From positions 14,720,863 through 14,784,862 of the forward strand of contig CM057135.1 of the NCBI GenBank assembly GCA_029964075.1: a stretch of DNA of 64,000 nucleotides, written 5' to 3'. The first letter of the stretch is position 1. Every line of letters starts with the position of its first letter. A program made the position numbers and the translations under genes. Shown here piece after piece: positions 1-64,000 of the stretch. Source of the DNA: Patiria pectinifera. Taxonomy: Eukaryota > Echinodermata > Asteroidea > Valvatida > Asterinidae. The notes below the pieces were generated by a model. It was not told the origin of the DNA. It saw only the letters and a program-made list of their open reading frames with translations, and made no database searches.

Positions 1-598
1 AAGTGGCGTCTGGATCAATTCTTATTGGCAAAATATCCTATGAAATTTCCTAAAAAACTTGATTTTCCCCCCCTTGCTCAATGCCCAGATATTTCATACA
101 TGATATGTACACATTGTCAGGTTGGTCCTACTGTCATAAACGGTAATAATACTACAACTTACCCTTCACTGTGACGTTCTGCTTGGAGGACCTCACCAGA
201 CAGCCGCGTACTGTGTGCGCTTTATGTGTGACGTGCCGAACAAGTTTGCCCATGGTTTTTAAAAATGGCGGCTTCACTGAAATTACGGTCTTGCGCCCCC
301 TGTTGTCCGTCTATAGGTTCTTTATGTCTATGGTCGCGATATTTGTTTTTACACAACTATCTGGGGTACTTTGTGCGCTTTCCTATGGGGCTTGGTTTTT
401 ATAACCAGGCTTGAGTGGAGGCTATTATTTTTCAACTTGGTACGGATTTTGGACTTTATTTCCCTTTTTAAAAAAATCCTCCAGAGCCTCAGATCAGGAA
501 AAGAAAAAGGAAATTGCTGCTATACAAGTAGTATCCGACTGAAAAATAACGTTTTTAAGATTCAACTTAAAATTGTTGAAAAAAGAGCAAAATCTTAG
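1..598. other. Left flank, no recognised feature
   Basis: AT-rich sequence with scattered stop codons in all frames. I see no coding similarity, repeat array or RNA fold here; the short open frames look random. Confidence 0.5.
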
Positions 599-601
599 TT
601 G

Positions 602-672
602 GCAGAGCTAGGAATCGAACTCGAGACTTCCGATCATTAACCAGCATGCCGAACCATTAGGCAAAGGCGGTG
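602..672 (-). pseudogene. tRNA-like sequence (degenerate)
   Basis: The minus strand has a near-consensus internal promoter B box (GAGTTCGATTCC, plus positions 611-622) and, about 27 bases upstream, an A-box-like stretch (TGCCTAATGGTTCGG, 649-663). Spacing suits a tRNA, but the acceptor arms do not pair well and the anticodon stem is weak. It is probably a tRNA pseudogene or the head of a SINE. Seen: boxes and spacing; inferred: origin. Confidence 0.4.
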
Positions 673-757
673 CTCGAAAAATCCCTGCAATTCATAAATT
701 ATATACTTTCACACATGTGGAGAGAGTATACGCGCGCGCGCGTAGGTAAAAGGTTAC

Positions 758-796
758 AGGATTGTAGGGCGCCGCTACGCGGCGGTCTACAATCCT
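758..796. repeat. 39-nt near-perfect hairpin
   Basis: Arms AGGATTGTAG (758-767) and CTACAATCCT (787-796) are perfect reverse complements. The inner GC-rich arms (770-775 with 779-784) also pair round a TAC loop, leaving a single mismatch. An alternating CG run lies just before it (731-742). It could be a foldback end of a small transposon; no partner end was identified. Confidence 0.6.
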
Positions 797-964
797 TTAA
801 CCGTGGTTCAAGTCGCCTGAAAAATGGGTACCCCAGATAGTTGTGTAAATAAAATATTCGCCGCCCGGTCATCGCGCCTCGGCGTTTCCCATCTGGGTAT
901 TTCTCAGGCCCTGCCAATGGGTCCCACATTGGGGGCGGAGAAATACTTCAGTTTTTTTCAGTAA

Positions 965-1040
965 GCTACGTGGCCGGGTGGTAAGAAAGCACATGTAGAA
1001 AGTAATAGACCGTGGGTTAGAGTCCCAGCCTGCCGCTTTC
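965..1040 (+). pseudogene. tRNA-like sequence (degenerate)
   Basis: An A-box-like TGGCCGGGTGGTAA (971-984) is followed by a B-box-like GGGTTAGAGTCCC (1014-1026) at a spacing suitable for a class II (Ser/Leu-like) tRNA. Arms are imperfect and a T-rich run follows, as expected after a pol III unit. Best read as a tRNA relic or SINE head. Confidence 0.35.
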
Positions 1041-1545
1041 CTTTAATTGCTTGGTTATTGGGTTTGTTTTTTTACTTACTTATTTCCCCTTTTTGTAATA
1101 ATGACTATTTTATTTCATTGATTTATTGTTTATTTCGTCATGAAGTTATAAAAAGAAAATTCGAAAGAAAAGAAAACAATCGTCATACCGTTTCATTTGT
1201 ATCAATATCAATGCCGTCCCGCGGGGAGTGAATTGAAGAGAGAAAGAAAGAAAACAAACGGGAAACAAATGTCAACGCACCATTATTTGGCAATTTTTGT
1301 AACCTTTGGTGAATAAGTCATTCACAAAACACCATGAGGCAACATTTAAGACAATACATATACATGCATGTATGGCTAATGTACTCGGCCGGCCGGGCAC
1401 ATACGCAGTGCGTAAAATTGTGCATAATGCTTAAGTTAAAGGACACAGTGGGAATTCTATCTGGAACAGTGTTCTATTGTTTATAAACAAATTAGCGAAA
1501 TTTATTTCGGCTATGAGTGAAGGTAGAGGTGGAGTTAGACAGGCA
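1041..1545. other. Non-coding, no recognised feature
   Basis: T- and A-rich sequence with no supported gene. It ends at the histone-type 3' element that follows. Confidence 0.4.
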
Positions 1546-1552
1546 GCGACAA

Positions 1553-1591
1553 ATCTCTTTTTTGAAGGTTGTGGTGGCTCTGAAAAGAGCC
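1553..1591 (-). terminator. Histone mRNA 3' stem-loop with downstream purine element
   Basis: On the minus strand positions 1591-1576 read GGCTCTTTTCAGAGCC, an exact match to the stem-loop at the 3' end of replication-dependent histone mRNAs, followed by ACCA. About 12 bases further on is a purine-rich CAAAAAAGAGA (around 1564-1553) where the U7 snRNA-binding element is expected. In animals this pair directs cleavage of the histone pre-mRNA. No histone reading frame survives upstream (1592-1800, minus), so this is likely the tail of a deleted histone gene. The element itself is clear; its activity is not known. Confidence 0.8.
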
Positions 1592-1924
1592 TTTTGGTAG
1601 CAGCGAATCTCACGAAGGGTATGGTTTGATGAACGGTGATCACAACTGAGTGCAGATTGAGCGAACGGACCCCGCCTCTTAAGGCCGGCGCATAGCATCC
1701 TAGGTTGGAAGCCTAACAATGGGCCGTCTTCCGATTGGGTGCTTCGGGGGCCAAGCAGAGACGCTTCAGTGATCACGATTTCCGTACGTTGAAAAAGTAA
1801 GGAAGTTAAATTTCAAATTTCAAAACAATAATACGGATTTCCCTGGCTGTTGTTTATGTTTGTTTTGTAATAAAGACAATAATCACACACACCCATTCGC
1901 GGACAAAATGTCACGGATCCCTCT

Positions 1925-1928
1925 ATAC
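1925..1928. repeat. Target-site duplication (ATAC), left
   Basis: ATAC directly precedes the left LTR and recurs directly after the right LTR at 10,702-10,705, as expected for an integrase-made 4-bp duplication. Confidence 0.85.
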
Positions 1929-2373
1929 TGTAGCGTTTGACCAATGGGTTCTAAGTGACGAATGTGATATTCTTAGGAGTTTGCTGACAGAGTACTGTAA
2001 CGCAATGACAGACTAAACAACACGTTGACGTGGACGAAAGAAATGTTACCCGGAGACAGTGCCTCAGTTTTTAACTTTTAATCCTCAACAAATCATCAAT
2101 AGGTCAATCACATTATAACAATACTTGCTGATTATTTGAACACTGATTCACCTTAATTCAAGCAGGGTAGCTGTCCGTCAAGGGAGATTCGGGCTCGGTC
2201 CTTTTTGGAAGTCCTGCAGCGCACAACCGTTCCGCTCCAAGCTAGCACAACAACAACCACCTTTTTCCCGCGCGCGCTACCAAACTTATTACATTAGTCT
2301 GCGCTGCTAATCTGCGCATGCGCGCCCGGCCCTACTCTCCGGACGGACAGCGCCACATGTGATAATCGCTACA
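1929..2373 (-). repeat. 3' LTR of the gypsy element (445 bp)
   Basis: Begins TGTAGCG and ends CGCTACA, a 7-bp terminal inversion typical of LTRs (TG...CA). It matches 10,257-10,701 except at 8 positions. Because the element is on the minus strand, this copy is the 3' LTR. Confidence 0.95.
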
Positions 2374-2386
2374 TCACCCCCTTCTA
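2374..2386 (-). promoter_or_regulatory. Polypurine tract
   Basis: The minus strand reads TAGAAGGGGGTGA directly before the 3' LTR, the position where plus-strand DNA synthesis of LTR elements is primed. Confidence 0.75.
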
Positions 2387-2461
2387 TTTCAAAAAGAATG
2401 CGTCCCGCATTTAGTTAAAAGAAACGAACAACGTGTAGAAAAGCTAAGGTCTCCTCCGGCA

Positions 2462-3043
2462 TCACTTTCCCAGGACATATTCAGTAGTGGTCTTCATGAC
2501 AAGGCTGCCTTCGTTGAAGATTTCCACAATCTTGCGCCGACGAACTTCCCGGGAATCAGCCGGCCCTTCCAAGACGGTCTCCGTGGTGACCTGGCGTAAG
2601 GGTGATACCCGTGTCACGTGGCTTGACTTCTTTGGTGATGCAACTCCGAAGTGCATCTCGTCGGCTGTCGGATGCAGGGTCAGCGTCGGAGGCGTTTTCT
2701 GGATCTCTGGGGTTTTGGGCACTTCGTTGGTCACACCAGCTCGTTCAGGGGTTCGGAGGTCTCGCTGGTTGTTGTGGGTCGTTTCTTCTTGCATTTGTGG
2801 CGCATGGAGCTTCTTCAAGTGTCTTCCTAAGTCACTCCGTCGGGAATAGCTGCTCCCATCGCAGAACGGACACTCGTATCTGGTTTTTATGCCATGTTGC
2901 TCCGATACGTGACGGTTGAGGGCTGAATATGCTCTGAAGGTCTGACGGCAATCTGTGCACTGGAGGTCTGATGTTGGACTTGGGGACCTCCTCGGTGACC
3001 TGTCCCTGGGGGACCTTTGGCGCGAGTGGTGTCTTTTTGGCAT
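2462..3043 (-). CDS. Accessory ORF with two C2H2 zinc fingers
   Basis: A 193-residue protein encoded after integrase and before the 3' LTR, where some elements carry env. The N-terminus is rich in Arg, Ser, His and Pro (first 25 residues). Two C2H2 fingers follow: C-x2-C-x12-H-x4-H at about residues 29-50 and C-x2-C-x13-H-x4-H at about 58-81. The remainder is hydrophilic. There is no signal peptide or membrane segment, so it is not an envelope. The start lies 46 bp after the integrase stop. The frame is open although the neighbouring pol is broken. Nucleic-acid binding is a reasonable inference; the role is unknown. It may be captured host or LINE sequence, since the LINE ORF1s here also end in paired C2H2 fingers. 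Confidence 0.75.
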   Translation of the reverse strand: MPKRHHSRQRSPRDRSPRRSPSPTSDLQCTDCRQTFRAYSALNRHVSEQHGIKTRYECPFCDGSSYSRRSDLGRHLKKLHAPQMQEETTHNNQRDLRTPERAGVTNEVPKTPEIQKTPPTLTLHPTADEMHFGVASPKKSSHVTRVSPLRQVTTETVLEGPADSREVRRRKIVEIFNEGSLVMKTTTEYVLGK

Positions 3044-3088
3044 CTGCAGGATGATAAGACCAAAAAGAATGGGAAAATTAGTAATTTA

Positions 3089-3658
3089 TTATGGTTGATG
3101 GACTCGTTTATGGTTTTGGTTGACCCACTCCCCGTAACGTTTTGGTGGCCACCGCTTCCTGCGGCTCGGGCATTCTGGCTGCGAAGTGGCAATTGGGCAA
3201 TTATCAGGCTGTTCGACTTCGCGCTGCTCCTGCTTGGTCCCCACTAATTTCTTGGCCTGCGACTTTTTAGCCCCGTCAATGGTGACGTCTTTGCTGCCGC
3301 TCTTCCCTGTACAGCTTGGCTGTCTTGGTGTCCCTGTCCCGGATTCATCTGAGCTCCCTGGCTGCAGATGCTCTTCAGTAGCAGACGTGTTGACTGGGCC
3401 CTGAACTTCTTTGGGGCCGCTGTTTCCACAAGTAAGCCTGCCTTCCCACCACGACTTGTCATACTCTCCTCCAAATCTCTTCAGTCGGTCTATGTGTACA
3501 ATCTTTGGTTTGTGCCGTGGTCCCTTCTGGATACGTACATTTACATCGTTGATGCATTCAGTCACAATGTAGGGCCCATCCAATCTCGATTGGAGTTTAG
3601 GGGACAGTCCAACAGTTCTGGCCTCTACAGCCAGCATCACGGTGGTTCCAGGAGTAAG
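3089..3658 (-). pseudogene. pol: Integrase C-terminal domain
   Basis: In frame with the integrase core upstream but separated from it by one TAG (3659-3661). The segment holds the GPY/F-type C-terminal module of Ty3 integrases: a run ending KLQSRLDGPYIV, then IVHIDRLKRF. It continues with a hydrophilic tail of about 130 residues. This domain binds DNA and helps target integration. It is a broken part of pol, not a separate gene. Confidence 0.85.
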
Positions 3659-4654
3659 CTACTTCTGTTGGTGTGGTAGGTCATAATTTCGTTTTTGATG
3701 CTTGGCAGCTTTGTGCAGATGCACCCTCGCCCTCTCGTGGGCATCACGGAACCTTTCCCTCAACTCTACTACATAGGGCGTAACCTCCTGGGGCTGTTCT
3801 GGAGATCCCCAAATGAGGTCAACAGGCAGTTCAACTTCTCTGCCTAGTGTGAGGAGATTTGGAGTTTCGCCAGTGCTGCCGTGTTGCGAAGCACGATAAG
3901 CCATCATTACCAGGGGTATGTGGCGGTCCCAATCTCTTTGATTCTCGGCTACGTAGGCACTAAGCATGTCTTTTAGAGTGCGGTTAAACCGCTCTACTTG
4001 ACCGTCGCTCTGGGGGTGGTAGGGACTCGTCCTAGTTTTGTCTATGCCGAGGATTGCGCACATTTCTTGGAACAACTTGCTTTCAAATTGCCGGTCCTGG
4101 TCACTGTGTACCTGTCTGGGAAAGCCGAATCGGCAAACAAATTCTCTGACGAAGACTCCAGCAACTGTCTCGGCTGTCACGTTCTGCAAGGGGAAAGCTT
4201 CTGTCCATTTTGAAAAGTAGTCCGAAATAACAAGAATCCACCTGTTCTCTCTATGTTCTGTAATTGGGAATGGTCCTGTGATGTCCAGTGCGACCCGTTC
4301 CATGGGCACCCCGGAGATTTGTTGTTGCAGTGGCGCCCTGGTTTTCTTGGGGGGCGGCTTGCGTCGAGCGCACTTCAGACATTGCTGACACCATCTCGTG
4401 ACGGATTCCTTCATGTTTTCCCAGTAGAACCTTGACTTTACTTTCGCGTACATCTTGTTAATTCCCAAGTGTCCAGCCGTTGGGCAGTCGTGGAGTTGCT
4501 TCATCACATCATCCCTGGAGGCCCATGGTACCACCAGAAGCCAGCGTGAATGTGGTATGTCCTCATCCCATCGCCTGTAGAGTACACCATCACGAAGTTG
4601 CCATTGTTGCCACGAACACCACAGCGTTTTCAACCCCGATCCTTCAGCCGACAC
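3659..4654 (-). pseudogene. pol: Integrase zinc-binding and catalytic core
   Basis: Contains the H-H-C-C zinc-binding domain (HDCPTAGHLG ... CQQCLKC) and a complete D-D-E core. The motifs are ALDITGPFP, then HSDQDRQFES, then PYHPQSDGQVERFN, which supply the two Asp and the Glu. It normally inserts the cDNA into host DNA and makes the short target duplication. The frame ends at a TAG (3659-3661) before the C-terminal module. At its N-terminal side a frameshift (about 4,700-4,900) separates it from RNase H. Confidence 0.9.
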
Positions 4655-4886
4655 GTCTGCCCATGACGGTTAAGGGGTCCTATTCTCTAGCCAGCCTATC
4701 ACTTTGCGCAGGGTAGGATCCTCCATTTGCTTTCCCCTCATTTCCTCAGAGGTAAACCCACGTACCCAGCAATGTGAAGATATTTCTCGTATAATGTAGT
4801 CATGGCGACTGTCATCTGGTGGTGTGCTATCAGGTTCACCCTGTTGGTCTTGTCCGGATGCCCCTCTGCGTTGGGAGATTCCTTAC

Positions 4887-5810
4887 TCAACATTCCCCGG
4901 CTTTGTTGTGGTTGTGTTTTGGTTTCCTTTTTTTCTTCTCTGACTTCCTTGACTCTGAGCCCTCCTTGACTTTTTGCTGCTCTACATGACACTGGGCATT
5001 ATGCCGCATTCTGGACATTGCGTCAGCATTACCATGTTTCGGGCCTGGTTGATGCTTGATGTCTAATTCGTACTCTACAAGTACTTGAAGCCGCCTGGCA
5101 ATTTGTCCTTCTGGCTCCTTAAAATTAAAAAGCAAACGGAGCGACCCATTATCTGTTCTCAAGAGAAACTTCTGTCCGTAAAGATATGGCCAAAAGTGTT
5201 TGATGAAGTACACCACCGCCAATAGTTCCTTTCTAGTGACGCAGTAGTTCTGCTCAGGGCTTGACAAAGCTCGACTCGCATAGGCAATAACACGCACGTG
5301 TCCCTCTTGTTCTTGACTTAGCACAGCCCCGATGCCATAGTTGCTGGCGTCGGTGTCGAGTACGAACTTGCCTTTCAGATGGGGGTATGCAAGAATCGGT
5401 GCAGAGGTAAGATGTTTCTTCAGCTGTTCGAATGCCGACTGACAATCATCCGTCCACTGGAAGGTCTTGTCCTTTTCAGTCAGTTTGTGTAGTGGCCTAG
5501 CAAGTTCTGCAAACCCGGCTACAAACCTCCTGTAGTAGGACGCTAAGCCCAAGAAACTCCGTACCTCTGACGTGCTTTGGGGTACAGGCCATTGTTCTAT
5601 CTGGCGTGTCTTACTGGGATCAGTCTTAACCCCTTTGTCAGAGACTATGTGCCCCAGATATAACACCTCCCGTTGAAGCAACTGGCATTTCTCTGGTTTG
5701 AGTTTTAGGTTGGCCTGCCTGATGCGATCAAACACCAACCGCAGCCGCTGTATGTGTTCACTAAATGACCCGGAAAAAATGATGATGTCATCCAGGTATA
5801 CCAGGCACAT
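4887..5810 (-). pseudogene. pol: Reverse transcriptase C-terminal part and RNase H
   Basis: Opens with the reverse-transcriptase catalytic motif (LVYLDDIIIFS), continues through the thumb (YLGHIVSDKGVK, SFLGLASYYRRF) and into an RNase H-like domain (FVLDTDASNYGIGAVLSQ, then TDNGSL). The frame runs out around 4,887 in a lysine-rich spacer. The spacer continues in another frame (4738-4992), so a frameshift lies there. A single stop (5811-5813) separates this piece from the front half of the polymerase. Confidence 0.9.
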
Positions 5811-6056
5811 CTACCACTGAAGCCCGCGTAATATTCTCTCCATCAGACGTTCAAACGTTGACGGAGCGTTGCAAAGCCCGAAGGGCATGACGCGGAACTG
5901 ATAAAGACCCCAGTGGCTGGCGAAGGCTGTCTTCTCCTTGTCTTCTTCGTTCATTGGGACCTGCCAGTACCCGGATGATAAGTCTAATGTTGTGAAGTAT
6001 TTGGCTCCCGCTAGGGTCTCTATTGAATCATCGATGCGGGGGAATTGGGTAGGCAT
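5811..6056 (-). pseudogene. pol: Reverse transcriptase palm segment
   Basis: Encodes the conserved palm region with FTTLDLSSGYWQVPM (first catalytic Asp) and FRVMPFGLCNAPSTFERLM. It is shifted by one frame relative to the protease/RT segment upstream (junction near 6,050) and ends at an in-frame TAG (5811-5813) just before the YLDD motif. Both lesions inactivate the polymerase. Confidence 0.9.
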
Positions 6057-7281
6057 CTTTCCTAGTTATTGCATTAAGTCGGCGATAGTCCACGCAAAAA
6101 CGAACAGAGCCATCCTTCTTTCGGACTAGCACTATGGGTGAAGCCCATGGTCCAGATGCAGGTTCTATGAGGTTTGCTTTCATCATCTTGCTTATTTCTG
6201 TTTCCGCTGCCTCCCTCTGAAACATCGGCAACCGGCGAGCTCCTTGTTTGATAGGTTTTGTGTTACCTGTGTCGATTGTGTGTTCTGTGAGTGTCGTGAG
6301 CCCAATATCTCCCTTGTATTGAGAGAATAGGTTCTGGTATTCTTCTATCAGTTTTGACAGTCGTGTTGTCTCTCTTTCATCTAATTGTGTTGAGCCACGC
6401 TGCAGCATGTCCTGGAGACTTGCCGGGAGCTTATCTATTTGCAGCATTTTGGTTTGCTGTACCTGTACCTCTACCAGGTCGACCCTCTCCGACACTAAAC
6501 AAGGGGTTTTGTCGTACTCCTGGCATGGGATATGTGGTCCTAATGCATCTATCTGTTGAAAAACGCCTGCGGCTGTCCCTCTTTGAAGAAAGATCGGTTC
6601 ATCTGTTGGGTTTAAGATGCGCAGCGGTACTCCCAGTGTTCTGGACTGTGTCACTACCGGCGCCCAGAGCATATTGGTTTTTGTAAGGAAGCTTTGAGCG
6701 GGCTCCACGATGCCGTAACTCAATGCGAAATTCTTATTTGTCATTCTGCCTTCCACGATAATCTCGGAGGCTGGTGGAATTGTAACTGTGTCTCTGATAG
6801 TCACTCTACAACTCTGTTGTCGCTCTCTCGTATTCTGCAGTGGCACCTCTGCGTTTCCAACTAGCAGACGTTTGCACCCGACATCAACCACACAACCTTG
6901 TTGCTGCATAAAATCCAACCCCAGGAAAACATCATTATGAATGTCTGCTACTACGACGTTATGGCGAAATGTTTTTCCGCCCATTAGGAGCTCGACCGGC
7001 GTCTCTCCATGTACTTTCAACAGGGTGTCGTCTGCCAGGTACACCTGTACGGTAGACTTATTGATATCAGGTCTGGAACACTGGCTCATTCGATGAATCA
7101 CCTTTTCGGACAGGATGGACACCGTTGCCCCTGTGTCGAGAAGCATTTGAGCATCAACTCCATTTACTTGTCCAAGTATGTGAAGCCCAGCGCCAACTGG
7201 AAATGCCGTTCCGCTAGAACACAACTTTTGTGTGGACCCTTCCTTCTGATGGACTGATCCACCGGTCCTTGGAACCAGTCC
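6028..7281 (-). pseudogene. pol: Aspartic protease and start of reverse transcriptase
   Basis: A retropepsin-like protease is recognisable from LLDTGATVSIL near the N-terminus, with a possible flap and a later hydrophobic segment (VFLGLDFM). A linker leads to the RT fingers (ASPIVLVRKKDGSVRFCVDYR). The frame is the same as that of Gag and is open from the TAA at 7282-7284, so gag and pol could once have been one polyprotein or joined by stop readthrough. The recognisable start at 7224 is a TTG and probably not a real initiation site. Confidence 0.88.
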
Positions 7282-7644
7282 TTACATGTTTTCCTGGTCC
7301 GTGCTCCTTGTCTCGGCTGTCAGTCTTTTTGGACAATCCTTCTTGAAGTGGCCAAAGTCTCCGCACTTGAAACATCCTCTTCTGTCTTTGAGAGAACGAC
7401 TCTGTTGTGTTAGGGCCTGGATCTGTTGCACTATTAGTTCCAGTTGGTTTTCTAATTTGGCAATTTTGTTATCAGGTACTTGGTTCATCTTTGCCGCCAT
7501 GGCGCTTTCCACATCGCCTCTAACAACTCTGACCCTTTTGATGCTGTTTTCCTTTTCCGCGGTCATAATGGCCTGAAACTCAACAGCAGCGGTTACCTGG
7601 GCCTGGATCTGTTGCAGACAGTCTTCCAGACTGCCCGGTCGCAT
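7282..7644 (-). pseudogene. gag: Gag C-terminus with CCHC zinc knuckle
   Basis: In frame with the long Gag ORF but cut off from it by one TAA (7645-7647). It carries one retroviral-type knuckle (CFKCGDFGHFKKDC, C-x2-C-x4-H-x4-C), the RNA-packaging motif of nucleocapsid, after a predicted helical segment. It ends at a TAA (7282-7284), beyond which the same frame stays open into protease. Confidence 0.88.
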
Positions 7645-10191
7645 TTAAAGGATTCGCGTACGTGTTTCGCTGTCTGTAAGTGCATCCAAGAAAAAGTCCC
7701 TCGCCATTGTTGTCTGCGCGGCAGCTGGAAGTTCACTGAATGTCTTGTCCACCAGCAGACGGACATCCTGGGCTAGCTCTGAAAGGGACTCTCCGCTTTT
7801 CTGACGCCTATTCTTCAGCTGAATTCTGTGGAACTCTTTACGTCCATCCGGCTCAAATCTCGCTTTTAAACCATCAACCAGGCTTTGGTATGTGGTTCCG
7901 TCCTTTCGCATGCCCTGGAGCACTTGTTGAGCTGCACCTGTAAGGGAGACGGCCAGAAACTCTGTCCTCTCTCGTTCTTCCCATTTATTAATGTTTTCAC
8001 ACATCTCAAAGTGCCTGTGGTATGCCGACCATGACGTTTTCCCATCGTAGCGATCTGGGCGCATGACTGGTCGCTCTCGTACAAATCTTTGCTGCAGAGT
8101 TGCCTGGTTGGATGTATCGGGGACTGGCGCAGGGAGTCCACATTTCCTGTAGTTGGTGTTCGGAGGCAAGTTCGCCGGTGCACCGACGGGTAAACCAACC
8201 TGTATGCCGGCTCTCCATGCAGCGGCAGTCGGTGCACCGAGCACTGGTGCACCAAGGGATGCATCTGGATTCTGAGCTGTCCATATTTGTTCACTTCCGC
8301 GCACAAGTCCTGCACCATGCGTGGCCAATGGTGCCCCCATAGGTGCACTGGTATACTGCATCTGTTGTGCCGCAAAGGACTCCGGCAAAGGCTCCCGGTG
8401 CCCCGGTACTGACGGTTGTATATGGACTGTGTTTCCCGAACCTATCGTGGCCATCGGTGCCCTGGTCGGTGCACCGATATACGGCATCTGTAGTTGTGCT
8501 GCCATTGACCTCTTTGGATCCATCTCCTTGTGCCCCGGTGCCGACGGCTGAAGCCGCTCCGTGCTTCCCGCACTGTGCACCGCCATCGGTACCCCGGTCG
8601 GTGCACCGATATACGGCGTCTGTTGCACCGCCATTAACCACTTTGGATTAATCTCCTGGTGCCCCGGTGCCGACGGTTGAAAACGCTCAGCGCTTCCTGC
8701 ACCATGCGCCGCCATCGGTACCCCGGTCGTCGCACCAACATACGGCGCCTTTTGCTGTATTGCCATTGACCACTTAGGATCAATCTCCAGGTGCCCTGCT
8801 GCCAACGGTTGAAACCGTCCCGCGTTTCCCGCACCCTGCGTCTGTTGCTGAAATACCATTGACCACTTTGGATCAATTTCCTGGTGCCCCGGTGCCGACG
8901 GTTGAAACCGCTCCACCTTTCCCGCACCATGCGCCGCCATCAGTAGCCCGGTCGGTGCACCGATATACGGCGTCTGTTGCTGAACTACCATTGACCGCTT
9001 TGGATCAATCTCCTGGTGCCCCGATGCCGACGGTTGAGACCGCTCCACCTTTCCCGCGCCATGCGCCGCCATCGGTACCCCGGTCGGTGCACCGATATAC
9101 GGCGTCTGTTGCTGAACTACCATTGACCGCTTTGGATCGTTCTCCTGGTGCCCCGGTGCCGACGGTTGAAACCGCTCCACCTTTCCCGCACCATGCGCCA
9201 CCGTCGGTACACCGGTCGGTGCACCGATATACGGCGTCTGTTGCTGTAGCATCATTGACCACTTCGGATCAATCGCCTGGTGCCCCGGTGCCGACGGTTG
9301 AAACCGCTCCACCTTTCCCGCACCATGCACCGCCGTCGGTACACCGGTCGGTGCACCGATATACGGCGTCTGTTGCTGAACTACCATTGACCACTTCGGA
9401 TCAATCGCCTGGTGCACCGGTGCCGACGGCTGAAACCGCTCCACTTTTCCTGCACCATGCGCCGCCGTCGGTACACCGGTCGGTGCACCGATATACGGCG
9501 TCTGTTGCTGAACTACCATTGACCACTTCGGATCAATCGCCTGGTGCACCGGTGCCGACGGCTGAAACCGCTCCACCTTTCCCGCACCATGCGCCGCCAT
9601 CAGTACCCCGGTCGGTGCACCGATATACGATGTCTGTTGCTGTACTTTACTTGACCAACTTCTATCAATCTCCTGGTGCCCCAGTGCCGACGGCTGAAGC
9701 CGCTCCGCGTTTCCCGCATCTTGCGCAGCCATCGGCACTCCGGTCGGTGTCTCGGACGGCGCCCCGTTAGGTGTACCGATGTACAGTATTTGTTGTGTTG
9801 GAAGTGTCGACGCCGGCGACTTCTCCTGGTGTCCCGTTGCCGACGGTTGAAGCTGTCCCTCGTTTTCCTCGCTCTGCGGCGTAGCCATCGGTTCCCCGGT
9901 CTGTGCACCGATCGACTGCATAAGTTGCTGCATTTCACCGTGTCTGCGAAGAACTTCCCCACCGTGTAACGGTGTCGACGAACGGGTCGCAACGAGGCTT
10001 GCCTCTGGCGCTGCCCAATGCACACCCCCTAACTCACCAGGCACATCGACCACGCAGTGAAATGACTCCCCCGCAAGGGTGGGCGAAACTGGCTGTAGCG
10101 TGTGAAACCAGGGGGATGTGGCGTCGAAGCCCGGTGACGTGGATGGGGAAGCGGGTGTCATAGGGGTGGGAGCTAGGCTGTGATCGGCCAT
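7645..10191 (-). CDS. gag: Gag with N-terminal 44-residue tandem repeats
   Basis: A Gag protein of 848 residues up to a premature TAA (7645-7647). I choose the ATG at 10,191 (MADHSLAPTP); an earlier in-frame Met lies inside the 5' LTR. Residues about 130-640 are a low-complexity region rich in Pro, Gly, Gln and Ala built from 44-residue tandem units. The structured capsid-like domain follows (RPVMRPDRYDGKTSW ... FARFEPD-type region and RRQKSGESLSELAQDVRLL), as in Ty3/gypsy Gags. The protein would assemble the intracellular particle. Most gypsy Gags are much shorter, and the excess here is the repeat block. Confidence 0.85.
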   Translation of the reverse strand: MADHSLAPTPMTPASPSTSPGFDATSPWFHTLQPVSPTLAGESFHCVVDVPGELGGVHWAAPEASLVATRSSTPLHGGEVLRRHGEMQQLMQSIGAQTGEPMATPQSEENEGQLQPSATGHQEKSPASTLPTQQILYIGTPNGAPSETPTGVPMAAQDAGNAERLQPSALGHQEIDRSWSSKVQQQTSYIGAPTGVLMAAHGAGKVERFQPSAPVHQAIDPKWSMVVQQQTPYIGAPTGVPTAAHGAGKVERFQPSAPVHQAIDPKWSMVVQQQTPYIGAPTGVPTAVHGAGKVERFQPSAPGHQAIDPKWSMMLQQQTPYIGAPTGVPTVAHGAGKVERFQPSAPGHQENDPKRSMVVQQQTPYIGAPTGVPMAAHGAGKVERSQPSASGHQEIDPKRSMVVQQQTPYIGAPTGLLMAAHGAGKVERFQPSAPGHQEIDPKWSMVFQQQTQGAGNAGRFQPLAAGHLEIDPKWSMAIQQKAPYVGATTGVPMAAHGAGSAERFQPSAPGHQEINPKWLMAVQQTPYIGAPTGVPMAVHSAGSTERLQPSAPGHKEMDPKRSMAAQLQMPYIGAPTRAPMATIGSGNTVHIQPSVPGHREPLPESFAAQQMQYTSAPMGAPLATHGAGLVRGSEQIWTAQNPDASLGAPVLGAPTAAAWRAGIQVGLPVGAPANLPPNTNYRKCGLPAPVPDTSNQATLQQRFVRERPVMRPDRYDGKTSWSAYHRHFEMCENINKWEERERTEFLAVSLTGAAQQVLQGMRKDGTTYQSLVDGLKARFEPDGRKEFHRIQLKNRRQKSGESLSELAQDVRLLVDKTFSELPAAAQTTMARDFFLDALTDSETRTRIL
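8300..9790 (-). repeat. 132-bp tandem repeat inside gag
   Basis: The motif GTCGGTGCACCGATATACGG recurs at 8951, 9083, 9215, 9347, 9479 and 9611, exactly 132 bp (44 codons) apart. More diverged units extend to both sides, about ten in all. The period is a multiple of three, so the Gag frame is kept. Confidence 0.92.
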
Positions 10192-10240
10192 ACCTGTCGG
10201 CGTAAACTGACTTAACACGGAATATTTTAAGGGATGGAAC

Positions 10241-10256
10241 AAACCGCTGCCACCAA
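10241..10256 (-). promoter_or_regulatory. Primer-binding-like site
   Basis: Immediately after the 5' LTR the minus strand reads TTGGTGGCAGCGGTTT. A TGG start is expected for a site pairing with a tRNA CCA end. I could not match it to a specific tRNA. Confidence 0.6.
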
Positions 10257-10701
10257 TGTAGCGTTTGACCAATGGGTTGTAAGTGACGAATGTGATATTC
10301 CTAGGAGTTTGCCGACAGAGTACTGTAACACAATGACAGACTAAACAACACGTTGACGTGGACGAAAGAAATGTGACCCGGAGACAGTGCCTCAGTTTTT
10401 AACTTTTAATCCTCAACAAATCATCAATAGGTCAATCACATTATAACAATAATTGCTGATTATTTGAACACTGATTCACCTTAATTCAAGCAGGGTAGCT
10501 GTCCGTCAAGGGAGATTCGGGCTCGGTCCTTTTTGGAAGTCCCGCAGCGCACAACCGTTCCGCTCCAAGCTAGCACAACAACAACCACCTTTTTCCCGCG
10601 CGCGCTACCAAACTTATTACATTAGTCTGCGCTGCTAATCTGCGCATGCTCGCCCGGCCCTACTCTCCGGACGGACAGCGCCACATGTGATAATCGCTAC
10701 A
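10257..10701 (-). repeat. 5' LTR of the gypsy element (445 bp)
   Basis: Begins TGTAGCG and ends CGCTACA; partner of the copy at 1,929. It would supply the promoter of the element. ATAC follows at 10,702-10,705. Confidence 0.95.
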
Positions 10702-10759
10702 ATACGTTCCCCGCTATATCCTGAGACGAGCAACCAGTAATTATTACTTAATCGACATC

Positions 10760-10837
10760 TTAATTAAACATTCAGTTTAATATACTGGCTGTTCAATGAA
10801 CAGCGTTTCAGGTATTAAGCTGAAAAGAACAGATACT
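10760..10837 (-). ncRNA. U2 snRNA-like fragment (stems IIa and IIb), LINE target site
   Basis: Reading the minus strand from 10,837, AGTATCTGTTCTT matches the invariant part of U2 snRNA before stem IIa. It continues TTTCAG-CTTAATAC-CTGAAA (stem IIa) and then GCTGTTC-ATT-GAACAGC (stem IIb), then ATATTAAACTGA as in the region before the U2 Sm site. Several bases differ from metazoan U2 as I remember it, but paired positions changed together, so both stems remain perfect. The Sm-like stretch (AATGTTTAA) is poor. The 5' part of U2 is missing because LINE A is inserted directly upstream. It is either a diverged U2 variant or a U2 pseudogene. Confidence 0.6.
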
Positions 10838-12400
10838 ATTTTTTTTTGGTTTCGGGTCCTCCTAAAGAAGATCCCAGGATAGGGTAGTCACACTACACCT
10901 TAGTTAGTGAGGCTACGAGCCTCCCTACCCTTTGCCTAATAATTAAACTGACAAACACTTAACACGGACAAGACAAACAAACTGTGTAGCCACGCTACCC
11001 ACGCGTTACCATGGTAGGGTACGACCCTAACTGTCTGCTGAAAGGCATATTCAAACAACATGTATACTGTTCTGGCCTCGGGGAGTGTGGGACGCCCCCT
11101 ATCCAGTTAGATAACCAGGCATACAAGGAGTAGGTTCAACTTCAAATTTATTCCTTGACATACACATGGTCAGCTGTAAAAATAATCAAATAAGGAAAAT
11201 TACAATAAAAAAGGCGTAAAGGACAAAATGATATAATGATTGACAGGGATAATATGAAATAATTTCCCATTACAAAAAAATATGACGACAAGCTAGCAGG
11301 TAGATGACAGAGTAACCGACCAGAATGGATCAAATGTACATGTATGTAAGTGTGACACATGAAGTACACAACGATCGCTTCATCCTCAATGACAATAACA
11401 TTATACTTCTAAAAGGAATATGCAAAGACTTACAGAGCTGTTGTGTCTCCAAATACACATTGTACTGCCAAACCTTTGAGAGGACAAGTCGCATATAGTG
11501 AATAAGAACCTTGCAAAGAATAAGCAACAAGCTATTTTAACAATCAAATCAAATAAACTACAATGCACAAGGACTTAAAAAATCATTTCCCAAAAAATGA
11601 ATAAGTAGGCACATGTCACTTCGTGTCAGAAATCCAAGCCAATTACATGAAAATGTATACAAAGGGGGATATGGCAAAGAGCAACTGCTTATAAACAACA
11701 TACGAAAACTTGATCTTACACCACACTATATGGATTCAAGAAATTTCAAAATCGAACAATGAGAATTAATGCCTACGCTACATGTGAGAATGGAATGAAA
11801 ACAAACATGGCTGCCCCCAACAGAAATGAGAATTTCACAAAAATCAAGGATAAGTGACAATTGGAAAATCATAAGTTACATAAAGGATCAAGCAAATGCA
11901 AACAAGCTTACTGGGAATTATGATTAGAGCAGTGAACATATTAATTACCTTGCAAAGATAAAAAAAAAAAAGGCAGAAAAACTAGTAAAAGAACATCGAC
12001 GTGTTGGTCGGCTGACGGCTGGCGCCCAGAACGCCCGAAACCTCAAGAGGGCGCTGTTGCTACCTAACGGTCGCTCAGTTAACCAAACTGCAAACAGCAC
12101 ATATACTATACACATCCAGACGAAACTTCCAAACCTCGATAAAAAAGACCTAAAGGGTCTAAAACATGAGAGCGAAGACTCTCACAGGTTCGACACAAGG
12201 CTCTGAAGAGATGCAAAAACATGAGCAATCAAAAAGCCATGATTCTACTAAAAAAGGGCCTAAAAGTCCCCAAAACCAGGAGCTGAAAGCTCCCACACAA
12301 AAGGGACCTAAAAGGGTCCCAGTAAACCAGGAGCAAAAAAATCTCCCACACAGAAGAGACCTAAAGGGTCTAAACACCAAACACCAAGGGTATCAAAAAC
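10838..12400 (-). other. 3' UTR of LINE A
   Basis: No reading frame is supported. The end adjoining the U2 site has an A-run, preceded by a GC-rich fold (GGGATCTTCTTTAGGAGG, minus) that resembles the 3' end of LINE B (GGGACCTTCTTTGTCCC). Such 3' structures are commonly recognised by the LINE's own reverse transcriptase. The ORF2-proximal part holds a run of small hairpins. Confidence 0.6.
12146..12371 (-). repeat. Ladder of seven small hairpins in the LINE A 3' UTR
   Basis: Short inverted repeats with A-rich loops: AGACC/GGTCT (12146-12160), GAGAG/CTCTC (12168-12183), GGGCC/AGTCCC (12256-12270), GGAGC/GCTCC (12279-12293), GGGACC/GGTCCC (12303-12320), GGAG/CTCC (about 12330-12345) and AGACC/GGTCT (12357-12371). 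Most stems are exact and differ from each other in sequence, which suggests the fold is the conserved feature. Confidence 0.7.
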
Positions 12401-12751
12401 CTAAAGACAAAGAATTAGCTGACCTCCGACGAGTGTGCAGAGAATTCCCCGCACGCACCACGTAGCACGGAAGTCGTCTTCGGTCAGCCTAGCAAAATCA
12501 GCCCGAATTCTATCCCTGATCGCGCGCTTAATCCGATGGAGAACAATATCTGCGCTGGCAGTAGACTTATCGAACAAGGTCTCGCAACGCGAAGACCAAA
12601 TAAGCCACTTGACAACGCAGATCAAGTACCAAAACAAAACACAATCTGCACGGTTATTCAAATCATCAGCATACAAAACACAAGGTGCGTTCAGGGAGAA
12701 ATGTTCCCCCAAGATCTTCCCACCCACATGTTTTGGCCCACTTAATATCAA
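12401..12751 (-). pseudogene. LINE A ORF2 C-terminal tail
   Basis: Encodes the end of ORF2, recognisable by its similarity in pattern to the tails of LINEs B and C: a run such as FWYLICVVKWLIWSSRCETL followed by a basic helix (RIKRAIRDRIRADF). It is in a different frame from the RT segment and directly abuts it near 12,700. The connection domain and the cysteine motif seen in LINE B (CPRPNC) are therefore missing: an internal deletion. Confidence 0.7.
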
Positions 12752-13673
12752 TCAAAGAAGACATATCGTCAGGCCAGGCCCCGAAAATGAGGCCCTGAGA
12801 TTTGGCCATATTCAGGCGAGAACCGCTCGCTAACCCATACTGTTCAATGATACCGAACAGTCGCACCAGCGACAAGCGATCCCTGACAATGCAAGTGATG
12901 TCGTCAGCGTACTGAACGACTTTGCACTGCAAACCACTGCTGACAGGAACCACCAGACCACCGATGCGACTGTCACGGATAACTGTAGCCGCAAACGGCT
13001 CAATAAAAAGAACGTAGAGAAGAAGAGACAGGGGACATCCCTGCCTCACTCCCCTCGACAAACCAAACGGATCAGAAAAAACACCGTTAACTTAAACTTG
13101 ACTAGAAATGTCGGTGTACAAAAGTTTGACCCAGTGCAAAAAGTGAGGGCCGAACCCAAAACGACTCATGACTTTAAACAAAAAAATCCAGTTAACTCTG
13201 TCGAAAGCCTTCTGTTGGTCTAAAGAGATCACAAGGCAGTCAAGGTTCTTTCCATCCACATACGCCACCAGATCCCGTAGGAGTCTGATGTTGACGTGGA
13301 TGGACCTCCCCTTGACGCCGCAAGTCTGGAAAGGACTGATGATGTCTGGCAGTACCTTGCTGATACGTAAGCATAAGGCCTTCGACAAAATTTTATAGTC
13401 AACATTCAGCAAAGAAATTGGCCGTTTATTACGGGGATCTAACGGATCACCGGGCTTTTCTAATAGAGTAAGAATGCCCGACCGCTGAGAAACAGCTAAG
13501 CAATTCAACTTATAAGCACAACAGAAAACCCCCAGCAGGTCTGGACCTAACAACTCCCAAAAAGAAATGTAAAATTCCTTGGGAAGTCCGTCCCCACCAG
13601 GGGTCTTACAGTTGGCCATCCCCTTCAGTGCATCGGTCAACTCCGAGAGTTCAAGTGGACTCTCGAAATCCAA
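12666..13673 (-). pseudogene. LINE A ORF2 reverse transcriptase
   Basis: Two pieces in different frames. 13,092-13,673 carries the early RT motifs (GDGLPKEFY, RPISLLNVDYKIL, SLDQQKAFDRVNW with a catalytic Asp). 12,666-13,061 carries the later ones (SRGVRQGCPLSLLLY, then VQYADDIT with the Asp pair). The frame change lies between 13,061 and 13,092. The enzyme would copy its RNA directly onto nicked target DNA. Motif order and spacing fit Tx1/L1 polymerases. Confidence 0.88.
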
Positions 13674-13963
13674 AAAAAAAGGTCATGAGGGACTCTGGAG
13701 GTTAACGAGTCTAGAAAGGGAGACTGGAGATCCTCCTCTACCGGCTCCTCGCTAAACAAATCGGAATAAAAGGACCGGTAAACAGAGGCAATTTCTGCCG
13801 AAGTCTCGACAACAACGTCATCGGCACCGTGGACAGAAGAAATAAACTTTTTCCTGGCTTGCTCGGACTCCACCCGAAAGAAAAACTTGGATGGCTTCTC
13901 AGCATCATTGAGGACACGGACACGAGAACGTATTCGAGCCCCCTCAGCTTCAATGTCATCCAA
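13637..13963 (-). pseudogene. LINE A ORF2 linker between endonuclease and RT
   Basis: A segment with RIRSRVRVLNDAEKPSKFFF, matching the basic RSRV...EGEKPT/S-FF motif that stands before the RT in Tx1-type elements; LINE B has the equivalent at 53,067-53,249. It joins the RT piece by a frame change near 13,670. Confidence 0.75.
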
Positions 13964-14191
13964 TGTCTTTAATCTTCATTTCAAAGAGTCATACTGGGCT
14001 AGAAGAGCGGGGTTAGAATCCCCACTATTCAAATCAAGAAGAACAGATTTAAGAGAAGACATTAAGTCCTCCCATTTCTTCCGCTGTTTCCTGGCTAAGC
14101 GGCCAGAAAAGCTGACCAACATTTGCTTAAAAAGCAATTTGACGTCCTCCCACCAGAGGAGTTCATTATCAAACCCCTCCTTGAGCGAACG

Positions 14192-15062
14192 CTAACCTAA
14201 ATAAGCTTGCGTAAACTCTTCTCTAAAAACGGCATCAGAAAGGATGGAAACGTTACACTTCCAGTAACCGCTCCCGATGCCGGGAGAAGGGGGGAAAGTA
14301 AATTTCAAAGTAATGGCATCATGATCAGACAAATAACAGGGCGAGTGCGAACAAGACACCACATCCAGCAGACGGGACACGTAGAAACGGTCCAGCCTAC
14401 TGGACGCGGAGTTCGCCGCATTTCGCCAGGTAAAAAAATGAACATTGGGAAAACGATCTTTCCAACAGTCCTTTAGGGAAAAGGTGGACAAAAGCTGTCG
14501 CAACTCCGCGGCTCCTAAACCACACGGGAAGTGGCAGCAGAACCGCGACGGTTCAAATGGATGTCCAAAACACAATTAAAATCGCCACACATAATAATTG
14601 GAAGATTGCCTCTCAAATGAGAGGCCAGATTAGAAAGGAAAAGACGACGGGCTCCAGGGTCCGTGGGAGCGTAAACTACACAGAGATTAACACTACCACC
14701 GTGACCCTGAAGGGTACCGCTAATAATACGACCCTCAGTATCCACTGAAGAATCGAAAAAACGTAAAGGACTGCGCCTAGGAATAAGAATTACAGTATCA
14801 GAGGAGAAAGATGTGCCAAAACTGGCAAACATCTCTCCCCTCCATTCTGCACTCCATAAAGCCAAATCTGCAGGGGTGATATGACATTCCTGCAGGCAGG
14901 AAATGTCATATTGATGACAAAACTGAAAAATGCGTTTTCTTTTTAGGGAATCACGCATTCCATTAACATTCAATGAAATAATGGAAATCATTGAAATAAA
15001 CACAAGAAAGGAAAGGAAAGGAAACAGACTGATGAAGGCGTCATTTTGCCTAGAAAAAATGT
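14192..15062 (-). pseudogene. LINE A ORF2 AP-like endonuclease
   Basis: The N-terminal domain of ORF2, probably from the ATG at 14,991. Motifs in order: ISLNVNGMR, CLQECH (catalytic Glu), VYAPTDP, IIMCGDFNCVLD (Asp/Asn), then after a frameshift near 14,550 FTWRN, SRLDRFYVS and LSDHDAI (catalytic Asp-His). This fold nicks the target strand; in site-specific Tx1-like families it sets the target. The ORF1 stop (15,063-15,065) lies just before it. Confidence 0.88.
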
Positions 15063-16649
15063 TCAATACTTCAAATAGGACCTAAGGTCGGCCGATCCGG
15101 CATCCAAAACGAACTGTGCATGCTCCCGGATCAGGTGGCTAAACCAGTCATAAGAAGACAGGGTGGTATTGTCACAGCAGGGACACTTGAATTCCACAGG
15201 GGACTTATCCTGATGGACTGTCACCCTGTGGCAATTAAGCTCTGACCAAGTCTGGAAAACCTCCTTGCAAGCAGGAACGCTGCAAGGGATCAATTTATCT
15301 TGGATCCCAGGAAGCTTAAGACTTTTAAGTCTAACTCTGGCTTTCCTAACTTCGGCAACGGTAGGTCCTTTAAGAACCTCCTGTGTGGCATCAGGGGTAT
15401 CACTACACGTTTCCATGCCCTCAGAGCCCGAGCCGGAAGGTTCCTTCTCGGAAGCAATGCGGAGCACGGGCGTCTTTGAAGGAGGAGAACTTTTTGTGTG
15501 TTGTACTTCCTCATCCGAAGATGAGGACGAAATTACACGTTTCGGCGTTCCAGCAGAAAGGTGTTGCACTCAGGCTCGCTCACTGCAAACAATTTGCGGC
15601 GGGCCGTTAACATTAGTGCAATCAGCACAAGAAAGAACAGTTATTTTCCTGTGATCGATGGGGCAGTCACAGGAAATACATAAAGCATCAACCCCGTAGG
15701 GTCCAACCTGCAAATTGCAGGAACTACACCGCACCTTCGGTGGGCTAGACAAGCCGTCCTCCGACACGGTGCTTTTTAGCTTAGGGGATGGGGTCTCCCC
15801 TACAGTTGACGAGCTAGATGGAGATGCACAAGCCTCCCCATCAGAGGCAGCAGCCTGGGACTGAGGCTCGGCAGGAGTCGACGAACTCGTCTCCTCCCGC
15901 ACCACCTGAGCCCAGGTGTGTTTAGGAACTACTTTGTTTGGAGTAAGGGCACATCTTAAAGTTGTGCCCCTCCTCCCCACAAACAGTACAGAAAACTCGG
16001 TTGGGACACGAGGAAGCCACGTGCCCCCCACCAAGGCACTTATAGCACTTTTCCTGCTTACAGGAATTAGCAAAATGGCCCTGCTGGCCACACTTTGCAC
16101 AAGTCCTGGGCTGTCCAATGTAGGACACCCAGGCATTTCTATTGCCAATCCGCATAACGGACGGACTTTTTTCTTGATCTTCATACGGTACTGCCTAGTA
16201 CCGTTGAAGATCGTAGGCTGTCCAGCGTGGGTACAAAACCGACCCTGGAGAACCTCGCCATAGGCACTCAGCAAACGACGAAAAATATTGTCGTCGATGC
16301 TTAGGCAAAGATAGTGCATCCTCACGATGACAATGCCATCAAAAGCAATCACCTGACATCCGGGGATGGATGTCAGGGACGGCTGATACGTCTTCGCCAG
16401 TTCTGGCGTCTTGAACACGACATCGAATCAATGCCCTGGCAAAAGCTGGACAGCCGACAGGTGGTCCTTGGCCACAATTCCCAACTTACTAAATTCCGAA
16501 AAAAAAAAAACTGGTTTCAGCGTAACTTCGCCGCCGAACCGCAGCTCGACGGCACACTCTTCATATCGGAGAGATGGGATCTCGCCTATCTCCGACAAGC
16601 AAACAAAAAAACGAAGGAAAAGAAATTCACCAGTTGCAAAAAGCAACAA
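15063..16649 (-). pseudogene. LINE A ORF1, zinc-finger RNA-binding protein
   Basis: Order of parts: an N-terminal segment (VELRF...GIVAKDHLSAVQLLPG, 16,428-16,649) in another frame; a domain ending IFNGTRQYRMKI; a zinc-knuckle cluster (CAKCGQQGHFANSC, CYKCLGGGHVASSC, CTVCGEEGHNFKMC); a Ser-rich linker; a four-pair cysteine module (CSSC...CISC...CADC...C); an in-frame TGA (15,570-15,572); an acidic linker; and two C2H2-like fingers near the C-terminus. ORF1 proteins bind the element RNA. The breaks are one frameshift near 16,425, in or near an A-run, and the TGA. Confidence 0.82.
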
Positions 16650-16956
16650 ACAAATGCACAGGCCAGTAAATACTCCTGGTAAAACACCAACCAGTTACTA
16701 AAATGATTACTGCAGGATGCAACTGCCACCCTGCAGCAAAAAGAAAAAAAAGGGACGGTCAGCAAATTGCTGATCAGCAAGGTATTTATATATACAAGTG
16801 CAAAATGCACAGAGCCTATATGTACAAGATGGTGTGAAAGGCAAGGCTTTTTGCCTTTACGCTATACAAAAAACAACAAGAACACAAAATCCCGTACGCA
16901 CACGACTGTTGTTACGCAACACCACGGGTAACTGAATAAGAAGAAAGGAAAGGCTG
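16650..16956 (-). promoter_or_regulatory. LINE A 5' UTR, proximal part
   Basis: Non-coding leader upstream of ORF1. Positions about 16,826-16,865 form a hairpin (GCGTAAAGGC ... GCCTTTCAC on the minus strand). The upstream end is cut at 16,956 by the 27-kb transposon and the leader resumes at 44,054. The same leader, uninterrupted, is present at 60,029-60,250. Confidence 0.75.
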
Positions 16957-16962
16957 TACACT
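16957..16962. repeat. Target-site duplication (TACACT), left
   Basis: TACACT stands directly before the left inverted repeat and again directly after the right one (44,048-44,053). The homologous empty site near 60,159 has a single ACACT. Confidence 0.92.
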
Positions 16963-16993
16963 TATGGCATTATTTCTCATTCAAAAGTCAAAA

Positions 16994-17021
16994 GGTGCAC
17001 CTTTTCATGAAAAGGTGCACC
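16994..17021. repeat. Perfect 28-bp palindrome near the left end
   Basis: Starts GGTGCACCTTTTCATG and is its own reverse complement over 28 bp; it lies 31 bp from the end. The copy at 43,989-44,016 is identical. Further GTGCAC copies follow in the next 150 bp. A transposase-binding or hairpin role is an inference. Confidence 0.9.
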
Positions 17022-17167
17022 ATTTCAGTAGATGATGTTGAAACTGGAGATAAAGTGCACCGTTATAAAATGTACTTCAATTGTTGTCGCATAATTGGTC
17101 TTACAGTGCACTTTTTGAAACAGAGCACTCGTATGCTTGGCAGTGCACTGTTTGGTTTTGTGCACCA

Positions 17168-18095
17168 CGTTTGCAGATCATCTACATGATGTAGTTCTAG
17201 GGTGTATTTCTTGTAGATCATCTACATGATGTGGTTCTAGGGTGTATTTTTTGTAGATCATCTACATGATGTAGTTCTAGGGTGTATTTTTGGTAGATCA
17301 TCTACATGATGTGGTTCTAGAGTGCATTTCTTGTAGATCATCTACATGATGTGGTTCTAGGGTGCATTTTTGGTAGATCATCTACATGATGTGGTTCTAG
17401 GGTGTATTTTTGGTAGATCATCTACATGATGTGGTTCTAGGGTGTATTTTTTTGTAGATCATCTACATGATGTGGTTCTAGGGTGTATTTGTGGTAGATC
17501 ATCTACATGATGTGGTTCTAGAGTGCATTTTGTTGTAGATCATGTACATGATGTTGTTCTGGAGTGCATTTTGTTGTAGATCATCTACATGATGTGGTTC
17601 TAGGGTGTATTTCTTGTAGATCATCTACATGATGTGGTTCTAGGGTGTATTTTTGGTAGATCATCTACATGATGTGGTTCTAGGGTGTATTTTTGGTAGA
17701 TCATCTACATGATGTGGTTCTAGGGTGTATTTTTGGTAGATCATCTACATGATGTGGTTCTAGGGTGTATTTTTTTTGTAGATCATCTACATGATGTGGT
17801 TCTAGGGTGTATTTTTTTGTAGATCATCTACATGATGTGGTTCTAGGGTGTATTTTTTGTAGATCATCTACATGGTGTGGTTCTAGGGTGTATTTTTGGT
17901 AGATCATCTACATGATGTGGTTCTATAGAGTGCATTTCTTGTAGATCATCTACATGATGTAGTTCTAGGGTGCATTTCTAGTAGATCATCTACATGATGT
18001 GGTTCTAGGGGTTTTTTTTGTAGATGATCTACATGATGTGGTTCTTGAGTGTATTTCTAGTAGATCATCTACATGATGTGGTTCTAGGCTGCATA
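17168..18095 (+). repeat. 40-bp satellite array, left (about 23 copies)
   Basis: Each unit contains GTAGATCATCTACATGATG, whose first 13 bases are palindromic around a central C, followed by TGGTTCTAGGGTGTATTTTT. Units are 38-42 bp and differ by a few bases or by length of the T-run. Confidence 0.95.
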
Positions 18096-18164
18096 TCTGG
18101 TATATCAGGCTCGTTATTGCAAAATATTAAACAAAAACTACTGCATTTAAAATCAACAGAATGC

Positions 18165-18905
18165 AGTACAAAAGGTCAATGCAGGATAAGCGACTAGCCC
18201 ACTACACGTAAAGAATGCAGTACAGAAAGCCACTTCATGACAAACGACTGCCCCAATACACGTAAAGTATGCAGTACAGAAAGCCACTTCATGATTAACG
18301 ACTTACCCAATACATGTAAAGTATGCAGTACAGAAATCCAGTGCAGGATAAGCGACTGATCCAATACACGTAAAGTATGCAGTACAGAAAGCCAGTGCAG
18401 GATAAGCGACTAACCCAATACACGTAAAGTATGCAGTACAGAAAGCCAGTGCAGGCTAAGCGACTGACCCAATACACGTAAAGTATGCAGTACAGAAAGC
18501 CAGTGCAGGATAAGTGACTAACCCAATACACGTAAAGTATGCAGTACAGAAAGCCAGTGCAGGATAAGTGACTAACCCAATACACGTAAAGTATGCAGTA
18601 CAGAAAGCCAGTGCATGATAAGCGACTGACCCAATACACGTAAAGTATGCAGTACAGAAAGCCATTGCCGGATAACTGACTAACCCAATACACGTAAAGT
18701 ATGCAGTACAGAAAGCCAGTGCAGGCTAAGCGACTGACCCAATACACGTAAAGTATGCAGTACAGAAAGCCAGTGCAGGATAAGCGACTGACCCAATACA
18801 TGTAAAGTATGCAGTACAGAAAGCCACTGCAGGATAAGCGACTGACCCAATACATGTAAAGTATGCAGTACAGAAAGCCACTGCATGATAAGCGACTAAG
18901 CTAGT
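18165..18905 (+). repeat. 54-bp satellite array, left (about 13 copies)
   Basis: Units contain CACGTAAAGTATGCAGTACA and GAAAGCCAGTGCAGGATAAG. The period is 54 bp, so open frames run through the array on the minus strand, but they only repeat an 18-residue pattern and are not evidence of a gene. Confidence 0.95.
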
Positions 18906-19348
18906 ACATGTAATTTGTAAAGTATGTGGTTCTCGGATGCATTTCTTGTAGATCATCTACGTGATTTGGTTCTTGGTTGCATGGTAAATCATGGCCTCGT
19001 TATTGCAAAATAATGAAAAACAAAAATTACTGTCTGTATTACTGAAAGACGGGTGAGTTTTTTTCGTATCAAGTTACGAGCACGTACGTGCGCCTACTAT
19101 GGTTCAATTCAGTCACTACGCTGTTCACAGGGCGCCCTCTACCCTGTTTCGAACATACATACGTGCGGCGTTTGATTATCATTCACAGAACTCTTTGAAA
19201 ATATCAATGTTACAAAAACAAAGAAGTAATTAAGGTTATTATTACATTTAAAATACTGATGGTATACCGATATATCTTAAAAACCGCCACCCCCGCCTCT
19301 ATATTCTCGCTCATGTTAGCCTTCGCTTTGTATGGTAAGTCCTGAACT

Positions 19349-20330
19349 ATGGAATAAAAAATGTATATAGTAAAATGCATATGGCTATCAGTTTATTTTT
19401 CCACTTTGAGAAACCCACAAAAGGAAAGCGCGAATTCAAGTCAAAATAACAATAAAATACAGGGGCGGCGGAACTTGGGGGGGGGGGACACATTTTTCCG
19501 GCCAACAAACTGAGTACCACTCTCGTGGTCATAAATGTGCCCCCTCGAGATGTGACAAAACTGCCCCAAACCGTCAGACATGATATGAAAGAACTATGAT
19601 CGCGCTCAAAAATTGTCTCCTTTCTTGTATTGCAAAAGTGCCTCTTAAAAACACAAATACCCCTCGCGCAATTACAAGATTGCCGAGGCTTCTGGAGATG
19701 GAAAAATATCCATTGGAAGCACAAACACCCCTCTCACAATAAGGAGATGGGATTTTGGCCATTAAACAGTAGTGCTCCTCCGCGATATATATTGAGATGG
19801 AAATCAGCCCCTCGAAAATAAAAGTGCCCCGCTTGCGAAATTAAAACTGTACCCCTCTCGATCAAGGTGGACAACTTGCCTTTAAAACAATATAGTGCTA
19901 CTCACGCGAATAAAATGGTCTAGTCATAAAAAAAATGTGTCCTTTACATGTAGTCCAATCCAATCCAGTGCGGACATACCAGAGAGGTTACTCCGGGGGT
20001 GTGTCGGCGGCCGAAGGGCTCTCTCAATTGAAAACAAATTACCTTCTTTCAGAAAACTATGGCTTTATTGATACTATTTCATGAATAGGCCTGCACTATA
20101 ATTTTTTCAGTAAGAGAATTAACTTCCTTTTTTATTTTTTAACGCAAACATTAATTACGTTTATTAGAATTGTTGTTCGGGGTAACATGTATTCCTTGCA
20201 TTGTGAACTAAACAGTTTCACGATGTTCTTCTTTTTTCACACCGACGGATGGTGCCTTTTTTTTTTTAGCAAGTAGCTCTTTTTGTTGACCCCCCTCCCC
20301 AAGTTTGAAAAGCTTTCCCGGCGCCCCCGC
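19349..20330. other. Spacer between left inverted repeat and internal array
   Basis: No gene is supported. It contains a G-run (19,479-19,490) after CAGGGGCGGCGGAACTT, and ends near 20,330 with a sequence whose reverse complement is CAGCGGGGGCGCCGG. The two ends resemble each other in inverted orientation, so a small non-autonomous transposon may occupy about 19,461-20,331. No target duplication was found. Confidence 0.4.
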
Positions 20331-21965
20331 TGTCACTACACGTAAAGTATGCAGTACAGAAAGTCAGTGCGTGATAAGCGACTAACCCAATACACGTGAA
20401 GTATGCAGTACAGAAAGCCACTTCATAATAAACGACTAACCCACAATACACGTGAAGTATGCAGTACAAAAAGCCACTTCATGATGAACGACTAACCCAA
20501 TACACGTAAAGTATGCAGTACAGAAAGCCACTTCATGATAAACGAGTAACCCAATACCCGTAAGGTTTGCAGTACAGAAATCCACTGCATGATAAGCGAC
20601 TGACCCAATACACGTGAATTATGCAGTACAGAAAGCCACTTCATGATAAACGAGTAACCCAATACACGTAAGGTTTGCAGTACAGAAATCCACTGCATGA
20701 TAAGCGACTGACCCAATACACGTGAAGTATGCAGTACAGAAAGCCACTTCATGATAAACGACTAACCCAATACACGTGAAGTATGCAGTACAGAAATCCA
20801 CTGCATGATAAGCGACTGACCCAATACACGTAAAGTATGCAGTACAGAAAGCCACTGCATGATAAGCGACTGACCCAATACACGTGAAGTATGCAGTACA
20901 GAAAGCCACTTCATGATAAACGAGTAACCCAATACACGTAAGGTTTGCAGTACAGAAATCCACTGCATGATAAGCGACTGACCCAATACACGTGAAGTAT
21001 GCAGTACAGAAAGCCACTTCATGATAAACGACTAACCCAATACACGTGAAGTATGCAGTACAGAAATCCACTGCATGATAAGCGACTGACCCAATACACG
21101 TAAAGTATGCAGTACAGAAAGCCACTGCATGATAAGCGACTGACCCAATACACGTAAAGTATGCAGTACAGAAAGCCCTTGCCGGATAAGCGACTGACCC
21201 AATACACGTAAAGTATGCAGTACAGAAAGCCAGTGCAGGATAAGTCACTGACCCAATACACGTAAAGTATGCAGTACAGAAAGCCAGTGCGGGATAAGTG
21301 ACTAACCCAATACACGTAAAGTATGCAGTACAGAAAGCCAGTGCGGGATAAGTGACTAACCCAATACACGTAAAGTATGCAGTACAGAAAGCCAGTGCAG
21401 GATAATGACTAACCCAATACACGTAAAGTATGCAGTACAGAAAGCCATTGCAGGATAAACGACTGACCCAATACACGTAAAGTATGCAGTACAGAAAGCC
21501 ATTGCCGGATAAACGACTAACCCAATAAACGTAAAGTATGGAGTACAGAAAGCCAGTGCATGATAAGCGACTGACCCTATACACGTAAAGTATGCAGTAC
21601 AGAAAGCCACTTCATGATAAACGAGTAACCCAATACACGTGAAGTATGCAGTACAGAAAGCCAGTGCATGATAAACGACTCACCAAATACACGTGAAGTA
21701 TGGAGTACAGAAAGCCACTTCATTATAAACGACTAACCCAATACACGTGAAGTATGCAGTACAGAAAGCCACTTCATGATAAACGACTAACCAAATACAC
21801 GTGAAGTATGGAGTACAGAAAGCCACTTCATTATAAACGACTAACCCAATACACGTGAAGTATGCAGTACAGAAAGCCACTTCATGATAAACGACTAACC
21901 CAATACACGTGAAGTATGCAGTACAGAAAGCCACTTCATGATAAACGACTGACCCAATACAATAC
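20331..21965 (+). repeat. Internal 54-bp satellite array (about 30 copies)
   Basis: The same 54-bp unit as in the inverted repeats and in the same orientation as the left one, but inside them. Many units here have the variant CACTTCATGATAAACGACTA. Confidence 0.93.
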
Positions 21966-22832
21966 GGTAAACGTGTTTTGCCTTAAGCCCAAGACACACA
22001 TTCATGGTTGGAGCTACGAATATCCACGGTTTACCAAGAATCAATCGATTACGATGAACTGTCGAGATTCGTGGAGAAATCGACTTTTTTAATGCAACAT
22101 AATGTACTTGCATTGAAGACCGATGTGCATGTACGTGCCACATGCACATATGCGGGGAAATGTGGTAGGGCCGGGCCGGCCGCGATTTTCCCCCCAATAT
22201 ATCCGCATGGGGTTTTACGTTAAATGGCGTTTGAGACTTAACTTCTCTTAAAAACATGAGAAAAAAATATAAAATTAGAAAAGCAGAAATGAATTCAAAC
22301 GTAATGACATTCGGACTTTATTGGGGGGGGGGGGAATGGGGAAAGGAGTGGGGCTGGTACCATGTTGAGATGAGGCGCTTCTCAAAACCGACGATCATGC
22401 ACCCACTACAGAAAATATATGGCGCATAAGGGGGATTTTAACAAAGTTTTAACCAAGTCATAACAGCCGCTGACACAAAAAGGCCACTACCTTAATTATT
22501 TTTGTTAGGCAAAAAAACTTTTCAAAAAGGGCACTTGCTACAAAATAAACGCTGTTTCAAATTAATTGGGGGTGGGTGGGGGTAAACGCTGGTGAAAACG
22601 GGCATTTGAATAAAATAGGGCAGTCTCAACAATATACAGGCGGGGGATAAATACCTGCACCCGACCCCCCAAGTTTTCCCCCATAAACTAAACACGCTCT
22701 TATCTTGCGTTGTTCTCGCGTGAGTGGAAGATGACAAGTTTCTAGCAGTACCTAACCGCACCAAGCCCTAGGCCCCCCAATATGAGAGTGACGCTGTTTC
22801 CACCCGTCATAGCAGCGATACATCGTTAGGGA
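21966..22832. other. Upstream region of the transposase gene
   Basis: No gene is recognised. It contains a G-run at about 22,322. A promoter for the transposase gene would lie here, but I cannot point to a clear TATA box. Confidence 0.4.
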
Positions 22833-25460
22833 ATGGCTGCTGTGGATGATATTCTCGCTACTTTAAGTAAAATAAAGAGAAATTACTGCAAAGGTAGACG
22901 TGTACTGAGTGAAGAAAATCCATCGCTTTCAACCCTTCAAAAAGTGTTAAAGCAGGTTTCGAAAAACGTAGTAAAGATCGATGCAATTCGTCATGATATA
23001 CGTGATCGCCAAATCCAAAACCATAGATTAAATCGATCACTATCGAGCATAAGATCAAAGCTCAACATTTCGAAGTCTCGTCTGAGAAAAGCCATCGAGA
23101 AAGCAGAACGTCAGGTTCGTTATAATGCGCCACAATCTAGGGGTACAACAGGCAGACCACGTTTCGATATCACTTTGGCCCAACTCAACCTATTGAGAGA
23201 TGCGCATTTCTCGTGGCAAAGCATTGCCGACTTACTTGGTAAGTAAATACACAAATTGTACAATTGTAACTTTTCATACGTGTTTTTTTTATTGTCATGA
23301 CTTGTTTTCTGAGTCCAGCGGATATGTGAAAAAATTGTGCACTTTTGCATAAAACCGTGAAACTTGGCACAGATGTTTATATTCATGCGAGAAAATGTTT
23401 GACATGTGGAGCCAACGCAAATTTACCCTTTTTTCTCATGGTTGCCACCCTCCTAAAAGGGTGTGTTCGAGATGGCTCCACATCTGGATTTTTTTTCTCG
23501 TGAATATAAACGTCTGTGGGACGTTTTATTCGTTCATGAAATATGGGCACAATGTTTTCCAAAGTGGGCATAATAATTACCCCCCCCCCTTTTCTTTTAA
23601 TGGCTGCCACGCCCCCCCCCCCAAAAGGTACTATTGTGGTGGCTCCGAATCCGGAAAACACTAATAATCTATATAATTATGTCTTTGTGAATTTTCCTGC
23701 TTTTGTAACAAGTGGGAAAAACCGAGATGTGCCGAGATTTATCCATTCTTATTTATTTATTTTTTTAGGGGCAAGGTCATGTCCACTTTTTTATCAAGTT
23801 CGATCAGAAAGTTGGAAGTGAAGGAGAGTACGTCATGAACGTGAATAACTGAAATGGAACAAAAACTCAGTAAAAAAAAGAAGAAATGGCAGGAGGATTC
23901 TACCCCAGAAACACGCTGTTTTTACCCCCCCCCCTGATATTTATGAATGCTTCATATTTTTCTTCTATTCCATAGGTGTTTCAACATCAACTGTTTACAG
24001 GAGACGTCAAGAGCTTGGATTCCAAGATAGTTTGCGAACTGTCACGGCGGACGAGCTCGTAGAAATTATTCGCGATATCCAGACATACAACCCGAACATA
24101 GGCGTCACACTGATGAGAGGAGAAATCCGTTCACGTGGTGTTACAGCCAGTCATCGGCGTGTATGGGAAGCAATGACTGGGATCGACCCTGAGGGTGTAA
24201 GTCTGAGATGGAACCCCCCTTTGCAGCGAAGAGAATATTCTGTCAGAGGTCCAAACAGCATTTGGCATGTTGACTCAAACCACAAGCTGATCAGGTAAGT
24301 CACTATTTCTATATTAATAATAATAAAAACCATTCTTTTATAGCGCATATTACCGTGACTGAGGACCCTATGCGCTCTCATGAAATCAACAATTATACAA
24401 ATAGAACAGATGTGTTTTGACCCGGGTTTTGAATAGTTTTCAGTTATGTACATGTTTGTTTTCAAACACCAGTCTAGGCCTATAGCATATGACAAATATC
24501 CCTTACACCCTTGATCCGTTTTAATTTGAAGTGTTTTAATTTTTCATGATCAAATCATCCGGCGATCATTGATGATCAGTCATTCCTATCCCTGCCGTTG
24601 TTGTCTATTCATATGTGTTAAAATTTATGACTGTCATATAGTCATCATTTGTACGATCTCGCCAGTAAAAACTACAGCTTGGAATACGAGCATGCATAGG
24701 ACCTAACAATGGTTGTTACTCTATCTTTTGTCTTTTTAGATGGAAGGTGTATTTGCATGGAGGTATGTGTGGATATTCAAGAAAGATAATGTACATTGGC
24801 GCTGCTGACAACAACACCGCTGATGTTGCAGGCGAATTTTTTGAGACAGCCACAGAACGGTTCGGATGGCCATCCAGGGTTCGAACGGACGCCGGCGGTG
24901 AGAATGAGGTCATTGGTCGTCTAATGGAAGACAGGCGTGGTAACGACCATCACCCTTGGTTGCAGGGGGCCTCGACCCATAACCAAAGAATTGAGCGGTT
25001 TTGGCGTGACCTGCAGGTGCCAATTTTGAACATTTTCCGTGAAATCTTTTCCCGTCTAGAAGAGGAGAATGTGCTAGACCCTGCGTGTGATGATGACGTG
25101 TGGTGTCTCCATTTTGTGTTCATGAATGTCATCCAGAGACAACTTGATCAGTTTGTCCTGACCTGGAACAATCACAGTCTCCGCACGGAACACAGTAGAA
25201 CCCCCGACCAGCTGTTCATCTCCGGCATGCTCCAACTTTACAACTCTGGCGCAACGGGGGTTATGGAACTCTTAGACCACATACAAGCAGAACACATTCC
25301 CGTCGAACGACATCGCCATCAAAGCTCACTTGATGTTAATGTGTCAGATAACTGCATCCGAGAACTGTCTGCTAGTGTCAACCTCACGAACATTTCAGCC
25401 CAACAGGGAGAACTGATCTACACGCAAGTTAGAAATATTTACAGAAGGTATTTGCGGTAA
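22833..25460 (+). CDS. Transposase, HTH plus integrase-like DDE domain, three exons
   Basis: Exons 22,833-23,238, 23,976-24,294 and 24,740-25,460 join to 481 codons with no break. Both introns have consensus ends (G|GTAAGT and AG|GTAAGT donors; CATAG and TTTTTAG acceptors), and phases match. The N-terminus is helical. Residues about 110-150 form a helix-turn-helix (FSWQSIADLLG | VSTSTVYRRR), split by intron 1. The catalytic domain has IWHVDSNHKL (D235), VRTDAGGEN (D292) and THNQRIERFW (E327), giving a D-D34-E triad. Such enzymes cut and join transposon ends and recognise terminal repeats. It is the only evident enzyme gene of the 27-kb element and looks potentially functional. Confidence 0.9.
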
Positions 25461-28400
25461 AGGACTATATAAATTACAGCTGACCCTATGTATCTGTTCG
25501 TTCTACCATGCAAAATTATCTAATTAAGCAGTCATAGCAGTGTACTTCTTTGTTGAAACACAGTGACAGGAAATGGTTTATATATTACTGAAAATGAGAT
25601 TTTAAATTGTTCCTTGTTCTTTTATACGTTTGCACTGTTAATCTGCTGGTTAAAATCCAAATGTATACCGATTTAACCATTTAATCATGATGCTCCGATC
25701 CATGCGATTGATGTACAGTGATAAATTCAAGATGTATGATTTATTTTTCGATTGATAGGCCTCGACCATTGTTGACTTCGCAACTGCTTTGTGTTTTGCG
25801 TATTAACGTAAATCAATGCCCCATTAATTTACGTTACTACGCATAACACAAATGGTTCAGGTGTTAAATGTTTTAAACATTACATGGTTTCCACACAGGC
25901 CAGTAGTTTAAAATGAGGTTAATTGGAAGATAGAAGGGTTGACAGAGGAAGTGCATCCGATTCCCGAATAAAAAGCAGTTCACACAACATTAAAAATCCC
26001 AACATTTAAGCCTAATTGTCCCTCCGTTTTTCACGTGTTTTTGGTATTAACTCTGATTTCAGAAGCCGTGTTTTAAAATTTTTGCCTCAGTTCAAATGTC
26101 CATGTAAAATGTATGCCACTTCAAATTCAAGCAATTTTAAACAGCAGTGCTATTGGAGCAGGCTTTTACTTGTTATAATTTTTTGTTCTTTGCACATTCT
26201 GAAGTCAAGTCCCTACATGCACTGTTGTTGTTGTTTTTGCTTTAACAGTAGTGTGTCTCCGGCCCCCTGTTCTAGTGCAAATAGTTTCCTTGGTTACGTG
26301 ACCTCTTAGAAAAATAGTCGTATTAATGATATAAGACACCATTTGGTTAGTGGGGTGTTGCACATTTAGTCCGACGCCTCATAAGTAGTCCGATACGGCC
26401 TCGAGCTGACATGCCCTCAGCAGATTAGCAAAGAAGGGAGTGCATGGAGAATGAAAGTATTTCATTTTCTGTTCATTGCTATGGAGGCATATTTCTTGAT
26501 GCATTTTATCATTCAGTAGAGTGGGTACTGTTTAAAGTCTGTAGGCCTATTGATGCGGAGGCCAATGTTCACCATTGAAATCTTTTTAGGAAGGGCATGT
26601 TTTTTAAAGACTTTTGAACGATCATTATAATCTTTGATTAATTGCTATGATTAGTTCAAAGTCGATTTTTGATCGGATGTATATTTAAGTGTAAGTGTTC
26701 TACTCTTATTAGAGGTTGTATTATTCTTTGAGATATTGCGTGATGTTGTAGATCTTATTTTTGGGAAAACTCGGTACTGTATATTTTTTTTTTTAAATTC
26801 CTAACCAAGTTTGCCTGTAAATTGATCACTAGGAGGTATGGCGTTCCCACAGATCCAAGAGTACAGCAAAGTCTATTCCACATTTTCCTGCTGTATTTGA
26901 CTAGATTATGTTTAACGCAGTATAATAGCTACCTTTTTTTTGTAATGTTGGTGCTGAATTTCAATGTTCAGAGCTCGGCACAAGTCTAACTCTAATTTGA
27001 AGGTATGCAGAGGTACTTGCTGGATTAGCAAATGAAAGTGTTTAATGACTTTATCACTAGTCGTAGCCATCTGTGAATTGCGTGTGTAACTTGATGATGT
27101 ACGTTGTGAAGTGACTCATAAATGGCTTATGGCCGGTCTAATCGGTGTGACTGGAGACATCTGTTTTGGCTCAAGTGTCAAAACTGAAGTATACAGCATT
27201 GTTCTGGAGCTCATTAATAAGTATCGCCAAAAAGTTGTTGATTTCACTCAGACTGCTCGAGGTTCAGTAGAGGCTTGTTTATGATGAACTGATAATAAGT
27301 GTTTTGTAAGGACCTACGTACCACTTCGCGTTTACAAAGTGACAAAGCGTCAAGACGTTTCACCCCTTGTATTGACATCACTTAACTGTACGTTAGAATA
27401 GCATTTGCATCCATTGCTAAGTGTGGTAATTGTGTATTGGTTTTTCTTTCTTTTTCGTTTTAGGATTTTGTCTGTACCGGGGTGGTAGTTAACTTTTGTG
27501 TTTGGTTTTATTTAGTTTTTTGTTAGCTCTGGTCTCCATCTTATTCCACAATTTGTTGGCTCAGTGGGCAGCAGTCAGAGGATTCTACTTTTGTTGGTGC
27601 GAGGTTTTAACAATTTTTTTTGCCGTTGGTACTCGTGTCCTTGTCATTTCATATAATTTAAGTCAAACTCACATTTTATATTTTATTTCGAAAGTTCTTG
27701 ATTGTTCTTTGATTCGCTGGTTTTTTTCTACATTTTTTAGGTGAAGTGAATCCATTTTTGTTAGCTTCACTGGATGTGCTGATATTGAAAAGAGATTTCA
27801 GTTGATGTCATTTTTGTTTGAGTGTAACCCCTAAGTCCTAACAAAATAGTCTGCGACCCAATATTATTATTCCAGCGGAGTAAAACATTTTTATACTAGA
27901 TAAACTTTGGACTATTTGTCCAGGTTACAAACAATTGCATTTAATTTGTATATGTATCACAACGGTTCATGTTACAAGATTAAAATTACATGGAGACACA
28001 CTTGTTCGAGTGTTGCTTATTTTTTTTCAACCTTTGTTGATGCAGTGTTGTATAGGAAAATAGAAGAACACACGAAAGTGATGCTGACTGGCCCGAATTT
28101 TGGTTAAAGCAATAATAGTCATGTTACATTCCAACATTGACTGCGCTGCCACTGAAACGAGGCTAGGCCAAATGAAATTAATATTTTCAAGGCTATGTAA
28201 TTATTCTGACGGTGGAGTGAGCTGTTCAGTTTTCATATTTGCTTTATTGAAGTTTTACATATTCCCATTTTGCTGGACGGTATTGCAATCACTAAAATCT
28301 GGCCATTTGGACAAAGTGTGAATTCCAACATTGCGCAGATTAATTGAAAATTAAATGTGAACACCGCCATCTTGATAATTTCCCTCTAATCCATAAGTAT

Positions 28401-29940
28401 AAATGACGCTAAAGTCTATGAGCAATGGCATTTCCTCAATGGTCTTTACATTGGTAGGTAGCCAGCATATCGATAATGATATGTACTATTTTTCCAAACG
28501 TATATTAGTACTTATAGCTTGCGCAATAAACAATTTACACTGCAAACAAGAAAACATGGCATCCGGGCTACGTGTTTTTTTTTAAGAGCAGTTGCACTTG
28601 CATCAATTAGAAACGACGGCCAGCCGACCATCATGGAACTGCCTTTTTTTTCAAAATTTGAACCCCGATTATTTACTAATTTTGCGATTGGAAACAAATC
28701 TGTGCAATGGTGCCAGCCAGCTATTCTTGTTTTCTTTGCCCAATTCCTTCCTCCATGCCTGGCCGGACAATTCTCAGAAGTCTGTACATTGTTTGCTACA
28801 TCTCAGGAATTGGGTCAGGAAACCTCGAGGCTACGAGAACGGCATATTTTGTCGTCAACCCTGAAACAGGCACGTCCATGAAACAATATTTGCTATAAAA
28901 TACTGACCCCAAAAATCTATCCATATCCGACAATTACAGCAACAGAACATGCATATGACTCTAAAGATGCTCTTAAGGTAAATATTTTCAGAGCTTGCAA
29001 ACTGTGAACGAGTCCTTAGTTGGTTCGATTTGAAGGAACCAACCGAGATCTGCGTCCCCTTTTGCGTTCGACTCATCCCTAGGCGCCCTCCTTCTTTTGT
29101 CACGATTTTGAACACCCCTTTGTGGAGACTGGAAGAGGCATGGAGACAAGGATTGTTTGCAATCGGCTCATCCTTCCTCCCCCAGGCCCCCAGCATGGTC
29201 AAGCACAGAAGGGTTCAATTGGTTCAAGGCGCCACACACATCATGCACATGTGTATGTTCATGGTTGCTATTAAAATTGTGCTTATGCCCGAAATATTGC
29301 CGATGAATGGTGAATGGTGAAATGGTGCTTTCGTTTACAAATTGTGACACACCGTAACAAGTAACATTACATGACATTTTAAGAACTATTTTAATTTTGA
29401 TGAGCCTGAACACTTGAAAAATACAGTTAAAGTAGATGAAAAATAACGGATTCAAAATGAATCTCTTCTTAAATTTTCAACAATTTTTAACAAAATTTCA
29501 TTTTCCGAAGATATCACTTTCCTTATGATAAAGTACATAGTCAAAGAACAATTCAAGTCTGCAGTCCTGGTTTCATGATATGCGTGATAGTTTATTTCAC
29601 ATCTTTGGCATTTTTTTCGCTCCCGCTTCGCAAATGCAGAATGTCATTCAAATGAGTTGCCAAATGTCGCGGGGAGGTTGGCAGGTTGTGCCTCTAGTGC
29701 AAAGTTTTTGTTATTGTTTATGTGACTATAATGTGCTTGTATTTTCTTTTCAAAATCATTGACCTCTGTTTCAATTGATTGATTCTAATATAGGTTTTTT
29801 TCGCCTATTTGAAAACACTTTCCATTCAGATTCACCAACTCTGACATTCAGTTTCGTCCTTGAAAAAATTCACATGTTTTTAACAAAACCATTTTAGTCG
29901 TTTACCATTCAATTTCAAAGTTTGGTCCTCCTTTTTAGTC
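25461..29940. other. Interior region without recognised genes
   Basis: 4.5 kb with only short random frames. A possible polyadenylation signal for the transposase gene is AATAAA at 25,967. Apart from the hairpin at 25,788 I find no repeat array or domain. Confidence 0.45.
25788..25852. repeat. Hairpin with 26-bp arms
   Basis: Arms at 25,788-25,813 and 25,827-25,852 are reverse complements with two mismatches (TTTGTGTT..GCGTA..TAACG core), with a 13-bp loop. This could be a miniature foldback element. Confidence 0.75.
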
Positions 29941-29949
29941 ATCGGGTCG

Positions 29950-31005
29950 AGAATATTCGTCATTACAGATCGAATCCATCTAAGCTGCTGCCTAATGCTC
30001 ATGTTCGGTCGTAAAACCCATACCCCTATCGAACTTGTGCTTGGCGGCCCAGCCACGGACGCAGAGCCACATGATGAATGTGACTATGTCAGTTTACTAA
30101 GGAAGCGGGTGGAGACATTTCATCACCTTGTACGTGAACACCTTGGGCAGTCAGCCACTCGTCAGAAAAGGGACCATGACGCTCGTGTATCCCAAAAATA
30201 ACTACACCGGTGGTGATTTGGTGTACACGAGATCGAGAGACAGCACTAAAACTGTTGGGTTGTCCCCAAAACTGAAACGAGCAAAGCGGAAAGGACCATG
30301 CATCGTTCAGAAGAAACTTATTGACTTGCTGTTTGACATTCGGTCAAAGCAACGGGGGAAAACTAAAATCCTCCACCCTGACCGACTGAAACAGTCAGGG
30401 GTGGATTCAGGAATTTTCGCGGGGCGGGGGTTCATCAGCAGAAAAATCTGGAAATGTTCACAGGTTTTTTTTCTCCGGACGCTTGGACTCCGTAAAATCA
30501 AAAACTGGGCGTGGGGATGGGGGGGGGGGGGCACTGGGGGGTTGGTACCATATTTTAATAGGAGGCGCTGTTCAAATCCGACAATTATTTACACTAGATT
30601 ACAGAATGGTGTACCGTATTTTGAACAGGCAGACATTATACCAGTATAATCTTTGGGGGGTGATACAGCGGGGGAGGTTTCGACTTATTTTTTAGGAAAA
30701 TGTATGAGAATTATTTTTTTACAGAGCTGGGGGGGGGGTTACTCCCCCCCCCCCCCCCGCCCTCTGGATCCGCGCCTGCCACTGCGATGATGTTCCCAAA
30801 TGGATGACGGACTTGCAAAAAACTTTGCGCCTAAACTGTCCTCCGCCTGAGACACCGTCCATTCCTTAGACAGTCCAGAAAAACAGCCCAGAACTACCTG
30901 TTGCAGTCAACGCTCCCCCACAAAAAAACGCAACGACCACTCCCCCATCCGCCGAAGTTCTCGCACTAGGCGTACACCAGCGAAATTCGTAGATCTCGAC
31001 TAGCC
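29950..31005 (+). pseudogene. Fragment of a plus-strand gypsy integrase, interrupted
   Basis: Encodes the end of a Ty3-type pol: MLMFGRKTHTPIELVLGG, then (in another frame) a GPY/F-like stretch with VGLSPKLKRAKRKGPCIV and KILHPDRLK. After an insertion at 30,396-30,778 the tail resumes (DDVPKWMTDLQKTLRLN) and ends with RRTPAKFVDLD and a stop. Several frameshifts are present. No LTRs were recognised. It is an old insertion inside the 27-kb transposon, in the opposite orientation to the gypsy element at 1,929. Confidence 0.7.
30396..30778. mobile_element. Miniature DNA transposon-like insertion
   Basis: Starts CAGGGGTGGATTCAGGA and ends with the near reverse complement (TCTGGATCCGCGCCTG), typical of the CAGGGGCGGATCCAG ends of hAT-like miniature elements. 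It splits the integrase tail of the gypsy fragment. G- and C-runs flank its centre. No clear 8-bp target duplication. Confidence 0.55.
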
Positions 31006-31289
31006 CCCTTCAAGTCCGTTTTCTGTTGACCCCGCTAGGGTCAGGAATGCGGAAGTAAACAATGCAGTGACCGTCCATTCATAAATCCGGACGCAACAGC
31101 TGTGTTTGCGATCACAGTGCATGCAGTGTGTCTAACCAATATTCAAGGACATTGTGGCTGACACTCGAAGAACTCGAACAGTGTACACTAACCTTGTTTT
31201 GTTTATGTTATTTTCCTTCTTGTATTTTCCAAATAAGTTGTTTTTAGTCTCCCTTGCATTTAGTTCTATTATTATTAGTTTAGATGCAA

Positions 31290-31720
31290 AACATCAAAAA
31301 GTGACGGTCACCACGAACTCTATAGAAATATGCTGTGCCCTGCGTAATTCGTGTTTTTGTGTGTTCACTACCTCCATGTCCAACTCCGCCCAAGAACGAC
31401 TAGGGTTTGCCGGCCTCCTGCCGCATGCGAAACTGTTCATCGTATCGTTTCCATCCCCACCCAGGGAATTGCAATGCTGCCATGCGGATTGTCTCAGCAT
31501 ATTTGAGCAATTCTGAAAAGCGCAAAGGGTGACGCACTGAAAAAATAGCCATGAATGTGTGAAAAGCGCTCATCCATTTATCAATAGAATCAAGCTTTTT
31601 GGTCTGTGATGGGGCTGGTCGAAAAATCGCTTTACCGTTTTCCACCGCAGTGGTCAAAGCTGCACCTTTGTCAGCCGTGGCCACCGTCATTACAGTGTTA
31701 TCACGATATAGTACCGCCAA
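31290..31720 (-). pseudogene. DIRS-like element Gag-type domain fragment
   Basis: The frame at 31,400-31,720 includes KLDSIDKWMSAFHTFMAIF and FPGWGWKRYDEQFRMR, and a neighbouring frame continues with SRSWAELDMEVV. The W-x-W-x-x-YD-x-QFR pattern is one I associate with the Gag-like protein of DIRS/tyrosine-recombinase retrotransposons of aquatic animals. Only this piece is present, with a frame change near 31,400. Confidence 0.5.
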
Positions 31721-31749
31721 CTCAATATATTGACTGTTTCAAATTTTTT

Positions 31750-33524
31750 CTTTGATTGCGCTACTAACACAACCCAAGAAGCGGGACGGACTGAATAGAA
31801 GGTATCAGGGTGGGCCTATCAATTGCCGCAAAATCGGTACAAGGACCTGGCATGACTTAAATATAAAAACGGTGAATTCAAACGCAAAATGTTTTAGAAT
31901 AGCCGGGAAAACCTATACTAACTATACACAGTGGAGCATCGCTATACCCAGCAACGCTATACCGAACGTCATCATGGGCTCTATGTTTTCATGTACAAAT
32001 TAATCGTACTGTACATTGTTGTTGAAAAAAGGCAACCGGAAACAGTAACGCAACCTTTTATAATATTAACCATTATTTAGGCGATTTTTCATCAATTCAT
32101 CCGAACTTCCGATTATATAATGAAAACTTTTGGCCCCAAACGCGCAAAAGCTCTGTGTAGTGAGTGCCAACATACAGCCATGCACATACTGTACGTTCAT
32201 GTATGTAGTTGACCTGCAATGCATGTAAATGTACATGCGGTAAACCGGCTGGGGGATTTGGATTGCTCCATTACAGTAATAGGGGTGAACAAAGACTCTC
32301 GATATTTATCAGTGGTTAAACCAAACGCAAATGGTGTTTCGTCAGAAAAAAAGAACCTTGTATAATAATTCATATAATTAAGGACTCCATTATCTTTTAT
32401 TTATACTTTCTACTATGTTCTACCGGACGTTAAAAGCTCCCATCGATCTCATGTCATTTATTGGTCACTGTTTATTGACAGATTCGTACCCATTATTCAA
32501 GTGGAACGGTCCCAAGCTGAACACGTGTAGCTCGGCTATACAAGGCTTTTCAAGGGTCATTTTTGTAAGAAAAGTGCTTATTGGAAGAAAATTTGAGAGA
32601 AAAAATGATCCCTGGATTTAGGACCAATCACAATGAATTTTACATTGAGGAAAGAGGAACTCTTCTACTTCACAAAACCGTTCACCCCAAAGTGTGACAA
32701 CCTTGGGTTCTCGCGCTATGTCAAGATAAAGACGACGGGCCATTAAATAACTGTCCGTTTGGGCTGTTTTTCTATGTTTCTCCATAGACAAATCTGGCGG
32801 AGTGCAAAGCTTTGAAGAAAAAATGATCCCTGGTTTTTCCAAAAATGTTGATGAAACATACATAATCAAGAAGCTTAAAATGTATTCTTTCATATTCCGT
32901 TCACCCCGAATTAATACGATGCTCCGTTCAAAAGATGCAGCGTTTGTTAGACCAAAAGTATCTCAATTTTGAGAGGTTTTACCGTGTTAAAGCTTCGTGT
33001 AGAAAATTCGGGGAGCAGATGCGCGCTAGTTTTCAATATTGTTTGAACGTTGAAGAGTAATACAGGTAGCTTGAATTTTCCCGAAGAATTGAAAGTAAAA
33101 GCCACCCGGTGCATATTGTTAATAAGCAATATCCTGAACCTAAATCACCGACAGCTCAAAAACACACACGGGGACTTGTACCGGCGGACGTACATACATT
33201 GAGTATTGGAGAGGAACCGAGCCAGAAGAAAAATATCAACTCAACAAAATCGCGCTAAACATAACATGAGGAACCGAACGCCATTTACACTGCTCATGCT
33301 GCTTGTGAACCATGGCCTGATTTACGATCCAAATCCGATGATGATCTGATGTACCTCGAACATCATAATGGTAGAGATTTCCCCGCCAAAGTTCGAAATT
33401 ATTATCAGTTATCCTGCATTTTCTACAGCTTAAAGTTTTGCAGCTTTGATTTTGTGCCCCGAGCCCCCCCCCCCCCCAAAAAAAATCGCAATCGAAGCGG
33501 AAAGTGCGCGGCGCATGGAAATCA
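31750..33524. other. Interior region without recognised genes
   Basis: No supported coding sequence. A C-run (33,463-33,477) followed by an A-run is the only low-complexity feature. Confidence 0.4.
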
Positions 33525-33674
33525 ATGCTCATTTCATATACGTGTAGTCTGGTTTCCTGTCATTTTCCCCCGACGTCCAGACACAGTTGTTCAACCCGGT
33601 ACCTTAAATGCTGTGGAACTGGTGAGGTTATAGAATCATGTGATTGCAAACATATATGTTGTCAGTGTTTGTAA
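33525..33674 (+). CDS. Short cysteine-rich ORF (49 residues), uncertain
   Basis: An ATG-initiated frame with 10 Cys in 49 residues, including CCGTGEVIESCDCKHICCQC near its end. The Cys spacing could bind zinc or form disulfides, or this may be one exon of a longer gene. There is no signal peptide. I do not recognise a family, and a frame of this length could arise by chance. Confidence 0.25.
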   Translation: MLISYTCSLVSCHFPPTSRHSCSTRYLKCCGTGEVIESCDCKHICCQCL

Positions 33675-33799
33675 ATGCTGCGGTTTCCGTACCTGTGCAA
33701 CTAAACAGGATGGTCAACAGAGTTGGGAAAAACAAGAGATTAATACACTTGACAAGACTAGTAATGACGACATGTGTAGGCATCCGGGGGCCTCCCGAT

Positions 33800-34460
33800 A
33801 TTCAGAAGGCTCGGTTGTCCGAAGGTTCTTTAGTACGAAAGTTCGATATTCCGAAAGCACATCATTTCCATAATAGGGGGCTCGTTAGTCCAACAATGAT
33901 TCGTTAATCCAAACAGTTGTTGAAATAGTCCGAAGGTTCAATAATCCGAAGGTTCCTTAGTCCGAAGGTTCATTTGTCCGAAGGTTCGGTAGTCATAATT
34001 AAGAATAAGGTCCGAAGGTCCGAATCAACAATAGGGTTCAATAGTCCCAAGGTTCACTATTCCGAATTGATAACAAGGTTCGATAAATCCAATAGTCCGA
34101 ATGGGCAATAAGGTCCGATAGTCCGAAGTGTCAGACTAACGAACCGTATTGTCCATTCGGATTATCGAACCTTATTCTCAATTCGGACTAGCGAACCTTA
34201 TTGTCAATTCGGACTATCGAACCCTACCGTATATTCGGACTATCAAACCTTATCAGCTATTCGGACTACCGAGCCTTATTGTCGATTTGGACCGATCGAA
34301 CCCTATTGTCGATTCGGACCGATCGAACCATATTGTCTTTTCGGACTACCAAACCTTCAAATTAATTAACCTTAATCTATTTTTGGGCAATATCCCTTCG
34401 GACTATCGAACTTTCGGACTAGTGAACCTTCGGAGTAATGAACCTTCGGACTAAAAAACC
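33800..34460. repeat. Mirror-image array of TTCGGACTA/GGTTC repeats
   Basis: From about 33,800 to 34,130 the plus strand repeats CCGAAGGTTC-type units (tagtCCGAAGGTTCaata). From about 34,150 to 34,450 it repeats the complement (TTCGGACTATCGAACCTTA). Spacing is irregular (18-30 bp). The whole is an imperfect 650-bp palindrome centred near 34,140. Confidence 0.9.
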
Positions 34461-34646
34461 TTCAGACTATTGGGCTGTAATCAGGCATTCAATCACTTGT
34501 GGGATATGTTGTTTTTCAAGAGACTTCAGTTACTTTGCAATTTTGCTTTATATAATTGCATTGAAACATTTCATGTCCCATGACATCATTTTATTCGTTT
34601 CGTTCAGTCATTTTAAGTTCATCAATTATTTTTCCTCTGGTTACAG

Positions 34647-35341
34647 GACGTCCCACTTCGAAGACATCTCAGACTCGATACAGAGGTGAGAAATTCATTA
34701 TGGTCCAATATAATACATTTTACTTTTTATGAAAATAGTGACACCGCAAACATTTTTTGAAGCGTTGTTAATAGCATCGGCAGAATGGATCAACAAAGAT
34801 CAGAAAGCGATTTCCATTTTTTACCCAAAAAGGGGGGAAAATGGAAAAATTTATTTCCAGACACCTCATGCACGATGGTATTATTTCATTTCAATAAGTA
34901 CTTTTGGCAAAGATTCAAAATTTAACTTTATAACGTATCATTTAAATATATATTTAGTTGGCATCGATAACAAAATCTAAATATATCATGCAGCGTGTGA
35001 TCATTCAAGAACAATATGATGCCGAAAGTGCATAATATACACAATTAGCATATTTTAATGCACTAATTAATTGCAAATTGAAACATTTATTTTGTAACTG
35101 AGAAGGCATCAACTCTTTCGGCATGGCTAAAGATTTTGATAAACGGGTGGGTTTAGAAGGTGGGTGGGAGGGATGCTAGGAATCATGTTTGAGTTTTAAG
35201 ACATTAATTTATTCTTGTTTTTTTCTTTTTTTCCCAATTAGGTTTCGTTCAGAGGGGAGACTGGTCCGAGTACAATGGATGAAGATGACACAATTCCACT
35301 CCCAGATGAATTGTAATTACATGGTGTATCTCTTCAATAAA
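34647..35341 (+). CDS. Possible last two exons of an unknown gene
   Basis: Exon 34,647-34,685 (39 bp, 13 codons) is bounded by TTACAG and GTGAGA. A final exon starts at 35,242 after a pyrimidine-rich TTTTTTCCCAATTAG and keeps the frame open for 24 codons to a TAA at 35,314. AATAAA follows at 35,336. The combined C-terminus is acidic (STMDEDDTIPLPDEL). Upstream exons could not be placed. It could be cargo of the 27-kb transposon, a fragment of a captured gene, or chance. Confidence 0.35.
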
Positions 35342-35399
35342 GCCCTGCGCACACATTCAACATCGTTGGTTTCCTTTAAGTAGCAAAAAAGGAGCTCAT

Positions 35400-36984
35400 T
35401 TAAATGAGTTTGTCAAGAAAAACAATTAAAAATGTATTTCAAGAAGTTGTGTTTAAGAAAGCAAAACCAGATCCAACATTATTGGAAAAGGGACCTGATA
35501 GGTGACAAATATCCCCCCTATGTTGATTAATGTAATCAAATCAAGTAGCACCATTCTGATAACATATTATCCTAAAGCCTCTGTTTTCATAGTAGTTAAG
35601 AGTTTCTATTAAAAGATGTTTTTATTGTATGCATGTGTTCCGTTTCATTGTTCATTGAAATACAATGTCATTTGCGTCTACTAAAGGTTATTGCTTCAAA
35701 GGGTTAAATAGTTAGCGAACATGGATTATTACCTTCATACACTGTTGACTATAACAAGACTACATGTGGGGGCACAGTCGCGCAGGCGAATTCTTCTAGG
35801 TACAAAAACATGTATACAAAGATCTAGGACCCAAGGAGCTCGAACTCCAAGACTTCAAAAGTAAAAAGATGGTCGCCGCACTCCAAATCAACAATAAAAA
35901 AGACCTGGCGGCCAGCTTGCTAACTTGCTCACGTCCTTAATCTCTACACAATAGAGATCCACGCTCAATCAATGCCAGAAGTGAGACTTTGCATTGCCTT
36001 GAAGCATACCACGCTAAATGCGCATGCGCCGTTGTCATACATCGCCAATCAATGATTTTGAAGTATTTGTTCGCAACTGGATATTATACAAAATATTGAA
36101 TGCTTCGAGTGGTGTAGTATGACTAGCCTCCCGAGGTGATCCATGAAGTGTTCTATTTTTCCCGTGGCGAAGCCGAGCGACAATAGAATGCTCGATAGAT
36201 TACCAAGTTTTACTACACCACGAGATAAGGCAGTCAATATTTGCTTTATAAAGCCTCTTCCGGCCCACAGATTCTGCTTGATTTTAAGTGATAACTGATT
36301 ATTTTAATCTGAATACAATAAAATTTTCTTCTATTTGAATACGAAATAAGTTGACAATTAATTTCCTCTTTTTCTAATACCCCTTCACGAAACAATACGC
36401 GCAACACGCAAAACCACACACCTTTATGCATGGTTGCTATGGGTGTAGCACTTATGGCCGTGCACTGAAAGATAGCAAAATAGAAAGTACCATGTGACTC
36501 GGTCTCAACCAATCAAGACACAGAATCTGCGGATCAGGTGTTATAATATACAAATAATGAGTGGATCAAAGTGAAATGGAAGGAATATTAATACAAAGTA
36601 AAATCTGGACTTGCCGAGTGAACTGGATAAGTCCAGATTGTACCGAGCAATAATATTCCTCCCGATTCCAAAATTTATGTACTTGATCTTTTATTACAAT
36701 ACAAAATTAATGGAAAATGTGTTTCTCTCTTCCAAACCACCCCTTGCGAAAATGTTTGAACCCAACTCTGTGGCGCTGGCTCTTTGGAACAATACGCACT
36801 ATACCCGAAACGCTGAACGCGCACATCAGCATGCATTTGCACACAAATACCGCGTCATGGAACAAGCATCGATTCTATACAATGTATATCGGTTATATAA
36901 TAAGGGAATAAAATGTGTGTTCCGGAGGTTTTTTAACACTCTGTTTAAAACCGGTGTGAGTCTGGATGGGTGATAATTACCCGA
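35400..36984. other. Interior region, one foldback, no genes recognised
   Basis: No supported coding sequence. An inverted pair CGAGTGGTGTAGTA (36,106-36,119) and TACTACACCACGAG (36,212-36,225) brackets 92 bp and may mark a small foldback element. Confidence 0.4.
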
Positions 36985-38215
36985 GGTGAAGAAAGATGTA
37001 TTATCTGGCAAGCGCTCATTGCGTGCGAAAAGGTTTCTGACTGTGTCAATGGAGGGCGCTGTTTTTTTTTGTATTGCAAAATTTTCAGCGTTTTTATTCC
37101 TGATTTTCTCATTCCCAAACAAACTGTGGATCAGGGAACAAGTTTTTTTTTTTTAGATATTGTACATCATAATCTTCATGGCTGGAAAGATTTATAACAT
37201 TCGACGGACTAGATCGCGTTTCTCAAAAACTAACGCGTTTTCGGCCTCTCGTCCCACGGACTACATCTTAAAAACTTTGTTCCCCGGTCCACAGTTTGTT
37301 TTGGAATCAGAAAATCTGGGACAAAAGCTAAACAGTTCTGCATATGAAAAGAAAACATAGGAAACAGCGTCCTCTATCGACAAGTCAGAAACCTTTTCGC
37401 ACGCAATGATTGTTTGCCAGATAATATTTCTTATATTTTTTTTTTTATCTAAGACATAACTTTTTAAAAAAATATTTCTGAAGTTCAGATGCTCCACCGG
37501 ATGCCGCACACTTCTATTATTGTTGAAAACACTATTCTATCTGATCCGGGGTTTAACAATACCAATCGATGTTTATGTGGCTAATACATAACATTCAATC
37601 TTAAATTTGAAACTTTACCATTTCATGTTGGCTTTCGGTGAGAAATAACAAAAATCTAGAATTGAATATGAAAGTATCATCTAGCAAGCATTCGTTGGCA
37701 GAATTCGGGCGGGTCTTGTTCTTGACACGGGTATTTCATTCTCTTACAAACCCCAACGGATGGTGGTATGCGATTCTGTTCCGATCGTGTTCCCGCCGTT
37801 CGAGTGCGCGAACAATAAAAAAAATACTCGAGTCAAGAATAGGCCGCCCGAACTCAGACGGTCAGTCATTGCGCGAGAAAAGGTTTCTCACTATGTCAAT
37901 GGAGGGCGCTATTTCTATTTTTTCCCTCATGTAGAGTTTTTGACGTCTTTATCCCAGATTTTTTTCACTCCCAAACAAAATGTGGATCGGGGAACAATTT
38001 TTTTTCGGTAGTGTACACCATAATCTACATGTCGGTGAAGGTTCGTAAAATTCGGAGAACCAGACCGCATGGCGAGCAAAAAAAAAGGCCTCGTCCCACG
38101 GACTAATGGTACATAATAATCTACATGTCTGGAAAATTGTGTGTAAAATTCGGCGGACCAGATCGCGTATCTCGAAAACTAAAGCGATTTCGGCCTCTCG
38201 TCCAACGGACTATTA
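36985..38215. repeat. Three related copies of a ~170-bp sequence, two of them inverted
   Basis: Copy 1 (about 36,985-37,150) and copy 2 (about 37,265-37,440, reverse complement) share GTGCGAAAAGGTTTCTGAC and AACAAACTGTGGA. Copy 3 (about 37,855-38,010) has the same order as copy 1. Flanking TTCGGCCTCTCGTCCCACGG recurs at about 37,240 and in variant form at 38,090 and 38,190. This looks like a decayed inverted-repeat transposon with a partial duplicate. Confidence 0.7.
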
Positions 38216-38269
38216 AATATGTATATGCTACGGAAGCGTATTTGGACATGACCGAACAATATATTTTTT

Positions 38270-38535
38270 TGGCCCACTATTACGCCCGGGCAGATTGCTA
38301 TTTTGCCCGGACAGATTATTATTACGCCCGGACAGATTGCTTTTTCGCCCTGCCGGATTTTTATTTCGCCCTGGTGATTTACTATTTCGCCAGGGCAGGA
38401 TTACTTTTTCGCTCGGACAGATTTATATTTCGCCCTGGCGGATTAGTATTTCGCCAGGGCGGAATACTATTTGGCCCGGACGGATTTATATTTCGCCTGG
38501 GCGAATTAATATTTCACCCGGACGGATTACATTTT
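38270..38535 (+). repeat. Tandem repeat of ~20-bp CGCCCGGACAGATT units
   Basis: About 13 imperfect units of the pattern (C)GCCCGGACAGATTnnTATTT, e.g. at 38,283, 38,304, 38,325 and onwards. Open frames through it reflect the repeat, not a gene. Confidence 0.85.
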
Positions 38536-38539
38536 GAGC

Positions 38540-41267
38540 TTTTTTTGAGATCAAAAGGCAGCTCAAATTATCCCAAATGCTGATATTTGATAGTGTTTTA
38601 GGAACCTTTTCGGCCGCTTAATATTTTAAAATACTTTTTTGCGTTATCAGTCTGTTTATCTCACTTTTACAGTTGGGGGATCATTTACACAATTATACAT
38701 CATAAACTGTAAACGTTGACTGAACATCCCAACACATAGTAGTACACATTACCGTGACGTCATTGGGAGGTCATCAGGTATTAAAACTCAATTCACGTGA
38801 TTTTCGTTCATTTATAAATCATGTAATAAACGGCAGAATACATGTTAAAATCGGTACGTGTTTTTTTTCAAAGTTCAGTTTTCCTTCCGAACGAAATGTA
38901 ATGCCCTTTAACAAATAAATGTGCCCGTTTGCTTCTTAAGGTATTTATACCAATTTCTAAGGTGTTTTTAAACGGCGCGCTTCAAAAGTTATTTGTCGGC
39001 CGATTTTTGATGTCAAACGATATCTCATTGGAAAGCAAAAACTAATGCTAAAAATTCAATTCAATTTGAAATTAATAATATTTTACAAGGTGCCACGCCC
39101 AAGAAGTCCTAACTGTAATGCTCTCTCGTCTAATCAACTGCGGACGGTGATATGGGTTGTCAATATTAGGGTTTTAGGAATTTTGACAAATATTCTCATT
39201 GATCTTGCTTCAAAACGTTCCTAGAAATGCCAACAAAAGACAGATTTTTAAAAAAAGTTCATGCCGTCCTAGTAAGTTATGACGTCATCACACCATTACT
39301 TGCAGTTCAAAACCCCTGAATTAGTATATTTAGTGTGCCTCTCAAGTTATTTCTCAATGCATTTCGAAGTAAACGTCAAGCAGCTTCTGCTTTCGAATCA
39401 AGGCAATATCCATCACACAAGATAATAAATGTACGCGGTGTATTAAACATTGCAACTAACATTTTAATTGCTTGCAATTTAATACCCGGTAACGTCATGA
39501 TAACGTCACACAATTTGTCCACTTTTGCAAAAAAGGGTATATTTTCAGACTAGGTTTCCTCTTCAACCTATTTTAAGGATTGTGTCTCAAATTTTTAACG
39601 TTACGTTTGACGATCCGCTATTCCGGTGCCCACCCAGAAAAGAGAGGTCAAGCGACGTTTCCTTGAGAATGTAGTTTATTCATCCGAATGTCTGTTTTCT
39701 TCCAGATAATAAAGTATTTTAATTTTCATTCATTTCATAATTTTTGGCGAACGAAAGTCACGTTTATGAAGAAAATCAGTCCTATGGTAATACCTGATGA
39801 CATCACAGTAACGTCACGGGTAGTACTAGTACGGTAATGACTCATGATTAATGTTCAGTCCCATTTTCAAGTTTATGAACTTTTTTGGTTTTGATAAATT
39901 CAACGGTAATTTGAAGCAGTTTTTACATTCCTTTTGATTGTTTTAACAATGTTTTATTTACAGTTTTATCACATAAGCATGATATTTAATTGGATATTTT
40001 TAGCAACGCGCAACCCCCAATTTAAAACGAAAAATATATGCGAGAGAAAAAAATGGAGCCAACTTAATTCGAGGTGACTATCCAGCTTGATGATGCATTT
40101 TGAATTTTGTCGGAGACATAATGAGCTCCGTGCGCTACCAAAAGAGGGCGCCCTTTTTCTTAGCAACGACATCCCATGGTAGCAGACCAGTAAATAAACT
40201 TCCATAGACCGCAATGGAAAATGCTCCCACTTCAAAAATTCGGGAAAAATACTCACAACTCTCCAAGGTGTTCGAGACACACATCAAAGTAAAGCTTATT
40301 TCATCATCTTTCATTTTCATTTCAATTTTCGGGGGGTCAACTGATGACTTTTAGGAGAAATTTCCATCTGAAGATGATCACCCCTGAAAATAGTCCTGAA
40401 GCCCATCGCCATTTTGAAAAACGATGCCTACACTCCATTGCAAAGTAGAGCGCTTTTAGGGTCCAAATTACATCAAAATTACACAGAACTGCAAGCTCCA
40501 AGTCCTGTGCACGGTTTCCACCCATATTTTTTACAAACCCTCAAGTTCATGGCCCACAGCATGCTCAAATACCGAAGATTTTGAAGGCATGCAAATCGTG
40601 AATTGGCCGGCGCAGGCAATTTCGGACCGATTTACTGGTCTGCACCCCCATGGAAGGGACATTTCGCTGGTTGACGCGCACCGTTCCTTGTGTGTGACGC
40701 GCGTACACCAGGGATTTGTTATATGTAAACGCAGTGGCCGCGCTTTGCTGCAGCTATTGAATTGCACTCAGGCAAGATGGCGTCGGTCGGTCACCCCAAC
40801 TGTACTTCCTTTGCCGGTGAGGGGGTACTTGTGAACGGAGCGGATACCTACTGCTCTACGGGCATAAATAAACATGTTTGTGCACAAACCTACGGAAATA
40901 ATAGGTACGCATAACGTTCGTTTGCCCCACGCCATGTGCGTTGAGCGTCCATGACGAAACAGGGAAATTTGTGCACACTATATGCGGACTCTATGGCGCG
41001 TACGCACGTGCTGCCGAGAATTTCATAGCGCTGGTTAACAATAAGCAGAAAAGTTGTGCTTAGGCAACTTCATGAAAATCATGCTGTTGTTTGAGCACTA
41101 TTTCATGCTAACGGTTGCGCGCGCATGGAGATTTCGATTGTTACGTCACTGATTTAAGCAAAGTTTTCTTCTGGGGTTAAGCGTGATTTTGCTGTGCTTA
41201 ATGCTTTAACGGTCCCTATAATATGAGATAGATGGAGGTTCGGTAAGCACAAAGTCGGCTGTTAAGC
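38540..41267. other. Interior region without recognised genes
   Basis: 2.7 kb without supported coding sequence, array or domain, ending at the right inverted repeat. Confidence 0.4.
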
Positions 41268-41689
41268 AGTTCAGGACATTCCACACAAAGCGAATTCGAA
41301 CATGAGCGAGGATATAGAGGCAGGGGTGGCCGTTTTTAAGATATATCGGTATACCATCAGTATTTTAAATGTAATAATAACCTTAATTACTTCTTTGTTT
41401 TTGTAACATTAATATTTTCAAAGCGTTCTGTGTTCGAAACGGGGTAGAGGGCGCCCTGTGAACAGCGTAGTGACTGAATTGCACCATAGTAGGCGCACGT
41501 ACGTGCTCGTAACTTGATACAAAAAAAACTCACCCGTCTTTCAGTAATACAGACAGCAATTTTTGTTTTTCATTATTTTGCAATAACGAGGCCATGATTT
41601 ACCATGCAACCAAGAACCAAATCACGTAGATGATCTACAATAAATGCATCCGAGAACCACATACTTTACAAATTACATGTACATGTACT

Positions 41690-42830
41690 AGGTTAGTCGC
41701 TTATCATGCAGTGGCTTTTTGTACTGCATACTTTACATGTACTAGGTTAGTCGCTTATCATGCAGTGGCTTTTTGTACTGCATACTTTATGTGTATTGGG
41801 TCAGTCGCTTATCATGCAGTGGCTTTTTGTACTGCATACTTTACATGTACTAGGTTAGTCGCTTATCATGCAGTGGCTTTCTGTACTGCATACTTTACAT
41901 GTATTGGGTCAGTCGCTTATCCTGCACTGGCTTTCTGTACTGCATACTTTACGTGTATTGGGTTAGTCACTTATCCTGCAATGGCTATCTGTACTGCATA
42001 CTTTACGTGTATTGGGTCAGTCGCTTATCCTGCATTGGCTTTCTGTACTGCATACTTTACGTGTATTGGGTCAGTCGCTTAGCCTGCAATGGCTTTCTGT
42101 ACTGCATACTTTACGTGTATTGGGTTAGTCACTTATCATGCACTGGCTTTCTGTACTGCATACTTTACGTGTATTGGGTCAGTCGCTTATCATGCACTGG
42201 CTTTCTGTACTGCATACTTTACGTGTATTGGGTTAGTCACTTATCATGCACTGGCTTTCTGTACTGCATACATGTACATGTACTAGGTTAGTCGCTTATC
42301 ATGCAGTGGCTTTTTGTACTGCATACTTTACGTGTATTGGGTTAGTCACTTATCCTGCAATGGCTATCTGTACTGCATACTTTACGTGTATTGGGTCAGT
42401 CGCTTATCATGCACTGGCTTTCTGTACTGCATACTTTACGTGTATTGGGTTAGTCACTTATCATGCACTGGCTTTCTGTACTGCATACTTTACGTGTATT
42501 GGGTTAGTCGCTTATCATGCAATGGCTTTCTGTACTGCATTCTTTACGTGTATTGGGTCAGTCGCTTAGCCTGCACTGGATTTCTGTACTGCATACTTTA
42601 CGAGTATTGGGTTAGTCGCTTATCCTGCAGTGGCTTTCTGTACTGCATACTTTACGTGTATTGGGTCAGTCGCATATCATGCAGTGGATTTCTGTACTGC
42701 ATACTTTACGTGTATTAGGTTAGTCGTTTGTCATGAAGTGGCTTTCTGTACTGCATTCTGTACGTGTAGTGGGTTAGTCACTTATCCTGCATTGACTTTT
42801 TGTACTGCATTCTGTTGATTGTAAATACAG
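41690..42830 (-). repeat. 54-bp satellite array, right (about 21 copies)
   Basis: Same unit as at 18,165-18,905 but inverted (TGTACTGCATACTTTACGTG, then TATTGGGTCAGTCGCTTATC on the plus strand). Confidence 0.95.
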
Positions 42831-42892
42831 TAGTTTTTGTTTCTTAATATTTTGCAATAACGAGGCTGATATACCAGATATGCAGCCTAGAA

Positions 42893-43840
42893 CCACGTCA
42901 TGTAGATGATCTACTAGAAATGCACTCTAGAACCACATCACGGTAGATGATCTACAAAAAAACCTAGAACTACATCATGTAGATGATCTACAAAAAATAT
43001 ACACCCTAGAACCACATCATGTAGATGATCTACAAGAAATGCACCCTAGAACCACGTCATGTAGATGATCTACAAAAAACAACAACCTAGAACCACATCA
43101 TGTAGATGATCTACCAAAAATACACCCTAGAACCACATCATGTAGATGATCTACCACAAATACACCCTAGAACCACAGCATGTAGATGATCTACCAAAAA
43201 TACACCCTAGAACCACATCATGTAGATGATCTACCAAAAATTCACCCTAGAGCTACATCATGTAGATGATCTACCAAAAATACACCCTAGAACCACATCA
43301 TGTAGATGATCTACAAGAAATGCACCCTAGAACCACATCATGTAGATGATCTACAAAAAAATACACCCTAGAACCACATCATGTAGATGATCTACCAAAA
43401 ATACACCCTAGAACCACATCATGTAGATGATTTACAAAAAAATGCACCCTAGGACTACATCATGTAGATGATCTACCAAAAATACACCCTAGAACCACAT
43501 CATGTAGATGATCTACAAGAAATGCACCCTAGAACCACATCATGTAGATGATCTACAAAAAAATACACCCTAGAACCACATCATGTAGATGATCTACAAG
43601 AAATGCACTCTAGAACCACATCATGTAGATGATCTACCAAAAATACACCCTAGAACTACATCATGTAGATGATCTACAAAAAATGCATCCAAATACTACA
43701 TCATGTAGATGATCTACAAGAAATGCACTCTAGAACCACATCATGTAGATGATCTACAAAAAATACACCTTAGAACCACATCATGTAGATGATCTACAAG
43801 AAATGCATCCTAGAACTACATCATGTAGATGATCTGCAAA
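42893..43840 (-). repeat. 40-bp satellite array, right (about 24 copies)
   Basis: Inverted copies of the unit at 17,168-18,095 (CATCATGTAGATGATCTAC, then ACCCTAGAACCA on the plus strand). Confidence 0.95.
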
Positions 43841-43988
43841 CATGGTGCACAAAACCAAACAGTGCACTGCCAAACATACGAGTGCTCTGTTTCAAAAAGT
43901 GCATTGTAAGACCAATTTTGCGACAAAAATTGAAGTACATTTTATAACGGTGCACTTTATCTCCAGTTTCAACCTAAACTACTGAAAT

Positions 43989-44016
43989 GGTGCACCTTTT
44001 CATGAAAAGGTGCACC
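43989..44016. repeat. Perfect 28-bp palindrome near the right end
   Basis: Identical to 16,994-17,021 and 31 bp from the right end. Confidence 0.9.
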
Positions 44017-44047
44017 TTTTGACTTTTGAATGAGAAATAATGCCATA

Positions 44048-44053
44048 TACACT
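44048..44053. repeat. Target-site duplication (TACACT), right
   Basis: Partner of 16,957-16,962. Confidence 0.92.
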
Positions 44054-44230
44054 GCCCGGCGTGGACAAAAGAAGAGCCGGACAAAGGAATACACGGTCTA
44101 ATACTGTACTGTGTGTGTTCAGCCAGCTACGAAAACCCACCCCAAAACCCTCAAAAATCCACCCAAAATCCAATCATTTTCAAACGAAAAGTAGACAGAC
44201 TTTGTCTATAAAATGACCAAAACCCCTGGT
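44054..44230 (-). promoter_or_regulatory. LINE A 5' UTR, distal part
   Basis: Continues the leader cut at 16,956. It aligns without the transposon to 60,165-60,300. It contains a fold around CCGGCTCTTC ... GCCGGGCAG. Its start resembles the first 150 bp of the LINE E leader (TATAGACAAAGTC versus TATAGACCAAGCAG), so LINE A begins about here. Confidence 0.65.
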
Positions 44231-44237
44231 AGAAAAT

Positions 44238-44438
44238 TTAACTTGAAAAAAGCTTTGAAGAATGACTACGCTTCATGTCAAATCGGCCGCCAGGTAGAGG
44301 TTGCAAGGCCTCAATGTGATTGGCCGGGATAATCCCGACCCCCTTGAGAGCCTTGAAAACATCACTTGACGTCTCCTTGCCCCCGAAACTAAGTTCGAGG
44401 GCTCGGAGACGCCTGGCCTCGCTTGCGTTTGATGGCAT
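44238..44438 (-). pseudogene. LINE E ORF1 N-terminus (truncated)
   Basis: Encodes 66 residues; ALELSFGGKETSSDVFKALK and GIIPANHIEALQPLPGG match in pattern the ORF1 N-termini of LINE A (VELRFGG...GIVAKDHLSAVQLLPG) and LINE B (LEVKFEEDTTPKSVFDKF). This identifies the start codon region of this ORF1 family. The protein stops where LINE A sequence takes over, so the RNA-binding parts are missing. Confidence 0.75.
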
Positions 44439-44872
44439 GTTAAGCCGAGAGGGAAAAAAGAAAGGAAAAATCCGACTTGGATATCTTTCACAGAATTAAA
44501 AATACCGTTACAAGCTTGTAACGGTATTCACTATATTTAATATATACAACGAAGAGTGAGTCACAACTGCCGTCTCACTCAACAAAAATATTAATCACAG
44601 GTAACAACTGCCTACCTGTGATCAAGAAAGTAAAAAAGACGCGGAGGCCAGGCCCCGCAGACCCGAGATTCCCCACCGGTGTAGTGCAGAGAACCCCAAG
44701 CCTACAGGCCCGCAATACCCGCGCTACGGCTCGCTCCCCGCTGCCGACCCTCCACCTAGTGTAACGGCGGTAGTCGAGGCGTAACGGGTCACAAGCCGCG
44801 GCACAAGCACACGGGTCCCAACCCCGGAAACGCTAGAGAAAGGAAAAAATTCCCCCAACAAAGGGCTTCACG

Positions 44873-45040
44873 GGGCTATGCACACGCACAGCCCCACCCA
44901 AATGAATAGGGCCGTGCATGCTGCCACGGCCTAAACAAAGAAACGTGTAGAAACGAATGGGCCGTGCACGCTGCCACGGCCCAAACAAAGGACGTGTAGA
45001 AATAAATAGGCTGGCGTGTACAGCACTGCGTACACAGCCA
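44873..45040 (-). repeat. Four 5' UTR hairpins of LINE E
   Basis: Inverted repeats GGGGCT/AGCCCC (about 44,874-44,897), GGCCGTG/CACGGCC (about 44,910-44,932 and 44,958-44,981) and a longer GGCTGGCGTGTAC/GTACACAGCCAGC (about 45,009-45,043). Three have the loop sequence (C)AYGCTGCYA or its equivalent. LINE B has the same type at 57,297-57,363 and the duplicate at 60,950-61,115. Confidence 0.75.
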
Positions 45041-45226
45041 GCAACGAAAAACCAACACCAAAAAACACCCAAAATATCACCAAAAATGCAACAAAAATCT
45101 CTAAAAACTAGACCTGCTTGGTCTATAAACTAAGACAAAAAGGAAGATACCCAAACTATCGCCTCACGCGATCTAAAACTCGAATATCTTCGCAGACAAC
45201 CCGGAGCTCCGGAGAGGCGTGGATGT

Positions 45227-45244
45227 CTGAAAAGAACAGATACT
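45227..45244 (-). repeat. U2-type target motif between LINE B and LINE E
   Basis: Minus strand AGTATCTGTTCTTTTCAG, identical to the motif after LINE A at 10,837-10,820. It separates the 3' end of LINE B from the 5' end of LINE E, as expected for a target duplication left by successive insertions at one U2-like site. Confidence 0.8.
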
Positions 45245-46125
45245 GTTTTTTGATTTGGGACAAAGAAGGTCCCGGGCAGGTCGACTTACCAATGCGCCGA
45301 AGTACAGTGCGCTGGGGTCTCGAGCCCCCCTGCCCTAAACCAGAATAAACACTAACACCAAAAATGACAAACACCTGAGAACAGAAAAGTCACCGAACGA
45401 CGAAAATGTCACAAACGACGAAAAATGTCCCAATCTGATTTCAAGAATCTCAAAAAAGTATAAACAAATAACAGTGATAAAAAGACTAGCGGTTAAAAAG
45501 CTAAAAATACATTACAAACAGGAATTTAAAAACTTTAAAAACACGAAGAAAACATTAAATCGATAATGTTTATCGAAGAAAAAAATCACCGCTAAAATAC
45601 CTCATTATGCAAGAAGAAATACCAGCTCCAAGAAACATCCCCCTCCCACCCCCGAGAAAAGTTTCCCGGGAGCGGGAAAAGAAGATTTTTCCCGGAAAAA
45701 AAGCACCAATTCCCCATACTGAGAAAACAAGAAAAATACCTCAGCAGTGAGTTTACTGAAGACAAGTATGTCAACAGCAAAAAAATTGTTCTTCGGGGAA
45801 GTCCCGCTGCAAAAGAAGAAAAACAGTTACACAAAACATGCAAAACAGAAGCAGACAAAGAGGCAGATGAAAAAAAACTGAACAACGGCAATAAACAATA
45901 AAGGATACTAAGTCCGTCTCCCAAACCTCGGTATGGGGACACGCCTGTCCCGCTGCAGGAGACCCGCAGCATCGGTGATGTCTCGATTTTTCCAGGGGAC
46001 AGGCGCCTCTACTCATTAACCTGAAAAAAGGGGGAAAAAAACTAGAATTAACCCTGACAGACTTAGCATCAAACTACACTAACTTACTTAAATAACTAGG
46101 GGGAATAAAGCTGTTGTGGGCAAGA
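45245..46125 (-). other. LINE B 3' UTR
   Basis: Ends with GGGACCTTCTTTGTCCC and a short A-rich tail before the U2 motif. A further GC-rich fold (GGGGCTCGAGACCCC, 45,318-45,332, minus) precedes it. The arrangement parallels the LINE A 3' end. No reading frame is supported. Confidence 0.65.
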
Positions 46126-46739
46126 CTAGAAATTGATGAGAACGCGGTCGTCTCTGATAGAAACAACAGAGCCACCGACGTTCCACAAAAGAAAAAACTT
46201 GTTTCGGTCTAAACGTAAAAAATCTGCCTCTATGCGCTTATGAAGAAAAGACTTAGAAGAACGGAGAACGGTCAGACGGTCAACGTAGTCAACAAGGCTT
46301 GGCAGCGGGACTTCCAAATCTAACACTTCAAAACCGAAATCAAAAACCAGACGAAGCGGTGGTTCTTATTTGTGGGGTTAAAACCCTCTGCGAAAAATAC
46401 CACTGCTGGGGAGATGGAAAAAAGTGGGCCCGCAAACACGTACACCCATGTACGTGGCCCAATCCCACAGCACGGTAAAAAAGGAACAGTCCCATAGCAA
46501 ATGCAGAAGCGACTCATTGTTACAATTAGGCCGAGGGCACTTACCGCGGCCAATGCCCCACGATAAAAGGCGCTGGGCCGTCTTCACGGCGCTCCAAACA
46601 ATGCGCCAGTTTAAGTCCCGCGGGAAGTGGTCTAAAGAGTTATTTACAATGAATGAACAATGCAGGACGGCATAATTGATATCTGTGCGCGGGAGCGCCA
46701 CAGCCACTTGATTTAAAAACACATTGTAAAGGTTATTTA
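46126..46739 (-). pseudogene. LINE B ORF2 C-terminal region with CCHC-type motif
   Basis: Continues ORF2 across the inserted sequence: VFLNQVAVALPRTDINYAVL, then WRIVWSAVKTAQRLLSWG and a cysteine motif (CPRPNCNNESLLHLLWDC) typical of LINE ORF2 tails. The final part (FVWFLISVLK...SFLHKRIEADFLRL) is in a second frame, so a frameshift lies near 46,380-46,420. The segment begins inside the 27-bp direct repeat. Confidence 0.82.
46713..46739. repeat. 27-bp direct repeat, left copy
   Basis: Starts TTAAAAACACATTGTAAAGG and is identical over 27 bp to 51,624-51,650. Both copies encode ORF2 residues NNLYNVFL on the minus strand. Confidence 0.9.
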
Positions 46740-49267
46740 TGGACTTGCGTTACTCGAACTCAAAATGAATACAAATCTAACTGAAACAACCAATCTCCAT
46801 TTGGGTTCAGGAGTCCTTAATATGTTATTTAAAATTTAACACATTGTATATTATTTATATTTTATATTTAATTTAGTATTTGCAGTTTTATGTAAATTAA
46901 TAAATAATGTTCATTGAAATGCTTAGATTGTTTCCATGGCAATATTCCAGTGTTCCAAGAAAAGTATAGTTGCCATAAAACATTAACCAGTAATACTACT
47001 ACCCACTCTGATTCAAAACGTTTGGGAGGTAAGTAGATACATACATATAATTTCCTTTACTTTACCAACAATTAAAAAACTTCCTTTGAAGTACCAGAAA
47101 AATCACAATATTAATATTACATATTTAAATATAACCTTGTTAACAATTCAGAGCACAATATAAAACTGTTTGATAGAATCATATGACATTTCGAGGAATA
47201 AGCTAATGAGATAATTGCGGTAATAGACAGATAGAACCAGTGTTGGTGTGGGGAAAACACGCCACAAGTCGTCCAAGCAGATCGGGTTGCCAAGCAGCAT
47301 CTGTGTAGGACGGCTCCCCACAAAACACTCGGAGAAAAAAACGTCAACAGGTTATTATTAATGACGAAAACCCAAAAGCAAAGAATACCCGAAATAGGTA
47401 CCATAAATGGTTCAAATTGAAACAAATCATTTCATATGACAACGTGTAAACGCACAATAGAATGTACATCTACCTACCATATCAGCCGTACTTAAAGAAC
47501 GTAATTCTTGTAATTATTTCACATATAATCGTAATGTGCGATGAAGAACAGCAGTTAACACTATCTAACCAAACACACGAATGACGTTTTGAGCATGTCG
47601 AGAAAACTGTTGGATTTAGTTCAAGAAATTCAACTTTGAATCAAATGGGAATGGTCGTGCGTCATTAGTGAATTTTTCATAGTTCCTAACAGTTCCTTGT
47701 CTTAGTACATTTGGAAAATTGCCTGTTGAAAATAATAACATAATTTAAAAACAATAATATAAGCCAAGGAAATGTTTGTGTCAATGGCACACATGTTCAT
47801 GTACATTATTCACTGAGTTATATCTTAACCTGAAACACAGTGTAGCCCATGCAACTTTTGGCTTGGCAGACTGACGTGAATGCGAGTTAACAGTTATGTA
47901 CTAAATTAAAATTTTATAAAAAGAAATTAAATCGTTTTAATACCATAAAGAAATATCTAGCTTAATCTAGACTGGCAAAGAAGCAATTGATAAAATACAA
48001 AGAAAAACAAGTTTAGGTAACAATGCTGAACTTGCTAAGAACTTGGCCATACAGATGCCTTCAAATGGGAAATTAGGGCGACTCACAGCTTCACACAGTT
48101 GTGTCGTATGATAGTTAATTAATTCGTTCACAATAAACAGGTAGTCCGGGATCCTAAATTTCCCAGGAGCTAGAACAAATGCAAGCGGTCCGCCAAGAAA
48201 TAAACATCCCACATTACATTTAGGAGAACAATTTCAATCGAGATCAAGCGTCTGAAAAAAAATGACATTTTTTCTGTTATAAGTACACTATCATGGGCAA
48301 CAAGAAAGTGACGCCCTCCTTACGTTGTAACTGCTCCCAGGAAAGGCGAAAAACCCACGAAAAACCCTCATTAGTGGGAAGGGGGGAAATGGGAAACTTC
48401 CCTTCCGGCCCCTAGTCAAGGCGACCAAGTTTTCCTCAAACTCTAGAAGCAATCTTTATAGTGTGTCATTGTTAGAAGGAACTAAATAGATGTGTGGGCC
48501 TCTTCACTTTGTTCTCGCTCCCTTCTCGAATACTAAATACACAATTGAAAGCAGCCAAAACATTGCCAGTGCAGCAATAAAATATGTTAACTTACAATCA
48601 GAAAAATAATTAACCATTGCAGTTGTGCAACTCTACAGCCCACATATAATTCGAATTTAAAATAAAAAATCGCAAGGAGCGCGTTTGATTTTTATGAACA
48701 AATTGGCAATGGTGCAGGCCGGTCAACTTGTGATAATTGCTAGATTATTATCGATATCAGCCAGCTGTATTCATGCAATGCATGCGATATTTACGCCACT
48801 TTACCACCTTTTACCATCATACCATGCATGGTATTGGTAAAGACATTACACTCAGCAAATTATTGTTCCCCAAATTGTAGCAGTGGCTTGAATATTCTTT
48901 CTTCTAAAAATCGCACACCTAGCATGTAAACAAACATTGCGCAGCACTGCGGCTAAATGCATGAGGATACGCGCGAGGGAGGGCGCGCCTGGCGTGCGCG
49001 TAATTAAGTACGTGCTTGATTGAACGCAGCCTGAAAATTATACATTTTGGGGTCATGCACTCTTGATCTCCGCCAGTGTATGTATTGCGCGTTGCGCGTT
49101 TGAATTTACACATTTCTATTTTCTAGGTCACGTCCACAGTGGGGACAATGGCCTTGTTTACTAAAACAAATGACGTTATTTGCCATGATGTACAGTGTAT
49201 ATGAAAAAAATATATATTTTCTCAATTGTTAAACAAATATAACAGGAGGATGGCTGCATATAGAATT

Positions 49268-49312
49268 TAGCAACCATTCAACAACCCCTCCGTTGAAGTG
49301 GGAGGGTTGTTT
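49268..49312. repeat. Hairpin
   Basis: CAACAACCCCTCC and its near complement GGAGGGTTGTTTA face each other around GTTGAAGT. Short and isolated. Confidence 0.55.
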
Positions 49313-49389
49313 ATTAATAAAATATCTGGCCAATAGAACAAAGGATACTGAAAATAAAGTGCAACCTTGTTATATTCCATGTTTCCTTC

Positions 49390-49772
49390 GAAGTTCAGTT
49401 GTCGTTGGACGCACCAATTGTCCACAGCTCTTGATGACCGTTGTCCACCGATTATAATCAGAATATGCCCGAATCCCGAGAATAACGGGGTTAACGAAAA
49501 CAGTCACATGTCCAAAATTCAGTTGTGGTTGGACGCAAAAAAATGTCCAACGTGATGACCGCTGTCCACCGATAAAAATCAGAATTCGGCCCCTGCCCGA
49601 TTCCCGAGAATAACGGTGTTAACGAAAACAGTGACATGTCCGAAGTTCAGTTGTGGTTGGACGCAAGAAAAATGTCCAACTTGATGACCGCTGTCCATCG
49701 ATAATAATCACAATTCGGCCCCTGCCCGAATCCCGAGAATAACGGTGTTAACGAAAACAGTGACATGTCCAC
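49390..49772 (+). repeat. Three-copy ~125-bp tandem repeat
   Basis: Each unit has TTCAGTTGTGGTTGGACGCA, then GACCGCTGTCCACCGAT, then CCCGAGAATAACGGTGTTAA and a closing GACATGTCC. Copies start near 49,390, 49,515 and 49,640. The first is the most diverged. Confidence 0.88.
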
Positions 49773-50751
49773 TTTTTGCCGAAATGACTGTCCGGTAACC
49801 GAAGTGGTGGTGGTGGTCGTGTCTCGGACCGTCCCAGCTCATCAGACGTTTCTCCACACAGTTCAATTTAGAGGGAGACAATACCTGTATCCATCATGAC
49901 CGCTCACTGGCCTGTTTCTTGATCAACGTATGAAGATTGTGAACTGAAGACCTTGACATGAATTCCATGGCTGCCCTTCGTGCAATCACGGTTAGAAGTT
50001 CCCCGTCCTCATATGAAGTTTGCCGAACCGTTTTGCCTTGGCATCCTGGGTTCCTGCAAACAGATACAACACTCAAAGCAGCAGTTGTCTGTTGCGAACT
50101 ATAATGTTCTAAACTAAATAATCAAATGGCGTCATCAGCCAGCCTGATTCAAAAATCACAAGGAAATTCAGCTGGATCAGTGTGCAAATTTATAGCACTG
50201 AATGTTCAATTCGCGATGAAAAAAACACGACGACGCAATTCAAGCATATTAAAACAAGTTCACTCTTCATTATGTATCATTACTTCAAAGCCTACGATGG
50301 GCTGTAATTATTGAAACTAAAATGAGAAATTTCAGAAGACAAACGTAACGAGCTGTATTCATAAACAATTCTTGATTTCTTTACAAACACAGAAAAGTAT
50401 ACACACAAAAAAGCTCATGCTTGCGATATCACAGAAACGATATCCACAGTTAAGGACTCCGTGGCCAATGTCACAACCTGACCATGACATTTTTGGATAT
50501 AAAACACAATTTTGAAGGCAGTGGTCTGCCGCGAACGTGTGTCAAAAACAGTTGCTAAGAATCAAAGCCTTACAATGCTGTCGAAAAATTTCATAAAATT
50601 GCAACTGTATGCATGATCTGGCAGGAGGAAAAGAGAACTCCTGGGCTATATTCTGATGACAATGACTTTGAAATATCCACAGCATACAAGTGTTCGACGT
50701 AAATGCTCAAATAATACGGCCAACGACCAAAGCAAATATGCACACTGAAAG

Positions 50752-50840
50752 CTCATTATAAGAGCAGAATGCTCAAAAGAGCACAATACAAATGCTCATA
50801 AGAGCAAGATAAAATGCTCATAAGAGCACAATATAAAAGG
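50752..50840 (+). repeat. Short TGCTCATAAGAGCA palindromic repeat
   Basis: Four to five units of TGCTCA-(n)-AGAGCA, themselves small inverted repeats (GCTC/GAGC), within 90 bp. Confidence 0.75.
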
Positions 50841-51623
50841 GGCGCAAATTAAGTACCGACAAATGCAGTACTGTAATATGGCAAGATGTTACAAACCATG
50901 AAAGCCACCAGGATACCTGATGGAAAAAACGTCCAAAAAGCTCACCATGGAACAAAAGACTGACCAAAATCAGTCAAAAAGTGTGCGTAAGAGCTCCACC
51001 GGAGCACAAAGCCACAACGGGCTGTAATGGTGAGGAGTTTGGCATATCAACCTGGAACCAGTTTATAAAAAAACTGTAAGGGCTCCCCGGGCTCCGCAGT
51101 ATGTTTTGTTTTTGTTTGAGAAACCAACGCACATTATTATGATTTTGCTGGTGAATATATTGCGAACCGCACCTCTCGCCATTATTTACAGTCGAACCAA
51201 GCCACACGCCCAGGAGTCTCATTTGTGAAATATTTGTGAATGCAGTGCAAAAACGTAGGCCTTTAGTTGTTGCCCTTCATGTACAAAAAAACAACCCTGC
51301 ATGTCAAGTGTGATTCGGAGTAGGCTGCTACGCTACTCAGTCGGCATATTCGATTGTAATTTTGCTTGTGGTTTCGTACAGGCTAGGCCTACATGCCTAT
51401 CGCCTTTGAATGAATGATAAATAAAACACTGAACATAGACCAATAATTATATTAGGCCTATAACTGTATAAGAGCAATGTTTAAAAGGCCTACAGCCATG
51501 GGCAGAGTTTCATGTCAGCACGCAGTTCAAAACGAGTCGTGTGCCGTGCCGTGTTTCAACTAGCCAGTCGGTCGGCGGCACGGCCGAAGCAAACGTAAAT
51601 TCAATACGGAAACAGCACATTGG

Positions 51624-51650
51624 TTAAAAACACATTGTAAAGGTTATTTA
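51624..51650. repeat. 27-bp direct repeat, right copy
   Basis: Partner of 46,713-46,739; it lies in frame with the upstream ORF2 of LINE B. Confidence 0.9.
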
Positions 51651-52400
51651 CAGTGACGGTGTTCCAGTTGATAGACAGTACATTAGGAAGAGAAAGGATA
51701 AGATTACAGAACGTGACATAGATGCGAGGGACCGTCGAGGAGTGTGGACGGCTATTAGAGAAGAGACCAGTCGGAAGAAAGTTACGAAGGGAAAAGGAAC
51801 ACCAGAAAAAAGCTTAAAAAACTCCAAGGCGGAGCTGCAGGACTACAAAGCGAGCTGAAACCCTTACTGAAAAGAGCATCAGCTTTAAATCTTATGTTAA
51901 AAACACCGAGGCCACCGCTGTCAACAGACTGACAAACAGTGGACCGGCGTACCAGTTCCGTCTTACCGGACCATAGAAAAGAAAAGATGATCTTGTTGAT
52001 CTTCTTCTCCACGGTGACCGGCAGCGGATAGACAGGAGCTACATACTTGAGGTAAGATAAAAGGACTGTGTTAATTACAGTCACTTTGCCAATTAATGAC
52101 AAATGGCGTTTATTCCAGTTTTCTACTGTACACTGGAGTTTTACCAGGCGGTCTTCCCAATTCCTGACGGCCATGTCTCCTTCGCCGACCCAGAAGCCAT
52201 TAATTTTAATGGGATCTGTTTTCCAAGAAATGGGGTAAAGATCCCCGAGTTGCTCTCGCCATTCACCTAAAACAAAACCTTGAGATTTGGTGACGTTAAG
52301 TCTAGAGCCGCTTGCACCTTGAAACAAGCCTATAATGTTAAAAAGTCTATGAAGCGAGGAAATATTGCGAACAATACAAGTTGTATCGTCCGCATGAAAA
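51651..52400 (-). pseudogene. LINE B ORF2 region after the RT active site
   Basis: Starts with HADDTTCIVRN, where the RT Asp pair would be (Tyr replaced by His), then GSRLNVTKSQGFVLGEW and a connection region (SLIGKVTVINTVLLSYLKY). After a frameshift near 51,780 it continues in another frame with PRIYVTFCNLILSLPNV and reaches the 27-bp repeat. The region reads into the C-terminal block at 46,739. Confidence 0.82.
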
Positions 52401-53049
52401 TGTCAGTGTATAGTAGTTTGAGCCATCTGATGAAATTAGGCCCAAAACCAAACTTGTGAAGAACTTGGTGAAGAAAAGACCAGTTTACACGGTCGAAAGC
52501 TTTTTGCTGGTCAAGAGAAATAAAAAGTGAATTTAATTTCCTCTCGTCTGCATAAAAAACAAGGTCCCGTAAAAGCCGGGCACTATCGTGAATGGAGCGC
52601 CCTTTGACCCCGCAGGTCTGAAAAGGGCTAATGATGGAAGATAGAACTGAAGAAAGACGGTTACAAAGAGATTTAGCTTGAATTTTATAATCCACATTGA
52701 GCAAAGAAATAGGCCTTTTGTTTTGAGGCAAGGTAGGATCACCTGACTTGTCCAAGAGGGTGATAATGCCGGTTCTCTGTGAATTAGCCAAAATCTGTAA
52801 ATCAAAAGAAGTGTTAAAAACACTAAGCAAATCTGGACCAATGAGGTCCCAAAAGGTGAAATAAAATTCTTTAGGCAAACCGTCGCTGCCGGGGGATTTG
52901 CCGTTCTGCATACCCCGCACAGCAGCGTCGAGTTCACTAGACAAAAGAGGAACTTCAAGATTATTAATATTCTCTTCGGAAAGAGTATCAGAGATCTGAT
53001 CTAAAAAGAAGGATTGGAAACTGTCAACAGTTTGATCCCTCGAGAACAA
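52400..53049 (-). pseudogene. LINE B ORF2 reverse transcriptase, internal deletion
   Basis: Holds the N-terminal RT motifs (GSDGLPKEFYFTFW, KRPISLLNVDYKI, FISLDQQKAFDRVNW with the first Asp, LKLLYTDI). The sequence then jumps in one step to the ADDTT motif near 52,390. About 75 residues are lost, including the GVRQGCPLSP segment that LINEs A and C retain. The enzyme cannot be active. Confidence 0.88.
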
Positions 53050-53066
53050 AGAAGCATAAAAATCTT

Positions 53067-53249
53067 TTAAATATCTACAATTTCTAAGGGTGAAGAAGAG
53101 ACAGTCTCGTCAGGGCGCTTAACTGAAGAAATAGACGAAGCTTTTTTGTGATTAAAATCTGTCTTGAAGAACTGGCTGGAAGGGTGCTCTCCCTCATGCA
53201 GACGATGGACGCGGGATCGCGCCCTCACTCCTTCGGCTAAAAAAATCAT
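53067..53249 (-). pseudogene. LINE B ORF2 linker before RT
   Basis: Contains GVRARSRVHRLHEGEHPSSQ, the basic RSRV..EGE-P element placed before the RT in this LINE group (compare LINE A at 13,637-13,963). Confidence 0.75.
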
Positions 53250-53430
53250 CTAATTCAGAAAGAGAAAGTTTAACTTGGTTATATTCAGCAAGCAGGTTCT
53301 TATCCTTGCTCCCTTGGTTAAGAAGGGAAGTGAGCCTCTCAAGAGAAGAAAGAAGACGATCTTTCTCCTTTTTTTCTGGTCGGAGAAAGACGGCAAGAAT
53401 GGGCTATAATTAAATATTTGCTACGAAGCT

Positions 53431-54254
53431 TCACGTCCTTCCACCAATCCAACTCGTTATCATAACCTTCTTAAAAGCTTCTTGAAAGGTCACATCTGTT
53501 AAAATGGAAGTATTACATTTCCAATATCCTCTTCCTCTCCTAGGAAGAGAGGAAGGGTTAAAGTTAAAAACAACACCATCATGGTCTGAGAAGTGGACAG
53601 GCACATGCGAAATGGTAATAAACTTCAAAGAATTAGTAATATAAAATCGGTCCAGCCGACTACAAATGGTATTTGAGGCATTTCTCCAAGTAAAATATCT
53701 ATCTTCAGGATAGGTGGTCCTCCAAGGGTCTATCGGATAAAAATCGCCACACACGGAGCGAAGTTCCTGGTGACCGATGTCGCAGGTGACAGAAGATGTA
53801 CCTATTCTGTCCAAGGCGGAATTAAGAACACAGTTACAATCACCCGCTAAGATGAACGGACAATTCCCAGTAAAGTACTGGGAAAGGTTATTGTAAAAAT
53901 TCTTTTTATGAAGGGGGTCATTAGGAGCATAGACTGAAATCAGTCTAAAGCGACCACCTGACCCATCTAAAAAACAGCTAGCAATTCTTCCTTGCAAATC
54001 ACATTTAAAATCTGACAGTTTAAAAGAAGAACGTGGATTTAAAAGAATGGCAGTGCCACAAGAAGAAGTACCGTAACTGGCTAAAATGTCCCCTTTCCAC
54101 TCCGATTTCCAGAGTTGCAGGTCTACGGGGCCAGTTATATATGGCACTCTTGCAAAAAACAAACGTCATAATCAAGACAAAGGTTAAAAACTTGCTGGCG
54201 TTTGTGAAAATCACGCATGTCATTTACATTAAGGGTAAAAATAGTAATCATTAG
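53431..54254 (-). pseudogene. LINE B ORF2 AP-like endonuclease
   Basis: Starts at an ATG at 54,254 with MITIFTLNVNDMRDF (the usual NG is ND), shifts frame near 54,160, then continues: ISVYAPNDPLHKKNF, FILAGDCNCVLN (Asp-Asn), YFTWRNASNTICSRLDRFY and HFSDHDGVVF (catalytic Asp-His). Order and spacing match LINE A and LINE C. The start lies about 50 bp after the ORF1 stop. Confidence 0.87.
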
Positions 54255-54305
54255 GTTAAAAAGGAAGAATGCCTGGAGAAATGCCATTTAATTAAGAGTA
54301 AAATT

Positions 54306-55552
54306 TTAAAGGAATTCCTTGAAGAAATCCGCCTGTTTCAAGATGGCGTCAGCAGCGTGTCTCCGGCAAATGTGCCGGCTCCACCTGCTTGGCGTATACG
54401 CTATGAACTGGCACCAGGGACACTTCAATTGGGTAAGTGTGGTGTCCCTGTGCACCGATGAGACATGTCGGACTAGGCCCGACCATGCGGGACAGGTAAA
54501 AGAACAGGACAAAACTTTGCATCTTGCTGGCTCGCTGATTCCAGGGAGATTCAGCGAGCTAATATGTTTTGAACATTTTTTCCGTCTTCACAGGGTCCTC
54601 TCCATCTACTTCGTTTGCGGTGGAATCACCCTCGGACTCGACATCCGACGAGTCAGATGACGAGCAAGAGGAGGAGGAGGAGGAGGAGGAGTAGGAAGAA
54701 CTAGAAGAAGATACTGCTTTTTTTCCTTTTGGTTTTACCTGGTCGTGCTCCATTGACGAGTCGCTGGAGCCAAAGAGATCCGCAGCAGACGGGGCGGGTT
54801 TCTTGCGGGCAGGAGCGTCCGGCGGTGATCGGGTCCGTTTTGCAGAACCCTTTCTCCTCCGAATGACTCGAAACCCGTCGTCATGGGCAGGGGCTACCAC
54901 TTGTCTGCAGATGTTCCTGTCACATACTAGGGAGGGTGGACCATTTGTGCCCCTACAGAGGGCGCACTTGAGAACTCTGAAAGATTCAGAAAGAAGAGAA
55001 CCCCTGCATGAAAAGCAAACAATGCTAGGGTGAAAAGGCCCCGACATTTTTTTACACTTGGGACATTCTTTGGCTGAAAGTTCTTGTTCATCAGCCGAAC
55101 TCTCGCTAAGCTGCTCCCCTGCTGGCTGTGGTGGAGGAGAAGGAGGTGGAGCCGTAGTCGATTTACTCCATGCTCTCTCATGTTGAACTTTTCTGGCGAA
55201 GGATTTGGGGCAGGCCCGAAAGCCATGTCCCTCCTCCCCGCAGATGGTGCATTTTGTGCTATTTGGGCATTAATTTGCCACATGGCCGACCTGCAAGCAT
55301 TTAAAACATTTTACATTATTGCATTCCCGGGCATAATGCCCTTGTTGGCCACAACGGGCACAAGTTCGGACTTGCCCGGGATATGAAATGCAGGCATTAC
55401 GATCCCCAATCCCGAGTACTGTTGGGATGGCAGAGGTCACCTTCATCCGGTACTGCCTGGTACCATTAAATACAGTGGGGTTGTCCCCATACGTGGTGAA
55501 TCTCCTTGCGATAACTTGACCAAACCTGCCTTTTTTTCTATTTCTGACAATG
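54306..55552 (-). pseudogene. LINE B ORF1, central and C-terminal parts
   Basis: From the solo-LTR junction: IVRNRKKGRFGQVIARR, FNGTRQYRMKV and zinc knuckles (CARCGQQGHYARECN, CFKCLQVGHVA). In shifted frames follow a proline-rich linker (near 55,130), a four-pair cysteine module (CFSC...CALC...C), a serine- and acid-rich run (about 54,640-54,760) and two C2H2 fingers ending at 54,306 (CPAWSGLVRHVSSVH, CPWCQFIAYTPSRWSRHICRRH). Domain order equals that of LINE A ORF1. Several frameshifts break it. Confidence 0.8.
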
Positions 55553-55556
55553 CTAT
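55553..55556. repeat. 4-bp target duplication CTAT, left
   Basis: CTAT precedes the insertion at 55,557 and follows it at 56,624-56,627. Confidence 0.75.
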
Positions 55557-56623
55557 TGTAACGTCTCTCTGGGGTGAGAGACATTATCAAAATAAGAGTC
55601 AGACACAAATATCTTACACACACACACTAGTACTTTATTCTGGATTATTTACATCTCAGGTCAATAGAGGGCGCACTATATATACGTGTACATGTCAGGA
55701 ACTCTGTCGGGGTCAGAGCCCAGATCAACAATCTAATGCATCATAGTGCGGGAGCTCTGTGTAGGTCAGAGGCTCAGCTCAAGAATCTACTGGGGAAGAG
55801 CCCAGTACAACAATGACCAGCACTTCCATTTCTGCGCGCTTTATATAGACTTTTGGGTGCGCGTCTTAGCCAATGGGAGCATTGGATTCTGGTAGTTATG
55901 AATAATGCATACGTGTACAAAGGCATGGGGAAAGTTCTCTATGGGAGATTTGTACACGATTGACTTAGACAATCTACTGGAAGAAAGTCCGAGAGCAGTG
56001 GTTAGCGGCCGAAGTAGGATCACTCGTGGGTGCGTTACGGGGAACTGATCCTCAAGGAAAAGGGAAAGAGAATAACTTCTCGGTACATAGGCTTGTGTAC
56101 AAGACTTAGTCTCTAGACTAGCTGAGAATATACACACTAATGCTATGGAGTAAAACTATGAGATGAAGGACGTAACCTGACCTCTAGCTACCGTAGGTCT
56201 CGGCCAGTGGGTTAGCGGGACACACTCGCTGTGGTGTACGGGGTCACTAAGGGGTGAATACACGGGAAGGGTTTAGCGAGCCACATTCGCTAAATGCTCG
56301 GGGTCAATGTGGGTCGGATGCGAGGTAAGGTGTGTGAGGGGAATTCGCATCGACTCCAGGGAAAGGTGGAGGGAAAATGGCTAAGTCCTAAGTACATGTC
56401 CCATGGCGGTACATGTTCAATAGCAGTGAATGCTACATGCATTGCGCGCTATACAATAGCGTACTGTACAATGTGCTGCACACTTGTGCGTGTGTCTAAG
56501 ACTTCGTGGTAAGCTTCGCGCTGTGTGAGGGCACACAGGATCGCTGCAAGCATTACGCTGTGCACGGAGTGGAATGGATTGGTTGGGAAAGAAGTAAACT
56601 ACGCAATTTGCGGGAACGCAACA
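55557..56623. mobile_element. Solo LTR-like insertion (1,067 bp)
   Basis: Begins TGTAACG and ends CGCAACA, nearly inverted, with TG...CA termini and a 4-bp duplication (CTAT). Removing it with one CTAT restores an uninterrupted ORF1 frame (MAIHDS joined to IVRNRKK), which confirms the boundaries. It has no coding sequence; a TATA-like CTTTATATAG is near 55,850. It fits a solo LTR of a Ty3-type element of the same terminal style as the one at 1,929, but a non-autonomous element is possible. Confidence 0.8.
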
Positions 56624-56943
56624 CTATCATGGATGGCCATACTTACGTAGTGAACGGTTACAATGACAATGTCGTTAAACGTGGTCGCAATGCACCCATC
56701 TATGTCGGCTACTTTAGGGTAAAAATCCCTACATACCTGATCACTCTTAAAGACTACTTCAAATTTATTTCCCTGCAAGGGCTGCATCGCCACCAAGTGT
56801 CGAGCCGCCTCAATGCCAATTCCCCTGAACTTGTCGAACACTGACTTCGGTGTCGTATCCTCTTCAAACTTAACCTCCAAGGCCTTGTCTTTATGCAAGG
56901 CATCGGCCATGGCGATCAAAATACTCTCTTCTAATATAGACAT
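56624..56943 (-). pseudogene. LINE B ORF1 N-terminus
   Basis: Starts at the ATG at 56,943 (MSILEESILIAMADAL), then LEVKFEEDTTPKSVFDKFRG, IEAARHLVAMQPLQGNKF and DIVIVTVHYVSMAIHDS. It stops at the solo-LTR boundary and continues at 55,552. The N-terminal domain is shared with LINEs A and E; its function is unknown to me. Confidence 0.8.
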
Positions 56944-57620
56944 ATCAAAAACTGAGAATTATATGAGGCGTCAGTCACAGTTGCTGACTGACGAAAATTG
57001 TAACAAAAGTAATAAGGTCCCGGGCTATCTGCACGGGGAAAGGGCGTTAAGAATATACAACGGGATTAAGGGGCGTAGCTACTCGCTACTACTATGGAAG
57101 ATTTACACAAATATAATGCACCTTGAGCTACCTGCTCAGGAAAGAAGTGAAGGAATTAATATACAGAAGGGGGCTACAGGATATATATATATAACTGAGC
57201 AACTTGCTCAGAAGGGATAGAAATATACAAAAAGGGAAAGCCTATACTACGGTCAAAAAAACAAAATGGCCTACAAACTGCTGCATAGGAATTACACGGG
57301 GCTACGCACTGCCACAGCCCCACGTAAGGCTAAGGTACGGGAGCCGCACGCTGCTACGGCTCCGAACAAAAGACTAGAACAAAAGAGAACTGCAATAAAA
57401 GAAGGTGCTGTCGTGTGGCGTACTCCGCACACACGAGGCAGCAAAAAATGGAACAAGAAAACCCTCAAATGTCTCTCAAAATGCAAAATATGAAAAAATA
57501 AAGATGACTACAATAATCTACGTTCACTTAGCTAACTGCTGGTGCATGTAGGATTGGTCTCAGGTGGGACCTCCACTCTCCAGTGTTTGATAGAAGATCA
57601 CGGAGCCGAAAAAACGCGTT
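56944..57620 (-). promoter_or_regulatory. LINE B 5' UTR with hairpins
   Basis: A non-coding leader beginning right after the U2 motif. It contains two strong hairpins, GGGGCT/AGCCCC (57,299-57,323) and GGAGCCG/CGGCTCC (57,339-57,362), with loops of the CACGCTGCTA type, and a TATATATATAT run (57,181-57,192) 240 bp before ORF1. LINEs A and E also have AT repeats at about this distance. Internal promoters are usual in LINE leaders, but none can be proven here. Confidence 0.65.
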
Positions 57621-57636
57621 CTGAAAGAACAGATAC
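57621..57636 (-). repeat. U2-type target motif between LINE C and LINE B
   Basis: Minus strand GTATCTGTTCTTTCAG, a slightly shortened form of the motif at 45,227 and 10,820. It separates the LINE C 3' end from the LINE B 5' end. Confidence 0.75.
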
Positions 57637-58068
57637 GGTTTTTCAATGGTTTATTTCTTGTGAAAACAACCGTCATCAACAATTTTACAAAAACAAATTT
57701 ACAGATTGAAAAAAAAGTACACATCAAAATTACAACAACTTATTTGCATAAGTTTGTAGCAAAACAAAACCTCTAACTTTAGGTATGAATCGATATTTCA
57801 AATATTTAGAAAATCAGTTTGCTATTTCACCCACAACCGAATAAATAAAATTTTGACCAAAAAAAATTACATTGAAAGTTCAAAGAAAAGTCTCTCTTCA
57901 AAAGGGGACAATTTCTTCTCGAATTACAGAGACAAAGGAAAACAAACCCTCCACCATTGCTATCAACCTCTCTTCAATTTTCTAGTTATCTAAGTTTGTT
58001 GAAAAACTGTCGAAACGAAAATCTGAATCAGTCAAAACAAAGAATGGACTGGTAATGCAGCTGAGGAA
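57637..58068 (-). other. LINE C 3' UTR
   Basis: AT-rich, no reading frame. It lacks the GGGAYCTTCTTT fold of LINEs A and B; the last bases before the U2 motif are AAACCATTGAAAAACC. Confidence 0.6.
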
Positions 58069-58774
58069 TCAGGCCCCGACACGGACTCGGAGGTACTTTT
58101 TGAGACGGCACAACAAATCAAAACTATTTACCTGTTTGTTGTCGTGTTTCGCAGCATTTCTAGCAAACCAAATTGTCCTTCTGAAGATACTTAACTGTCG
58201 TGCCGTCTCAACCTCCAGTGCTTTTGTTTTTGGCTTTGGAAACAGCGAGTAGATTAGCGTGTCCGTGTCGGGCGGGTACGCGTGTGTTTTATTTAACCCG
58301 CACAAGTAATGACCAAGCCACTGGCCCACCGGCTTGACCACACCGCACTCGACAAAAACATGTTCTAAAGTCTCAAGCCGAGCGCAGTGTGGACACAGAC
58401 CCCGGTCTTTGGACTGTTTACGGAGTCTGTGGCCGATGAGCAGCACGCTGTGTACAACTCGAAAGTTTAGTGAGGCGTGAGTATTGGACAATTCACTACA
58501 CAGTGTGCGTGACCATGCCGTGGACCAGTCTTTACCGGGGCGGGAGCGCTGTACCCGGGGCTCTAATCCTTAGGACTCGATTATGGTTTCAAGGTGTTCT
58601 TTGAGTTTAACCCGTCACCAGTCTTCAACGAAATCTTTGTGTTTCCGAAAATTGAACAAAATAGAACGATAAAAGACAGGTTGGGTATCACAGTGTAACA
58701 GGTTCTCGCGCGCCAGCGACGGGTCTACACTCCGTAGAGACAGACCGCACCAGTAGCGCGCAAGAACCCGCCAC
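58069..58774 (-). pseudogene. LINE C ORF2 C-terminal region
   Basis: Frame 58,069-58,491 carries FRVVHSVLLIGHRLRKQSKD and a cysteine motif (CPHCARLETLEHVFVEC), then a helical tail (FRRTIWFARNAAKHDNKQ). The stretch between it and the RT block is in other frames (e.g. FLPPREGWGKWRVLARYWCG), so at least two frameshifts are present. Equivalent to 46,126-46,739 of LINE B. Confidence 0.78.
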
Positions 58775-60028
58775 TTACCCCATCCCTCCCTGGGCGGGAG
58801 GAAGGTACATGGTCTCCCGGCTGACATATTCTGTTTTGTGCCACCAAACGAAACTGAAAATCAACTTGTTGATTTTTCGAAGTTTCTCGTTTGGGGGCGG
58901 GGCAACTTCGGCCAAATACCAAATTTTCGAACAAACGAACGCATTAATCACTTGAACCCTTCCCTTTATCGAAAAATCACAATCCTCCCAATCCTCAATG
59001 CACTTTCCCAATTTGCCCAATTTCTCCTCCCACATGTTATTATTGATGTCCCCATAACCAAAAGAAATAACAACAATTTTGGCTGAAGTTACCCAAGAAA
59101 TGTCAACCGGGCCACTTGGTCGATGTTTCCATCGACCGAGGAACAAGCCACTCGTTTTCTGCTGGTTCAGCTTTGCGCCTGATGCGCGCTCGTATATCTC
59201 GACCAGCTGAAAACTACGGACGATAGATCTATCGTCCGTCAATATGAGGGTGGTATCATCAGCATACATCGAAACCCTGGCTTCGGTGCCCCCCGGTAAT
59301 TTAACACCCGTGATTTTGGGGTCGGCCCTAATCGCGCACCCTAGGGGTTCGAGGGCAAGGATGTACAGTAGCGGCGAAAGCGGACAGCCCTGTCGAACCC
59401 CCCGGGATAGCGAGAAGGGCCGGGAGATGTGCCCAGTGCAAATCACACTACTCTCCATATCAGTGTACAAAATTGTCACCCATTTTCTGAAATTTTCACC
59501 GAAGCCAAGGGTCCCGAGGATCTGCTGAAGATACCCCCAATCGACTCTGTCAAAGGCTTTTTGCTGGTCGAGCGATACGAACGCAGCGCACATGTTTTTC
59601 TGATCTACGTAACTCTGAACGTTGCGAAGGAGATGGGCATTGTCCAATATGCTTCTCCCCGCCACCGAGCATGTCTGATCTTCGTGGACAATGCTGGGCA
59701 AAATTTTGCGCATACTGGTGGCGAGAATTTTAGCAATGATTTTGTAATCGACGTTCAACAGTGATATGGGCCGCCAATTAGTTAACTCTTCCCGACTACC
59801 TTTATTCTTGTACAACAACGTGACGAGACCCAACCTTTGACTTTGACTAAAACTGCCATTTTGAAACACACCATTGACCATGTCACAGATATCTTGGCCC
59901 ATATCACTGAAGAACGTCTTGTAGAATTCAGCGGGCAAGCCATCCGAACCCGGTGACTTGCACGCCAAAATATCAAACAACGCCCGCCTCACCTCGCTGA
60001 CAGTAACTGGCCCCCGAGCAACAAGATG
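58775..60028 (-). pseudogene. LINE C ORF2 reverse transcriptase
   Basis: An unbroken frame of over 400 residues with all RT motifs: CKSPGSDGLPAEFYKTFF, NWRPISLLNVDYKI, VSLDQQKAFDRVDW (Asp), LSRGVRQGCPLSPLLYI, SMYADDTTLIL (Asp pair), GAKLNQQKTSGLFLG, then the thumb/connection to PPAQGGMG. The motifs place it in the Tx1/L1 group. The frame upstream of ARGPVTVSEV comes from the joined LINE A leader (hairpin CATCTTG end at 60,029) and is not part of the protein. Apart from this truncation the RT domain looks intact. Confidence 0.9.
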
Positions 60029-60306
60029 GCGTGAAAGGCAAGGCTTTTTGCCTTTTACGCTTAACAAAAAACAACAAGAACACAAAATCCCGTAGAGTTA
60101 CGCACACGACTGTTGTTACTCAACACCACGGGTCACTGAATGAGAAGAAAGGAAAGGCTGACACTGCCCGGCGTGGACAAAAAAAGAGCCGGACAGGCTA
60201 CGAAAACCCACCCAAAAACCCTCAAAAATCCACCCAAAATCCAATCATTTTCAAACAAAGTAGACAGACTTTGTCTATAAAATGACCCAAACCCCTGGTA
60301 GAAAAT

Positions 60307-60507
60307 TTAACTTGAAAATAGCTTTGAAGAATGACTACGCTTCATGTCAAATCGGCCGCCAGGTAGAGGTTGCAAGGCCTCAAGGTGATTGGCCGGGATA
60401 ATCCCGACCCCCTTGAGAGCCTTGAAAACGTCACTTGACGTCTCCTTGCCCCCGAAACTAAGTTCGAGGGCTCGGAGACGCCTGGCTTCGCTTGCGTTGG
60501 ACGGCAT
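60307..60507 (-). pseudogene. Duplicate of LINE E ORF1 N-terminus
   Basis: Encodes the same 66 residues as 44,238-44,438 with one evident change (NHIEAL to NHLEAL). Confidence 0.75.
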
Positions 60508-60944
60508 GTTAAGCCGAGAGAGAAAAAAGAAAGGAAAAATCCGACTTGGATATCTTTCACAAAATTAAAAAAAAACCGTTACAAGCTTGTGACGGTATTG
60601 ACTATATTTAATATATACAACGAAGAGTGAGTCACAACTGTCGACTCACTCAACAAAAATATAAATCACAGGTAGCAACTGCCTACCTGTGATCAAAAAG
60701 TAAAAAAGACGCAGAGGCCAGGCCCCGCAGACCCGAGATTCCCCACCGGTGTAGTGCAGAGAACCCCGAGCCTACAGGCCCGCAATACCCGCGCTACGGC
60801 TCGCTCCCCGCTGCCGATCCTCCACCTAGTGTAACGGCGGTAGTCGGCTGCGTAACGGGTCACAAGCCGCGGAACAAGCACACGGCTCCCAACCCCGCAA
60901 ACGCTAGAGAAAGGAAAAAATTCCCCCAACAAAGGGCTTCACGG

Positions 60945-61118
60945 GGCTATGCACACGCACAGCCCCACCCAAATAAATAGGGCCGTGCATGCTGCCACGG
61001 CCTAAACAAAGAAACGTGTAGAAACGAATGGGCCGTGCACGCTGCCACGGCCCAAACAAAGGACGTGTGGAAATGAATAGGCTGACATGTACAGCACTGC
61101 GTACACAGCCAGCAACGA
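60945..61118 (-). repeat. Duplicate 5' UTR hairpins of LINE E
   Basis: Same four hairpins as 44,873-45,040. In the longest one the arm reads GGCTGACATGTAC instead of GGCTGGCGTGTAC, weakening the stem. Confidence 0.7.
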
Positions 61119-61298
61119 AAAACCAACACCAAAAAAACACCCAAAATATCACCAAAAATGCAACAAAAATCTCTAAAAACTAGACCTGCTTGGTCTATAA
61201 ACTAAGACAAAAAGGAAGATACCAAAATTATCGCCTCACGCGATCTAAAACTCGACTATCTTCGCAGACAACCCGGAGCTCCGGAGAGGCATGGCTGT

Positions 61299-61316
61299 CT
61301 GAAAAGAACAGATACT
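61299..61316 (-). repeat. U2-type target motif in the duplicate
   Basis: AGTATCTGTTCTTTTCAG on the minus strand, copy of 45,227-45,244. Confidence 0.8.
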
Positions 61317-62184
61317 GTTTTTTGATTTGGGACAAAGAAGGTCCCGGGCAGGTCGACTTACCAATGCGCCGAAGTACAGTGCGCTGGGGTCTCGAGCCCC
61401 CCTGCCCTAAACCAGAATAAACACTAACACCAAAAATGACAAACACCTGAGAACAGAAAAGTCACCGAACGACGAAAATGTCGAATTTAAAAACTGTAAA
61501 AACACGAAGAAAACATTAAATCGATAATGTTTATCGAAGAAAAAATCACCGCTAAAATACCTCATTATGCAAGAAGAAATACCAGTTCCAAGAAACATCC
61601 CCCCTCCCACCCCCAAGAAAAGTTTCCCGGGAGCGGGAAAAGAAGATTTTTCCCGAAAAAAGCACCAATTCCCCACACTGAGAAAACAAGAAAAATACCT
61701 CAGCAGTGAGTTTACTGAAGACAACGATGTCAACAGCAAAAAAATTGTTCCTCGGGGAAGTCCCGCTGCAAAAGAAGAAAAACAGTTAGACAAAAGATGC
61801 AAAACAGAAGCAGACAAAGAGGCAGATAAAAAAAAATGAACAACGGCAATAAACAATAAAGGATACTAAGTCCGTCTCCCAAACCTCGGTATGGGGATGC
61901 GCCTGTCCCGCTGCAGGAGGCCCGCAGCATCGGTGATGTCTCGATCTTTCCAGGGGACAGGCGCCTCTACTCCTTAACCTGAAAAAGGGGAAAAAACTAA
62001 AATAAACCCCGACAGACTTAGCATCAAACTACACTAACTTACTTAAATAACTAGGGGGGAATAAAGCCGTTGTGGGTAAGACTAGAAATTGATGAGACCG
62101 CGGTCGTCTCTGATAGAAACAACAGAGCCGCCGACGTTCCACAAACGTAACGTACACACGTAAACGTAACGTTTAGACGTTCGG

Positions 62185-62521
62185 TTAAACGTAAAAAAAA
62201 TCTGCCTCTATGCGCTTTTGAAGAACAGACTTAGAAGAACGGAGAACGGTCAGAGGGTCAACGTAGTTGCCGTCGAACAAGGCTTGGCAGCGGGACTTCC
62301 AAATCTGCCACTTCAAAACAGAAATCAAAAACCAGACGAAGCGGTGGTTCTTATTTGGGGGGTTAAAACCCTCTGCGAAAAATACCACTGCTGGGGAGAT
62401 GGAAAAAGTGGGCCCGCAAGCACGTACACCCATGTACGTGGCCCAATCCCACAGCACGGTAACAAAGGAACAGTCCCATAGCAAATGCAGAAGCGACTCA
62501 TTATCGTTACAATTAGGCCGG
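62185..62521 (-). pseudogene. Duplicate of LINE B ORF2 C-terminus, truncated
   Basis: Begins abruptly at the cysteine-motif region (minus strand CGGCCTAATTG, codons for CNDNESLLHLLWDC-type sequence) and continues WDWATYMGVRACG, NHRFVWFLISVLKWQIWK and VLQKRIEADF. Unlike the 46-kb copy it keeps FALFDGNYVDPLTV-type codons in one frame, so it preserves a less damaged version of the tail. Confidence 0.75.
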
Positions 62522-63505
62522 AAAATTATTCAGGGTTTGAAATTGGGCTTTTAAGTTATGCAATTGTTCTACGCATGCAGAGTCTCCGTGATGAATTTGA
62601 TTTTGCAAGAGATTGATTTGTCTGAAGAGTTCCTTACGTTCAGAGCTACGTTTTCGTGCTTCACCAGCAGAAAACGCAATCACTCTTTAGATGGATTTTT
62701 TACCCTGTCCCACCACTCAACTAATTTTTCAAAATCCCCTTTTCTAGTAACCCAATCATTCCATTCTGAACTGACAAAGTGTTGAAAATCTTCCCTCCCA
62801 GAAAAATAAGTATTCAATTTCCAGTAACCCCGCCCAGCGTTTTGAATTTGATTCGAAAAAACCACAGAAATTAAATCTCGGTCAGAAGGGGGACATGCAG
62901 TGATTGCGCTAAGTGAACACGCGGACAATTCGCGTGACATGTATAGGCGGTCGATTCTTGTTGCCTTTTGGTTATTTTTGGAGTGCCAAGTAAATCGTTT
63001 TTCATTTGGGTTTTGAACCCGCCATACATCGAGCAGGCCGCTCTCCCGCACGGTTTTCTGAATTTCTTTATTTCCCCGGGTGCTTTGATAATTTGAAATC
63101 CCCCCTTTAGAATCAAGAACCAAATTGTCAATACAATTAAAGTCACCCCCAAAATAACATGTCTCATACCCCGTGTGTGGTTACATAACTCAGACTGAAA
63201 GAAATTGTGTCTATCGTGCGGATCATTGGGGCCATAGACATTAACAATACGAATTTTTGTTTTTGTGTTGGGCAACGAAACCGTGAGGGAAAGCAGCCTA
63301 CCCCTATTGTCACGTAAATAGTCCGTAGGACACCACGAGTGGCGTGAAGACAGCAAGATGGCCGCCCCACAACTCGAGGTTGACCCAAAAGGCCAGAACC
63401 CAACGCCGCCAAATTCCCGGGCCCACGCTCTGGCTTCGGAGAAGCCCGAGACGTGAGTTTCCTGCAACAGCAGAATATTGTGGCGAAACCGACCCCTGAC
63501 ACTAT
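62522..63505 (-). pseudogene. LINE C ORF2 endonuclease and linker
   Basis: Motifs in order: NILLLQETHVSG (catalytic Glu), FGSTSSCGAAILLSS, IVNVYGPNDPHDRHNF, HVILGV (the GDFN position, degraded and frameshifted), then in other frames FTWHSKNNQKATRIDRLYMS and CPPSDRDLISVVF (the SDHD position, reading SDRD), and a helical linker. It is cut at 62,521 by the duplicated block and at 63,505 by the next element. Several frameshifts. Confidence 0.8.
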
Positions 63506-64000
63506 TGTGGCGGAACCGGTGATTGGCAGAACCCAGGGGAACTGGTCTTATTTATCCCAGAACTCTAGCCAACTCCTATTATCCCACAAAAAATATTTAT
63601 TAGCCTTACGAACGGGTGAGCGGCTACCCATACGCAAGGGGGGACAATTAACGAACGGTGGACTAAGCCTAGGGGCTGTTCGTTTGGTGGAAATATACCA
63701 CCGTTTTGTGATTGAGTAATCAATTGAATGTAATTAGAGTAAACCCCACAGAGACTAGTGATTCCAAAGACGATTATCGATAGGGTTTATTCAAGAATCT
63801 CAACCATCAATAGATTATTGTAAATAATTGCAGCTTAACAATATTCTACAATAATGCACAATAACAGCAATTAACGAGGCGATGAATATCTCACATATAG
63901 ACAGTAACCCTCACTGCTTGTAACAAGGGTCAACTGCACCCTTTGTAGTAAACGTAGCCTTAGGTAACCCTCACGTGGTCAACTGCACCACATGATAATG
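63502..64000. mobile_element. Start of an LTR-like element, runs off the window
   Basis: LINE C homology stops at 63,505. The new sequence starts TGTGGCGG after CTAT, the same terminal style and 4-bp preceding sequence as the insertion at 55,557. No coding sequence is seen to the window end. The assignment rests only on the boundary and the TG start; the other end is outside the window. Confidence 0.4.

Follow-up and report, generated by a model that had tools for sequence, protein, structure and literature searches.

The stretch of DNA analysed here (the window, whose positions we use throughout) comprises 64,000 nucleotides of Patiria pectinifera contig CM057135.1 and contains a unit of about 27 kb, at 16963-44047, that is bounded by long inverted arms. 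This locus raises the question of what kind of unit it is, and what the satellite arrays in its arms might do. Most likely it is a cut-and-paste DNA transposon of the IS3EU type, probably an autonomous one, whose ends have a foldback structure.

The boundaries of the unit are defined at the level of single bases. The left junction runs from TACACT directly into TATGGCATTATTTCTC, which starts at 16963, and the right junction from GAGAAATAATGCCATA, which ends at 44047, directly into TACACT. The junction sequences thus contain a perfect 6-bp target site duplication (TSD; 16957-16962 and 44048-44053), with no further matching base on either side, and the termini of the element are TATGG and CCATA. 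The insertion target is a dispersed repeat, a second copy of which is present without the element at 60021-62520 of the same window. Flank alignment identifies a paralogous empty site in this copy (60021-60195, forward strand) to which 139 bp of the left flank and 35 bp of the right flank align, overlapping there by 5 bases. The empty site contains ACACT once, that is, the TSD sequence one base shorter. The exact TSD, the termini and the empty-site paralogue together indicate that the single copy seen arose by one insertion event. The duplications and inverted ends described in an earlier note on this DNA are therefore exact, and its proposal that a mobile unit was inserted whole is upheld.

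We aligned the left arm (16963-19348; 2,386 bp) with the reverse complement of the right arm (41268-44047; 2,780 bp). The two are mutual reverse complements with a common block order of a 207-bp tip, a 40-bp satellite array, a 54-bp satellite array and an inner block, and their single-copy parts are about 96% identical. This confirms the mirror-image arrangement previously noticed. The tips, which form the flanking domain of each arm, are identical at 199 of 207 positions (96.1%). The left tip (16963-17169, forward strand) carries the TATGG terminus, six copies of GTGCAC and overlapping perfect palindromes of 16 bp and 28 bp, and the right tip (43841-44047, reverse strand) carries the CCATA terminus, five copies of GTGCAC and the same two palindromes. 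The arm alignment delimits a single-copy block between the arrays (left, 18089-18160, forward strand; right, 42811-42885, reverse strand) in which 69 of 72 aligned bases are identical (95.8%), with 3 additional gap columns. The left inner block (18898-19348, forward strand), which includes a diverged 40-bp unit and a copy of the between-array block, matches the right inner block (41268-41679, reverse strand; delimited by arm alignment) at 396 of 412 aligned bases (96.1%), with 39 additional gap columns. Because the arms differ by 4%, they have not been kept identical.

We used TRF to delimit the tandem arrays and to count their units. This bore out the presence of two satellites in both arms, and the 40-bp and 54-bp sequences are dissimilar to each other. 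The 40-bp array has 22.8 units in the left arm (17170-18088, forward strand) and 23.8 in the right (42886-43840, reverse strand), and the 54-bp array has 13.6 units in the left arm (18161-18897, forward strand) and 20.9 in the right (41680-42810, reverse strand). A further 54-bp array of 30.1 units lies internally at 20337-21961 on the forward strand, where it is oriented as in the left arm and has no mirror partner. As judged by eye, the edge units of the arrays pair from arm to arm, and those of the two 40-bp arrays, which are also in phase with each other, are similar. In the array interiors the preference for any one register between the arms is slight: for the 40-bp arrays the best value is 0.929 and the mean 0.904, and for the 54-bp arrays the corresponding figures are 0.924 and 0.897. 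Thus, although their edges pair, the arrays are not supported as collinear mirror copies.

The satellites could serve the transposon as additional docking sites for its transposase, a suggestion that is favoured by the palindromes of the tip and of the 40-bp unit but not by the 54-bp unit. The six GTGCAC copies in the left tip were reached by none of 5,000 Markov-1 shuffles, and the first 98 bases of this tip fold better than shuffled sequence (z = -4.26; 0 of 200 shuffles as good), as do two 40-bp units (z = -2.53; 2 of 200 as good). The GTAGATCATCTAC core of the 40-bp unit is intact in 42 of 47 units, and variants are found at 0.8% in the core against 6.9% in the remainder of the unit. However, this low-variation core (column-shuffle p = 0.018) was chosen after inspecting the units, and shifting the 13-column window to begin at column 6 or 7, so that it overlaps the core, gives fewer variants (4 versus 5). 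The full 15-bp palindrome is retained in only 22 of the 47 units. None of the five arrays contains GTGCAC itself. The 54-bp consensus lacks palindromes of 8 bp or longer and folds no better than its shuffles (z = 0.46; 134 of 200 as good), so docking fits this unit poorly. We tentatively propose, with somewhat less than an even chance, that the transposase also docks at the 13-15-bp palindrome that recurs in the 40-bp units.

The same transposon could also carry its satellites as neutral by-products of slippage or hairpin-induced misrepair, with the tip alone being recognised. This explanation, which competes only with the docking step, has close to an even chance of being correct. It would account for a 54-bp unit lacking both a palindrome and above-chance folding, for scrambled array interiors and unequal copy numbers, and for the 54-bp array that sits outside the arms. 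It is also in keeping with the IS3EU-type element Styx, for which new insertions were observed in a pedigree and which moves with a 36-bp terminal inverted repeat (TIR) (PMC10853768). Against a neutral origin, the palindrome core falls where the 40-bp unit varies least, and the 40-bp arrays share their phase and have edge units that look similar by eye. Moreover, transposase-binding sites have been demonstrated inside the tandem repeats of the Galileo TIRs (PMC3688188).

The transposase is predicted from three exons on the forward strand that are joined at GT-AG junctions to give 481 amino acids without a stop. Exon 1 (22833-23238) contains the predicted start, the N-terminal region and the first part of a helix-turn-helix (HTH)-like stretch, exon 2 (23976-24294) the remainder of this stretch and D235, and exon 3 (24740-25460) D292, E327, the C-terminus and the stop codon. 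The protein has an rva_4 integrase core (E = 5.3e-69, far above the Pfam cut-off). D235, D292 and E327 are invariant in all 20 aligned sequences (the element protein and 19 of 109 relatives) and, from their motif context rather than from structure, are the putative catalytic residues. HTH matches are weak (best E = 9e-5) and fall below the Pfam cut-offs, as does a match to rve. The 13 families listed at E of 0.05 or less include neither an HHCC-type family nor THAP. The pattern derived from the transposase alignment gave 35 matches in viral contigs, none of which was confirmed, and 34 in genome contigs, of which three were confirmed, all in one sponge-symbiont bin. These three contigs are, at 3.4-4.2 kb, too short to judge; an exact 13-base inverted pair is absent from two of them, and the third has low-complexity pairs only. 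The 18-base terminus of the element has no exact match in the viral contigs, and the left arm has no match in phage records. For the LINE and Gypsy proteins, the highest identities were 72% and 64%, respectively, within the 120 hits listed for each, out of totals of 3,677 and 1,522.

The remainder of the interior bears on how large the unit was when it moved. No clear gene was found in the 15.8 kb to the right of the transposase among the 18 ORFs scanned of 78 of at least 60 amino acids. These 18 are among the 19 scanned of the 100 non-satellite inter-arm ORFs of this length, which gave only a sub-threshold Integrase_p58_C match and a chance-level match to Dpy19 (E = 0.025). In Polinton/Maverick elements the integrase is accompanied by genes for DNA polymerase B and a capsid, and domains of this type were absent from the same 19 ORFs. 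The Integrase_p58_C match (E = 3.3e-4, under the Pfam cut-off) falls in a degenerate Gypsy-type integrase remnant located by tblastn, with retrieved proteins as queries, at 29911-30448 on the forward strand, which is probably a nested insert. Two stretches of the gene-poor part, near 33.8-34.5 kb and 37.0-38.5 kb, are also rich in repeats and have inverted arms. A scan of 21962-41267 for nested elements, using an exact 11-base seed and a flank match of 2-10 bases, returned two small candidates, together with overlapping variants and weaker pairs. One candidate (33926-34453) is flanked by AAA and matches at 28 of 30 end bases, and the other (37001-37424) is flanked by TA and matches at 27 of 30. 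A 32-bp inverted pair (38752-38783 and 39788-39819) has no matching flanks in the sequence inspected around it.

Because the Gypsy remnant and the small repeat structures may be later inserts, the unit need not have measured 27 kb when it inserted. A smaller IS3EU element could have inserted and later grown to 27 kb through nested insertions and array growth, in which case the mobile unit would not be giant. The remnant, the repeat-rich stretches, the two nested-element candidates and the lack of a clear gene among the 18 of 78 ORFs scanned all point in this direction. However, the candidate later stretches total only about 2.8 of the 15.8 kb, and a transposase that is still open suggests that the insertion is recent, whereas the Gypsy remnant is already degenerate. 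Late growth is possible but less likely than not. The idea of a giant mobile unit stands in so far as the element was inserted as a whole; that it already measured 27 kb at that time is less certain. The further proposal of the earlier note, that the unit amplifies two satellites, is hypothetical.

It is highly improbable that the arms are not transposon ends but result from misassembly or from inverted duplication at this locus, and this explanation can be rejected. Although long satellites are hard to assemble and one assembly was seen, single-copy blocks with just 96% identity and differing array interiors do not fit a palindromic assembly copy. The longest exact run common to both arms is 119 bp, the 500-bp outer flanks have no exact inverted match longer than 9 bp, and the junction of the empty site coincides exactly with the duplication.

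For the IS3EU-type transposon that we favour, the following mechanism can be proposed. The transposase would bind the palindromic sites of the tips (GTGCAC/GGTGCACC), draw the two arms together, cut at TATGG/CCATA and insert the ends at target positions staggered by 6 bp. The arms may have been copied as whole blocks by template switch, gap repair or gene conversion; the array interiors would then have been turned over in each arm separately, through unequal exchange or slippage. We regard as improbable the bolder possibility that IS3EU includes a foldback lineage whose paired satellites are functional. They would give each element dozens of palindromic docking sites, by means of which an integrase-type transposase could mobilise 27 kb, and would be the source of two satellites in the host genome.

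Comparison with known systems supports the IS3EU lead. Members of this superfamily are described as having TA..TA ends and a TSD that is usually 6 bp (PMC10045372), and fungal members as having TAYGG..CCRTA ends (PMC12730594). The element has TATGG..CCATA ends, a 6-bp TSD (in one copy) and an integrase-like D-D-E transposase without an HHCC match, so that ends, TSD length and enzyme type agree, as far as sequence can tell, with IS3EU. It differs in its arms of 2.4-2.8 kb, which are largely satellite, and its total of 27 kb, whereas for the fungal TIRs a length of more than 30 bp is given. Judged from one copy, the element could plausibly represent a new family. Styx of Zymoseptoria likewise has an IS3EU-linked transposase and was searched for as a TIR element with a 6-bp TSD, but it is about 7.9 kb long with a 36-bp TIR, and the available part of its description does not mention satellite arms (PMC10853768).

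Satellite-built ends are uncommon, as the earlier note held, but are already known from published accounts of Foldback, Galileo and Tetris. The arms have the foldback-type architecture of long TIRs with flanking, tandem-repeat and inner domains (as defined in PMC4079207), the order in which the arms of Tetris and classic Foldback elements surround the middle. Tetris is described with one repeat type of about 220 bp and no known transposase (PMC4079207), in contrast to the two satellites and open transposase found here. It has been proposed that foldback structures arise independently from different lineages through transposase loss and TIR elongation (PMC4079207). The Patiria element, in which an integrase-type transposase is open and each arm has two dissimilar satellites, would add another independent case to these. 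It would allow the role of TIR satellites, the copying of long arms and the bridging of 27 kb by transposase to be tested with the cognate enzyme. Galileo, a Drosophila element of the P superfamily, resembles the element in its long, internally repetitive TIRs, unequal repeat numbers between arms and transposase-coding sequence. However, its transposase is P-type, with no functional one reported from D. mojavensis, its duplications are 7 bp rather than 6 bp, its repeats are about 210 bp in two or three copies (four in Galileo-G), and its TIRs reach about 1.26 kb, roughly half the length of the arms here, with the longest described only in copies without a transposase ORF (PMC3573991, PMC3688188). 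In place of the THAP transposase and 7-bp TSD of Galileo, the Patiria element has an rva_4 integrase type and a 6-bp TSD. Ends of a design already described in Drosophila elements are thus combined, in the Patiria element, with another type of enzyme and built at a greater size.

The earlier note described a 27-kb inserted unit with a 6-bp TACACT duplication and mirror-image arms containing two satellites, and our analysis bears this out. The element, a single unit in the window, occupies 16963-44047 and is at present 27,085 bp long. It begins with TATGGCATTATTTCTC and ends with the reverse complement of TATGGCATTATTTCTC, and TACACT abuts it at left and right. Independent support for the insertion comes from the host DNA: both flanks are part of a dispersed repeat, of which the window holds a second, empty copy. 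The left flank (16824-16962) matches 60021-60165 at 90.4%, and the right flank matches at 97.1% close to the element (44049-44083 versus 60161-60195) and at 96.7% farther right (44126-45410 versus 60197-61482). When the flanks are fused around a single TACACT, their alignment to the empty copy spans the junction, with one base of the target missing; the remaining gaps, of 3 to 38 bases, all lie away from it. LINE-type protein matches occur on the minus strand at 12404-14838, 46432-46746, 51607-54063, 58039-60082 and 62110-63410, those starting at 46432 and 62110 extending into the two copies of the target repeat. A Gypsy-type LTR retrotransposon lies on the minus strand (1929-10701), with LTR-like 445-bp direct repeats (1929-2373 and 10257-10701, 98.2% identical) and an internal array of ~130-bp tandem repeats (8450-9749).

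The two arms (16963-19348 and 41268-44047) share one order of blocks: a 207-bp tip, a 40-bp array, a 72-/75-bp block, a 54-bp array and an inner block. The single-copy blocks differ between left and right at 8 of 207 (tip), 3 of 72 (between arrays) and 16 of 412 (inner block) aligned bases. Copy numbers are 22.8 on the left versus 23.8 on the right for the 40-bp array, and 13.6 versus 20.9 for the 54-bp array. At the array edges, units of one arm can be paired by eye with those of the other; in the interiors the between-arm register is only slightly preferred, a pattern suggesting that the arms were copied whole and each array then turned over separately. A module consisting of a diverged 40-bp unit and the between-array block recurs inward of the 54-bp array (18036-18143 versus 18924-19032, 81%), so that this satellite is flanked by two copies of one module. 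The 54-bp satellite forms a third array at 20337-21961, on the left side only and inward of the arm.

GTGCAC occurs six times in the left tip, a count reached by none of 5,000 Markov-1 shuffles of that tip, and five times in the right. The five other occurrences in the element all fall within 21962-41267, and its satellite arrays contain none. In each tip a 16-bp and a 28-bp perfect palindrome overlap. Folded as single-stranded DNA, the first 98 bases beat 200 of 200 shuffles (z -4.26). The 40-bp consensus includes a 15-bp odd palindrome, intact over all 15 bases in 22 of 47 units and over a 13-base core in 42; two tandem units fold with z -2.53, equalled by 2 of 200 shuffles. Variants are rarer in the core (0.8%) than in the remainder (6.9%), but this is only suggestive of conservation, because the core was picked after inspection (column-shuffle p 0.018) and overlapping windows are equally or slightly more conserved. 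For the 54-bp unit, the palindrome search and folding test gave nothing comparable to the 40-bp unit or the tips.

The predicted transposase gene has three exons (22833-23238, 23976-24294 and 24740-25460) with GT-AG junctions, encoding 481 stop-free residues. Pfam identifies an rva_4 integrase core (E 5.3e-69); residues ~120-149 match helix-turn-helix models, but below the Pfam cut-offs (best E 9e-5). Among 7,996 scored candidates, at least 109 proteins are related at E <=0.001 (30-47% identity). When 19 of the 109 listed are aligned with the predicted protein, D235, D292 and E327 do not vary. The organism-named relatives among the matches listed are all from animals, including sea cucumber, soft coral, sponge, hydrozoan, hemichordate, lancelet, beetle and fishes. 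Relatives (36-42% identity) are also encoded on three contigs that were assigned to a Cycloclasticus symbiont of a poecilosclerid sponge; these contigs are probably sponge DNA misplaced in a bacterial bin. About 330 bp past the stop codon lies a hairpin (25788-25852) whose 31-base arms are 90% complementary and enclose a 3-base loop.

In the 15.8 kb right of the transposase, no gene was recognised among the 18 open frames scanned, out of 78 of at least 60 aa. The element contains a degenerate Gypsy integrase remnant (29911-30448). Short repeats, both direct and inverted, crowd the stretches near 33.8-34.5 kb and 37.0-38.5 kb, which contain two small nested-element candidates. At 33790-34480, 16-bp and 26-bp tandem repeats form inverted arms, at best ~85% complementary, resembling a miniature foldback nested in the giant element. 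Direct and inverted copies of ~100-170-bp segments, with a degenerate 21-bp array, occupy 36993-38534, within which 37001-37424 is a small candidate element with TA flanks. Given the Gypsy remnant and the nested candidates, 27 kb is the present size and need not be that at insertion.

IS3EU families are described as having termini of the form TA..TA and, as a rule, 6-bp duplications (PMC10045372), and their fungal members as having TAYGG..CCRTA ends (PMC12730594); the element shows both end signatures and a 6-bp duplication. Ends, duplication length and enzyme type thus back the lead to IS3EU in the earlier note, and on these characters, rather than a tree, the assignment is well supported. 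Styx, which is linked to IS3EU and mobile in a fungal pedigree, measures ~7.9 kb with a 36-bp TIR (PMC10853768), against 27 kb and 2.4-2.8-kb arms here. The main text of a review that sets the threshold for giant transposons at >20 kb does not contain the term IS3EU (PMC6431247). Satellites similar to IS3EU elements have been reported (PMC8268682, PMC5844308), and the available parts of those two papers describe no IS3EU ends built of satellites; such silence, in a limited search, is no proof of novelty. What is unusual, in the one copy examined, is the combination of foldback-type 2.4-2.8-kb arms, two dissimilar satellites and an open integrase-type transposase in 27 kb.

In their layout the arms are of the foldback type. 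Tetris likewise combines flanking, tandem-repeat and inner domains, but no transposase is known for it (PMC4079207), whereas the predicted transposase here is open. Closest in its working is Galileo, with long repetitive TIRs, unequal repeat numbers between arms and transposase-binding sites within the repeats; it is, however, P-type with TIRs reaching ~1.26 kb (PMC3573991, PMC3688188), whereas the present element is integrase-type with arms of 2.4-2.8 kb.
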